From: Anas platyrhynchos
Taxonomy: Eukaryota > Chordata > Aves > Anseriformes > Anatidae
NCBI RefSeq assembly: GCF_047663525.1
Contig: NC_092616.1
Coordinates: 6,322,501 to 6,386,500, forward strand
Direction: 5' to 3'
Length of the DNA stretch: 64,000 nucleotides
Part shown: positions 1 to 64,000 of the stretch, piece by piece
Layout of the letters: each line of letters opens with the position of its first letter
Numbering within the stretch: the first letter of the stretch is position 1
Translations under genes and position numbers: made by a program
The notes under the pieces: model-generated
Told to the model about the DNA's origin: nothing
What the model saw: the letters and a program-made list of their open reading frames with translations, nothing else
Databases searched by the model: none

Positions 1-462
1 ACCACGACACCCAACATCCTACAGACCCTACAACCCATGGGACACCCCGTAGCACCCCAAAACCCCCCCAAAAAGCCCAAAACCCTAATAGGGACCCCAA
101 AACTTTTATAGGGACTCCCCAAAAACCCATGGAGAACCAAGATCCCCTTGAAGAACCCAACGATGCGTTGAGATGCCACCATGACACCCAACACCCTTTT
201 GACCCTACAACCCATGGGACACCCCGTAGCACCCCAAACCCCCCCCAAAAAGCCCAAAATCCTAATAGGGACCCCAAAACTTTTATAGGGACCCCCCAAA
301 AACCCATGGAGAACCAAGACACCCACCAAAAACTCAACAACACATTGAGATGCCACCACCACACCCAACACCCTATAGACCCTACAACCCGTGGGACGCC
401 CCCCACCACCCACAACCCCCCAAAATCTTTTTGGGACCCCCAAAAAAACCCCAAAAGCCCAC
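1..462. repeat. FBXL19 intron: about 177-bp tandem repeat
   Basis: The phrase ACCCTACAACCCATGGGAC and neighbours recur near 27, 204 and 381, giving roughly 177-bp units with GGAGAACCAAGA and CTTTTATAGGGACC segments. Intronic to FBXL19; no exon seen. Confidence 0.8.
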
Positions 463-626
463 CCTGGAGGCGGGAGATGAGCCAGGAGAGCTGTTTGCGG
501 GAGATGCCGGTCCAGCTGAGGTCCAGGCTGGCGGGCTGGCGCCGCACGATCCCGCTCAGCATCGACGGCGTCACCGCCGCCCGGCGGCTCAGGTCGATGC
601 GCGTCCACAGGCGGCGGTCGCAGCAC
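463..626 (-). CDS. FBXL19: FBXL19 post-F-box exon, start of LRR region
   Basis: Completes the split Trp codon from the F-box exon and reads [15 protein letters not shown], then [16 protein letters not shown], then [16 protein letters not shown]. It aligns nearly residue for residue with the segment after the F-box of mammalian FBXL19. Acceptor CCCCCAG above 626; donor CAGG|GTGGGC at 463, phase 1. The next exons are outside the window. Confidence 0.92.
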
Positions 627-3600
627 CTGGGGGGGGCCCAAAAATTTAGAGAAAAACCCCAAATTCGGGCAATCTGAGGGTGAGGGAAACAAAAAACGTG
701 AAGAACGGCGAAATTTGGGTGATTCAATGGTTTTTAAGTGTGCCTAAAGCCCCTACAATGCCCCAAAACCCTTCTAAGTGACCCTAAAACCCCCGTAATG
801 ACCCCAAAACCCCTCCCAGTGCCTCCCAGTGCTCCCAGTAACGCTTCCCAGTGCTCCCAGTGCCCCTAAACCTCCTCCATAGCTCCTTTAAGTGTCCCTA
901 AAGCCCCTGTAAGTGCCCCTAAAGCCTCTGTAATGACCCTAAAACGCATCCTAGTGACCCCAAACGCCTCCATAACAACCCCAAATCCCCTCCCAGTGCC
1001 TCCCAGTGCTCCCAGTAACCCCTCCCAGTGCCCCTAAAGTGCCTCTAAAGCATCTTTATACGTCTTTAAACTCCTTCTAAGTGCTCTTAAGGGCTCTGTA
1101 AGTGCCCCTAAATCCCCCGTAGTGACCCCAAAACCCCTCCCAATGCCTCCCAGTGCCTCCCAGTGCTCCCAGTAACCCCTCCCAGTGCTCCCAGTACCCA
1201 TAAACTGTCTCCAAAGCATCTTTATGCCTCTCTAAACTCCTTCTAAGTGCCCTTAATGACCCTGTAATGACCCTAAAATGCGTCCTAATGACCCCAAACG
1301 CCTCCGTAACGACCCCAAAACCCCTCCCAGTGCCTCCCAGTGCTCCCAGTAACACTTCCCAGTGCTCCCAGTGCCCCTAAAGTGCCTCCAAAGCATCTTT
1401 ATACGTCTCTAAACTCCTTCTAAGTGCCTTTAAAGCCCCTGTAAGTGACCCTAATGCCCCTCTAAGTGACCCTAAATCCCCCGTAACGACCCCAAACCCC
1501 CTCCCAACACCTCCCAGTGCCTCCCAGTGCTCCCAGTAACCCCTCCCAGTGCTCCCAGTACCCCTAGATCTCCTCCAAAGCATCTTTAAGCGTCCCTAAA
1601 CCCCCTCTAAATACCCTTAAAGCCCCTCTAAGTGACCCTAAAACGCATCCTAGTGACCCCAAACACCTCCGTAACGACCCCAAAACCCCTCCCAGTGCCT
1701 CCCAGTGCTCCCAGTAACCCCTCCCAGTGCTCCCAGTACCCCTAAAGTGCCTCTAAAGCATCTTTATACGTCTCTAAACTCCTTCTAAGTGCCCTTACAG
1801 CCCCTCTAAGGGCCCCTAAATCCCCCAAAATGACCCTAAAATGCATCCTAGTGACCCCAAATCACTCCCAGTGCCTCCCAGTGCTCCCAGTAACACTTCC
1901 CAGTGCTCCCAGTACCCCTGAAGTGCCTCCAAAGCATCTTTATGCATCTCTAAACCCCTTCTAAGTGCTCTTAAAGCCCCTCTAAGTGCCCCTAAAGCCC
2001 CCGTAACGACCCCAAACCCCTTCCCAGCGCCTCCCAGTGCTCCCAGTAACAGTTCCCAGTTCTCCCAGTGCCCCTAAAGTGCCTCCAAAGCATCTTTATG
2101 TGTCCCTAAAACCCTTCTAAGTGTCCTTAAAACCCTTTTAAATGCCCCTAAAGCCCCCTTAAGAGCTCCTAGAGCCCCCGTAGTGACCCCAAACCCCCTC
2201 CCAGTGCTCCCAGTAAGCCCTCCCAGTGCCTCCCAGTACAAACCAGCGGCTCCAGGTGCGGCAGACCCTCATGCAGACGCAGAGCTCACGGGAGGAGAGG
2301 TGGAGGAAGACGGCGAGCACCCCCAGGGACCCCTCCCAGTGCGCCCAGTCACCCCTCCCAGTGCTCCCAGTGACCCTAAAGCCCCTCGAATCACCCCCAA
2401 GACCCCTCCTAGTGTCTCCCAGTGCCTCCCAGTGCTCCCAGTAACCCCTCCCAGTGCTCCCAGTACCCCTAGATCTCCTCCATAGCTCCTTTAAATGACC
2501 CTAAAGCCCTTCTAAGTGCCTTTAGAGCCCCTCTAAATGCCCCTAAATCCCCCAAAATGACCCTAAAATGCATCCTAGTGACCCCAAATCCCTCCCAGTG
2601 CTCCCAGTAACCCCTCCCAGTGCTCCCAGTGCCCATAAAGTTTCTCCATAGCTCCTTTAAGCATCCCTAAATCCCCTCTAAGTGCCTTTAAAGCCCCTCT
2701 AAGTGCCCCTAAGGCCCCTCTAAGTGACCCTAAATCCCCCGTAACGACCCCAAAACCCCTCCCAGTGCTCCCAGTAAGCCCTCCCAGTACAAACCAGCGG
2801 CTCCAGGTGCGGCAGACCCTCATGCAGACGCAGAGCTCGCGGGAGGAGAGGTGGAGGAAGACGGCGAGCACCCCCAGGGACCCCTCCCAGTGCGCCCAGT
2901 CACCCTTCCCAGTGCTCCCAGTGACCCTAAAGCCCCTCGAATCACCCCCAAGACCCCTCCTAGTGTCTCCCAGTGCCTCCCAGTGCTCCCAGTAACCCCT
3001 CCCAGTGCTCCCAGTACCCCTAAATCTCCTCCATAGCTCCTTTAAGTGTCCCTAAAGCCCCTCTAAGTGCCCTTAGAGCCTCTCTAAATGCCCCTAAATC
3101 CCCCAAAATGACCCCAAAATGCATCCTAGTGACCCCAAATCCCTCCCAGTGCTCCCAGTAACCCCTCCCAGTGCTCCCAGTGCCCATAAAGTTTCTCCAT
3201 AGCTCCTTTAAGCGTCCCTAAATCCCCTCTAAGTGCCCTTAAAGCCCATATAAGTGCCCCTAAGGCCCCACTAAGTGACCCTAAATCCCCCGTAGTGACC
3301 CCAAAACCCCTCCCAGTGCCTCCCAGTGCTCCCAGTAACCCCTCCCAGTGCTCCCAGTACCCCTAAATCTCCTCTATAGCTCCTTTAAGTGTCCCTAAAG
3401 CCCTTCTAAGTGCTCTTAACGCCCCTGTAAGTGCCCTTAAAGCCCCTCTAAGTGACCCTAAATCCCCCGTAGTGACCCCAAAACCCCTCCCAGTGCCTCC
3501 CAGTGCTCCCAGTAACACTTCCCAGTGCTCCCAGTACCCCTAGATCTCCTCCATAGCTCCTTTAAATGACCCTAAAGCCCTTCTAAGTGCCCTTAGAGCC

Positions 3601-6600
3601 CCTCCAAGTGCCCCTAAATCCCCCAAAATGACCCTAAAATGCATCCTAGTGACCCCAAATCACTCCCAGTGCCTCCCAGTGCTCCCAGTAACACTTCCCA
3701 GTGCTCCCAGTACCCATAAACTGTCTCCAAAGCATCTTAATGCATCCCTAAAGCCCCTCTAAGTCCCCTTAAAGCCCCTCTAAGTGACCCTAAAGCCCCC
3801 GTAACGACCCCAAACCCCTTCCCAACGCCTCCCAGCGCCTCCCAGTGCCTCCCAGTGCTCCCAGTAACAGTTCCCAGTTCTCCCAGTGCCCCTAAAGTGC
3901 CTCTAAAGCATCTTAATGCATCTCTAAAGCCCTTCTAAGTGCCCTTAAAGCCCCTTTAAGTGACCCTAAAGCCCCCATAATGACCCCAAACCCCCTCCCA
4001 GTGCTCCCAGTAAGCCCTCCCAGTACAAACCAGCGGCTCCAGGTGCGGCAGACCCTCATGCAGACGCAGAGCTCGCGGGAGGAGAGGTGGAGGAAGACGG
4101 CGAGCACCCCCAGGGACCCCTCCCAGTGCACCCAGTGACCCTAAAGCCCCTCAAATCACCCCCAAGACCCCTCCTAGTGTCTCCCAGTGCCTCCCAGTGC
4201 TCCCAGTAACCCCTCCCAGTGCTCCCAGTACCCCTAAATCTCCTCCAAAGCACCTTTAAGCATCCCTAAAGCCTTTCTAAGTGCCCTTAAATCCCCTCTA
4301 CGTGACCCTAAACCCCCCGTAGTGACCCCAGTCCCCCTCCCAGCGCCTCCCAGTGCTCCCAGTAACCCCTCCCAGTGCCTCCCAGTACAAACCAGCGGCT
4401 CCAGGTGCGGCAGACCCTCATGCAGACGCAGAGCTCGCGGGAGGAGAGGTGGAGGAAGACGGCGAGCCAGACGTCGCGCTGCATGACGTGGGCGGCCCCG
4501 CTGTCCAGGGGCAGGCGGTCGGGGTCGGGGGTGGCGGGGGGGGGGCGCACCACGTGGCGCTCCCAAACCCGTCGGTTTTGGGGGGGGGGCACCCCAAAAA
4601 CCCCCGGGGGGGGGGGGGGCGCTGACGGGGTTTGGGGGGTAAAGGAGGGGGGGGGAGAGGAGAGGAGGGGGCGTTCGGGGGGGTTTCGTCGTCGGAAGAG
4701 GAGGAAGAGGAGGAGGAGGAGGAGGAGGAAGGGGGGCTGAAGGGGGGGAGGGGGGGGGACGGGGGGGTGGCCCCCCCCGAATCGGAGCCCGAACTGGAGC
4801 TGGAGCTGGAGCTGGGGGGGGCGCCGGGGGGGGGGGCGCGCTCCAGGAGGCGGCACATCTGGCGGAAGCGCTCCAGGCGCTCGCGTTGGCGGCCGGCCTG
4901 GGAAAAACAAAATTTGGGGGGGGGGGGGAAATTTGGGGGGTTAGGGGGGATTTGGGGGGGTTGGGGGGGTTGGGGGGGGGTTATGGGGGACCTATGGGGT
5001 CAAGGGGGGAAATTTGGGGGGTAAAAGGGGGAATTGGGGGGGTTATGGGGTCAGGAAGGGAAATTTGGGGGGGTTAGGGGGGATTTGGGGGGGTTATGGG
5101 GGGGAATTGTGGGGGTTATGGGGTCAAGATGGGAAATTTGGGGAGGTTATAGGGGAAATTGGGGGGGTTATGGGGGGAATTGGGGGATTATGGGATCAAG
5201 GGGGGAAATTTGGGGGGGTTAGGGGGTTTGGGGGGAAATTGGGGGGATTTGGGGGGCTTATGGGGAGAATTGGGGGGAATTGGGGGGTTATGGGGGGAAT
5301 TTGGGGGAATTGGGGGGGTTATGGGGGAATTTGGGGGTTGTGGGGGCTGGGGGAATAATTTGGGGGGGTTATGGGGTCAAGGGGGGAAATTTGGGGGGGG
5401 GTTAGGGAGGATTTGGGGGGGTTATGGGGTCAGGGGGGTGATGGGGAGGGGGTTTGGGACCCCCCCGGGGGATTTGGGGACCCCCCGGGGCCACTGGGGG
5501 GGTTTTGGGGCTCACCTCAGCATCGGGGGGGCCGGAGGGGGGGGGAGCCCCCCCAGGGGGCTGCAGCTCGGGGGGGGCCCCGGGACCCCAGGTCACCTCC
5601 GCCTGGGGGGGGGGGATAAGGGGTGATGGGACCCCCCCAAAAACCCCCAAATCACCCCAAAACCACCCCAAAATTACTTAAAACTGCCCCAAAAGCATCC
5701 CAAAATCTTTCGGAACTCTTCAACCCCCCCAAAATGCCCCAAAATCCCCCAAAACCGCCCCCAAAACCCCCGAAACAGCCCCAAAACCCCCCAAAATCAC
5801 CCCCAAAACCCCCAAAACAACCCCAAAACCCCCCAAAACCGCCCCCAAACTCCCAAAACAGCCCCAAAACCCCCAAAACCACCCCCAAAACAGCCCCAAA
5901 ACCCCCCCAAAAATCTAAAAATCAACCCAAAAAAACATAAAGCCACCCCAAAATGCTCTAGAATCACCCCAAAACCCCCCCAAATTACCCCAAAACCATC
6001 CCAAATCCCTCCCAGGACCCCCCAAAACCCCAAATCCTGCGCCGAAAACCCCCAAATTCCCCCAAACCACCCCAAATCCCTCCTAAGATCCCCAAAATCC
6101 CCCAAATCCCACCCAAAATCCCCCCGAAATCCCTCCCAGGGCCCCCAAAAACCCCAAATCCCCCCCCAGACCACCCCAAATTCCTCTTAAGATCCCCAAA
6201 ATCCCCCAAATCCCCCTAAAATCCCCTCCAAACCCCAAATCCCTCCCAGGACCCCCAAATCCCCCCCAACAATCCCCCCCCGGGGTCCCAACCTTTTTGG
6301 GTTTTCTTCTCGGACTCCTTTTAGCTTGCCAAATTAAAAGCAGAAATCATGGGATTTCACCCCAAAACACAGACACCCCAAATATAACCCCAAAGACCCC
6401 AAAATTGGAATTTCCCCCTAAAAATTGATATTTTTGCCCAAAATTGGGGTTTTCCTCCCCAATGGGGCTTCCTCCCTAAAAAATAGTGAGTTTTCCCCCC
6501 AAAAAGATGTTTTTCCCCAAAAAATTGGGTTCCCCCACCCTAAAATGGGGTTTTCACCCCCAAAAGTTACAGGTTTCTACCCCAAACTGGGAATTCTTCC

Positions 6601-9600
6601 TCAAAAATGGCATTTTTTTCCCAAAATGGCTATTTTACCCCCCAAAATGGGGTTCAGACTCTAAAAAATCAGTTTCACTCCAAAATATGGGGCTAAAACA
6701 CCAAAAAATAGGTATTTTTTCCCCCAAAAAAATAGTTTTTCTCCCCCAAAATAGCTTTTTTCCCCCCCAAAAATGGGCTTAACCCCCAAATAGGGGTGTT
6801 TTTCCCCAAAAAAAAGGTTTCTTTACCCCAAATTGGGGTTCCCCCCCAAAAAAATGAGTTCCCCCCCCCCAAAAAAAAGGGATTTCCCCCCCTAAAAATA
6901 AGAATTTCCCCAAAAAAGGGTGATTTTACCCCAAAATTCATGCCACCCCCAAAAAAGGGGATTTCCCCCCGCAAAAATAAAGGGATTTTCCCCAAAAAAT
7001 CAGAATTGCCCCCCCATAAAAAGATCCCCCCCCCAAAGGATCTCCCCCCCCAAAAACATCAGAATTTCCCCCAAAAAACTCAAAATTTCCCCCCAAAACC
7101 TCAGAATTTCCCCCAAAAAAGGGCAATTTCCCCCCAAAAAAGGCCATTTTTCCCCTAAAATTAACCCCCCCCCCTCCCAAAATTTGGGGTGTCCCCCCCC
7201 CTCACCTTCTTGCGGGGGGGGGCCGTCGGGCTCCGCGTCCGGGCGGGGTTTTGGGGGGGTTTCGTCGGGGGCCCCCCCCTTGCGTTTTTGGGGGGGGGGC
7301 AGGGCCGGGGGGGCTCCTCCAGCCCCCAGCGCCCCCCCCCTCGTCGCCGTCCTCCCCCCGCCTCTTCGCCCCCTCCCCTCCCCCACCTCCTAAATTTTTT
7401 TGGGGGAAAGGGGGGGGTCAGGGGGGGACCCCCAAAATGGGGGGGCCCATCCATGACCCCCCCCAAAAAAAAAAGTGAAGAAATACAAAAAAAGTGGGAA
7501 ATTAACCCAAATTTTAACCCGCCCCTGAAATTTGAGCCCCCCCCCGAAAGTTTAGGAAAGCCCCAAAACCACCCCAAAAAATTAAAATCCCCCCCAAAAT
7601 TAATTCTCCACCAAATTTTTTAAAATTCTACCCCAAATTTTTAGAATTCTCCCCAAATTCTTAAAATTCTACCCCAAATTCTTAAAATTCCACCCCCAAA
7701 TTCTTAAAATTCCACCCCAAATTCTTAAAATTCCACCCCAAATTCTTAAAATTTAATATTTTATTTAATTTTTATTTATTATTTTTCCCCAAAAGACCCC
7801 CCCAAAAATTTTGGAGAGTTCCAAAACCCTAAAAACCTTCCCCCAAAATTTCAAAGACCCCCCAAAACCCACAGAACACCCCAAAAATTGTAAATACCCC
7901 CCCAAAAATTAAAAGAACCCCCCCAAAAATATCAGAGCCCCCCCAAATCCCCACAACCCTCCCCAAAACTGAGCCCCCCCCAAATTTAGGGGATCCCCCT
8001 AAAATTTTAGCCCCCACCCCCGTCTCCCCCAAACCATTTCCCCCCAAAATAAAGTCAAAACCCCAAATTTTAGGGAAAACCCCCCAAAATTTTATTGGGG
8101 GTTCCCAAATTTTAGGGGGGGCCCCAAATTATCACGCCCCCCCAAAAAAAGCCAAATCCCCCCCCAAGCCCCCAAATCCCTCAGAATCGCCCCCAAAACC
8201 CTCAGAATTTCCCCCAAAACCTTGTGCCCCCCCAAAAAAAAATATTTAGTGCCCCCCCAAATTTTTTGGGACCCCCCCAAAATTTTGGGGCCCCCCCACC
8301 TTGGCGCTGCGCCCCTCCTCTTGCTTTGGGGCACTCCCAGCAGTTGGGGATTTCGGGGTTGATCACCGCCTCCGCGCGCCCCATCTGCAGGTTTTGGGGT
8401 GAAAAACGACAAATTTGGGGGCGGCCCCCACTCGGGGAGCCCCCCCCCAAAAAAATTTTGTCCCCCCCCCCTTTTTGGGGCGCCGTGCACCCTGTAACTT
8501 TGGGGTGGCTGCGTTGGGAAATGGGTGGGAAATTTGGGGGGGCAGCCCCATATTTAGGGGATCCCGAACATTTAGGGGACCCCTGAATTTTAGGGGAATG
8601 GGGAAATCTGCGTTTTGGGGGAAAAACATGCTTTTTGGGGAAAAATCCCACGTTTTGGGCAAAAAAGACGACTTTTAGGGATTGTTTAGGGTGGGTGCTG
8701 CCCCATAGGGCCCCGCCCCACCCCACAGGGGGCTGCCCCATAGAAAATGGGGTCCCCCCCATATTTTTGGAGGCCACCCCATGTAGGGGAACCCCAACTT
8801 TTTGGGGTAAAACCCTTAATTTTAGGGAAAATCCCCAATTTGCCCAAAAATGGGGAGTTTGGGCCACTTTGTGCCCCACTGTGGGCTCCCCACCCCATAA
8901 GGGGCTGCCCCATAGAAAACGGGGTCCCCCCATATTTTTGGGGGTCACCCCATGTAGGGAAACACCAACTTTTGGGGTAAAACCCTTAATTTTAGGGAAA
9001 ATCCCCAATTTGCCCAAAAACGGGGAGTTTGAGTTCCCCCTACGCTCTACGGGGCTGCCCTATAAAAAATGGGGGCTCCCCTATATTAGGGGGGGTTCCC
9101 TATATTTAGGGGGGGTTCCCCATATTTGGGGGGCACCCTTAATTTTGGGAGCCCCCCCATGGGAAAAAAAAGACACTTTTTGGAGGAAAAACACACTTTT
9201 TTGGGTAAAAAAACAACTTTTTTGGGGTACACCTTGCCGTTACGCGGCCCCATAGCGCCCTATAGGAACTGGGGGGGGTCCCCAAATTTTGGGGTGGGGG
9301 TTTTTAGGTCCGGGGGGGGGGGTCCTGAAGCAAAAAACGAATAAAATTAAGGCGGAAAAGGGGATAAAGGAAGGTTAAAAATGGGCAGAAACGCGTTTTG
9401 ACGGCGTTCCGGCCCCGTAAACGGGCGGCCCTATTATTGTAGGGTTTGGCCCCATTTTGGGGTGCCCCCCCCCGGATTTTGGGGGTACCTGGAGGCAGCG
9501 GGGGTGGACGATCTCGCTGCAGATGCTGCACTCCATCAGCGCCAGCTCCAGCCTCTCCTCCTCGCCCTCGGCCGCGGCCTCGCGCCCGGCCTCGCCGCAC

Positions 9601-12600
9601 GCCCGGCACACGGCCGTGTGGGGCAGCACCGGCTGCGGGGGGGGGGTTTGGGGGGGAGGTGAGACCCTAAAATCCCAAAATGGCCCCGAAGAAGCCAACG
9701 GGATCCCAAAGAAGCCAACGCGACCCCAAAGAACCCAACGGGGATCGCAAAATAAGCCCCGAGTTGTCGCGATCCTAAAAAAAACAGCGCGATCCCAAAA
9801 AATGCCCACAATTGTCCCGAACCCAAAGACCCCAAAAAGGTCCCAAAGACCCAACGGGACCCCAAAGAACCCAACGGGATCCCAAAGAACCCAACGGGAT
9901 CGCAAAATAAGCCCCGAGTTGTCGCGATCCTAAAAAAAACAGCGCGACCCCAAAAAATGCCCACAGTTGTCCCAATCCTAAAAACCCCAAAAAGGCCCCA
10001 AAGACCCCAAAACAGCCCCAAAGACCCAACGGGATCCCAAAGACCCCAATACGGCCCCAAAGAACCCAACGGGATCGCAAAATAAGCCCCAAGTTGTCGC
10101 GATCCTAAAAAAAACAACGCGACCCCAAAAAATGCCCACAGTTGTCCCAATCCTAAAAACCCCAAAAAGGTCCCAAAGACCCCAAAACAGCCCCAAAGAC
10201 CCAACGGGACCCCAAAGACCCAATGCGACCCAAACGAACCCAACGGGATCGCAAAATAAGCCCCGAGATGTCCCGATCCTAAAAAAAACAGCGCGACCCT
10301 AAAAATGCCCACAGTTGTCCCGATCCCAAAGACCCCAAAAAGGTCCCAAAGACCCAAAAACAGCCCCAAAGACACAATGGGACCCCAAAGAACCCAACGG
10401 GACCCCAAAGAACCTAATGCGACCCGAAAGAACCCAACGGGATCTCAAAATAAGCCCCAAGTTGTCCCGATCCCAAAAAAACAACACGACTCCAAAAAAT
10501 GCCCACAATTGTCCCGATCTCAAAGACCCCAAAAAGGCCCCAAAGACCCCAAAGAACCCAACGGGACCCCAAAGAACCCAACGGGATCCCAAAACCGTCC
10601 CAAAGACCCAACGCAACCCCAAAACCATCCCAAAAACCCAACGCAACCCCAAAACCATCCCAAAAACCCAACGCAACCCCAAAACCGGCCCAAAACTGGA
10701 CCCAAAGACACAATGCAAACCCAAAAAAGTCCCAAAGACCCAACATGACCCCAAAACCGTCCCAAAGACCCAACGCAACCCCAAAACCATCCCAAAGACC
10801 CAACACAACCCCAAAGACCCAAACCCAACCCCAAAACCGCCCAAAGACCCAACGCAACCGCAAAAACCAACCCAAAACTGGACCCAAAGACCCAACGCAA
10901 CCCCAAAACCACCCCCAAAACTGGACCCAAAGACCCCAACACAACCCGAAGACCCAACGCAACCCCAAAACCATCCCAAAGACCCAACCCAACCCCAAAA
11001 CCATCCTAAAGACCCAACCCAACCCCAAAAAACATCCCAAAACTAGACCCAAAGACCCAACGCAACCCCAAAACCACCCAAAGACCCAACGCAACCCCAA
11101 AACTGTCCCAAAGACCCAACGCAACCCCAAAACCACCCCAAAGACCCAACGCAATCCCAAAACCACTCCAAAACCACCCCAAAGAACCAACGTAACCCCA
11201 AAACTGTCCCAAAGACCCAACGCAACTCTACAGACCCAACGCAACCCCAAAACCACCCCAAAACTGGACCCAAAGACGCCGACGCAACCCCAAAACCATC
11301 CCAAAGACCCAACGCAACCCCAAATACCATCCCAAAACTGGACCCAAAGACCCAAGGCGACCCCAAAACCACCCCAAAGACCCAACACAACCCCCAAAAC
11401 CACCCCAAAGACCCAACGCAACCCCAAAACCATCCCAAATCCCAATGCAACCCTACAAACCCAATGCAACCCCAAAAAGCAACCCAAAACCACCCCAAAG
11501 ACCCAACACAATCCCAAAAAACACCCCAAAACTGGACCCAAAGACACAATGCAAACCCAAAAAAGTCCCAAAGACCCAACATGACCCCAAAACCCACCCA
11601 AAGACCCAACGCAACCCCAAAAACCACCCCAAAGACCCAACACAACCCCAAAAACCACCCCAAAGACCCAACACAACCCCAAAACCATCCCAAAACCACC
11701 CCAGAGACCCAACGCAACCCTACAGACCCAACGCAACCCCAAAGACCAACCCAAAACTGGACCCAAAGACCCAACTCAACCCCAAAACCGTCCCAAAGAC
11801 CCAACGCAACCCCAAAAGTGTCCCAAAGACCCAAGGCAACCCCAAAACCACCCCAAAGACCCAACGCAATCCCAAAACCACTCCAAAACCACCCCAAAGA
11901 ACCAACGTAACCCCAAAACTGTCCCAAAGACCCAACGCAACTCTACAGACCCAACGCAACCCCAAAGACCACCCCAAAACTGGACCCAAAGACCCAACGC
12001 GACCCCAAAAACCACCCCCAAAACTGGACCCAAAGACCCCGACGCAACCCCAAAGACCCAACACAACCCCAAAACTGGACCCAAAGACCCAACGCAACCG
12101 CAAAAATCAACCCAAAACCACCCAAAGACCCAATGCAACCCCAAAAACCACCCCAAAACTGGACCCAAAGACCCCAATACCGTCCCAAAGACCCAACACA
12201 ACCCCAAAACCCTCCCAAAGACCCAATGCAACCCCAAAGACCAACCCAAAACCATCCCAAAGACCCAACGCAACCCCGAAGACCAACTCAAAACTGTCCC
12301 AAAGACCCAAGTCGACCCCAAAAACCCTCCCAAAGACCCAACGCAACCCTAAAAACCACCCCAAAACTGGACCCAAAGACCCCAACACAACCCTGAAGAC
12401 CCAACGCAACCCCAAAACCATCCCAAAGACCCAACCCAACCCCAAAACCATCCTAAAGACCCAACCCAACCCCAAAAAACATCCCAAAACTGGACCCAAA
12501 GACCCAACGCAACCCCAAAACCACCCCAAAGACCCAACGCAACCCCAAAACCATCCCAAAACTGGACCCAAAGACCCAACGCAACCCCAAAACCATCCCA

Positions 12601-13828
12601 AAGACCCAACACAACCCAAAGACCCAAACCCAACCCCGAAACCGACCCAAAGACCCAACGCAACCGCAAAAAACAACCCAAAACTGGACCCAAAGACCCA
12701 ACGCAACCTTGAAGACCAACTCAAAACTGTCCCAAAGACCCAAGTCGACCCCAAAACCACCCCAAAGACCCAACGCAACCCCAAAACCATCCCAAAGACC
12801 CAACGCAACCCCAAAAAACATCCCAAAACTGGACCCAAAGACCCAACTTGACCCCAAAACCATCCCAAAGACCCAACACAACCCCAAAACCCTCCCAAAG
12901 ACCCAACGCAACCCCAAAAACCAGCCCAAAACCACCCCAGAGACCCAACGCAACCCTACAGACCCAACGCAACCGCAAAACCAACCCCAAACCCACCCCA
13001 AAATGCCCTGAAATGCCCCGAAACGCCCCAAAATTCCCCAAAAAGCCCCGAAATCGCACCGCGGTGCACTGGCGCAGCAGGCAGGACTGCTTCATGCGCC
13101 CGGGGCCGCCGAATTTCTTCATGTCGCGGCAGAAGTGGCAGGCGCCGCACTCGGAGCGCAGGCAGGCCCGGCACCTCCGGCAACCCCAAAAACCACCCCA
13201 AAACTGGACCCAAAGACCCAATGCGACCCCAAAACCACCCCAAAGACCCAAGGCAACCCCAAAACCCTCCCAAAGACCCAACGCAACCCCAAAACTGTCC
13301 CAAAGACACAACGCAACTCTACAGACCCAACGCAACCACAAAAAACAACCCAAAACCACTCCAAAGACCCAACGCAACCCCAAAAACCACCCCAAAACTG
13401 GACCCAAAGACCCAATGCGACCCCAAAACCCTCCCAAAGACCCAACACAACCCCAAAAAACACCCCAAAACTGGACCCAAAGACCCCAACGCAACCCCGA
13501 AGACCCCAACGCAACCCCAAAGACCCAACGCAACCGCAAAAACCAACCCAAAACTGGACCCGAAGACCCAACGCAACCCCTAAGACCCCAAACCCGCCCC
13601 GAAACGCCCCAAAACGCCCCAAAACGCCCCAAAAAAGCCCCGAAATCGCACCGCGGTGCACTGGCGCAGCAGGCAGGACTGCTTCATGCGCCCGGGGCCG
13701 CCGAATTTCTTCATGTCGCGGCAGAAGTGGCAGGCGCCGCACTCGGAGCGCAGGCAGGCCCGGCACCTCCGGCACCGCGTCCGGCGCCGCCGAGCTCCCG
13801 CCCCCGCCCCGCGGCTCCGCTGCGGCAT
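463..13828 (-). CDS. FBXL19: FBXL19, F-box and leucine-rich repeat protein 19 (3' part off the left edge)
   Basis: Known role of the family: SCF ubiquitin-ligase substrate receptor whose CXXC zinc finger binds unmethylated CpG DNA in the nucleus. Coding exons read on the minus strand in order: 13652-13849 (start codon 13828-13826), 9489-9632, 8300-8384, 7206-7389, 5516-5602, 4393-4897 and 463-626. They give a CXXC finger, a PHD finger, a basic/proline linker, a serine-rich segment after a conserved MCRLLERA motif, the F-box, and the first post-F-box segment ([12 protein letters not shown], then [13 protein letters not shown]). Most leucine-rich repeats lie beyond position 1. Splice sites are GT-AG throughout. 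Exon lengths of 7206-7389 and 4393-4897 break the frame by one base each, inside long G/C runs. KDM2A/KDM2B share the CXXC-PHD-F-box layout but carry a JmjC domain, and the residues seen fit FBXL19 better. Confidence 0.93.
2244..2318 (-). repeat. Truncated copy 1 of FBXL19 F-box exon 3' edge
   Basis: Near-identical to 4393-4467: encodes [19 protein letters not shown] and the following TWSRW fragment on the minus strand and keeps the donor context TG|GTTTGTAC. One difference seen is CTCACG for CTCGCG. Lies in the intron downstream of the real exon. Confidence 0.93.
2795..2869 (-). repeat. Truncated copy 2 of FBXL19 F-box exon 3' edge
   Basis: The same 75-base exon piece as 4393-4467, with the donor dinucleotide and flanking CCCAGTAC retained. 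It ends at the same internal exon breakpoint (GGCGAGC) as the other copies. Confidence 0.93.
4031..4105 (-). repeat. Truncated copy 3 of FBXL19 F-box exon 3' edge
   Basis: The same 75-base piece and same breakpoint as the two copies further left, about 290 bases downstream (in the transcript) of the real exon end. Donor context is intact. Confidence 0.93.
4393..4897 (-). CDS. FBXL19: FBXL19 Ser-rich and F-box exon with apparent frameshift
   Basis: The first part (phase 0) reads [20 protein letters not shown], then proline, two serine runs and DDE. The last part reads [20 protein letters not shown] followed by the F-box [18 protein letters not shown] and [10 protein letters not shown], in a different frame. 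The frame change falls between about 4575 and 4690, where runs of 9-14 G occur; no intron signals are convincing there. Exon length 505 is one base short of the 506 that phases 0 in and 2 out require. The donor TG|GTTTGT is non-ideal, and its sequence is shared with three downstream partial copies of this exon edge. Confidence 0.85.
4898..5515. repeat. FBXL19 intron: G-rich GGGGTTATGGGG array
   Basis: Units such as GGTTATGGGGTCAAGGGG and GGAAATTTGGGGGG repeat with long G runs on the plus strand. The transcript strand is therefore C-rich. Confidence 0.85.
5516..5602 (-). CDS. FBXL19: FBXL19 proline-rich linker exon
   Basis: Eighty-seven bases, 29 codons, phase 0 on both sides, reading [18 protein letters not shown] and ending GPPDAE. 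Acceptor CCCCCCAG and donor GAG|GTGAGC are good. Assigned by position, phase compatibility with the next exon and a rough likeness to the proline-rich region before the MCQLLER motif. Sequence conservation is weak. Confidence 0.65.
5603..7205. repeat. FBXL19 intron: CCCCAAAA and mixed CCCC/GGGG arrays
   Basis: 5640-6290 is a C-rich array (CCCCAAAACCCCCAAAAC type). 6300-7180 alternates C-run/A-run with T-run/G-run words such as CCCCAAAATGGGG, giving many small inverted repeats. No exon was recognised. Confidence 0.8.
7206..7389 (-). CDS. FBXL19: FBXL19 linker exon with apparent frameshift
   Basis: From the acceptor TTTAG the phase-1 frame reads [14 protein letters not shown] then GGW, resembling the acidic/basic linker of FBXL19. 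The end of the exon makes sense only in another frame, which reads TAPPRKK just before the donor AAG|GTGAGG and matches the conserved PRKKV. The exon is 184 bases, whereas 185 or 182 would keep frame. Runs of 9-10 G or C lie between the two readable parts, so a homopolymer length error is the simplest explanation. A real indel or a different acceptor is possible. Confidence 0.7.
7390..8299. repeat. FBXL19 intron: mixed repeats with an AT-rich island
   Basis: 7600-7750 is a roughly 25-bp tandem repeat containing TTCTTAAAATTC and CCACCCCAAA, about seven units. It runs into an AT-rich patch at 7745-7790 that stands out from the surroundings. The rest is C-rich CCCCCCAAAAAT words. Confidence 0.75.
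8300..8384 (-). CDS. FBXL19: FBXL19 PHD-finger exon, second part
   Basis: Begins [20 protein letters not shown], which supplies the last zinc ligands (CWEC) of the PHD finger, as in mammalian FBXL19/KDM2 proteins. The exon enters in phase 0 after CCTGCAG and leaves in phase 1 at CAAG|GTGGGG. Confidence 0.92.
8385..9488. repeat. FBXL19 intron: CCCCATAG / GGGGAAAA repeat block
   Basis: Two near copies of a roughly 180-base segment start near 8700 and 8885, with CCCCATAGAAAA, CCCCATGTAGGG and AATTTTAGGGAAAATCCCC words. 9300-9480 is less repetitive. No exon seen. Confidence 0.75.
9489..9632 (-). CDS. FBXL19: FBXL19 PHD-finger exon, first part
   Basis: Forty-eight codons start [16 protein letters not shown] and end [16 protein letters not shown]. 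They supply the first Cys pairs and the His-Cys ligands of the PHD finger. Both junctions are phase 0: acceptor CCCCGCAG, donor CAG|GTACCC. Confidence 0.93.
9633..13651. repeat. FBXL19 intron: 4-kb CCCAAAGACCCAACG array
   Basis: About 25-30-bp units built from CCCAAAGACCCAACGCAACC and CCCAAAACCACC words. The left 900 bases use a longer unit (about 190 bp) with CCCGAGTTGTC and AAAAAACAGCGCGACC. The transcript strand is G-rich (GGGTTGCGTTGGG). The array contains the CXXC exon fragment at 13060-13182. Long open frames here reflect the repeat. Confidence 0.92.
13060..13182 (-). repeat. Truncated copy of the FBXL19 CXXC exon 3' part
   Basis: A 123-base near-exact copy of 13652-13774 with at least 15 bases of the flanking intron (CGAAATCGCAC) and the donor GCG|GTGCGA. 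It encodes a CXXC finger fragment starting [18 protein letters not shown], lacks the exon's acceptor and 5' part, and then passes abruptly into the CCCAAAA repeat. Confidence 0.94.
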
Positions 13829-13849
13829 CGGCACCGCGCCTACGCACGC
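13652..13849 (-). CDS. FBXL19: FBXL19 CXXC zinc-finger exon with start codon
   Basis: The frame reads [11 protein letters not shown], a basic stretch, then the CXXC finger beginning [19 protein letters not shown] and continuing through [13 protein letters not shown] to RQC. This retains the CGxC type cysteine spacing. The chosen start ATG (13828-13826) matches the internal methionine region of mammalian FBXL19 ([14 protein letters not shown]). The acceptor is a C-run followed by AG just above 13849. The donor is GCG|GTGCGA at 13652, phase 0. The 3' 123 bases of this exon are duplicated about 590 bases downstream in the transcript (13060-13182). Confidence 0.92.
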
Positions 13850-15464
13850 CTGGGGGGGGGAAGGGGGGGAAATGGGGGGAAATGGGGGGGAACGGGGGGA
13901 AATGGGGAAGAAAAGGGGGGGAAATGGGGAGAAAAGGGGGAGGAAAAAGGGAAATGGGGGAAAAATGGAGACAAAACGGGGACAAAACGGGGATAGAAAG
14001 GGGAAATGGGGGAAAAATGGGGGCAAAAGGGGGAAGAAAAGGGGAAATGGGGAGGAAATGGGGGGGGGAAATGGGGAGGAAAAAGGGAAATGGGGGCAAA
14101 AGGGGGGCAAAAGGGGGAGGAAACGGGGAGGAAACGGGGGCAAAATAGGGGCAAAAGGGGGAGGAAAAGGGAAATGGGGGTAAAATGGGGAGAAAAAGGG
14201 GAGGAAAAGGGGAAATGGGGGGGAAATGGGGGGGAAACGGGGGGGAAATGGGGAGAAAAGGGGAGGAAAAAGGGAAATGGGGGAAAAATGGAGACAAAAC
14301 GGGGACAAAACGGGAAGAAAACAGGGATAGAAAGGGGAAATGGGGAAAAATGGGGGCAAAAGGGGGAAGAAAAGGGGAAATGGGGGTGAAATGGGGAGGA
14401 AGTGGGGAGGAAGTGGGGAGGAAGTGGGGACACGGGGACAAAATGGGGGCAAAAGGGGGAAGAAAAGGGGAAATGGGGGTGAAATGGGGAGGAAGTGGGG
14501 AGGAAGTGGGGAGGAAGTGGGGAGGAAGTGGGGAGGAAGTGGGGAGGAAGTGGGGAGGAAGTGGGGAGGAAGTGGGGAGGAAGTGGGGAGGAAGTGGGGA
14601 GGAAGTGGGGACACGGGGGCAAAATGGGGGCAAAAGGGGGAGGAAAAAGGGAAATGGGGGTGAAATGGGGGTGAAATGGGGAGGAAATGGGGAGGAAATG
14701 GGGAGGAAATGGGGAGGAAATGGGGAGGAAATGGGGAGGAAATGGGGAGGAAATGGGGAGGAAATGGGGAGGAAATGGGGAGGAAATGGGGAGGAAATGG
14801 GGAGGAAATGGGGACACGGTGGCAAAATGGGGAGGAAAAGGGGAAATGGGGAGGAAATGGGGGGGAAATGGGGGGGAAATGGGGACACGGGGGCAAAATG
14901 GGGGCAAAAGGGGGAGGAAAAGGGGAAATGGGGGTGAAATGGGGGTGAAATGGGGATAGAAAGGGGATGTGGGGACAAAATGGGGACAGAAAGGGGACAT
15001 GAGGGGGGGACACGGGGACAGTTTGGGGTTACCACAGGCGTCACGGGGCCATCGTGGGGACATCGTGGGGACCAAAATCGCCGTGGGGACGTCAAAAAAG
15101 GAAGAAAAAAAGGAAAAAAACGGTCAGTGGCAGCAACGGGGACACGGGGGGGCACTGGGAACCCACTGGGGACCCCTGGGACCAGTTGGGGACACCAAGG
15201 ACTGGTTGGGGACCCTGGGGACCACTGGGACCAATTGGGGACCCCGGGGGGGGCACTGGGGACTTTTTGGGGACCCCCAGGACCAGTTGGGGACACTGGG
15301 AGGGGCACTGGGGACCCCAGGAACCCATTGGGGACCCATGGGGGGGCAACTGGGGACAACTGGGACCAGTTGGGGACACTGGGGGGGGGAATGGACAGGG
15401 CCCGGGCCCCCCCTCCCCAAATTTCCCTCCCCCCCCCCCCCAAATTCCCCCGGGGGGGCCTCAC
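13850..15464. repeat. FBXL19 5' intron: GGGGAGGAAATGG array
   Basis: 13855-15000 is a purine array of GGAAATGGGGAGGAAATGGG and GGGGAGGAAGTGGGG units, about 11 bp, with runs of up to a dozen perfect units at 14400-14610 and 14670-14815. 15000-15400 changes to GGGGACACTGGGGACC words. The minus-strand transcript is pyrimidine-rich. Confidence 0.88.
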
Positions 15465-15540
15465 CTGCAGCCTCTCCGCGGGGGCGGGGGCGGCGCCATC
15501 CCGGGGCGGGGGGGGGGAGCTCGGGGGGGGCAAAAATGGG
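15465..15540 (-). other. FBXL19: Candidate FBXL19 5' untranslated exon (end of exon best supported)
   Basis: A GC-rich non-repetitive block ends in a good donor CTGCAG|GTGAGG at 15465. It holds an ATG (15499-15497), but joining it to the CXXC exon reads into a TAG after a few codons. If used, it would be 5' UTR with a short upstream frame. Upper boundary is unknown. Confidence 0.35.
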
Positions 15541-16840
15541 CAAAAAAAGGGGGAAAACGGGAAAAAATAAAGAAAAAATAAAGGAAAAAGGGAAATGGGG
15601 GAAAAAGAGGGGAAATTGGGAAAAAAAGAGGAAAAGGGGGGGAAGGACGGGAAATGGGGGGGAAAGAGGGGAAAATGGGGGGAAAAAGGGGGGAAATGAA
15701 GGAAAATGGGGGGAAAAAGGGGAAAATGGGGCAAAAGAAGGGGGAAAAGGGGGGGAAATGGGGGAAAAATAGGGAAAAACGGGGAAAATAAGGAAAAAAG
15801 GAGGGAAAGGGGGAGAAATTGGGTTAAAAAGGTTAAAAAAACGGTGGGAAATGGGGGAAAATAGGAAAAAAGAGGAAAATGAGGAAAAATTCAGGGGAAT
15901 GGGGGGAAAAGGGGGTCAAAAGGGGAGGAAAAGGAAAAAAATGAGGAATAAAAAGGAAAAGTGGGGAAAAATTAGGAAAAAAAGAGGAAAACTTTAGGGA
16001 AATGGGGTGAAAAGGGGGTCAAAAGAGAAGGAAAAGGAGAAAAATTAGGTAAAAAAGTGGGAAATATGGGGAAAATTAGGAAAATAAGGGGAAATATGGG
16101 GAAAAAATAGGAAAAAAGGGGAAAATAGAGAGAAATGAGGGGAAAAAAAGGAAAATGAGGGGGAAATGAGGGTAAAAGGGGGAAAATTGGGAAAAGAAGG
16201 AGGAAAATGAGGAAAAAAGGAGGGAAATGAGAGAAAAAATGAGGGAAATGAGGAAAAAAAGGAGGAAAATGAGGAAAAAAGGAGGAAAATGAGGAAAAAA
16301 TGACAGGAAAGGGGGGAAAAGAGAGGAAAACGAGGAAAAAAAGGAGGAAAATGAGGAAAAAATGAGGGAAATTGGGGAAAAAAGGAGGAAAATGAGGAAA
16401 AAAGGAGGAAAATTAGGAAAAAATGGAGGAAAATGAGGAAAAAAGGAGGAAAATGAGGAAAAAATGAGGAAAATTAGGAAAAAAATGAGGAAAATTAGGA
16501 ATAAATGAGGGAAATGGGGGGAAAAAGGAGGAAAACGAGGAAAAAAAGGAGGAAAATGAGGAAAAATTAGGGAAATTGGGGAAAAAAGGAGGAAAATGAG
16601 GAAAAAGAGGAGAAAAATGAGGAAAAAAGGAGAAAACTTGGGGTAAAAAGGAGGAAAATTTGGGAAAAAATGAGGGAAATGAGGGGAAAAAGGAGGAAAA
16701 TGAGGAAAAAAGGGAAAAATTGGGGGAAAAAAGAGGAAAATGAGGAAAAAAAGGGAAAATGAGGAAAAATGAGGGAAAAAAATGGGAAAAAAATGGGGAA
16801 AAAGGAAAAAACGAGGTAAAAAGGGGGAGAACCGGGCCCG
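15541..16840. repeat. 1.3-kb polypurine tract (GGAAAATGAGGAAAAAA)
   Basis: The plus strand is almost entirely A and G, with units such as GGAGGAAAATGAGGAAAAAA and only scattered T. It lies between the CpG promoter and the first recognised FBXL19 exons. Open frames on the minus strand (FFLIFLLFSPISL type) are repeat readings. Confidence 0.88.
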
Positions 16841-17335
16841 TGTGTGGGGGGGGGGGGCTCTGGGCGCTCTCCCCCCCCCTCCCCCCTCCGGTACCGGCCG
16901 GGCCGCCCCCCCCCCTCCCTCCCTCCGTCGAGGGGGGGCGGCGGCGGGGGGGGGGAGCGGCCCCCCCTCCTCCCCCCCCCCCTTCTCCCCTCCCCTCCCC
17001 ACCCCCCCCGGCGGGGGGGGGGCCGGAGGCGGCTCCCGGTGACCGCGGGGCCTGGGCCGCCCCCGCCCGCCGCCCGCCGCCGCCTCCTGCCCCTCACAAA
17101 ATGGCGGCGGCGGAGGAAGAAGAGCGCGCGGGGGCTGATGGGAGTTGTAGTCCTCGGGGTGTCAGCCAATAGGAAGGAGGCGCGGGGAGCGGGGAGCCAA
17201 TCAGAGAGGGGAGTGGGGGGTTTAGGCCCGCCCACGTTGGTGGGGGGGGAGGTGGTGCGCATGCGTGGGGTTGGAGGACTGATCATAGAGAGGGGAGGGG
17301 GAGAGGGGAAGGGGGCGCTCTAGGGAGGAGGGGGG
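16841..17335 (-). promoter_or_regulatory. CpG-rich promoter region, likely FBXL19
   Basis: A non-repetitive GC block with classic housekeeping promoter motifs: YY1-type AAAATGGCGGC at 17098, a ZNF143/SBS-type match on the minus strand (ACTACAACTCCCATC, 17137-17151), CCAAT boxes at 17165 and 17196, and an NRF1-type TGCGCATGCG at 17256-17265. The side facing FBXL19 and the minus-strand ZNF143 site suggest FBXL19; bidirectional use with TBC1D10B is possible. No start site can be fixed from sequence alone. Confidence 0.65.
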
Positions 17336-18295
17336 AGGCTCGGTGGTGCCGTGGGGGGAGGGGGAGGGAATTGGGAGATTTTGGGGGATTTTGGGGGGAA
17401 TTGGGGGGTTTTGGGGGGTTGAGGGGGGACTGGGGGCAAATTGGGGGAGATTTGAGGGGGACTGGGGGGGAATTTGGGGGGAATTGGGGGAAATTTGGGA
17501 GTTTTGGTAGGGTCTTGGGGAAATTTGGGGGGAATTTGGGGGGATTTGGGGGTTTTGAGGGGGTCTTGGGTGGATTTGGGGAGAATTGGGGGGGATTTGG
17601 TGGTTTTGGGGGGGTTGGGGTGGACTGGGGGGACTTTGGGGGGGATTGATGGGGAACTGGGGGGGATTTGGGGGGAACTGGGGGAGATTTGGGGGAATTG
17701 GGGGAATTTGGGGGGTGTTCAGGGGGCAATTGGGGGAAATTTGAGGGGTTTGAGGGGGAACTGGGGGAAAAATTGGGGGGAATTGGGGGGGATTTGGGGA
17801 TTTTGGGGGGGGTCTTGGGGTGATTTGGGGGGATTTTGGGGGGGTCTTGGGGTGATTTGGGGGGATTTGGGGGGATTTGGGGTGTTTAGGGAGGGTTCTG
17901 GGAGGGATTGGGGGTTTTTAGGGGATTTTAAGGAGATTTGGGGGGGAAATTTGAGGTTTGGGGGGGATTTGGGGGGCATCTTGGAGGGATTTGGGGGAAA
18001 TTGGAGGGATTTGGGGGGTTTAAGAGAGATTGGAGGGTTGGGAGGGGATTTAGGGAGATTTGGGGGGCTCAGGGGGGATTTGGGGGCGATTTGGGGTGGA
18101 TTTGGGGGAAAATTGGGGGGATTTGGGGCAAATTGGGGGAGATTTGGGGCTTTGGGGGGGATTTGGGTCTTTTTGGGTGGGATTTGGGTCTTTTTTGGGG
18201 GAGATTTGGGTCTTTTGGGGGGGATTTGGGGCTTTTTGGGGGAAAATTGGGGGGGATTTGGGATTTTGGGGGGGGGTCCCCGCTGCCCCCCCCCC
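17336..18295. repeat. Intergenic GGGGATTTGGGG array
   Basis: About 960 bases of GGGGGATTTGGGGG and GGGGGAATTGGGG words with GGTCTTGGGGTG variants, separating the two promoter blocks. No gene seen. Confidence 0.85.
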
Positions 18296-18299
18296 CCCC

Positions 18300-18845
18300 C
18301 CCATTTATCCCTTCAGGGCCGGAGCCCTGTGGGCGGAGCCACCCGGAAGCCACGCCCCTTCCGGGAGGGACGAAAGGGCGTGGCTTCGGGCAGCCCCGCC
18401 CCCCTCGGTGCCGCCAGCCAATCAGCTGCGGGTGTTGGGGTGGGGTGGGAGGGGCCTTGAGGCGTTGCTAGGCAACAACGAGCAGGAAGGGGCGGGGGGG
18501 GAGCACGGTCGCCATGGCAACGGTTGCCTGGCAACCGCGCGGGCCAATAAAAGCTGTGACAGGACCTCCTGGCTCCGCCTCCTTCCTTCTGATTGGCTGC
18601 CTGCTCCCGCCGCGCTGATTGGCCGCGCATCGCCTAGCCCCACCCCCAACCCCTCCCATTGGCTGTAGAGGGGCGGGCCGGCGCTCTGCGCTTCCTGATT
18701 GGCTCCCCGCTCCGCCCATCACCTCCTCTCGACCAATAGGAGGCCGTTTCTTGTTTTCTCCCGCTTCCGCTTCCTCCCTGGGCCAGCCCCGCCTCCTCCG
18801 GCGGCTCCGAGCGGCGGCGGGGCGGGGAGGGGGTCGCTCGTCGCC
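18300..18845 (+). promoter_or_regulatory. TBC1D10B: TBC1D10B promoter region with CCAAT boxes and RFX X-boxes
   Basis: Contains at least six CCAAT/ATTGG boxes (near 18418, 18543, 18591, 18618, 18657, 18694, 18733) and three palindromic RFX X-box-like elements: GTTGCTAGGCAAC at 18464, GTCGCCATGGCAAC at 18508 and GTTGCCTGGCAAC at 18523. The TBC1D10B start codon follows at 18846 after a GC-rich leader with GGGGCGGGG boxes. The transcription start was not determined. Confidence 0.7.
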
Positions 18846-20665
18846 ATGGAAACCGGGCCCCCCGCGCCCCCGCCCCGCCCCCCCCGGCCCAAGATGGCCG
18901 CCGGCCCCCCGCGGAGGCCGCTGGCCAATGGGGTGGCGGCGGGGCCGGGGGCGGCGGCCAATCAGGGGGCTCCGTCTACCGGGGGTCCCCCCGCAGGAGG
19001 CCCCAGGAGGCCGCGGGAGGAGGCGGCGGCCAATCAGGGGCCGCGATGCTGCGGGGTGGTCGAGGAGGCGGCCAATGAGGAGGCGGGAGGGGGCAGGAAG
19101 TCGGCGGCGGCCATGTTGGGGTCAGCGGCGGCCATGTTGGGGTCAGCGGAGGTCAGCGAGGGGTCGGCGGAGGTCACCGGGAGGTCGCCGGAGGTCACCG
19201 GGAGGTCAGCGGAGGTCACCCAGGGGTCGCCGGAGGTCACCCAGGGGTCGCCGGAGGTCAAGGTGAGGGCGGCGGCGGCCATCTTGGGGTCAAGCGGGGT
19301 CAAGCGGGGGTCAAACGGGGTCACCGAGAGGTCAACCGGGGTCACCCAGGGGTCAACGGAGGCCAAGGCAGGGTCAACGGAGGTCACCGGGAGGTCACCG
19401 GAGGTCATCTTGGGGTCAACGGAGGCCACCCAGGGGTCAACGGCGGCCAACGCGGGGTCAACTGGGGTCACCGAGGGGTCAACGGAGGTCACCGGGAGGT
19501 CAACCGAGGTCACCGGGAGGTCACCGGAGGTCACCAGGAGGTCAACGCCAGCCAATCAGGAGGCAGCGGGGGACCGGAAGTCAACGGCGGCCATCTTGGG
19601 GTCAACCGGGGTCACCCAGGGGTCAACCGGGGTCACCCAGGGGTCAACGGAGGCCAATGAGGAGCCAGGAGCCAATAGGAAGTCAACGGAGGCGGGCCCA
19701 AGGTCAACGGCGGCCAATGAGGAGCCAGGAGGCTGCCGGCGGCCAATGGAAGCCGGGGCGGGGCCAACCGCGGCCAATGAGGACAGCGCGGCCTCCGCGG
19801 CGGCCATCTTGGAGGCGAGGCCGGCCAATGAGGGGCCGGGGAGCGGCGTGACGTCATCGGCGGCCATCTTGGGGGCAACGGAAACAACTGTGACGTCATC
19901 AGCAGCCATCTTGGAGCCAACAGACACCGTTGTGACGTCATCAACGGCCATCTTGGACCCAGATTCCGCCCCCATCACCGCGTCGGCCATCTTGGGGTCA
20001 ACGGAAACCACCATGACGTCATCAGCTGCCATCTTGGGGTCAATGGAGACCACTGTGACGTCATCGGCGGCCATCTTGGGGTCAACGGAGACTGTTGTGA
20101 CGTCATCAGCGGCCATCTTGGACCCAGATCCCGCCCCTGTCACCACGTCGGCCATCTTGGAGCCAACAGACACCGTTGTGACCTCATCGTCGGCCATCTT
20201 GGGGTCAACGGTCACCACCGTGACGTCATCGTCGGCCATCTTGGGGCCAACGGAAACCACTGTGACGTCATCAGCGGCCATCTTGGAGGCGACCACAACG
20301 ACCTCATCGGCGGCCATCTTGGATGCAACGGAAACAACCATGACGTCATCGGCGGCCATCTTGGGGTCAACGGAGAGCATCATGACGTCATCATCGGCCA
20401 ATTTGGGCTCTCCCCTGTCCCGCGGCCACCTGGAGGCCAACGGGCCGGCCCGGGGCTCGCAGAGCAGCCTGGGCCCGGGCATCCCCGGCCCCCGGGGGGG
20501 CGACCTGGACTCGGTGAGCGTCCTGTCGGGGACCCTGGAGTCCCTGAGCGGGCCCTTCCCGGACGACGTCAGCTCCATGGGGTCCGATTCGGAGCTGGCC
20601 GGGCCCGCCTTCCGCCGCACCGACCGCTACGGCTTCCTGGGGGGCAGCCAGTACTGCGAGACGCC
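18846..20665 (+). CDS. TBC1D10B: TBC1D10B exon 1: repeat-built N-terminal region rich in CRE, YY1 and CCAAT motifs
   Basis: An open frame of 606 codons plus two bases. Residues 1-100 are proline/alanine-rich. Codons from about 19080 on are tandem repeats: first of GGTCACC/GGTCAACGG (reading [13 protein letters not shown] type), then from 19790 a unit of about 45 bases reading [11 protein letters not shown]. In the second block TGACGTCA occurs ten times exactly and GCCATCTTGG about 14 times, alternating. The last 60 codons are conserved ([37 protein letters not shown]). Donor GCC|GTGAGT, phase 2. Confidence 0.93.
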
Positions 20666-23600
20666 GTGAGTCGCCCCAAAACGGGACCCCTGACCCTTTT
20701 TCCCCCACCCCATAGGGTCAGGACCCCCTTTTTCATTACCCCATAGCGTCAGGACCCCCTTTTCCCCCACCCCATAGCCTTGGAACCCCAAATTTCCCCA
20801 CCCCATCGCCTTGGGACCCTAAGTTTCCCTACCCCATAACACTGGGACCCCCTTTTCCCCCACCCCATAGGGTCAGGACCCCCTTTTCCTTTACCCCATA
20901 GCATCGGGACCCCAAATTTCCCTACCCCATAGCCTTGGAACCCCAAATTTCCCTACCCCGTAGCCTTGGGACCCCCTTTTCCCCCACCCCATAGGGTCAG
21001 GACCCCCTTTTCCTTTACCCCATAGCATTGGGACCCCAAATTTTCCTACCCCATAGTGTCGGGACCCCAAATTTCCCCACCCCACACCATTGGGACCCCC
21101 TTTTTCCCCACCCCATCTCATCGGGACCCCAAATTTTCCTACCCCATAACATCGGGACCCCCAATTCCCCTACCCCATGGCATCAGGACCCCAAATTTCC
21201 CCACCCTATAGCCTCGGGACCCCAAATTTTCCTATTCCATAGCGTCAGGACCCCCAATTTCCCTACCCCATAACCTTGGGACCCCCAATTTCTCCACCCC
21301 ATAGCCTTGGGACCCCCTTTTTCCCTACCCCATAGCCTTGGGACCCCCAATTTCCCCACCCCATAGCCTCGGGACCCCCTTTTTCCCCACCCCACACCAT
21401 TGGGACCCCCAATTTCCCCACCCCGCACCATCATGACCCCCAAATTTCGGGGTTAATCGAGGTCGGGCGGGCCCCACACTTACAGGCTTGTTTTTTGGGG
21501 GGGCGTGGGGGTCCGCTATGGGGCCGGGCGCCCCATAACCCGCCGTCTGCCCCATAGGGAGACCTCGGTGCCCGTGGACGTGGCGCGGCAGCGGGAGCTG
21601 AAGTGGCTGGAGATGTTCAACCACTGGGACAAGTGGCTGGCGCGGCGCTACCAGAAGGTGGGGCGGCCCCATAAGTGGGTCCTGGGGGGGGTTCTGCCCC
21701 ATAGAGGGGTCCTCCTGCCCCATAAAGAGGTTCTCCTGCCCCATAAGTGGGTCTTTGGGGGGGGTTTCTGCCCCATAGAGTGGTCTGTGGGGTCCTCCTG
21801 CCCCATAGGAGGTCCTGGGGGAATTCCCTGCCCCATAGAGGGCTCCTCCTGCCCCATAAGTGGGTATTTGGGGGGGGGTTGGCCCCATAGAGGGTTTCTT
21901 CTGCCCCATAAGTGGGTATTTGGGGGGGTTTCTGCCCCATAGCCCCATAGAGGGCTTCTCCTGCCCCATAGGAGGTCCTGGGGGGATTGCCTGCCCCATA
22001 GATGGGTCCTTCTGCCCCATAAGTAGATCTTTGGGGGGAATTCTGCCCCATAGAGGGGTCTGTGGGGTCGTTCTGCCCCATAGGAGGGTCTGGAGGGGGG
22101 TTCCCTGCCCCATAAGTGGGTATTTGGGGGGGTTTCTGCCCCATAGAGGGGTCTGTGGGGGGTTCCCTGCCCCATAGAGGGCTCCTCCTGCCCCATATCA
22201 CCCCCAAACCCCCCGCCATGGCTCCCAGTTCCTTCCTAGTAAGTCCCAGTAAGTCCCAGTGCCTCCCAGTGGCTGAGTCCCAGTGCCTCCCAGCACCTTC
22301 CAGCGCCTCCCAGTTCCCCCCAGCACCTCCCAGTGCCTCCCAGTAAGTCCCAGTGCCTTCCAGTGGCTGGCTCCCACTGCCTCCCACTGGCTCCCACTGG
22401 CTCCCACTGGTTCCCAGTGCCTCCCAATGAGTCCCAATGCCTCCCAGTAAGTCCCAGTGCTCCCCAACTCCCCCCAGTGCCTCCCAGTAAGTCCCAGTGC
22501 CTCCCAGTGTCCCCCAGTGGCTGGCTCCCACTGCCCCCCAGTGCCTCCCACTGCCTCCCACTGCCCCCCACTGCCCCCCAGCGCCTCCCACTGCCCCCCA
22601 GCGCCTCCCAGTGCCTCCCAGTAAGCCCCAGTGCCCCCCAGGTGAAGCTGCGTTGCCGCAAGGGCATCCCCTCCTCGCTCCGCGCCCGCGCCTGGCAGCT
22701 GCTCTCGGCCAGCCAGGAGCTGCTGGACCGCAACCCGGGCCTCTTCCAGGTAAGGGGCGGGGCCAATTTGGGAAAGGGGGCGTGGCCTAAAGGGGGCGGG
22801 GCCTAAAGGGGCGGGGCTAACCCAGGCCACGCCCCCCAGGAGCTGGAGAGGCAGCCGGGGGAGGCGCGCTGGCTGGAGGCCATCGAGAAGGACCTGCACC
22901 GGCAGTTCCCCTTCCACGAGATGTTCGCCGCCAGGGGCGGGCACGGGTGAGGACACGCCCCCTTAATTTGCATGCCACGCCCACATCCCCTAGGCCACGC
23001 CCACAAAGCCACGCCCTCCAAAAACCACGCCCCCTTTGGGCAGGGCCTCTCCCCTCCCCTTGGTTTTGGTGTTAATGGCCTGGGGTGGGCGGGGCCAATG
23101 GGAGGACACGCCCACTTTTTACAGACCACGCCCCTTATTTGCATGCCACGCCCACAAAGCCACGCCCACGAGAAACCACGCCCCCTTTGGGCAGGGCCAC
23201 TCCCCTTTCCCCCTCCCCTCCTTTGGTTAAGTAATGGGGTGGGCGGGGTCAATGGGAAGCCACGCCCACTTTTACAGGCCACGCCCCCTTATTTGCATGC
23301 CACGCCCACCCTAGGCCACGCCCACAAGGCCACGCCCCCCAAAAACCACGCCCCTTTTGGGCAGAGCCACTCCCCCTTTCCCCCCTCACCTCCCTTAGTT
23401 AAGACGTGGGGTGGGCGGGGTCAATGGGAGGACACGCCCCCTTCATTTGCATGCCACGCCCACATCTCCCAGGCCACGCCCTCGTCAAACCACGCCCCCT
23501 TTTTGATAAAGCCACGCCCCCTTCCCTCCCTCCCCTCCCTTAGTTAAGTCCTGGGGTGGGCGGGGTCAATGTGAAGCCACGCCCACTTACTACAGGCCAC

Positions 23601-26600
23601 GCCCCCTGGGGCTGACCACGCCCCTTTTGACTTGGCCACGCCCCCTTGATGCTGGCCACGCCCACCTGACCCCATCCATTAACCCCTTCCCCACCTGACC
23701 CCATTTGACCCCGGGGCTGACCCCGCCCCTTTTGACTTGGCCACGCCCCCCGGGGCTGACCACGCCCCCTTTTGGCCCCGCCCCCTTTTGGCCCCGCCCC
23801 CCTCTGGCCCCGCCCCCAGGCAGCAGGACCTGTACCATTAACCCCTTCCCCACCTGACCCCATTTGACCCCGCCCCTTTTGACTTGACCACGCCCCCTGG
23901 GGCTGACCACGCCCACTTGACCACACCCCCCGGGGCTGACCACGCCCCCTTGATGCTGGCCACGCCCACCTGACCCCATCCATTAACCCCTTCCCCACCT
24001 GCCCCCATTTGACCCTGGGGCTGACCCCGCCCCTTTTTGCCTGGCCACGCCCCCCGGGGCTGACCACACCCACTTGACCACGCCCCCTGGAGCTGACCAC
24101 GCCCCCTAGTGCTGGCCACGCCCACCCATACCCATTTGACCTCACCCCCTCCCATCCCATTCCCATTGACCCGGGGCTGACCCCGCCCCTTCTGTCTGAC
24201 CACGCCCCCCGGGGCTGGCCACACCCCCTTGATGCTGGCCACGCCCACCTGGCCCCATCCATTAACCCCTTCCCCACCTGACCCCATTTGACCCCGCCCC
24301 TTTTGACTTGACCCCGCCCCTTTTGACTTGACTCCACCCCTTTTGACTTGGCCACGCCCCCTGGGTCTGACCACGCCCCCTAGAGCTGGCCACGCCCCCT
24401 TGATACTGGCCACGCCCACCTGACCCCACCCAATCCATTAACCCCTTCCCCACCTGACCCCATTTGACCCCTCCCCTTTTGACTTGACCCCGCCCCTTTT
24501 GACTTGACCACGCCCCCCGGGTCTGACCACGCCCCCTTTTGGCCCCGCCCCCTGTTGGCCCCGCCCCCTTTTGGCCCCGCCCCCAGGCAGCAGGACCTGT
24601 ACCGCATCCTGAAGGCCTACACCGTGTACCGGCCGCAGGAGGGCTACTGCCAGGCACAGGCGCCCGTCGCCGCCGTCCTGCTCATGCACATGCCCGCTGA
24701 GGTGACTTTTGGGGACATTTCGGGGACATTTGGGGGCATTTGGGGGCATTTGGGAGGTTGGGGGCGTTGGGGACATTTGGGGGCATTTGGGGATATTGGG
24801 GTAGTTGGAGGTATTGGGGACATTTGGGGTGTATTGAGGATATTTGGGGATATTTGGAGCATTTGGGGACATTTTGGGGACGGTGGGGGCATTTGGGGGA
24901 CATTTGGGGACTTTTTGGGGTGTTGGGGACATTGGGAAGTTGGGGGTGTTGGGGACATTTGGGGTATATTGAGGATATTTGGGGATATTTGGGGACATTT
25001 GGGGACTTTTGGGGGGCATTGGGGAGATAGGGGGTGTTGGGGACATTTGGGACATTTGGGGACATTTGGGGATGTTGGGGGTGTTGGGGGTGTTGGGGAC
25101 ATTTGGGGGCATTGGGGACATTTGGGGTATATTGAGGATATTGGGGGCATTTGGGGGCATTTGGGGACATTTGGGGACATTTTGGGGGTGTTGGGGACAT
25201 TTGGGGACATCAGGGAGATTGGGGACATTGGGGACATTTGGGGACATTTGGGGACTTTTTGGGGGTGTTGGGGACATTTGGGGACATTCGGGGATATCGG
25301 AGGTGTTGGGAGCATTTGGGGATATCGGGGAGATTGGGGGCATTTGGGGGCATTTGGGGACATTTGGGGACTTTTTGGGGACGTTGGGGACATTGGGAAG
25401 TTGGGGGTGTTGGGGACATTTGGGGTATATTGAGGATATTTGGGGATATTTGGGGGCATTTGGGGACATTTTGGGGACATTTGGGGGTGTTGGGGTCAAT
25501 GGGGGGCGTTTGGGGGCATTTGGGGACATTGGGGTCATTTGGGGCCATTTGGGGACATCGGGGAGATTGGGGACATTTTGGGGGCATTTGGGGACATTTT
25601 GGGGGTGTTGGAGGTGTTGGGGACGTTTGGGGACATTTGGGGACATTTGGGGACATTGGGGGCGTTAGGGGTGTTGGGGACATTGGGGACATCAGGGAGA
25701 TTGGGGACATTGGGGACATTTGGGGACATTTGGGGACTTTTGGGGGGCATTGGGGAGATAGGGGGCGTTGGGGATATTTGGGACATTTGGGGGCATTTGG
25801 GGACATTTTGGGGGTGTTGGGGATGTTGGGGGCATTTGGGGATATCGGGGAGATTGGGGGCGTTGGGGACATTTGGGGACTTTTTGGGGGTGTTGGGGGC
25901 GTTGGGGACATTGTGGGTTTTGGGGACATTTGGGGGGATTGCGGTAGTTGGGGACATTTGGGGACATTGGGGACATTTGGGGGTGTTGGGGGTATTGGGG
26001 ACATTGGGGACATTGGGGGTGTTGGGGACATTGGGGGGACATTTGGGGATATTTGGGACATTTGGGGACATTGGGGACATTTTGGGGGTGTTGGGGTCAT
26101 TGGGGACATTTGGGGACATTTGGGGATATTGGGGGCGTTGGGGACATTGGGGGTGTTGGGGACATTGGGGAGATTGGGAACATTTAGGGATATTTGGGGA
26201 CATTTGGGGGTGTTGGGGCATTGGGAACATTTTGGGGGGCATTAGGGACATTTGGGGTATATTGGGGACATTTGGGGATATTTGGGGACATTTGGGGGCT
26301 TTGGGGCCATGGGGATGGGGATATGGGCTCATGGGGACATTTGGGGCCATTGGGAATATTTGGGAACATTGGGGACATTTGGGGACATTTGGGGCCATTT
26401 GGGGACATTTGGGGACGTTTGGGGGTATTGGGGCCATTTGGGGCCATTTTGGGGCATATTGGGGCCGTTTTGGGGTCCCTGGTGACCCCGTTTCCCCCGC
26501 AGCAAGCCTTCTGGTGCCTGGTGCAGATCTGCGACAAATACCTGCCGGGGTACTACAGCGCCGGCCTGGTGAGCGGGGCCATATAGGGCCATACGGGGCC

Positions 26601-29600
26601 ATATAGGGCCATATAGGGCCATATAGGGCCTTATGGGGCCATATAGGGCCATATAGGGCCATACGGGGTCATATGGGGTCATACGGGGCCCTACAGGGCC
26701 TTATGGGGCCTTATGGGGCCTTATGGGGTCAGATGGGGCCTTATGGGGCCATATGGGGTCATATGAAGCAATACGGGGCCATATAGGGCCTTATGGGGCC
26801 ATACGGGGCCTTATGGGGTCGGATGGAGCCTTATGGGATCATATGGGGCCATACAGGGCCATACGGGGCCCTATGGGGTCGGATGGGGCCTTATGGGATC
26901 ATATGGGGCCCTATGGAGCCATATGGGGCCATACAAAGCCTTATGGGGCCGTATGGGGCCTTATGGAATCATATGGGGCCTTATGAGGCCAGACGGGGCC
27001 ATATGGGGTCATACAGGGTCATATAGGACCATATGGGGCCTTATGGGGTCCTACAGGGCCACACGGGGTCCTATGGGGTCAGATGGGGCCTGATGGGGCC
27101 ATACGGGGCCCTATGGGGTCATACGAGGCAATATGGGGCCCTATGGGGTTGGATGGGGCCCTACAGGGCCATACAGGGCCCTATGGGGTCAGATGCAGTT
27201 GGATGGGGCCATATGCAGTCTTACGGGGCCCTATAGGGCCTTGTAGCGCCTTATAGGGCATTATAGGGCCTTGTAGGGCTTGTAGGGCCTTATAGGGCAT
27301 TATAGGGCCTTATAAGACCTTGTAGAGCTTTATAGTGCCTTATAGGGCCTTATAGGACCTTATAGGGCCTTATATGGATTTGTAGGGCTTTATAGGGCCT
27401 TATAGTGCCTTATAGGGCCTTATAGGGCCTTATATGGATTTGTAGGGCCTTATAGGGCCTTATAGGACCTTGTAGGGCCTTATAGTGCTTTATAGGGCTT
27501 CATAGGGCCTTATATGGATTTGTAGGGCCTTGTAGTGCCTTATAGGGCCTTGTAGGGCCATGTAGGGCCTTATAGGGCATTATAGTGCCTTATATGGATT
27601 TGTAGGGCTTTATAGGGCCTTATAGTGCCTTATATGGATTTGTAGGGCCTTATAGGGCATTATAGGGCCTTATAGGGCCTTATATGGATTTGTAGGGCCT
27701 TATAGGGCCTTATAGGGCCTTATAGAGCCTTGTAGGGTCTTATAGGGCCATGTAGGGCCTTATAGGGCCTTATAGGGCCTTATATGGATTTGTAGGGCCT
27801 TATAGTGCCTTATAGGGCCTTATTGGGCTTTATAGGGCCTTATAGTGCATTATAGGGTAATATAGGGGTTTATAGTGCCTTATAGGGGCTTATAGTGCCT
27901 TATAGGGCCTTATAGGGCCGTATAGGGCCCTGACCCTCTCCCCCCCACCCTATAGGAGGCGGTGCAGCTGGACGGGGAAGTTTTCGGGGCCCTTTTGCGC
28001 CGCGCCGCCCCCGCCGCCCACCGGCACCTGCGGCGATTTCGGGTGGAGCCGGTGCTCTACCTGACCGAGTGGTTCATGTGCATCTTCGCCCGCTCCCTGC
28101 CCTGGGCCGCCGTGCTGCGGGTTTGGGACATGTTCTTCTGCGAAGGTAAAAACCCAAAATCCCAGGAATTCGCCCCAAAAATACAGCGGGGTCTGCCAAG
28201 GAATGGGGGGCGCTGGGAGCCGTCCGAAAATGTTGAGTGGGTGGAATGGGGAGAGATTAAAGGGGTTGGGGGGTTTGGGGGTTTGGGACATGTTCTTCTG
28301 CGAAGGTAAAAAAAGCCCCAAAATTGCAGGAATTCGCCCCAAAAATACAGCGGGGTCTGCCAAGGAAAGGGGGGCAATGGGTGGAATGGGGAGACCTGAA
28401 GGGGGTTTGGGGGTTTGGGATCTGTTCTTCTGCGAAGGTAAAACCCCAAAAGCCCCAAAAAAAGCCCCAAAATCCCAGGAATTGGCCCCAAAGAAAAAAG
28501 CCCCAAAATCCCCAGAATTGGCCCCAAAAATACAGCCGGGTCTGCCAAGGAATGGGGGGCGTTGGGATCCGTCCGAAAATGTTGCATGGGTGGAATGGGG
28601 GGACCTGAAGGGGGTTGAGGGGTTTGGGACATGTTCTTCTGCGAAGATAAAAACCCCAAAATCGCAGGAATTCGCCCCAAAAATCCCAGGAATTCGCCCC
28701 AAAAATCCCAGGAATTGGCCCCAAAAATACAGCGGGGTCTGCCAAGGAAAAGGGGGCATTGGGATCCGTCCGAAAATGTTGCATGGGTGGAATGGGGGGA
28801 CCTGAAGGGGGTTGGGGGGTTTGGGGGTTTGGGACATGTTCTTCTGCAAAGGTAAAAACCCAAAATCGCAGGAATTGGCCCCAAAAATACAGCGGGGTCT
28901 ACCAAGGAAAGGGGGGCAATGGGTGGAATGGGGAGACCTGAAGGGGGTTTGGGGGTTTGGGATCTGTTCTTCTGCGAAGGTAAAACCCCAAAAGCCCCAA
29001 AAAAAGCCCCAAAATCCCAGGAATTGGCCCCAAAGAAAAAAGCCCCAAAATCCCAGGAATTGGCCCCAAAAATCCAGCCGGGTTCGCCAAGGAAAGGGGG
29101 GCGCTGGGAGCCGTCCGAAAATGTTGCGTGGGTGGAATGGGGAGAGATTAAGGGGGTTTGGGGGTTTTTGGGGGTGTTGGGGGGGGCTATGGGGTTCTAG
29201 GTGGGGTCTCTGTAGGGTTCTAGGTGGGTTCTCCATAGGGTTCCTGGTGGGTTCCCATTGGGTTCTTTATAGGGTTTGGGGTTTTTGGGGTTCATTTGGG
29301 GTCCCTATGGGGTTCCCGTTGGGTTCCCGTTGGGTTCTTCATTGGGTTTTTGGTTGGGGGGTCATTTGGGGGTCCCTATGGGGTTCTAGGTGGGTTCTCC
29401 ATGGGGTTTCTGGTGGGTTCCCATTAAGTCGTTTATAGGGTTTTGGGTCTGGGGGTCCATTTGGGATTCCCGTTGGGTTCCCGTTGAGTTCCATTTGGGT
29501 TCCCCATGGGTTTTGGGGTTTAGGGGGTCAATGGGGGTCCCCATGGGGTTTTTGGTGGGTTCTTCATGGGGTTCCCATTGGGTTCCTTTTGGGTTCCTGT

Positions 29601-32600
29601 TGGGTTTTCTATAGGTTCTTGAGCGTAGACCCGAAATCTTGGTTCCCGTTGGGTTCCCATTGAGTTCCCCATGGGTTTTGGGGTCTGGGTGGTCAATGGG
29701 GGTCCCCATGGGGTTTTTGGTGGGTTCTCCATGGGGTTCCCATTGGGTTCCTTTTGGGTTTCCATTGGGTTTTTAATAGGTTCTTGAGCGTAGACCACAA
29801 ATCTTGGTTCCCTTTGGGTTCCCTTTGGGTTCCCCATGGGTTTTGGGGTCTGGGTGGTCAACGGGGACCCCCATGGGGTTCTTGGTGGTTTCTCCATGGG
29901 GTTCCTGTTGGGTTCTTTTTGGGTTTCCATTGGGTTTTTAATAGGTTCTTGAGTGTAGCGCACGAATCTTGGTTCCCGTTGAGTTCCCATTGGGTTTCCC
30001 ATGGGTTTTGGGGTCTGTGTGGCCAATGGGGTCCCCATGGGGTTCTTGGTGGGTTCTCCATGGGGTTCCCGTTGGGTTCCTGTTGGGTTTTCTATAGGTT
30101 CTTGAGTGTAGGGCACAAATCTTGGTTCCCGTTGGGTTCCCATTGGGTTCCCCATGGGTTTTGGGGTCTGGGTGGCCTATGGGGGTCTCCATGGGGTTCT
30201 TGGTGGGTTCTCCATGGGGTTCCTGGTGGGTTCCCATTAAATCATTTATAGGGTTTTGGGTTTGGGGGTCCATTTGGGATTCCCGTTGGGTTCCCGTTGA
30301 GTTCCATTTGGGTTCCCCATAGGTTTTGAGGTCCGGGTGGTCAATGGGGTCCCCATGGGGTTCTTGGTGGGTTCTCCATGGGGTTCCCGTTGGGTTCCTG
30401 TTGGGTTCCCATTGGGTTTCCCATAAATTGTTGAGTGTAGGCAAGGAATCTTGGTTCCCATTGGGTTCCTATTGGGTTCCCCATGGGTTTTGGGGTCCGG
30501 GTGGTCAATGGGGGTCCCCATGGGGTTTTTGGTGGGTTCTCCATGGGGTTCCCGTTGGGTTCCTGTTGGGTTTTCTATAGGTTCTTGAGTGTAGGGCACA
30601 AATCTTGGTTCCCATTGGGTTCCCGTTGGGTTCCCCATGGGTTTTGGGGTCTGTGTGGCCAATGGGGGTCCCCATGGGGTTTTTGGTGGGTTCTTCATGG
30701 GGTTCCCATTGGGTTCCTTTTGGGTTCCTGTTGGGTTTTCTATAGGTTCTTGAGTGTAGGGCACGAATCTTGGTTCCCATTGGGTTCCCTTTGGGTTCCC
30801 CATGGGTTTTGGGGTCTGGGTGGCCAATGGGGTCCCCATGGGGTTCTTGGTGGGTTCTCCATGGGGTTCCCATTGGGTTCTTTTTGGGTTTCCATTGGGT
30901 TTTCAATAGGTTCTTGAGTGTAGGGCACAAATCTTGGTTCCCATTGGGTTCCCGTTGAGTTCCTATTGGGTTCCCGTTGGGTTCCCCATGGGTTTTGGGG
31001 TCTGGGTGGCCAATGGGGGGGTCAGTGGGGTTCTTGGGGTTCTTGGTGGGTTCTCCATGGGGTTTCCGTTGGGTTCCCGTTGGGATCCAGTTGGGTTTTC
31101 TATAGGTTCTTGAGTGTAGACCCCAAATCTTGGTTCCCATTGGGTTCCCGTTGAGTTCCTATTGGGTTCCCATTGGGTTCCTGTTGGGTTTTGGGGTCTG
31201 GGTGGCCAATGGGGTCCCCATGGGGTTTTTGGTGGGTTCTCCATGGGGTTCCCATTGGGTTCCCGTTGGGTTCCTGTTGGGTTCCTGTTGGGTTTCCCAT
31301 AAATTGTTGAGCTTAGGTCCCAAATCTTGGTTCCTGTCGGGTTCCCCTTGGGTTTTGGGGTCCGGGCTCCCCCGTTTTTAGGATCCAAGCCTTTTAGGGT
31401 CCCCCTGACCCCCTCCCCGTCCCCACCTAGGGGTGAAGATCATGTTCCGCGTGGGGCTGGTGCTGCTGCGGCAGGCGCTGGGTTTTCCATAGGTTCTTGA
31501 GTGTAGGGCATGAATTTGGGTTCCCGTTGGGTTCCCATTGGGATCCCCATGGGTTTTGGGGTCCGGGTGGTCAATGGGAGTCTCCATGGGGTTTTTGGTG
31601 GGTTCTGCTTGGGGTTCCCGTTGGGTTCCTTTTGGGTTTCCATTGGGTTTTTAATAGGTTCTTGAGCGTAGACCCCAAATCTTGGTTCCCGTTGGGTTCC
31701 CATTGGGTTCCCCATGGGTTTTGGGGTCCGGGTGTCCAATGGGGGGGGTCAATGGGGTTCTTGGGGTTCTTGGTGGGTTCTCCATGGGGTTCCTGTTGGG
31801 TTCCCATTGGGTTCCAGTTGGGTTTTCTATAGGTTCTTGAGTGTAGACCCCAAATCTTGGTTCCCATTGGGTTCCCGTTGAGTTCCTATTGGGTTTCCAT
31901 TGGGTTCCTGTTGGGTTTTGGGGTTCGGGTGGCCAATGGGGGTCTCCATGGGGTTCTTGGTGGGTTCTCCATGGGGTTCCCATTGGGTTCCCGTTGGGTT
32001 TTTAATAGGTTCTTGAGTGTAGGGCACAAACAATGGTTCCTGTTGGGTTCCCATTGGGTTCCCCATGGGTTTTGGGGTCCGGGCTCCCCCGTTTTTCGGA
32101 TCCAAGCCTTTTAGGGTCCCCCTGACCCCGTCCCCGTCCCCACCTAGGGGTGAAGATCATGTTCCGCGTGGGGCTGGTGCTGCTGCGGCAGGCGCTGGGC
32201 AGCCCCGAGAAGCTGCGGAGCTGCCAGGGGATGTACGAGACCATGGAGCGCCTGCGCAGCGCCCCCAGCGCCGCCCTGCACGAGGACCTCCTGGTGCAGC
32301 AGGTGGGGTCAAGGGGTCATGGGGTCAAGGGTTATGGGGTCACGGGGTCATGGGGTCATGGGGTCATGGGGTCATGGGTCAAGGGGCTTGGGGTCAAGGG
32401 GTATGGGGTTATAGGGTTATGGGGTTTGGGGTCAAGGGGGTTGGGGTTTGGGGTCAAGGGGGTTGGGGTTTGGGGTCAAGGGTTATGGGGTTTGGGGTCA
32501 AGGGGGTTGGGGTCAAAGGGGTTGGGGTTATGGGGTTTGGGGTCAAGGGTTATGGGGTTTGGGGTTTGGTGTTATGGGTCATGGGGTCAAGGGTTTGGGG

Positions 32601-35054
32601 TCAAAGGGTATGGGGGTCAAGGTGTTTGGGGTTATGGGGTTTGGGTTTTGGGGTCAAGGGTTATGGGGTTTGGGGTCAAGGGGCCAAGGGGTCAAAGGGT
32701 CAAGGGGGTTGGGGTTTGGGGTTACGGGGTTGTGGGCTCAAGGGGTCATGGGGTCAAGGGTTTGGGGGTTTGGGGTCAAGGGGGTTGGGGTTAAGAGGTT
32801 GTGGGGTCACGGGGTCACGGGTTATGGGGTCACGGGGTCATGGGGTCATGGGGTCAAGGGTTTGGGGTCAAGGGGTTGTGGGGTCAAGGGGTATGGGGTT
32901 ATAGGGTTATGGGGTTTGGGGTCAAGGATTGTGGGGTTGTAGGGTCAAGGGGTTGTGGGTCAAGGGTTTTGGGGTCAAGGGGTCAAGGGGGTTGGGGTCA
33001 AGGGTTATGGGGTTTGGGGTCAAGGGGTTGTGGGGTGAAGGGGTTATGGGGGTTGGGGTGAAGGGGTTTGGGGTCAAGGGGTCAAGGGGTGTGGGGTCAA
33101 GGGGTCATGGGGTCAAGGGGTCAAGGGGGTTGGGGTTATGGGGATTGGGGTTACAGGGTCATGGGGTCAAGGGTTATGGGGGGTTGTGGAGTCAAGGGGT
33201 CATGGGGTCAAGGGGTTAAGGGGGTTGGGGTCAAGGGGGTTGGGGTTTGGAGTCAAGGGGTCAAGGGGTGAAGGGGTTATGGGGATTGGGGTTACAGGGT
33301 AATGGGGTCAAGGGGTCAAGGGGTTTGGGGTCAAGGGGTCAAGGGGTAAAGGGGTCATGGGGTCAAGGGGGTTGGAGTTATGGGGTTTGGGGTTTGGGGT
33401 CAAGGGTTGTGGGGTGAAGGGGTTATGGGGTTTGGGGTCAAGGGGGTTGGGGTTTGGGGTTATGGGGTCAAGGGTTATGGGGTCACGGGGTCAAGGGGTC
33501 ATGGGGTCAAGGAGTTATGGGGTCATGGGGTAAAGGGGTTTGGGGTTTGGGTTTATAGGGATTGGGGTCAAGGGGGTTGGGGTTGTGGGGTCATGGGGTC
33601 AAGGGGTCAAAGGGTCATGGGGTCAAGGGGTTTGGGGTCAAGGGGGTTGGGGTCAAGGGGGTTGGGGTTAAGGGTTTGGGGTTATGGGGTTGTGGGGTCA
33701 AGGGTTATGGGGTTTGGGGTTATGGGGTTTGGGGTCAAGGGGTCAAGGGGTCAAGGGGGTTGGGTCAAGGGGGTTGGGGTTTGGGGTTACGGGGTTGTGG
33801 GCTCAAGGGGTCAAGGGGTCAAGGGGTCAAGGGTTTGGGGGTTTGGGGTCGTGGGTTTTGGGGTCAAGGGGTTTGGGGTCAAGGGGTCATGGGGTTATGG
33901 GGTTATGGGGTTTGGGGTCAAGGGGGTTGGGGTTTGGGGTCAAGGGGTTTGGGGTTATGGGTTTTGGGGTCAAGGGGCCAAGGGGTCAAGGGGTTTGGGG
34001 TCAAGGGGTTTGGGGTCAAGGACTTATAGGGTCAGGGTGTTATAGGGTCAGGAGATTCTGGGGGCCGGGGACGATTCAGATCCGGGCTGGGGGGGTTTTT
34101 TGGGGGGTCAAGAAAGCTTTGGGGGTCGAGAAGATTTGGGATCAGGACAGATTTGGGGTCGGGACGGATTTGGGGTCGGGATGGATTTGGGGTCATTTTT
34201 TGGGGTGTCCCCCCCCCCAGGTGACGTCGCTGCCGGTGTCGGAGGCGCTGATCGAGCGGGAGCGGGGGGCGCAGCTGCGGCGCTGGCGGCAGACGCGGGG
34301 GGAGCTGCAGCGCCCCCCCCCCCCCAGCCTCCACGGGGCCCGCGCCATCCGCCGGGGGGGGGCGGGGGGGGGAGCCGAGACCCCCCCCCAATTCCCTGGG
34401 GGGTCCCTCAAATTCGGGGGGGGGTCGCTCGGGGAGGGGGAGAGCCGTAAAGGCGAAGGGGGGGGGTTGAAGGAGCCCCCCCTATTTGAGGAGGGGGCTG
34501 CGGGGGGGGTGGGGGGGGAAAAATTAAGGGGGGGGGGCCAAGGGTTGAAGGAGCCCCCCCAGTTTGGGGAGGGGGCTGCCGGGGGGGTGGGTGAGGGGAA
34601 ATTTGGGGGGGGGGCACTGGGGGAGAAGGAGAGCCCGGAATTTGGGGGGGGGGGTCAAGGTTTGAAGGAGCCCCCCCAATTAGGGGAGGGGTCCCCGGGG
34701 GAGGTGGGAGCCCCGAAATTAGGGGGGGGGGCGCGGGGGGGTGGGGAGACCCCGAAATTGGGGGGGGGTCCACAGGGAACCCCGGAATTCGGGGGGGGGT
34801 CACGGGGGGAAAAGGGACCCCCGGAATTTGGGGGGGGGTCCCAGGGGGATTTGGGGGCCCCGAAATTCGAGGGGGGGTCCCAGGGGGAGAAGGAGCCCCC
34901 CAAATTGGGGGGGGGGCGCCGGGGGCTGCTGGAGCGGTGCCGGGAGCGGCTGCAGGGGAGGCGCAAAGGGGGGGGGGGGCGGCGGACGAGGAGCCCCCCC
35001 CCACGGCCAGAGACCCCCCCCGGTGAGGAGGGGCCGGTGAGTGTCTTTGATTGA
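18846..35054 (+). CDS. TBC1D10B: TBC1D10B, TBC-domain Rab GTPase-activating protein
   Basis: Known role: RabGAP acting on exocytic and endosomal Rabs such as RAB3A, RAB22A, RAB27A and RAB35. Nine coding exons join in frame with GT-AG sites: 18846-20665, 21558-21657, 22642-22749, 22840-22946, 24587-24701, 26503-26568, 27956-28145, 32148-32302 and 34221-35054, giving 1,164 codons against about 808 in human. The ends of exon 1 ([17 protein letters not shown]) and exons 2-8 align closely with mammalian TBC1D10B. The catalytic arginine finger is IEKDLHR (Arg about residue 697) and the glutamine finger is YCQ (about 732-734), both intact. Excess length comes from repeat growth in exons 1 and 9. Paralogues TBC1D10A/C lack this long N-terminus. 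The start METG matches the mammalian N-terminus. Confidence 0.96.
20666..21557. repeat. TBC1D10B intron 1: ACCCCATAGCCTTGGGACC array
   Basis: About 37-40-bp units, for example CCCACCCCATAGGGTCAGG then ACCCCCTTTTCCCCC, filling 20690-21440. The final 110 bases before exon 2 are unique. Confidence 0.88.
21658..22200. repeat. TBC1D10B intron 2, left: CTGCCCCATAGAGGG array
   Basis: Roughly 40-50-bp units with TGCCCCATAAGTGGG and TATTTGGGGGGGTTTC words. No coding signal; minus-strand open frames are repeat readings. Confidence 0.85.
22201..22641. repeat. TBC1D10B intron 2, right: CTCCCAGTGCCTCCCAGT array
   Basis: The same CCCAGT-based minisatellite family and orientation as in FBXL19, HCFC1R1 and THOC6. 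It runs directly into the exon 3 acceptor CCCCCCAG. Confidence 0.9.
22947..24586. repeat. TBC1D10B intron 4: CCACGCCCC (Sp/KLF-like) array
   Basis: 1.6 kb of GGCCACGCCCACCTGACC and GACCACGCCCCCTTTTG units, with two higher-order copies beginning with CCATTAACCCCTTCCC. It includes a short copy of the exon 5 acceptor edge at 23811-23836. Confidence 0.9.
23811..23836 (+). repeat. Copy of TBC1D10B exon 5 acceptor edge
   Basis: Matches the real junction at 24578-24603: the tract CGCCCCCAG followed by the first 17 exon bases (GCAGCAGGACCTGTACC). It then diverges into ATTAACCCC repeat, about 770 bases upstream of the real exon. Confidence 0.9.
24702..26502. repeat. TBC1D10B intron 5: GGGGACATTTGGGG array
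   Basis: 1.75 kb of 12-15-bp units (GGGGACATTTGGGGAC, GGTGTTGGGGACATT, TATATTGAGGATATT). The sense transcript is G-rich. Unique sequence returns in the last 40 bases before exon 6. Confidence 0.92.
26569..27955. repeat. TBC1D10B intron 6: GGGGCCATATAGGG and TTATAGGGCC arrays
   Basis: 26575-27235 uses GCCATATGGGGCCTTATGGG words of about 10 bases. 27235-27925 changes to CCTTATAGGGCCTTATAGGG with GGATTTGTAGGG variants. The real acceptor is CCCTATAG at 27955. Confidence 0.9.
28146..29160. repeat. TBC1D10B intron 7, left: array carrying five copies of the exon 7 donor edge
   Basis: Units of about 130-210 bases contain AAATACAGCGGGGTCTGCCA, CCGTCCGAAAATGTTG, GGTGGAATGGGGAGACCTGA and a copy of the last 25 exon bases plus donor. 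Copies end at 28305, 28437, 28646, 28851 and 28979. Confidence 0.93.
29161..32147. repeat. TBC1D10B intron 7, right: about 165-bp higher-order repeat
   Basis: About 16 tandem units, each with CTATAGGTTCTTGAGTGTAG, AATCTTGGTTCCC, runs of GGGTTCCCGTTGGG, and CCCATGGGTTTTGGGGTC. The TTTTCTATAG word in each unit resembles an acceptor. A copy of the exon 8 acceptor edge sits at about 31340-31482. Confidence 0.92.
31340..31482 (+). repeat. Copy of TBC1D10B exon 8 acceptor and first 50 exon bases
   Basis: Near-identical to about 32060-32199: GATCCAAGCCTTTTAGGG, the pyrimidine tract, CCCCACCTAG at 31421-31430, then exon bases reading [17 protein letters not shown]. It breaks off into the intronic unit TTTTCCATAGGTTCTTGAG, about 720 bases upstream of the real exon 8. 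Confidence 0.95.
32303..34220. repeat. TBC1D10B intron 8: GGGGTCAAGGGGTTATGGGG array
   Basis: 1.7 kb of words GGGGTCAAGGGG, GGGTTATGGGGTTTGGGG and GGGTCATGGGG with no fixed long unit. 34020-34220 is less regular (GGGTCGGGACGGATTTGGGG). Confidence 0.9.
34221..35054 (+). CDS. TBC1D10B: TBC1D10B terminal exon with Gly/Pro repeat tail
   Basis: Begins [19 protein letters not shown] and [11 protein letters not shown], the conserved end of the TBC region. It then has a short HGARAIR motif and about 230 residues of imperfect repeats ([16 protein letters not shown] type). Mammals have a lysine/glutamate KEKERQKQ tail here instead. The stop is TGA at 35052-35054. A cryptic GGCCG|GTGAGT donor lies 16 bases before it, so an extra 3' exon cannot be excluded. 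Confidence 0.85.
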
Positions 35055-37000
35055 CAGCTCGATTTGATCCCTTGTGTTTGATTGACAGCTCGATGTGATG
35101 GATAGAATTGATTGACAGCTCCAATTGATTGATAGTTTGTTGATTGACAGCTCAATTTGATCGATATCCCTTTGATTGACAGCTCAATTTGATGGATAGG
35201 TTTGATTGACAGCCCCCTTGGAGTGATGGCTCTTTGATTGACAGCTCACTTTGATTGATAGATTTGATTGACAGCTAAATTTTATGAATGAGTCTTTGAT
35301 TGACAGCTCAATTTGATTGATATCCCTTTGATTGACAGCACAATTTGATGAATAGCTTTGATTGACAGCTCGATTTGATGGATAGGATTGATTGACAGCC
35401 CCATTGGAGTGATGGCTGCTTGATTGACAGATCAATTTGATGCCGTGTGTTTGATTGACAGCTCTATGTGATTGATAGAATTGATTGACAGCTCCGTTTG
35501 ATTGATAGCTCTTTGATTGACAGCTCGATTTGATAATCTGTTTGATTGACAGCTCTATTTGAGGGATAAGTTTGATTGACAGCTCCATTTGATCGATAGA
35601 TCTTTGATTGACAGCTCAATTTGATTGATATCCCTTTGATTGACAGCTCCATTTGATGAATAGCTTTGATTGACAGCTCAATTTGAGGGATAGAATTGAT
35701 TGACAGCCCCCTTGGAGGGATGGCTCTTTGATTGACAGCTCAATTTGATTGATATCCCTTTGATTGACAGCATAATTTGATGAATAGCTTTGATTGACAG
35801 CTCGATTTGATGGATAGGATTGATTGACAGCCCCATTGGAGTGATGGCTGCTTGATTGACAGATCAATTTGATGCCGTGTGTTTGATTGACAGCTCAATT
35901 TGAAGGATAGAATTGATTGACAGCTCCGTTTGATTGATAGCTCTTTGATTGACAGCTCAATTTGATTGATATCCCTTTGATTGACAGCTCAATTTGATGA
36001 ATAGGTTTGATTGACAGCTCAATCTGGTGGATAGAATTGATTGACAGCCCCCTTGGAGTGATGGCTGTTTGATTGACAGCTCAATTTGATGATCTATGTT
36101 TGATTGACCGTTCAATTTGATTGATATATTTGATTGACAGCTCCATTTGATCAATAGCTCTTTGATTGACAGCTCAATTTGATTGATATCCATTTGAATG
36201 ACAGCTCAGTTCTAGGGATAGGTTTGATTGACAGCTCAATTTGATTGATAGAATTGATTGACAGCTCTATTGGGCCTCTCTATTTGATTGACAGCTCCTT
36301 TTGACAAGTCATGTTTGATTGACAGCTCCATTTGATTGGTATCCCTTTGATTGACAGCTCAGTTTGATTGACAGCTGTGATTGACAGCCCTCTTGATAGA
36401 CAGTTTACTTTGATTGACAGCTCCCCGTGACTGACAGCTCTCCCCTTTGATTGACAGCCCCACCTCACCCTCTGATTGGCCGACTGACGCCTGTGATTGA
36501 CAGCTCGGATTGACCCCTAACACCGGCTCGGATGATTGACAGACCCGGCTGATTGACAGCTCCACCTGATTGAGAGCTCCATTTGATTGACAGCTCCATT
36601 TGATTGACAGCCCGGGTTGATTGACACCTCCACTTGATCGACACTCCAGGCAGCGCGTGATTGACAGCTCCGTTTGATTGACAGCTCCGTTTGATTGACA
36701 GCTCATCAAATAACAGCCCCTGATTGACAGCAGCCGGTGATTGACAGCTCAATTTGATTGACAGCCCCGTTTGATTGACAGCTCCACTTGATTGACAGCC
36801 CGGGTTGATTGACAGCCTCGTCTGATTGACAGCCGTGATTGACAGCTCCGGTTGATTGACATCTCCAGTTTGATTGACAGCTCCATTTGATTGACAGCCC
36901 GGGTTGATTGACAGCCCCATTTGATTGACAGCTCCAGTTGACACTTGATTGACAGCCCCGTTTGATTGACAGCCCCATTTGATTGACAGCCGCCTGGCCC
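35045..37000. repeat. 2-kb array of TTTGATTGACAGCTC units (PBX-MEIS/PREP decamer)
   Basis: Starts at the very end of the TBC1D10B frame and fills the spacer to the CD2BP2 promoter. The unit is about 25-35 bases, typically TTTGATTGACAGCTCAATT then TGATTGATAG. By eye I count about 68 exact TGATTGACAG decamers, all on the plus strand. Minus-strand open frames (ELSIKLSCQS type) are repeat readings. It may serve as TBC1D10B 3' UTR; no AATAAA was seen. Confidence 0.93.
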
Positions 37001-37380
37001 CGCCCCCGCTTATTTAACAGACTCCGCCCCCTCCCCTGACCCCGCCCCCTCCCCCCTCTCCCCCCCCGGGTTCTTTTTTGGGTGAAAAACAGCCAAAAAC
37101 GGCCCACGAGGAACCCGCCTTTTTCTTAGGGGTTGGGGGGGGGAGGGGGGATTTTTGGGGCGATTTCGGCGTTTTTGAGGGGTTTGGGGGGGGTCTCAGG
37201 GGGAGGGGGCGGGGCTAAAAATTCGGGACGCGGCGCCTTTAAGAGCTGCCAGCACCGCGACGCCGTTCCGGGAGGCACTTCCGCCCGGAGTTGGCGTCAC
37301 TTCCGCCCTCTCTCAGCGGAAACCGGAAGTCGGCCCCGGGTTCACTTCCGGGTCGCTGCGGAGAGCGGCGGCGGCGCCGG
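37001..37380 (+). promoter_or_regulatory. CD2BP2: CD2BP2 promoter and 5' untranslated exon end
   Basis: A GC-rich unique block with four ETS/GABP-type sites (CACTTCCG near 37276 and 37298, ACCGGAAGT at 37322, CACTTCCGG near 37343). It is followed by GCGGCGGCGCCGG and a good donor |GTGAGC at 37381. The downstream coding exon starts two bases after an acceptor, so a non-coding first exon ending at 37380 is expected. Confidence 0.75.
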
Positions 37381-38292
37381 GTGAGCGGCCCCGGCCCCCG
37401 GGGCTCATTTGCATATGCAAATTAGGGGCCTGGGGGGTTAAATAGCGTCCCGGGGGGGCTAATTAAGGTCTGAATGGGGTTAATTAGAGTCGGGAGGGGG
37501 TTAATTAGCGCCGCGGGGGGTTAATTGGGGTCCTGAGGGGGTTAATTAGGGCCTGGGGGGGGTTAATTAGGGCAGGGGGGGTTAATTAGGGGCCGGGGGG
37601 GGGTAATTAGGGCTTGCAGGGGGGTAATTAGGGGGTTGGGGGGTTAATTAGCGGCTTTGGGGGTGTTAAGGGGGGGCTGTGGGGGTTAATTGGGGTCTAG
37701 GGGGGTTAATTAGGGTCAAGGGGGGGTTAATTAGGGTCAAGGGGGGTTAATTAAGGCTCAGGGGGGTTAATTAGGGCTTCAAACGGGGCTAATTAGTGTC
37801 AAGGGGGGCTAATTAGGGATCAAGGGGGTTAATTAGGGATCAAAGGTGTTAATTGGGGGTCAAGGGGGGGTTAATTAGGGTCAAGGGGGGGCTAATTAGG
37901 GTCTGGGGGGGTTAATTAGGGTCTAGGGGGGGCTAATTAGGGTCTGGGGGGGCTAATTAGGGCTTGGGGGGCACTAATTAAGGGTTTGGGGGGGCTAATT
38001 AGGGTCTGGGGGGGCTAATTAGGGTCCGGGGGGGATAATTAGGGTCTGGGGGGGCTCCTTGGGCTCTCCAGGGTGTTAATTAGCACCTGTGTGGGTTAAT
38101 TAGGGCTTGGGGGGGCACTAATTAAGGGTTTGGGGGGGTCATTAGGGTCTGGGGGGGGATAATTAGGGTCTGGGGGGGACTAATTAGGGACTGGGGAGGC
38201 TAATTAGGGGCTGTGGTGCTTAAAGGGGTTAATTAGGGGTTAATTAGGGGGGTAATTAGCGTTAATTAGCGCTAATTAGGGACTAATTGCAG
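37381..38292. repeat. CD2BP2 intron 1: GGGGTTAATTAGGGTC array
   Basis: About 25-bp units, each with TTAATTAG or CTAATTAG. I count about 36 TAATTA cores. Near the 5' end (37407-37422) is the palindrome ATTTGCATATGCAAAT, two facing octamer motifs. The acceptor TAATTGCAG at 38292 lies at the array end. Confidence 0.92.
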
Positions 38293-38294
38293 CC

Positions 38295-41200
38295 ATGTCC
38301 AAGCGCAAAGTCACCTTCGAGGACCTGGAGGACGAGGACGAGCCGGGGCCCCCCCGCAAGAGGGTGAGGGGGGGGCGCTATGGGGCAGGGGGGGCTGTGG
38401 GGCAGCTATGGGGCGGATATGGGGCAGATTTGGGGTGCTATGGGGCGCTATGGGGTGGATTTGGGGTCTATGGGGCGGGTGTGGGGCGCTATGGGGCGGA
38501 TTTGGGGGTCTATGGGGCAGATTTGGGGGGCTATGGGGTGGGTGTGGGGCAGATTTGGGGCGCTATGGGGTGGATATGGGGGGCTGTGGGGCGTATTTGG
38601 GGTCTATGGGGCAGATTTGGGGTGCTGTGGGGCGGGTGTGGGGCAGGTGTGGGGCAGATTTGGGATCTATGGGGTGGATTTGGGGGGCTATGGGGTGCTA
38701 TGGGGCGGATATGGGGTCTATGGGGCAGGTGTGGGGCGGATTTGGGGCAGATTTGGGGCGCTATGGGGTGGTTATAGGGGGCTATGGGGCAGTTGTGGGG
38801 CGCTATGGGGCGGATTTGGGGGGCTATGGGGTGGATATGGGGCACTATGGGGCAGATATGGGGTCTATGGGGCGGCTATGGGGCGGATTTGGGGCGCTAT
38901 GGGGCGGGTGTGGGGGACTATGGGGCAGATTTGGGGTCTATGGGGCAGGTGTGGGGCAGATTTGGGGCAGATTTGGGGCGCTATGGGGTGGTTATAGGGG
39001 GCTATGGGGCAGTTGTGGGGTGCTATGGGGCGGATTTGGGGCGCTATGGGGTGGATATGGGGGGCTGTGGGGCAGATTTGGGGCGCTATGGGGCAGATAT
39101 AGGGGGCTGTGGGGTGGATTTGGGGGGCTATGGGGTGGTTATAGGGGGCTATGGGGCAGTTGTGGGGTGCTATGGGGCGGATTTGGGGGGCTATGGGGTG
39201 GATATGGGGCGCTATGGGGCAGATTTGGGGTCTATGGGGTGGATTTGGGGGGCTATGGGGTGGTTATAGGGGGCTATGGGGCAGATATAGGGGGCTATGG
39301 GGTGGATTTGGGGGGTTATGGGGCAGCTGTGGGGCAGATTTTGGGCGCTATGGGACGGCTATGGGGTGCTATGGGGCAGCTATGGGGTGCTATGGGGCGG
39401 ATTTGGGGGCTGTGGGGCGGGTGTGGGGCGGATTTGGGGGCGCTATGGGGTGGATTTGGGGTCTATGGGGTGGATTTGGGGCGCTGTGAGGTGTCTGTGG
39501 GGCGCTGTGGGTCACTGTGGGGTGTTATGGGGTCTGTGGGTCTCTATGGGGTCTGAGGGGTCTCTATGGGGTGTGTGGGGCACTATGGGATCTATGGGGT
39601 CTCTATGGGTTCTATGGGGTCTGTGGGGGTCTCTATGGGGTCTGTGGGTTTTTATGGGGTCTCTATGGGATCTATGGGGTCTGTGGGGTTTCTATGGGGT
39701 CTATGGGGCCTATGGGGCACTATGGGGTCTGTGGGTCTCAGGGGGTCTCTATGGGGTTTGTGGGGTCTCTATGGGGTCTCTATGTGGTCTCTATGGGGTC
39801 TATGGGGCACTATGGGGTCTGTGGGTTTTTATGGGGTCTCTATGGGGTCTCTATGGGGTCTCTATGGGGTCTATGGGGTCTCTATGGGTCTCTATGGGGT
39901 CTATGGGGCACTATGGGGTCTGTAGGGTCCCTATGGGGTCTGTGGGTCTCTATGGGGTCTCTATGGGATCTATGGGGTCTATGGGGCACTATGGGGTCTG
40001 TGGGGGTCTCTATGGGTTCTATGGGGTCTATGGGGTTTTTATGGGGTCTGTGGGTTTTTATGGGGTCTGTGGGTTTTTATGGGTTCTCTATGGGGTCTGT
40101 GGGATCTATGGGGTCTCTATGGGGTCTGTGGGGTCTCTGTGGGTCTCTGTGGGGTCTCTATGGGTCTCTATGGGGTCTATGGGTTCTATGGGTCTCTATG
40201 GGGCCTATGGGGCACTATGGGGTCTGTGGGGTCTCAGGGGGTCTCTATGGGGTCTGTGGGGTCTCTATGGGGCACTATGGGGTCTGTGGGTTTTTATGGG
40301 GTCTCTATGGGATCTATGGGGTCTGTGGGGTCTCCATGGGGTCTATGGGGTCTATGGGGCACTATGGGGTGTGTGGGGTCTCTGTGGGTCCCTATGGGGT
40401 CTGTGGGTCTCTATGGGGTCTCTATGGGATCTATGGGGTCTGTGGGGTTTCTATGGGGTCTATGGGGCACTATGGGGTCTCTATGGGGTCTATGGGGCCT
40501 ATGGGGCACTATGGGGTCTGTGGGTCTCAGGGGGTCTCTTATGGGGTCTATGGGGTCTCTGTGGGTCCCTATGGGGTCTGTGGGTTTTTATGGGGGGTCT
40601 GTGGGGTCTGTGGGGTCTGGGGGTCTCTTATGGGGTCTGTGGGGTCTCTATGGGTCTCTATGGGGTCTATGGGGCACTATGGGGTCTGTGGGGGTCTCTA
40701 TGGGGTCTGTGGGTCTCTATGGGGTCTCTATGGGGTCTGTGGGGTCTGTGGGTCTCTATGGGGTCTGTGGGTCTCTATGGGGTCTCTATGGGGTCTGTGG
40801 GTCTCAGGGGGTCTCTTATGGGGTCTGTGGGGTCTCTGTGGGTCCCTATGGGGTCTGTGGGTCTCTATGGGGTCTGTGGGTCTCTATGGGGTCTGTGGGG
40901 TCTCTATGGGGTCGCTGTGGGGCGCAGGAGGCGCTGGGCGGCCCCGGGAGCCGCTTTTCGGGGAAGCCGTCCCTGGACAGCGACGAGGACGACGACGACG
41001 ACGACGGGGGGGAGCTGGCCCCACAGCAGCTGCACGGTGCGGGGTGTGGGGCCGGGGGGTTATGGGGTCAGGGGGGGGGTTATGGGGTCACAGGGGGGGT
41101 TATGGGGTGATATGGGGTGTTATAGGGTCCTATAGGGTGTTATAGGGTGGCTATGGGGCACTATGGGGGGCTATGGGGTGATATGGGGTGGCTATGGGGT

Positions 41201-44200
41201 CATATGGGGGGCTATGGGGTGTTATAGGATGGCTATGGGGCACTATGGGGTGGATGTGGGGCAGCTATGGGGTGGCTATGGGGTGATATGGGGGGGCTAT
41301 GGGGGGCTATGGGGTGGCTATGGGGTGATATGGGGTCATAGGGGGGTTATGGGGTCGGGTGGGGGTTATGGGGTCATGGGGGGGGTTATGGGGGGATATG
41401 GGGGCGATATGGGGTGATGTGGGGCGTTATGGGGTGGTTTTTATGATGTTTTTTTTGTTTTTTTTTGTTTTGTTTTTTTGTTTTCTTTTTTTTCTTGTTT
41501 TTTTTTTTTTTTCCCGTTTTTTTTTGTTTTGTTCTTGTTTTGTTTGTTTGGTTCTGATTTTTTTTCTGTTTTTTCCTTTTTTCTTTTTTTCTTTCTTTTT
41601 TCTTTTTTTTTTCCTTTTTTGTTTCTGTTTTTGTTTTGTTTTCTGTTTTCCTTCTTTTTTTTCCCTTTTTTCTACTTTTCCTTTTTTTCTTTTTTCTTTT
41701 TTTCATTTTTATTTTCTTTTTTTTCCTTTTTTTTCTTCCTCTTTCTTCTTTTTCCTTCTTTTTGTTTTTCCTTTTCCCCCTTTTCCCCTTTTTCCTTTTT
41801 TTCCTATTTTTCCTTTTTTCCCTTTTTTCCTTCTATTTTCATTTTGTTCCCTTTTTTCCTTTTTTTTCCTTTTTCTTTTCTTTTTCCTTTTCTTCTTTTT
41901 TTCCTTTTTTTTTCTTTTTTCTTTTTTTCATTTTTCCTTTTTTCTTTTTTTCCTTTTTTTCCCCTTTTTTCTTTTTTTCCTTTTTTTTCCTTTTTCCTTT
42001 TTTTTCCTTTTCTTCTTTTCCCCTTTTTCCCCTTTTTCCTCTTTTCCCCCTTTTTCCCCTTTTTTTTCCTTTTTCCTTTTTTTCCTTTGTTTTCCTTTTC
42101 TTCCTTTTTCCCTTTTTTCCTTTTATTTTCATTTTTTCCCTTTTTTTTTCTTTTTTTTTTCCTTTTTCCTTTTTTCCCTTTTTTTCCTATTTTTCCCTTT
42201 TTCTCTTTTATTTTCATTTTTTCCGTTTTTCCCCTTTTTCCTTTTTTTTCCTTTTTTCCCTTTTTTCTTTTTTTTTCTTTTTTTTTCTTTTTTTTCCTAT
42301 TTATCCCTATTTTTCCTTTTCTTTCCTTTTTTTCCTATTTTTTTGTTTTTTTCCCTTTTTTCCTTTTTTTTTCCTTTTTCTTTTTTTTCCCTTTTTTCCT
42401 TTTATTTTCATTTTTTCCCTTTTTTCCTTTTTTCCTTTTTTTTCTTTTTCTGTTTTTTTTTCTTTTTTCTTTTTTTTCCTTTTTTTTCTGTTTTCTTTTT
42501 TTCTTTTTTCCTTTTTTCTTTTTTTCCTTTTTTTTTATTTTTTTCCCTTTTTCCCCCTTTCCCCCCCAGCCCTCTCCGCGCTGGGTCCCTATGATGCAGC
42601 CGCTGATGATGAAGATGATGAAGATGAGGCTGAATCCGGGTGGGGGGACGCCGGGGGGGGCCCCCCCCTGACCCCGTTCCACGTGCGGGAGGAGCTGAGC
42701 GACGGCGCCTTCGACCGGCACGGCCACTACCGGCCCCGCCCCGCGCCCCCCCCGGACCCATGGCTCGACTCCATCGGCACGGTCAGGGGGGGGTTATGGG
42801 GTCACGGGGGGGGGGTTATAGGGTCGGGGGGGGTCATAGGGAATTGGGGGATTTGGGGGGAAATGGGGGGAATGGGGTTATGGGGTCGGGGGGGGTTATA
42901 GGGTCATGGGGGGGTTATGGGGTCAAAGGGGTAATGGGGGGATTTGGGGGGAAATGGGGGGAATTGGGTTATAGGATCAGGGGGGGTTTATAGGGTCGGG
43001 GGGGTTATAGGGGAATTGGGGGGGGTTATGGGGTCACGGGGGGTCATAGGGTCAGGGGGGGTCATAGGGTCAAAGGGGTAATGGGGGATTTGGGGGAATT
43101 GGGGGGAATTGGGTTATAGGGTCAGGGGGGGTTATGGGGTCATGGGGGGGTTATAGGGTCATGGGGGGGTTATGGGGTCGGGGGGGTCATAGGGTCAAAG
43201 GGGTAATGGGGGATTTGGGGGGAAATGGGGGGAATTGGGTTATAGGGTCAGGGGGGGTTATAGGGCAATTGGGGGGGTTATGGGGTCATGGGGGGGTCAT
43301 AGGGTCGGGGGGGGCTTATAGGGTCAGGGGGGGGTCATAGGGTCAAAGGGGTAATGGGGGATTTGGGGGAAAATGGGGGGAATGGGGTTATAGGGTCAGG
43401 GGGGGTTATGGGGTCAGGGGGGGTTATGGGGTCACAGGGAGGTTATGGGGGCAGGGGGGGGCTTAATTACGGGGTTAATTAGAGGGTAATGGGGTTAATT
43501 GGGGGGTTAATGGGGGTAATGAGGTTACCTGGGGGGTTAATTGGGGGGGTAATGGGGGGGGTACTGGGGTTAATTAGCATGGGGGGGTCAACAGGGGTCA
43601 TAGAGGATTAAATTAATTAATGAAGGCAATTCATTAAGGCAATTAACACCGCTAATTACCCCCCCATGGATTAATTAGGGGGTAATGGGGTTAATTGGGG
43701 GGGTTAATGGGGGGGGGGTACCGGGGTTAATTAGCATGGGGGGGGTCAACAGGGGTCATAGAGGATTAAATCAATTAATGAAGGCAATTAATTAATTAAC
43801 ACCCCCCCCCTTGCAGATGCAGATCCGGCCCCGCCCCCCCCGCCCCCCCTCGCCCCCCGCCCCCCCCCCGCCCCCCCTGGGGGTGCTGCTGGGGGGGGTC
43901 CTGGGGCTGCTGCGCCCCGGGGAGACCGTGGGGGGGGCCCTGCGGCGCCTGGGGGGGGCGAGGAAGAGGAGGAGGGGGGCGGGAGGAAGGCCCCGGGGAG
44001 GGGGGGGGAGAGGAGGAAGGCTGGGGGGGGGGGGAGGAAGAGGAGGAGGGAGGGGGGGGGATGAAGAGGAGGAGGAGAGGGGGGGAGGAGGAGGAGGAGG
44101 GGGAGGGGGGGGAGGAAGGCTGGGGGGGGGAGGAGGAGGAGGAGGTGAGGCCGAAGAGGAGGAGGAGGAGAGGAAGCGAGGAGGAAGAGGAGGAGGAAGA

Positions 44201-47200
44201 GGAGGAAGAGGAGGAGGAGGAAGGCTGGGGGGTGAGGCTGAAGAAGAAGAGGAGGAGGAGGAGAGGAAGAGAGGAGGAGGAGGAGGAAGAGGAGGAGGTG
44301 AGGCTGAAGAGGAGGAAGAGGAGAGGCAGCGAGGAAGAGGAGGAGGAGGAGGAGGAAGGCTGGGAGGTGGCGAGGCCGAAGAACAGGAGGAAGAGGAGGT
44401 GAGGAAGCAAGGAGGAAGAGGAGGAGGAAGAGGAGGAGGTTCTGAGGCCGAAGAAGAGGAGGAGAGGAGGAGGGAGGAAGGAGGAAGAGGAGGAGGAGGA
44501 GGAAGGCTTGGGGGTGAGGCCGAAGAACAGGAGGAGGAGGAGGTGAGGAGGAAGAAAGGAGGAAGAGGAGGAGGTGAGGCCGAAGAAGAGGAGAGGCAGC
44601 GAGGAAGAGGAGAAGGGGGAGGAAGAGGAGGAGGAGGAGGAAAGCTGGGGGGTGAGGCCGAAGAACAGGAGGAGGAGGAGAAGAGGAGGAAGAAAGGAGG
44701 AAGAGGAGGAGGAGGAGGTGCTGAGGCCGAAGACGAGGATGATGATGATGAGGCTGAGGCCGAAGGCACAAAATTAAGAAAACCGGGAGGAAGAGGAGGC
44801 CAAAAAGGAGGAAGAGGAGGAGGGGGAGGAAGAGGAGGAGGAGGAGGAAGGCTGGGGGGTGAGGCCGAAGACGATGATGATGATGAGGAGGAGGAGGAGG
44901 AGGAGGAGGCCGAGGCCGAAGGCACAAAATTAAGAAAAACAGGAGGAAAAGGAAGCCAAAAAGGAGGAAGAAGAGGAGGAGGAGGAGGAAGAGGAGGAGG
45001 AGGAGGAGGTGCTGAGGCCGAAGATGACGATGATGATGATGATGATGGTGATGAGGCCAAAGTCAAAAAAATATGGAAACCGGGAGGAAGAGGAGGCCAA
45101 AAAGGAGGAAGAGGAGGAGGGGGAGGAAGAAGAGGAAGAGGAGGAGGAAGCCGTGAGGCCGAAGATGAGGAGGAAGATGAGGAGGAGGAGGAGGGCGAGG
45201 CCGAAGGCTCCCTGGAGCGCCTGGTGGAGCTGGCGGACGCGCTGCTGGGCCGGGGGCTGCTGGGGGTCTACCAGGAGAGCAGGGAGAGGCTCAGGCTCCG
45301 CCTCCAGGCCCTCCGTGATGACGTCACCGATGACGTCACTGATGACGTCACCGATGACGTCATCGGCGGCGGTGGTGAGGTCACTGATGACGTCATTGGT
45401 ATTGGCGATGATGTCATCGGTGATGGGATCGGAGGAGGAGGAGGAGAGGAAGAGGAGGAGGAGGAAGGTGGGTGAGGGGGGTTTGGGGGGGATTTGGGGG
45501 ATTTTGGGGGGTTTTGGGGGGGATTTAGGGAAATTTGGGTTTTCTAGGGGGGAAATTGGGGGATTTGGGAGAAATTGTGGGATTTGGGGGTGTTGGGAGG
45601 GATTTGGGGGGAATTGAGGGGAATTGGGGAGATTGGGGGGATTTGGGGGGATTTGGGGGGAAATTGGGGGATTTGGGGGATTTGGGGGGGATTTGGGGGA
45701 AAAAAGGGGGATTTGGGGCAAAAAATGGGGGGTTTGGGGAAATTTGGGGGTAAAATGGGGGGAGTTTGGGGGGGATTTGGGGTGGTTTGGGGGAGATTTG
45801 GGGGAATTGGGGGATTTGGGGTGGTTTGGGGGGAATTTGGGGATTTTGGGGGGGATTTTGGGGGGATTTGGGGGAAATTGGGGGATTTTGGGGGGGATTT
45901 GGGGGTTTTTGGAGAAATTGTGGGATTTGGTGGTGTTGGGAGGGATTTGGGGGGAATTGAGGGGAATTGGGGAGTTTGGGGGGGATTTGGGGAAATTTGG
46001 GGGGAATTGGGGGAAATTGGGGGATTTGGGGGGGGGTTGGGGGGAATTGGGGGATTTGGGGCAAAAAATGGGGGGTTTGGGGAAATTTGGGGGTAAAACG
46101 GGGGAGATTTAAGGGTTTTGGGGGGCATTTGGGGGGAATTTGTTTTTTTGACAGGACTTTGGGGAATTGGGGGTAATTTGGGGCTTTTGGGCACATTTCA
46201 GAGTTTTGGGGTGGTTTGGGGGGGATTTGGGGTTTTTGACAGGGATTTGGGGGAAACTGGGGGATTTCGGGGGGGATTAGGGGGAAATTCGGGGAATTGG
46301 GAGGATTTGGGGGAAATTGAGGGATTTGGGAGAAATTGGGGGGATTTGGGGGGAAATTGGGGGAATTTGGGGCAAAAAATGGGGGGTTTGGGGAAATTTG
46401 GGGGTAAAATGGGAGTTTTGGGGGGTATTTGGGGTGGTTTGGGGGAGATTTGGGGGATTTGGGGGGAAATTGGGGGAATTTGGGGCAAAAAATGGGGGGT
46501 TTGGGGAAATTTGGGGATAAAACGGGGGGAGTTTTGGGGGGATTTGGGGTGGTTTGGGGGAGATTTGGGGGAATTGGGGATTTGGGGGGAAATTGGGGGA
46601 TTTGGGGTGGTTTGGTGGGAATTTGGGGGTTATTGAGGGGTTTGGGGGAAATTGGGGGATTTGGGGGGGAATTGGGGGATTTGGGGGGTTTTGGAGAAAT
46701 TGCGGGATTTCGGACAGATTTGGAGGGAATTTGGGGATTTGGGGGGAATTTGGGGGTCTTGGGATGCATTTGGGGGGAATTTGTTTTTTTGGGGGGGGAA
46801 TTTGGGGGAAATTGGGGAATTTCGGGAGGATTTGCGGGGAACTTGGGGGAATTTGGGGGGGTTTGGGGGGAATTTGGTGGAAATTGGGAGGATTTGGGGA
46901 AAATTGGGGGATTTGGGGGGGATTTGGGGGGAAATGGGGGGATTTGGGTAGAATTTGGGGGGGACTTGGGGATTTTGGGGAGATTTTGGGGTTTTGGGGG
47001 GGGATTTGGGTTTTTGGGAGGACTTGGGAATTTTGCATTTTGGGGATTTGGGGGTTTTGGGGGGAAATTGGGGGTTTGGGGGCAAAAATGGGGGGGTTGG
47101 GGGGAAAATGGGGGGAGTTGGGGGGGATTTGGGGGTCTCTTGGGGACATTTTGGGGTTTTTGGGGAGATTTGGGGGATTTGGGGGGATTTGGAGGATTTG

Positions 47201-50140
47201 GGGGTGCTTGGGTTGGGTTTTGGGTGCTTTCGTTGGGTTTTGGGTGGTTTTCTTGACTTTTTTTTCCTTTTTTCCCCATTTTATCGCCGGGTTTGGGTTT
47301 TTCTTGACCATTTTTATGGTTTTTTTGCCACTTTTGGGTTTTTCACCATTTCCCTTCATTTTTCACCATTTTCATTTTCCCTTTCTTTCCTTCCCCACCC
47401 ACGCCTACTTTTGCGTCATTTTTTGTTGCTTTTTGGGTCATTTTGGGGCGGTTTTGTGCCGTTTTCCGTCGACATTCTTCCGTGTTTTTTTTCGCGGCCG
47501 TTTTGGGGTGATTTGGGGTGATTTTGGGTGTTTTTGGCCGCAGCGGAGCCGCCCGAGGTGCTGTGGGAGTACAAATGGGAGGAAGGCAGCGCCCAGCTCT
47601 ACGGGCCCTTCAGCAGCGCCCAGATGCAGGTGGGGGCCGAATTTGGGTCGAAAACGTCAAAATTTGGGTCGGGGACGTCAAAAAATGTCAAAAACGTCAA
47701 AAATTGGGTTGGGGAACGTCAAAAATGGGGTTGGGGAATGTTAAAAATGGGGTCGGGATCATTAAAAGTTGAGTCGAGGATGTTAAAAATTGGGTTGGGG
47801 ACCCAAAAGTTGGGTGGGGGCCCCAAATTTGGGTCAAAAACGTCAAAAATTGGGTCAAAAACGTCAAAAATTGGGTCGGGGACGTCAAAAATTGGGTTGG
47901 GGAATGTTAAAAATTGGGTCAAGAATGTTAAAAATGGGGTCGGGGACGTTAAAAGTTGGGTGGAAGATGTCAAAAGTTGGGTTGGGGACCCAAAAGTTGG
48001 GTGGGGGCCCCAAAATTGGGTCAAAAATGTCAAAATTTGGGTCAGGGACGTCAAAAATTGGGTCGGGGACGTTAAAAAATGTCAAAAACGTCAAAAATTG
48101 GGTTGGGAACGTCAAAAATGGGGTTGGAGAATGTTAAAAATTGGGTCAGGATCGTTAAAAGTTGGGTTGGGGACCAAAAGTTGGGTGGGGGCTCCGGAAT
48201 TGGGTCAAAAACGTCAAAAATTGGGTCAGGGACGTTAAAAATTGGGCCAGGAACGTCAAAAATTGGGTCGGGATCATCAAAAAGTGGGTTGGGGACATCA
48301 AAAATTGGGTCAGGATTGTTAGAAGTTGGGTGGAGGATGTCAAAAGTTGGGTGGGGGCCCCAAATTTGGGTCAAAAATGTCAAAATTTGGGTCGGGGATG
48401 TTAAAAATCGGGTCAGAAACGTTAAAAATTGGGTTGGGGACCCAAAAGTTGGGGTGGGATTGTTAAAAATTGGGTGGAAGATGTCAAAAGTTGGGTTGGT
48501 GACCCAAAAGTTGGGCGGGGGCCCCAAAATTGGGTCAAAAATGTCAAAAATTGGGTCGAAAACGTCAAAAATTGGGTCGGGAACGTTAAAAATTGGGTTG
48601 GGGACCCAAAAGTTGGGTGGGAAATGTTAAAAATTGGGTCGGGATCATTAAAATTTGGGTCGAGGATGTTAAAAATTGGGTTGGAGACCCAAAAGTTGGG
48701 TGGGGGCACTGGAATTGGGTCGAAAACGTCAAAATTTGGGTCGGGGATGTTAAAAAATGTCAAAAACGTCAAAAATTGGGTTGGGAACGTCAAAAATGGG
48801 GTTGGGGAATGTTAAAAATGGGGTCGGGATCGTTAAAAGTTGGGTTGGGGACCCAAAAGTTGGGTGGGGGCCCCAAATTTGGGTCAAAAATGTCAAAAAT
48901 TGGGTCAAAAACATCAAAAATTGGGTCAGGAACGTTAAAAATTGGGTTGGGAACGTCAAAAATGGGGTTGGGGACCCAAAAGTTGGGGCGGGATTGTTAA
49001 AAATTGGGTGGAAGATGTCAAAAGTTGGGTTGGTGACCCAAAAGTTGGGCGGGGGCCCCAAAATTGGGTCAAAAATGTGAAAAATTGGGTCAAACATGCC
49101 AAAAATAAGGTCGAAAATGGCAAATTTGGGTCGAGGATGTCTAAAATTGGGTTGAGGATGGCAAAATTTGGGGTCAAGATGCCGAAAATTGGGTGAAGGG
49201 TGGCAAAAATTGGGTCAAAGGCGCTAAAAGTTGGGTCAAGGAGAAGAAATTTGGGTCAAGGATGTCAAAAATTGGGTCAAAACACCACAAATTGGGTCGA
49301 GGATGCCAAAAATTGGGTCAAAACGCCACAAATTGGGTCGAGGATGCCAGAAATTGGGTCAAAACACCACAAATTGGGTCAAGAATGCCAAAAATTGGGT
49401 CAAAACCGCCACAAATTGGGTCAAGAATGCCACAAATTGGGTCAAAACCGCCACAAATTGGGTCGAGGAAGCCAGAAATTGGGTCAAAACACCTCAAATT
49501 GGGTCGAGAATGCCAAAAATTGGGTCAGAACTGCTACAAATTGTGTCAAAACACCACAAATTGGGTCAAGAATGCCAAAAATTGGGTCAGAACCACTACA
49601 AATTGGGTCAAAACCGCCACAAATTGGGTCAAAACCGCCACAAATTGGGTCGAGGATGCCAGAAATTGGGTCAAAACACCACAAATTGGGTCAAGAATGC
49701 CAAAAATTGGGTCAGAACCGCCACAAATTGGGTCGAGGATGCCAAAAATTGGGTCAGAACGCCACAAATTGGGTCAAAACCGCCACAAATTGGGTCAAGA
49801 ATGCCAAAAATTGGGTCAGAACCGCTACAAATTGGGTCAAAACCGCCACAAATTGGGTCAAAACCGCCACAAATTGGGTCGAGGATGCCAGAAATTGTGT
49901 CAAAACACCTCAAATTGGGTCGAGAATGCCAAAAATTGGGTCAGAACCGCCACAAATTGGGTCAAAACCGCCACAAATTGGGTTGGGGCCCAATTTTGGG
50001 GTGCTCACCCCCCCCTTTTCCTCCCGCAGGCCTGGGTGGATCAGGGCTATTTTGGGGGGGGGGTCCTGTGCCGCCGCGCCCGCAGCCCCCCCGGCCCCTT
50101 CTACAGCTCCGCCCGCATCGACTTCACCCTCTACACGTGA
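38295..50140 (+). CDS. CD2BP2: CD2BP2 (U5 snRNP 52K), GYF-domain protein
   Basis: Known role: component of the U5 and tri-snRNP, and binder of proline-rich CD2 tail peptides through its GYF domain. Seven coding exons join in frame: 38295-38363, 40928-41036, 42570-42781, 43817-45467, 47544-47629, 50030-50140, preceded by a non-coding exon. (The coding ones number six; the UTR exon makes seven.) Landmarks are [86 protein letters not shown], and the GYF domain [33 protein letters not shown] stop. The product is 745 residues against about 341 in human; almost all excess is in the exon at 43817. The start follows an acceptor by two bases, as expected. Confidence 0.96.
38364..40927. repeat. CD2BP2 intron: GCTATGGGGCGGATTTGGGG and TCTATGGGGTCTGTGGG arrays
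   Basis: 38370-39490 is built of GCTATGGGGTGGATTTGGGG words. 39490-40920 is built of TCTATGGGGTCTGTGGGTCT with GGCACTATGGGGTCTG. Period and content leave all plus frames open for hundreds of codons. Confidence 0.92.
41037..42569. repeat. CD2BP2 intron: GGGTTATGGGG block then 1.1-kb polypyrimidine tract
   Basis: 41037-41440 is GGTTATGGGGTCATATGGGG repeat. 41440-42569 is almost entirely T with C (TTTTTTCCTTTTTTC), broken by isolated G or A, and ends in CCCCCCCAG at the exon acceptor. Confidence 0.93.
42782..43816. repeat. CD2BP2 intron: GGGTTATAGGGTCAGGGG array and TTAATTA block
   Basis: 42785-43450 is about 110-bp higher-order units of GGGTTATAGGGTCAGGGGGG and GGGGAAATGGGGGGAATTGG. 43450-43810 has TTAATTAG words and two near copies of a segment with GGTCAACAGGGGTCATAGAG followed by ATTAAATTAATTAATGAAGG. 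Confidence 0.88.
43817..45467 (+). CDS. CD2BP2: CD2BP2 giant exon with Glu/Gly/Arg repeat expansion
   Basis: 1,651 bases, 550 codons plus one base. It starts [14 protein letters not shown] and [16 protein letters not shown], and resumes conserved sequence at about 45208 with [20 protein letters not shown]. Between them lie about 410 residues of repeats: a basic glycine part ([12 protein letters not shown] type) alternating with an acidic part ([12 protein letters not shown]), about a dozen times, later with [10 protein letters not shown] variants. The coding strand is almost pure purine (GGAGGAAGAGGAGG). After the conserved part come VTDDVTDDV repeats encoded by five TGACGTCA words (about 45318-45392). 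Donor GAAG|GTGGGT, phase 1, fits the next exon. Confidence 0.9.
45468..47543. repeat. CD2BP2 intron: GGGGGATTTGGGGG array
   Basis: 45470-47220 is GGGGGAAATTGGGGGATTTG-type repeat, with recurring GGCAAAAAATGGGGGGTTTG segments (near 45716, 46060, 46370, 46485). 47220-47543 is less repetitive and T-rich and holds the pyrimidine tract before exon 47544. Confidence 0.9.
47630..50029. repeat. CD2BP2 last intron: AAAAATTGGGTC arrays
   Basis: 47630-49230 has about 20-22-bp units GTCAAAAATTGGGTCGGG / GTTAAAAATTGGGTTGGG. 49230-49990 shifts to CCACAAATTGGGTCAAAACC and GATGCCAAAAATTGGGTC. Open frames through these are repeat readings. Confidence 0.92.
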
Positions 50141-50212
50141 CCCCGGCCCCAAAATCCCCGGAAATGGCCCCAAAAACGAAGCGGGGCCCCCCCAACCCCC
50201 CCAGGGGGGGGC

Positions 50213-50218
50213 ATTAAA
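50213..50218 (+). terminator. CD2BP2: CD2BP2 polyadenylation signal ATTAAA
   Basis: ATTAAA lies 73 bases after the stop codon, followed by a GT/T-rich stretch (CTGTTTTCCGAGTGGTTTTT), a normal short vertebrate 3' end. Confidence 0.75.
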
Positions 50219-50545
50219 CCTGCGTCCCGACGCTGTTTTCCGAGTGGTTTTTTGGGGGAAAAAGGGAGGATTTTGGGGCACGACGAGGGGGCGCGGGGGT
50301 GGTGTAAGAACAGCCTCACGCGTTTCTCTTTAGAAATCCGAATTTTAGTTAATTTTGGGGCGAAAAACGAGGTTTTGAGGGGTTGGGGGAGGCAAACGGG
50401 GAAGGGATGGGGGGGGAATTGGGGGGGCGTTCAGTGGGGCGGGGGGGCCCCAAACCCCCCTTCTCCTGCCCCATGGGGCTGGGGGGGGGGCTCCCGGCCC
50501 CACAAGTTGTGGGGCAGCCCCATAGCGACGTGGGGGGGGGGCAGC
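50219..50545. other. Convergent spacer between CD2BP2 and HCFC1R1
   Basis: About 330 bases, mostly unique, GC-rich on the right. It must contain the HCFC1R1 3' UTR and cleavage site. No minus-strand AATAAA or ATTAAA was found. Confidence 0.6.
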
Positions 50546-52459
50546 TCAGGGTCTCAGGGCGCCGTCGCGGGCATCGGGGTACGGGGGGCCTGGGGGGGGG
50601 GGGAAAGGGAGATGTGGGGCAGCCCCACAAGTGGCTCAGCCCCACAAGTGGCTCAGCTGCCCCACAAGTGCCCGGTTCTGCCCCACAAGTGCTTGGTTCT
50701 GCCCCATAGCCCTCCTCCTGCCCCATAAGTGTCCCCCCCAGTGCCCCACAGCCCCCCCAAATCTGCCCCACAAGTGCCCCAAGCCCCCCGCCTGCCCCAC
50801 AACCCCTCCTCCTGCCCCACAGCCTGCCCCACATCTGGTCCTCCTGCCCCATATCTGCCCCACATCACCCCACACCTTCCCCCTTTCCAGCCCCACACCT
50901 TCTCCTCTTTCTGCCCCACACCACCCCACACCTTCCCCTTTTCGTGCCCTACACCCTGCCCCACACCGTGCCCCACAGCTACCCCACACCCAGCCCCACA
51001 CCATCCCCTCCTCCTGCCCCACACCGTGCCCCACATCACCCCACACCTTCCCCTTTTTGTGCCCCACACCTTGCCTTCCTCCAGCCCCACATCCCCCCAC
51101 ACCTTCCCCTCCTCCTGCCCCACATCCAGCCCCACATCACGTCCTCCTCCTGCCCCACATCACCCCACATCCTGCCCCACACCTTGCCCTCCTCCTGCCC
51201 CCCACCCAGCCCCACACCGTACCTCACAACTACCCCAAACCCTGCCCCACATCACCCCACACCTGCCCCACATCCAGCCCCACACCCAGCCCCACACCTT
51301 ACCCCTTTCCCGCCCCACATCACCTCCTCCTTCTGCCCCACATCACCCCACACCCTGCCCCACATCTTACCGTTTTCGTGCCCCACATCACCCCACACCT
51401 TCCCCCTTTCCAGCCCCACACCAGCCCCACACCCTACCCCACATCCAGCCCCACATCACCCCACACCTGTCCCACACCTTCCCCTTCTCCTGCCCCACAC
51501 CCAGCCCCACACCCTGCCCCACATCCAGCCCCACACCTTCCCCCTTTCCAGCCCCACACCTCGCCCTCCTCCTGCCCCACACCCAGCCCCATATGTGGCC
51601 CTCCTCCTGCCCCACAGCGTGCCCCACACCCCCCCACCTGCGGGCAGCCCGTTGCGGCCGTAGCCGTGGTCGTGGTGGAAGCCGAGGGCCCGGAGCCGGG
51701 CGGCCGCCAGCGCCTCGGGGAGGGGCTGCTTGGGGGGAGGGGCCCTGGGGGGGCTCCCAGTATGAACTGGGGGCCTCCCAGTGCTCCCAGTAATCCCTGG
51801 GGCCCTCCCAGTAACCCCTGGGGTCATCCCAGTGTCCCAATGGGGCCTTCCCAGTGCTCCCAGTAACCCCTGGAACCCTCCCAGTAACCCCTGGGGTCCT
51901 CCCAGTGCTCCCAGTATCCCCTACCCCCCTCCCAGTCCTCCCAGTATCGTCAGGGATCCTCCCAGTACCCTCTAGGGTTGTCCCAGTGTCCTAGTGGGGC
52001 CCTCCCAGTCCTCCCAGTAACACCTGGGGTCTTCCCAGTATCCCTTGGAGTCCTCCCAGTGTCCCAGTAAGGCCCTCCCAGTCCTCCCAGTATCCCAATG
52101 GGCTCCTCCCAGTGCTCCCAGTAACCCCTGGAACCCTCCCAGTATCCCCTGGGGTCCTCCCAGTATCCTCCAGTCCCTCCCACCCCCTCCCATCACCCCC
52201 CTGGGCCCCTCCCAGTGCCTCCCAGTCCCCACAGTTTGCCCCCCAACCCCCTCCCAGTCCCCTCCCAGTCCCTCCCAGTCCCCTCCCAGTCCCCCCCACT
52301 CCCCCCCCACCCCCTCCCACTCCCCCCCCACCCCCTCCCAGTCCCCCCCCACCCCCTCCCAGTCCCCCCCCAGTCCCTCCCAGTCCCCTCCCAGTCCCTC
52401 CCAGTGCTCCCAGTCCCTCACCCCTCGCTCCCCTCCTGCCGCCGTTTGGCCGCGCTCAT
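50546..52459 (-). CDS. HCFC1R1: HCFC1R1 (HPIP), short HCF-1 regulator
   Basis: Known role: binds the HCF-1 beta-propeller through a D/E-H-x-Y motif and affects its nuclear export. Three minus-strand exons join in frame with GT-AG sites: 52422-52459 (MSAAKRRQEGSE), 51638-51744 and 50546-50589. They encode 62 residues: MSAAKRRQEGSEG matching mammalian MSTKRRLEEEQEP; PKQPLPEALAAARLRALG then FHHDHGY with the HCF-binding motif DHGY; and PPYPDARDGALRP before the stop, matching the mammalian PPYP C-terminus. The mammalian protein is about twice as long, and the segment between the motif and PPYP is missing here. Head-to-head with THOC6, as in mammals. Weakest point is the shortness and possible missed exon. 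Confidence 0.82.
50590..51637. repeat. HCFC1R1 intron 2: CTGCCCCACACC array
   Basis: About 1 kb of GCCCCACATCACCCCACACC, CCTTCCCCTTTTC and CTCCTCCTGCCCCAC words. The transcript strand reads GTGGGGC. I looked for a third coding exon and saw none. Confidence 0.88.
51745..52421. repeat. HCFC1R1 intron 1: CCTCCCAGT / CCCCTCCCAGTCC array
   Basis: 51770-52180 uses CCTCCCAGTAACCCCTGGGG words. 52180-52420 uses CCCAGTCCCCTCCCAGTCC. Same CCCAGT minisatellite family as elsewhere in the window. Confidence 0.9.
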
Positions 52460-53131
52460 CCTGGGGCCGAGAGGAGGCCTCGGGTCCTCCACGTTCCCAC
52501 AACCCCCCGCGGGGTCCTCCCCCTTCCCACAATGCCCCCCGGTTCCCCCCCGCTCACTCCTGCGCATGCGCGCGGGGCGGTGCCGTACGGAACAGGGCGG
52601 GCTCCAGGAGGGCACGGGGCATGCGCAGTGCGCTCGGGGGTCCGTACAGCAAGCAGAGCGCATGCGCAGCGCGGTCTGTGTCCTTATAAGGGAGTGGAGC
52701 ATGCGCAGTGCGCACAGTGTCCGTACAACCGGAGGGTGCGCATGCGCAGTGCGTTCTGAGTCCCTATAGGGAGTTGGAGCATGCGCAGTGCGCACAGTGT
52801 CCGTACAGCAGGAGGGGCGCATGCGCGGTGCATTCTGTGTCCTTATAAGGAGATAGAGCATGCGCAGTGCGTTCTGAGTCCTTATAAGGGAGTGGAGCAT
52901 GCGCAGTGCGCTCGCTGTCCGTACAACTGTGACTTAACGCATGCGCAGTGTGTCAGGCGTCCGTACAACCATATTGGTGCGCATGCGCAGTACGGAATGA
53001 ATCCCTATAGGGGTTTGGCGCATGCGCAGTGCGCTCAGTGTCCGTACAACTGCGAATTGGCGCATGCGCAGTACTTCCACTCCCCCTTGCCGCTCTGACG
53101 TCATCACCGCGCGCCAGGAAGAAGCTCCAAG
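52460..53131. promoter_or_regulatory. Divergent HCFC1R1/THOC6 promoter with a 13-copy NRF1-type site array
   Basis: GCATGCGCAGTGCG-like sites occur near 52561, 52619, 52660, 52699, 52740, 52779, 52819, 52859, 52898, 52939, 52982, 53020 and 53062. They are about 40 bases apart, in a dimeric unit of about 80 bases alternating GTCCGTACAACNGGAGGG and TCCTTATAAGGGAGTGGAGC. The first site (TGCGCATGCGCG) and several others match NRF1 closely. THOC6's start codon is embedded in a YY1-type AAGATGGCGGC at 53129. A CRE-like TGACGTCAT lies at 53097. Confidence 0.85.
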
Positions 53132-56100
53132 ATGGCGGCGCCCACCCCCGAGGACGCCGACGGCGGCTCCGGAGCCCCCCCAGGGTCCCCCCCGGGGTCC
53201 CCCCGGCCCGGATCGCGGCCGTGCCCCCGCCGGGCCCGGCAGCTGCTGCACATGAGCGTCCTGAGCCAGAGCCCCTCGCCCTGCGGCCGCTTCCTGGCCG
53301 CCGGCAACAACTACGGCGAGGTGGCGGCCTTCGGGCTGGCGGCCGCGCTCAGCGCTGAGGCCACCGAGGACAACAAGAGGCCGCTGGGCTGCTTCCGGGG
53401 TGAGGACACGCCCCCCGGGGCCGGGGACACGCCCCTTTTGTTAAGACACGCCCCCTGGGGAAGCCACGCCCCCCCTGGGGAGGCCACGCCCCTTCTGATA
53501 AGCCCCGCCCCCCCCCTTTTGGGCTCTGACCCCATGGGGCTCTCCTATTCCCTAAGCCCCGCCCCCTTTCCGGAAGCCCCGCCCCTTTCTGGAAGCCCCG
53601 CCCATTTCTATAAGCCCCTCCCCCTTGTTATAAGCCCCTCCCCTTTCTATGAGCTCCGCCCTTTTCGTCAGGCCCCGCCCCCTTTCTATAAGCCACGCCC
53701 CCTTGCTATAAGCCCCTCCTCTTCCCCGAAGCCCTGCCCCCTTTCTCTAAGCCCCGCCCCTTTCTATAAGCCCCTCCCTCTTGGTATAAGCCCCGCCCCT
53801 TCCCATAGGCCACGCCCCCTTCCTATAAGCCCAGCCCCTTTCCATAAGCCCCTCCTCTTCCCTCAAGCCCCGCCCCCTTCCTATAAGCTCCGCCCATTTC
53901 CATAAGCCCCGCCCCAATTCTATAAGCCCCTCCCCTTATTATAAGCCCCTCCCCTTTCTATAGGCCACGCCCCTTCCAACAAGCCCCTCCTCTTCCCTGA
54001 AGCCCCGCCCCCTTCCTATAAGCTCCACCCCTTTCCATAAGCCCCGCCCCAATTCTCTAAGCCCCTCCCCTTGTTATAAGCCCCTCCCATTCTCTAAGCC
54101 CCGCCCCCTTTCTATAAGACACGCCCCTTTTGCAAAGCCCCACCCATTCGCATCAAGCCCCTCCCATTTATATAAGCCCCGCCCCCTTGTTATAAGCCCC
54201 TCCCCTTTCCATCAGGCCCCACCCCCTCTCTATAAGCCACGCCCCCTTTCCCTAAGCCCCACCCCTTTCCCTCAGCTCCTCCCCTTTCTCTAAGCCCCGC
54301 CCCTTCCGTTAAACCCCTCCCCTTACTATAAGCCCCGCCCCTTTTCTATAGGCCACGCCCCCTTTCCCACTAAGCCCCGCCCCTTTATGTTACACCCCTC
54401 CCCTTCTATTAAGCCCCGCCCCCTTCCTATAAGCCCCACCCATTTCCATAAGCCACGCCCCCTTGCTATAACCCCCTCCCCTTATTAGAAGCTCCGCCCC
54501 TTTTCTATAGGCCACGCCCCTTTTTATAAGCCCCACCCCTTTCCATCAAGCCCCGCCCCTTTATGCTAAGCCCCTCCCCTTCCATTAAGCCCCACCCCTT
54601 TCATAAGCCACACCCCCTACACCAAGCCCCGCCCCTTTCTATGAAGCCCCGCCCCCTTTTCAAGCCCCGCCCCTTCCACTAAGCCACGCCCCTTCCCCTT
54701 AAGCCCCTCCCACCCCCTACCCTCAAACCCCGCCCCCTCTGACCCCACCCCCTTAAGCCCCGCCCCCTTAAGCCCCGCCCACCCCTTTAAGCCCCGCCCC
54801 CCCACCCTCCCCATTCCCCTCCCTCCCCTATAACCCCGCCCCCTTTGACCCCACCCCCTTAAGCCCCGCCCCCTTTGACCCCACCCCCTCAAGCCCCGCC
54901 CCCTTAAGCCCCGCCCACCCCCCTTTAAGCCCCGCCCCCCAGCCCACCAGGGCCCCGTCTACGCCCTGGCGTGCGGCGAGCGGCACCTGCTGAGCGCCAG
55001 CGACGGCGAAATCAAGGCCTGGAGCTGGGCCGAAATCACCAAAAAGGTGCTTTTTCACCCCAAAATATCCCCCCCCCCCACCTCGGTACCCCCCCGCGTC
55101 GATTGACCCCCCCCATGACCCAAAATCCCCGTTTTTTGCCCCAAAACGTAGGGGTGTAAGGAGGTGTGGACGCGCCGCCCGCCATGCCGGTGAGCCCCTC
55201 CCCCCCCCTTAATTAAAAAATTTTAATTAGGGGGGGGGGGGAAATAATTAGGGGAGGGGGCCTGGATTCGGAAAAACCCAAAATCGAAGGATTTTGCCCC
55301 AAATTTGGGGCGGTTTTGGGACAGGAGCAGCCTGGAGGTGCCGGAGATCAACAGCCTGCAGCTGAACCAGAGGGTGAGGAAAGGGGGGGGGGGGGGGGGA
55401 AATTTGGGGTGGAATCGGGGAATTTGGGGAGTTTTGGGGAGGGGGGGTGGTGATGACGTCATCGCTGTTGTGTTTTTAGGATAATTCCCTAATTTTGGCC
55501 GGGGGGGACGGCGCCGTCAGGGTGATGGACCTGGAGACGGGGACGTTCACGGTGAGAGGGGTTTTGGGGGGAAATTGGGGGATTTTGGGGTTTTTGGGGG
55601 GGGATGGGGGGGGATTTGGGGGAAATTTGGGGGATTTGGGGGGGCTTGGGGAGGATTTGGGGGGATTTTTGGGGGAAAATGGGGGATTTGGGGGGGTTGA
55701 GGAAAAATTTGGGGGGATTTTGGGGGGATTTGGAGGGGGATTTGGGGGAAATTGGGGGATTTGGGGGCTTTGGGGGAAAATGGGGGGATTTGGGGAGATT
55801 TGGGGGGTTTGGGGAAAAATTTGGGGGAATTTGGGGGAGTTTGGGGCGATTTGGGAGGGCTTGGGGGGAAAATGGGGGGATTTGGGGTGTTTGGGGAGGA
55901 TTTTGGGGGGGATTTGTGGTTTTGGGGGAGTTTGGGGTGAAATGGAGAGCTTTGGGGGTTTTGGGGTGAAATGGGGGGATTTTGGGTCACAGAGGGGGGG
56001 TTGACACGGGGGGGGCATTGGGGATTTGGGGGGAAATGGGGGAGATTTGGGGCCATTTGAGGGGTTTTGGGGGTGAAATGGAGGTTTTGGGGGACTGGGG

Positions 56101-59100
56101 GGGCTTGGGGGGATTCGGGGGGATTTTGGGGTGAATTTTGGGGATTTTGGGGTCGCAGAGGGGGGGTTGGCACAGGGGGACATTGGGGATTTAGGGGGAA
56201 ACGGGGGAGATTTGGGGCCGTTTGAGGGGTTTTGAGGGTGAAATGGAGGTTTTTGGGGACTGGGGAGGGTTGTGGGGAGTTGGGGGGATTTTGGGGTGAA
56301 AAATGGGGATTTTGGGGTCGCAGAGGGGGGGCGATATGGGGGGGCATTTGGGATTTGGGGGCATTTTTTGGGGGAAATGGGGGAGATTTGGGGCCATTTG
56401 AGGGGTTTTGGGGGTGAAACTGGGGTTTTGGAGGACTGGGGGGGGTTGGGGGGATTCGGGGGGATTTTGGGGTGAATTTTGGGGATTTTGGGGTCGCAGA
56501 GGGGGATTGACACGGGGGGGCATTGGGGGTTTGGGGGGGAAATGGGGGAGATTTGGGGCCGTTTGAGGGGTTTTGGGGGTGAAACTGGGGTTTTGGGGGA
56601 CTGGGGGGGCTTGGGGGGATTTTGGGGTGAAAAATGGGGATTTTGGGGTCCCCCCCCCAGCACGAGCTGCGGGGGCACCGTGACTACGTGCACTGCCTGG
56701 CGCTGCGGGACCCCCCCCAGGTGCTGTCGGGGGGCGAGGACGGCACCGTGCGCCTCTGGGGTGAGCCTCGGACCCAAAACCGCCCCAATTCACCCCAAAA
56801 TGCAGCCGGGTTTTGCAGAAACGGCCAAAAACGGCCCCAAAACGGCCAAAAATGGCCTCAATGTGGCAAAAAAAGGGGCCTGAATGGCCCCAAAAGGGAC
56901 CTAAATGAACCCAAAAGGGACTTAAATTTCCCCTATAAAGCCTCAAATTTAACCAAAATGGCCCCAAATTGCCCCAAAATGGCCCCATGTTTCCCTAAGG
57001 GTTTCTCAGTTTCCAGAAATGGCCAAAAATGGTCCCAAAATGGCAAAAAAGGGACCTAAATGGCACCAAAATGGACCTAAATGGTCTCAAAAGGGATCTA
57101 AATTTCCTCTAAAAAGCCTCAAATTTAACCAAAATGGCCCCAAATTGCCCCAAAATGGCTCCATGTTTCTTTAAGTGTTCCTAAATTTCCAGAAATGGCC
57201 AAAAATGGCCCCAAAATGGTCCCAAAATGGCATAAAAGGGATCTAAATGGCCCCAAAAGGGATCTAAATTTCTCCTAAATGGCCCCAAATTTCACCAAAA
57301 TGGCCCCAAATTGCTCCAAAATGGCCCCATGTTTCCTTAAGTGTTCCTAAATTTCCAGAAATGGCCAAAAATGGCCCCAAAATGGCCCCAAAACGACTTC
57401 AAATGCCCCAAAATGGCCCCGTGTTTCCTCAAATTGCCCCCAAATGGCCAAAATTTGACCTAAAATGGCCCCAAAATGGCCCCAAAAAGGCTCAAAATTG
57501 CCCCAAATTTGCTTTAATGGTCCCAAATTTCCCCAAATTTCCCCCAAACTTCCCCAAATGTCCCCAAACTTCCCTAAACATCCCCAAATCTGTTATTGTT
57601 CCCCAAAATTGCTTTAAATTTCCCCAAAATTGCTTTAAATTTCCCCAATTTTCCCCAAATTCCCTTCAATTTCCCTTAATTTCCCCCAATTTTCCCAAAA
57701 TCTCCCTAACTATCCCCAAATTTCTCTCTTTGTTTCAGACCTCCGAAACGGCGCCCAAGTGCAGGTCATCGAGGTGCATAAATACGAGGTAAAAACCCGC
57801 AATTTTGGGCAAATTTACTTTAATGCGGTGCCAAAAATATGCATTTTGGGTTTTTTGGGGGGAAAAAAAACTAAAATTGTGGTTTTTTGCCCCAAAATCC
57901 AGGAGTGCAGCCGGCCCCAGAACGGGAAGTGGATCCGCTGCCTGGCCACCGACTCCGACTGGATGGTGAGGGCATTTTTGGGGTGAATTCAGGCGGTTTT
58001 GGGGTTTTTCCTCAGTGTGGGATTTTGGGGTGAATCTGGGCGGTTTTGGGGTTTTCCCTTGGATTTTTGGGGCAAATTGTGGCAGTTTTGGGGTTCTCCC
58101 TCATCTTTTTGGGGCAAACTGGGGCATTTGGGGGCTTTTCCCTGGAATTTTTGGGGCAAATTGAGGCAGTTTTGGGGTTTTCCCTTGCTGGGGGTGGGAT
58201 TTTGGGGCAAATCGGGATGGTTTGGGGCTTTTCTCTCACTTTTTTGGGGCAAATTGTGGCAGTTTTGGGGTTCTCCCTCATCTTTTTGGCTCAAATCGGG
58301 GCATTTTGGGGTTTTACCTGGACTTTTTGGGGCAAATTAAGGCAGTTTTGGGTTTTCCCTCTCCAGGGGTGGAATTTTGGGGCAAATCGGGATGGTTTTG
58401 GGGTTTTCTCTCACTTTTTTGGGGCAAATTGAGGCAGTTTTGGGGTTTTTGGTCACCAGGGATGATCTTTTTGGGGCAAATCGGGATGGTTTTGGGGTTT
58501 TTCCTCTTCTTTTTGGGGCAAATTGTGGCAGTTTTGGGGTTTTCCCTTGCTGGGAGTGGGATTTTGGGGTAAATTTGGTTGATTTGGGGGTTTTTCCTGT
58601 GCTTTTTGGGGCAAATTGGGGCAGTTTTGGGGTTTTTCCCTCACCGTGGTTGGGATTTTGGGGCAATTTGGGTTCATTTTGGGGTTTTCCCTTGGATTTT
58701 GGGGGCAAATTGGGGCAGTTTTGGGGTTTCCCTCTCCAGGGGTGGGATTTTGGGGCAAATTGGGGCAGTTTTGGGGTTTTCTCTCACTTTTTTGGGGCAA
58801 ATAGTGGCAGTTTTGGGGTTCTCCCTCATCTTTTTGGCTCAAATCGGGGCATTTTGGGGCTTTTCCGTGGACTTTTTGGGGTGAATTGGGGCAGTTTTGG
58901 GTTTTCCCTCTCCAGGGGTGGAATTTTGGGGCAAATCGGGATGGTTTTGGGGTTTTCTCTCACTTTTTTGGGGCAAATAATGGCAATTTTGGGTTCTCCC
59001 TCATCTTTTTGACTCAAATCGTGACATTTTGGGGCTTTTCCCTGGACTTTTTGGGGCAAATTGAGGCAGTTTTGGGTTTTCCCTTGCTGGGGGTGGGATT

Positions 59101-61195
59101 TTGGGGCAAATCGGGATGGTTTTGGGGTTTTTCCTCTCCTTTTTGGGGCAAATTGTGGCAGTTTTGGGGTTCTCCCTCATCTTTTTGGCTCAAATCGGGG
59201 CATTTTGGGGCTTTTTGCTGGACTTTTTGGGGCAAATTGTGGCAGTTTTGGGGTTTCCCTCTCCAGGGGTGGAATTTTGGGGTAAATTTGGTTGATTTGG
59301 GGGTTTTTCCTCTGCTTTTTGGGGCAAATAATGGCAATTTTGGGTTCTCCCTCATCTTTTTGGCTCAAATCGAGGCGTTTTTCTGCTTTTCCCTGCGCTT
59401 TTTGGGTCGAATCGGGGCGGTTTCGGGTCTCTCCCCCCCCTCTCCATTTTGGGGTGAATTCAGGCGGTTTTTGTCCCGCAGGTGTGCGGGGGGGGCCCGG
59501 CGCTGACCCTGTGGCACCTCCGCTCCGTGACCCCCACCACGGTTTTCCCCCTGCCCCCCGGGCAGCAGCACGTCCTGTTCCACCAGGACCTGGTGGGTGC
59601 TCCCAGTACCTCCCAGTGCCTCCCAGTTCCCTCCCAGTTCCCCCCAGTTACTCCCAGTTCCCTCCCAGACTCCCTAGTAACCCTTTCCAGTGTCCCCCAG
59701 TAGCCCCCAGTCCATCCCAGTAGCCCCAAGTCCCTCCCAGTAGCCCCCAGTGCCCCTATTACCATGCCCAGACCCCTCCCAGTCCCTCCCAGTACCCCCA
59801 GTTTGCCCCCCAGTCTCCTCCCAGCCCCCCCCAGCCCCTCCCATCCCCTCCCAGTGCCTCCCAGTCCCCCCCAGTTTCCCCCCCAATCCCCTCCCACCCC
59901 CTCCCAGCCCCTCCCGGTGCGTCCCAGTACCCCCAGTTTGCCCCCATTACCCTCCCAGTGCCTCCCAGTCCCTCCCAATCCCCTCCCAGCACCCCCCAGC
60001 GCCCCCTAACCCCCTCCCAGTAACCTCCCATCCCCTCCCAGTCCCTCCCAGTGCCCCCCAGTACCCCCAGTTTGCCCCACAATCCTTCCCAGTCCCCTCC
60101 CAGTCCCCTCCCAGTGCCTCCCAGTCCCCCCAGCTTACCCCCCAGTCCCTCCCAGTGCCCCCCAGTACCCCCAGTTTGCCCCCCAGTCCCCTCCCGTCCC
60201 CTCCCAGCCCCTCCCAGTGCCTCCCAGTCCCCCCAGTTTGCCCCCCAATCCTTCCCAGTCCCCTCCCAGACCCTCCCAGTCCCCCCAGTTTGCCCCCCAA
60301 TCCCTCCCAATCCCCTCCCAGTCCCCTCCCAGTGCCTCCCAGTCCCTCCCAGTACCCCCAATCCCCTCCCAGTCAATCCCAGTCCCCTCAAATCCCCTCC
60401 CAGCCCCTCCCAGTGCCTCCCAGTCCCCCCAGTTTGCCTCCCAATCCCCTCCCAGTCCCTCCCAGTTCCTCCCAGTACCCCCAGTTTGCCCCCCCCGCAG
60501 GTGCTGGCGTGCGGGCAGGGCCGGGCCCTGCACCAGTTGCAGCTGAGCGGGGAGCCCCGGGGCCGCGTCCCCTGCACCCCCCCCGCCCTGCGCTGCCTCT
60601 GCCTCCACCCCCCCGCCCCCGAGCACAAGGTGGGCGGGGCCTAAAGGGGGCGGGGCTTAAAGGGGCGGGGCTTAACGGGGTGGGGCCTAAAGGGGGCGTG
60701 GCCTAAAGGGGGCGGGGCTTAAGGGGGTGGGCGTGGCCTAAAGGGGGCGGGGCTTAAAGGGGGTGGGGCTTAAGGGGTGGGCGTGGCCTAAAAGGGGGCG
60801 GGGCCCAAAAGGGGGCGGGGCCAGGGGGCTAAAGGGGGAGAGGGAATGGGAGGGGGCGTGGCTTAAAGGGGGAGGGGTCAAAGGGGGCTGGGGGAGGGGG
60901 AATGGGGAGGGGCGGGGCTTAAGGGAGTGGGCGGTGCCTAAGGGGGCGGGGCCTAAGGGGGCGGGGCTTAAAGGGGGAGGGGCCAAGGGGAAAGGAAAGG
61001 GGGGGCAATGGGAAGGGGCGGGGCTTAGGGGGGTGGGATGAGCTTAAGGGGGCGGGGCTTAAAGGGGGCGTGGCTTAAAGGGGGCGTGTCCTGACGTGGC
61101 CCCGCCCCCAGGTGCTGACGGCGGCCGGGAACAGCCCCAAAATCGACGTCTTCACCAACCTGGGCTACCGGGCCTTCTCCCTCTGCTTCGCCTGA
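53132..61195 (+). CDS. THOC6: THOC6, WD40 subunit of the THO/TREX complex
   Basis: Known role: beta-propeller subunit of THO, linking transcription and splicing to mRNA export. Eleven exons join in frame: 53132-53399, 54943-55046, 55152-55189, 55325-55373, 55480-55551, 56661-56760, 57739-57788, 57903-57965, 59482-59592, 60501-60629, 61112-61195, giving 355 residues against about 341 in human. Landmarks are [111 protein letters not shown] and [14 protein letters not shown]. For exon 2 the upstream AG (54941-54942) was chosen because it restores the conserved AH-GPVY. The start ATG lies in a YY1-type context. Confidence 0.97.
53400..54942. repeat. THOC6 intron 1: AAGCCCCGCCCCTTTCTATAAG array of GC boxes
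   Basis: 1.5 kb of roughly 20-25-bp units, each with a CCCCGCCC or CCACGCCCC box (Sp/KLF type) and usually CTATAAGC. The last 250 bases become CTTAAGCCCCGCCCCC. Begins eight bases into the intron. Confidence 0.92.
55552..56660. repeat. THOC6 intron 5: GGGGGATTTGGGG and about 160-175-bp higher-order array
   Basis: 55560-55980 is GGGGATTTGGGGGAAA-type. 55980-56655 is four units beginning ATTTTGGGGTCGCAGAGGGG, each with a GTCGCAG word that resembles the real exon 6 acceptor context. Confidence 0.88.
56761..57738. repeat. THOC6 intron 6: CCCCAAAATGGCC array
   Basis: Three copies of about 180 bases with ATGGCCCCAAATTGCCCCAA and GTTTCCTTAAGTGTTCC at 56780-57360, then looser CCCCAAATTTCC repeat to 57720. 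The exon 7 acceptor TTTGTTTCAG is canonical. Confidence 0.85.
57966..59481. repeat. THOC6 intron 8: GCAGTTTTGGGGTTTTCCC array
   Basis: Units of about 55-65 bases with TTTTTGGGGCAAATTGAGGC, AGTTTTGGGGTTTTCCCTT and ATTTTGGGGCAAATCGGGAT, about 23 copies. Confidence 0.9.
59593..60500. repeat. THOC6 intron 9: CCCTCCCAGTCCCTCCCAGT array
   Basis: CCCAGT minisatellite in the same orientation as in the other genes, with recurring CCCCCAGTTTGCCCCCC words, starting directly after the exon 9 donor GGTGGGTG. Confidence 0.92.
60630..61111. repeat. THOC6 intron 10: GGGGGCGGGGCTTAAAG array
   Basis: About 20-bp units with GGGGCGGGGC or GGGCGTGGCC boxes (Sp/KLF type). It is the complementary orientation to the intron 1 array of the same gene. 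Confidence 0.9.
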
Positions 61196-61880
61196 CCAGT
61201 GCTCCCAGTTCCCTCCCAGTGCCTCCCAGTTACCCGCCGGGCAGCCCCGGGCACTCCCAGTTACCCACCAGTTAGCTCCCAGTAACCCCCAGTCCCAACC
61301 AGTTAGCTCCCAGTAATCTCCAGTCCCAACCAGTTACCTCCCAGTGCTCCCAGTCGGCTCCCAGTGCCTCCCAGTTACCCGCCGGGCAGCCCCAGGCACT
61401 CCCAGTTACCCACCAGTTAGCTCCCAGTAACCCCCAGTCCCAACCAGTTACCCACCAGTAACCCCAGTTGGCTCCCAGTTACCTCCCAGTAACCCCAGTC
61501 GGCTCCCAGTGCCTCCCAGTTACCCGCTGGGCAGCCCTGGACCTTCCCAGTTACCCACCAGTTACCTCCCAGTAACCCCCAGTCCCAACCAGTTACCCAC
61601 CAGTAACCCCAGTTGGCTCCCAGTTACCTCCCAGTAACCCCAGTCGGCTCCCAGTGCCTCCCAGTTACCCGCCGGGCACCCCCGGGCACTCCCAGTTACA
61701 CACCAGTTACCTCCCAGTAACCCCCAGTCCAAACCAGTTACCTCCCAGTAACCCCCAGTACCCTCCCAGTACCCTCCCAGTGCTCCCAGTCACCTCCCAG
61801 TCCCTCCCAGTTCCTCCTCCCAGCATCGCTCAGGTCCGGAGGCTGCTCCCAGTTGCTCCCAGTTGCTCCCAGTTTACCCA
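61196..61880. repeat. THOC6 3' end: CCCAGTTACCCACCAGT array
   Basis: Starts immediately after the stop codon. About 125-bp higher-order units begin near 61210, 61370, 61510 and 61650 with CCTCCCAGTTACCCGCCGGG and CAACCAGTTACC. No plus-strand AATAAA was found. Confidence 0.9.
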
Positions 61881-61881
61881 G

Positions 61882-61909
61882 TTTATTACAGCACCGCTTG
61901 TCTTTTATT
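61882..61909 (-). terminator. CD19: Two minus-strand AATAAA polyadenylation signals, probably for CD19
   Basis: TTTATT at 61882-61887 and 61904-61909 on the plus strand read AATAAA on the minus strand, 730-755 bases past the CD19 stop codon. Confidence 0.6.
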
Positions 61910-62636
61910 TCTGGTGTTGATTGCGGTTGCGGGGGGGGGGGATTTGGGGGAAATTTGGGGGATTTTGGGTCAATTGGGGGATTTGGGGAAAATTGGGGAA
62001 AGTTTGGGAGGAAATGGGGAAAATTGGGGGAATTTGGGGAAAATTCAGGGAATTTAGGTAAAACTTGAGGAATTTGGGGAGAAATGGGGGAAATTTGGGG
62101 AAAATGTGGGGACAATAGGGGAAATTGGGGAAAATTAGGGAAAACTGGGGAAATTTAGGGGATTTGGAGAAAATTAGGAAAATTTGGGGAAAATTGAGGG
62201 GATTTAGGGAGAATTGCAGGAAAAATGGGGAAAATTAAGGAAAAAATGGGAGAAATTTAGGGAAAATTGGGGGAATTTGGAGAAATTGGGAAAAAAATGG
62301 GGAAAAAAATGGGAAATGGGGGAAAATTGGGGAAAATTTAGAGAATTAAGAGAAAATAGGAGTAAATTGGGGAAAAACAGGGAAATTTGGGGAAAATCAG
62401 GAAAAATTGGAGAAAAATGGGGGAAATTAGGGAAATTTGGGGGAATTTAGGGAAAATTGGGTGGATTTAGGGAAAATTGGGGGAAAATTTGGGAAATTTT
62501 GGGGAAAATCAGGGAAAATTAGGGAAAAATAGGGAAAAATGTGGGAAATTTGGGGAAAATTGGGGAAATTTTGGAAAAATTGGGAAAATGGGGAAAATTG
62601 GGGAAAATTTGGGAAAATTGGGGGGTGGGGGCGTGG
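61910..62636. repeat. CD19 3' UTR region: GGGGAAAATTGGGG array
   Basis: 700 bases of GGGAAAATTGGGGGAATTTG words on the plus strand, hence CCCCAATTTTCCC in the CD19 transcript. No other coding signal. Confidence 0.85.
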
Positions 62637-63624
62637 TCAGGGCGGGGCCATGTCCTGAAGCTCCGCCCCCAGCCCCGCCCCCGCCATGTTCTCATAGGAG
62701 CCGGCGTCTGGGGGGGGGGGGGGGAAACGTGTCACACGGCCCCAAAATCGCCCAAATTCACCCCAAAATCCCCACACCCCCCAAATCCCCTCAAAATTCC
62801 GCCCAAAGCCCCTCAAATTGCACAAAATCCCCAAAATTCCCCCAATATCCCCAAATTCCCCCCAAACCCCTTAAATTCCCCCCCCAAAAAAACTAAATTC
62901 CCCCAAATTCACCCCCAAAATCCCCCAAAATCCCCCAAATTACCCCCAATCCTCCCCAAATTTCCCAAAATTCCCCAAATTCACCCCAAATCCCCCAAAT
63001 ATCTCCCAAATCCCCTAAATTCCACCCAAAACCCCCTAAATTCCCCCAAATCCCCCCAAATTCTCCCAAATCCCCTAAATTCTCCCAAACCCCCCCCAAA
63101 TCCCCTAAATTCCACCCAAAACCCCCTAAATCCCCTAAATTACCCCAAAATACCCCCCAAATTCCCCCAAATCCCCTAAATTCCACCCAAAACCCCAAAT
63201 CCCCCAAATTACCACCAATCCTCCCCAAATCCCCCCAAATCCCCCAAATTTCCCCCAAATTCCCCTGAATCCCCTTAATTCCCCCAAATATTCCCCAAAT
63301 TTCCCCAAATTCACCCCCAAATCCCCCAAATTTTCCCCCAAGTCCCCCAAAATTCCCCCAAATTCCCCAAATTCCCTAAATTTTCCCCAAAATCCCCCCC
63401 AAATCCCCCAAATTTCCCTCCAAATCCCCCCAAAATGCCCCCAAATCCCCCAAATTTTCCCCAAATCCCCCAAATTTTCCCCAAAATCCCCCAAACTCCC
63501 CAAAATCCCCCAAAATGCCCCAAAATGCCCCAAATCCCCCCCTCACCGTCCTCGGGTGCCGGCGCTCTCCCGGGGGCCGATCTCGGGGCCCCTCCCCCCC
63601 CCATGTCCTCGTAGGGCTGAGAGC
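62637..63624 (-). CDS. CD19: CD19 C-terminal two exons (rest beyond right edge)
   Basis: Known role: B-cell co-receptor whose cytoplasmic tyrosines recruit PI3-kinase and Vav. Two minus-strand exons are visible: 63547-63624 reading GSQPYEDMGGGGAPRS then APEDD, and 62637-62707 reading AGSYENMAGAGLG then the stop. The order GSQ-YEDM, acidic D/E stretch, SYENM is the order at the end of mammalian CD19 (GSQSYEDM, EEDADSYENM). Junctions are phase 1 on both exons with CCCAG acceptors and a G|GTGAGG donor, which completes the Asp codon. Both YxxM motifs are PI3-kinase p85 docking type. Other tyrosine-tailed receptors are possible, but none I know has both motifs in this arrangement. Confidence 0.83.
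62708..63546. repeat. CD19 last intron: CCCCAAATTCCCCC array
   Basis: C-rich words CCCCAAATCCCCCAAATT with recurring AAATTCCACCCAAAACCCC. The transcript strand is G-rich. Confidence 0.9.
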
Positions 63625-64000
63625 CTGGGGGGGGGGGGGGGGGCACCGTGACCCCGTGACCCCTCCATGACCCCCCCATGACCCCATGACCCCCCATGAC
63701 CCCTCTGTGACCCCTTGACCCCTCCATGACCCCATAACCCCCAATGACCCCATAACTTCCCATGACCCCTTAACCCCAACTTGACCCCGTGACCCCTCCC
63801 TGACCCCATGACCCCTCCGTGACCCCATGACCCCCCCATGACCCCATGACCCCTCCGTGACCCCATGACCCCTCTGTGACCCCGTGACTCCCCCATGACC
63901 CCATGACCCCTCCATGACCCCGTGACCCCTCCGTGACCCCGTGACCCCCCCGTGACCCCATGACCCCTCGTGACCCCATGACCCCTCTGTGACCCCATGA
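63625..64000. repeat. CD19 intron: GACCCCATGACCCCTCCGT array to window edge
   Basis: About 23-bp units TGACCCCATGACCCCTCCG with CCCCCCATGACC variants, continuing past the window end. Confidence 0.92.

Follow-up and report, generated by a model that had tools for sequence, protein, structure and literature searches.

Introns of FBXL19 and TBC1D10B in the duck carry truncated copies of the edges of their own exons. These copies very probably represent exon stuttering on an avian dot-like microchromosome, in which array growth overruns the exon and the exon edge is generally no special starting point. At five boundaries of the two genes, 11 such copies lie in the adjoining introns, and the splice dinucleotide is intact in 10 of them (Table 1). 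The window is the whole stretch of 64,000 nucleotides that was analysed; its coordinates were obtained by converting those of its contig, here called C30.

Exon-edge copies in FBXL19 and TBC1D10B

Exon-edge copies had been described at these five boundaries in an earlier note on this DNA, and all five were borne out, with three copies at the F-box donor, one at the CXXC donor, five at the exon 7 donor and one at each of the exon 8 and exon 5 acceptors. Bit scores ranged from 58 to 283, compared with a cut-off of 42.1 borrowed from Hron et al. (2026; PMC12954441), where it was the maximum in a shuffled control, and chance is excluded on this basis. The same note held that the splice site is always copied, which is true except for the exon 7 copy at 28620, where GT has become AT. 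It also held that copies occur only on the intron side of the source exon. This is what we see, but it is not a special rule, because duplicating an exon edge together with its intron puts the second copy inside the intron, so that the position is built into any boundary-spanning tandem duplication. Since the F-box copies (3/3) and the exon 7 copies (5/5) each share one common exon-side breakpoint, the data point to five founding events rather than eleven. The boundary scan found no edge copies of the FBXL19 exon that ends the F-box intron.

Table 1. Source exons and exon-edge copies at the five boundaries, in window coordinates
Feature	Position	Strand	Basis or match
FBXL19 exon after the F-box exon (end of F-box intron)	463..626	-	tblastn with human FBXL19; boundaries from sequence
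F-box donor-edge copy 3	2197..2318	-	exon part 74/75, 1 mismatch
F-box donor-edge copy 2	2780..2869	-	exon part 75/75, 0 mismatches
F-box donor-edge copy 1	4016..4105	-	exon part 75/75, 0 mismatches
FBXL19 F-box exon, matched stretch (5' end uncertain); copied donor edge is last 75 nt	4393..4562	-	
CXXC exon 3' edge copy with donor and adjoining intron	13015..13182	-	exon part 123/123 identical
FBXL19 CXXC exon; copied donor edge is last 123 nt	13652..13849	-	tblastn with human FBXL19; boundaries read from sequence
TBC1D10B exon 5 acceptor-edge copy	23770..23836	+	exon part 17/17
TBC1D10B exon 5; copied acceptor edge is first 17 nt	24587..24701	+	boundaries from sequence
TBC1D10B exon 7; copied donor edge is last 27 nt	27956..28145	+	boundaries from sequence
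Five exon 7 donor-edge copies, spacing 128-209 bp	28279..28993	+	27 exon nt, 0-2 mismatches
Exon 7 donor-edge copies singly	28279-28359, 28411-28451, 28620-28684 (GT lost), 28825-28900, 28953-28993	+	
TBC1D10B exon 8 acceptor-edge copy	31381..31482	+	exon part 52/52 identical
TBC1D10B exon 8; copied acceptor edge is first 52 nt	32148..32302	+	boundaries from sequence

Survey of the surrounding 264 kb

Edge copies were found at 12 of the 122 boundaries scored in the 264 kb around the window, in four genes: FBXL19, TBC1D10B, TUFM and ATP2A1. Donors (8/64) and acceptors (4/58) did not differ significantly (p = 0.37). A copy was counted when it crossed the exon-intron border and included intron sequence. 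Scanning the same strand for 15 kb either side, we found the edge copies in the interval from the source exon to the next known exon. GT or AG was kept in 46 of the 48 copies. The longest exon part measured 22-123 nt at 11 of the 12 boundaries, above the 20-bp cut of Hron et al., and the exon 5 acceptor copy, with 17 exon nt, falls below that cut.

The survey covered 74 exons, hand-picked from among the top 130 of 263 codon-score segments with weak or unrecognised ones excluded; after exclusion of low-splice-score boundaries, 64 donors and 59 acceptors were scored. A TUFM "exon" at C30:6407724 turned out to be copied from the true exon just upstream and was rejected as a genuine exon. Its acceptor was removed by hand, which changed 5/59 to 4/58. 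Its donor still counts, credited to the true TUFM exon, and the row remains among the 48 copies and in the mismatch totals. The start of TBC1D10B exon 3 was set from the boundary read in the sequence. Names other than FBXL19, TBC1D10B, CD2BP2 and THOC6, and those of the paralogues below, were assigned by reading translations rather than from a database.

It is very unlikely that these copies are assembly artefacts, that is, false copies arising where reads were collapsed or wrongly joined across GC-rich repeats. The region is indeed GC-rich and repetitive, and reading-frame breaks in the FBXL19 F-box exon and (by eye) in a TUFM exon may be assembly errors. However, at the 12 boundaries, spread over four genes, the copies fall into families that have variants of their own, and a like pattern in the introns of chicken PHF8 was verified with raw nanopore reads (PMC12954441).

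Copying along exons and introns

Introns in this region consist largely of local tandem repeats. Local copies were found for 167 of 200 random intron points, for the 12 of 122 boundaries and for only 1 of 69 exon midpoints, with queries of unequal length (60+60, up to 90+60 and 35+35 nt, respectively). The earlier note had proposed comparing edges with random segments, and the comparison, run on the 264 kb, gave a divided answer. Edges were copied oftener than exon midpoints (p = 0.034) and far more rarely than random intron points (Fisher 1.9e-41, with neighbouring points non-independent). The edges remained rarer when intron points were counted by a stricter rule of 95% identity over 40 nt (74/200; Fisher 3.1e-8, with the same non-independence).

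No boundary peak in copy frequency appeared along the gradient from exon through edge to intron; instead, the frequency climbs into the intron. At donors, copies were found for 3/60 points within the exon, 60 nt short of the border, and for 7/63 on the border itself; in the intron, the counts were 32/63 at a distance of 60 nt and 51/58 at 300 nt. The matching acceptor positions gave 0/55, 4/57, 33/57 and 48/57; the exons were hand-picked and test points near the edge contain some exon sequence. The rule used here, 12 nt each side, was stricter than that of the boundary scan (12 and 6), and C30:6407724 was excluded.

Copies exist, hold the splice site and adjoin their source exon, and array expansion therefore does cross boundaries. 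The earlier note had proposed that expansion starts at or runs through the boundary; the second part stands, and the first, as a general statement, does not agree with the lack of an edge peak. The strongest single case for a start at the boundary is the FBXL19 intron between the exons at C30:6317444 and 6312932, just outside the window, which is tiled from both ends by copies of its own edges (11 donor-edge and 13 acceptor-edge copies) and looks like growth from its boundaries. It could be argued from this intron, and from the excess of edges over exon midpoints, that a splice site or edge starts duplications (for instance through an R-loop or replication block) and that introns grow outward from there. 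We consider this quite unlikely, as copying increases into the intron, random intron points are copied far oftener than edges and the donor excess is not significant.

C30 is 6.8 Mb long, and the stretch examined is GC-rich and filled with repeats. Seven 10-kb samples of this contig had copies at 95-160 of 200 points, and two 10-kb controls on other contigs at 0/200 and 3/200. Tandem repeats found by TRF in window positions 1-33000 are, among the matches listed, consistent with introns made of repeats. Paralogous exons on two other chromosomes, C16 and C5, had no edge copies, as judged by self-comparison for a TBC1D10A-like gene and by protein-match counts for FBXL19-like genes. The 3.2-kb TBC1D10A-like locus on C16 gave no off-diagonal self-match on the plus strand at 42.1 bits. 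FBXL19-like exons matched CXXC once and the F-box once on each of C16 and C5, compared with 2 and 4 matches on C30 (protein matches counted alone).

Copy families and divergence from the source

In four of the seven multi-copy families all members share one exon-side breakpoint (3/3, 3/3, 5/5 and 11/11), as expected from one founder followed by amplification. Exon-side ends vary in the other three (35-39, 33-37 and 15-22 exon nt), so that these families require several events or slippage at a later stage. Exon-side junction homology in 12 events was not above random (mean 1.17 vs 0.78, p = 0.13), in a test that is weak: the flank's "other occurrence" was itself derived from a copy in two or more events, and exon 7 was scored as 2 where a longer GGGTTTGGG run had been recognised by eye as shared.

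Copies differ from their source at 40/2087 positions in the exon part (about 2%) and 147/2022 in the intron part (about 7%, gaps included). This contrast rests on the mismatch totals of the 48 copies, since substitution rates from fixed 30-nt intron stretches come out too high where arrays have shifted. Little or no contrast is seen in the TUFM rows or in the FBXL19 donor family at 6312726; in the TUFM family at 6413075 substitution is similar in exon (14/165) and intron (14/148, from such fixed stretches). The lower difference of the exon parts is not given by simple neutral ageing alone, and a constrained source exon together with G-run slippage may be its cause. An intact exon could also act as a continuing template, with exon-derived array segments repeatedly re-copied from or corrected by it while intron parts drift; this seems unlikely. 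If true, it would mean that some introns, such as the tiled FBXL19 intron, are fed by their exons rather than derived from one old duplication.

The nearness of exon-derived parts to their source, together with the retention of GT or AG, would also fit copies that selection maintains as functional alternative exons or splice sites. As read from the sequence, this is very unlikely. The copies are truncated, and the TUFM family at 6413075 has similar substitution in both parts. Moreover, five of the seven donor families examined have no acceptor-like site within 300 nt upstream (0/21 copies), and these are therefore limited as candidate proto-exons. In the other two families such a site is present upstream of 7/10 copies.

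Discussion

The reading we favour, exon stuttering by overrunning arrays, could proceed as follows. A local tandem duplication ending inside an exon would copy adjoining intron sequence together with the splice site and the exon edge; the second copy would necessarily fall within the intron and the original exon would remain whole. The duplicated piece would then join the intron array and be multiplied by slippage, unequal exchange or template switching. Exon edges would in general be the places where array growth fades against sequence protected by selection, and the copies themselves would probably be neutral.

The earlier note knew of no description of the phenomenon, but two exist, by Ebner et al. 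(2010; PMC3087553) in amphioxus and by Hron et al. (2026; PMC12954441) in chicken. The latter described "exon stuttering", or sequence stuttering, on chicken dot chromosomes, in 115 genes and 236 introns (190 of them on dot chromosomes), with 1-44 copies and a source no more than one base from the exon border in over 90% of cases; intron-length variation among chickens was also measured (PMC12954441). As in the duck, partial exon copies with donor or acceptor form tandem clusters in the adjacent intron on tiny repeat-rich chromosomes, and a paralogue on another chromosome lacks copies. What differs here is the species, the genes (FBXL19, TBC1D10B, TUFM and ATP2A1) and the added boundary gradient and intron comparison; FBXL19 and TBC1D10B are absent from the main text of that study (PMC12954441).

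Amphioxus "mirages", a word that Hron et al. do not use in their main text (PMC12954441), are minisatellite-like tandem duplications across the exon-intron boundary, found at both 5' and 3' ends, originally reported in Adh3 (cited in PMC3087553). They carry repeated splice signals and vary in length, and cryptic splicing and a model of intron gain were proposed for them (PMC3087553). Somatic instability and splicing that stays normal despite the repeats also count among the features of mirages. Our copies share with them the boundary-spanning duplication and the repeated splice signals on donor and acceptor sides. Mirages, however, concern single genes (PMC3087553), and here one stretch of a repeat-filled chromosome has several affected genes. 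In the intron-gain model of Rogers (cited in PMC3087553), duplication of an AG/GT proto-splice site likewise multiplies splice signals within a gene. That model makes a new intron, whereas the copies described here sit in existing introns and leave the exon unchanged.

These results extend a bird phenomenon known from chicken since 2026 to the duck and to named genes, and tie it to the older amphioxus mirages. They also offer a simple null, in which exon edges are unique tags marking where intron arrays met unique sequence; under this null, edge copies mostly gauge array turnover. The copied sites are candidate decoy splice sites and, if used, would be relevant to the evolution of splicing.

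Results

The earlier note described edge copies, that is, truncated copies of an exon end with its splice site and adjoining intron, at five boundaries in FBXL19 and TBC1D10B. All five indeed have them in the adjoining intron, with 0-2 mismatches to the source in the exon parts. The splice site, said to be always kept, is present in 10 of the 11 copies and has lost its dinucleotide in the other. One breakpoint is common to all F-box copies, and likewise one to the exon 7 copies.

Genes, boundaries with edge copies and other features on C30, the chromosome carrying the window (genes within the window placed by protein search with human queries)
Feature	Position	Strand	Edge copies	Exon part (nt)
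FBXL19	within window	minus		
FBXL19 F-box donor			3	75
FBXL19 CXXC donor			1	123
FBXL19 F-box exon	window 4393-4897			
FBXL19 upstream exon	C30:6317444-6317593, outside window		donor 11	
FBXL19 downstream exon	C30:6312726-6312932, outside window		donor 3, acceptor 13	
Tiled FBXL19 intron	C30:6313271-6317321			
Its donor-edge copies	C30:6317321 to 6315574		11	
Its acceptor-edge copies	C30:6315526 to 6313271		13	
TBC1D10B	within window	plus		
TBC1D10B exon 7 donor			5	27
TBC1D10B exon 8 acceptor			1	52
TBC1D10B exon 5 acceptor			1	17
AVNQ/LSIK-like frames	window about 35050-37000	reverse		
CD2BP2	within window	plus		
GA-rich array	window 43796-45475			
THOC6	within window	plus		
TUFM	outside window		at two donors	
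TUFM exon, source of copied donor edge	C30:about 6407080-6407238			
ATP2A1	outside window		at one donor, one acceptor	

The wider survey covered 264 kb of C30 (the window plus 20 further stretches) and 74 exons hand-picked among candidates that had been ranked with a codon score, for which 943 codons served as the training set; a copy counted if it spanned the boundary and included 12 or more exon nt, on the same strand and within 15 kb either side. Edge copies occurred at 8 of 64 donors and 4 of 58 acceptors (one correction applied), without significant donor excess. Within these limits the counted copies all precede the next known exon, on the intron side as claimed. Tandem duplication across the border puts the second copy in the intron, and the rule requires no special mechanism. 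The source TUFM exon has an apparent frame discontinuity relative to human TUFM, perhaps an assembly error.

The proposal that expansion begins at the boundary was not supported in general. Test points were placed at steps between an exonic position 60 nt from the border and an intronic one 400 nt from it; towards the intron, copy frequency climbed for donors and acceptors alike, and neither series peaked at the border. Edges are also copied far less often than random intron segments: 167 of 200 random intron points had copies (74 when 95% identity over 40 nt was required), compared with the donor and acceptor fractions given here. Copies were found for 1 of 69 exon midpoints. The simplest reading is that arrays grow into exons until selection stops them. 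However, the FBXL19 intron between the two exons outside the window stands against this reading, being tiled by its own edge copies from both ends, with the donor set of the upstream exon and the acceptor set of the downstream exon meeting within about 50 bp.

In the assembly (1.26 Gb, 42 contigs; C30, 6.8 Mb), seven 10-kb samples on C30 had copies at 95-160 of 200 points, against 0/200 and 3/200 in 10-kb controls on C1 and C15. The alpha-A globin of this assembly points to a duck-like bird: after engineered double chains, its best match was PDB chain 3eok_A, followed by 1faw_A and 1a4f_A, which come from duck and geese. A TBC1D10A-like paralogue on C16 had no off-diagonal self-match of at least 42.1 bits across its 3.2-kb locus. 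Among the best candidates scored in a protein search, FBXL19-like genes on C16 and C5 each gave one CXXC and one F-box match and C30 gave two and four, a comparison of protein matches to exons.

Two further arrays were noted. Conserved CD2BP2 residues flank the GA-rich array (periods 138, 141, 51, 26, 28 and 3), which lies in the same open frame and may represent a coding array about 400 codons long, although a strand poor in T stays open in most frames. Between TBC1D10B and CD2BP2, open frames reading as a repeated AVNQ/LSIK-like peptide point to another tandem array. In the FBXL19 F-box exon, conserved parts fall in different frames, reflecting either a hidden short intron or an assembly indel.

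Discussion

The copies of a family would have arisen by one founder duplication, followed by amplification of the founder. This is supported by common breakpoints in four of seven multi-copy families; ends in the remaining three vary by 4-7 nt. Because junction homology was not above random and there is no significant donor excess, slippage, unequal exchange and template switching are all possible. Differences from the source affect 40 of 2087 exon-part and 147 of 2022 intron-part positions, gaps included, a contrast that may result from a constrained source exon and G-run slippage; the TUFM copies and one FBXL19 family have little or none of it. The splice dinucleotide is intact in 46 of 48 copies. 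An acceptor-like site within 300 nt upstream was found in none of 21 copies from five of the seven donor families examined, and in 7 of 10 from the other two.

The phenomenon, which the earlier note did not know to be described, was already reported by Hron et al. 2026 (PMC12954441), who call it "exon stuttering" in chicken, where 190 of 236 affected introns are on dot chromosomes, and who also note expanded repeats in other birds. Ebner et al. 2010 (PMC3087553), citing earlier reports, described boundary-spanning 'mirages' in amphioxus globin genes. Cryptic or alternative splicing is raised in both papers. The present copies thus add one more example to a kind already known; new here are the boundary gradient, the intron comparison and the joining of the chicken and amphioxus literatures.
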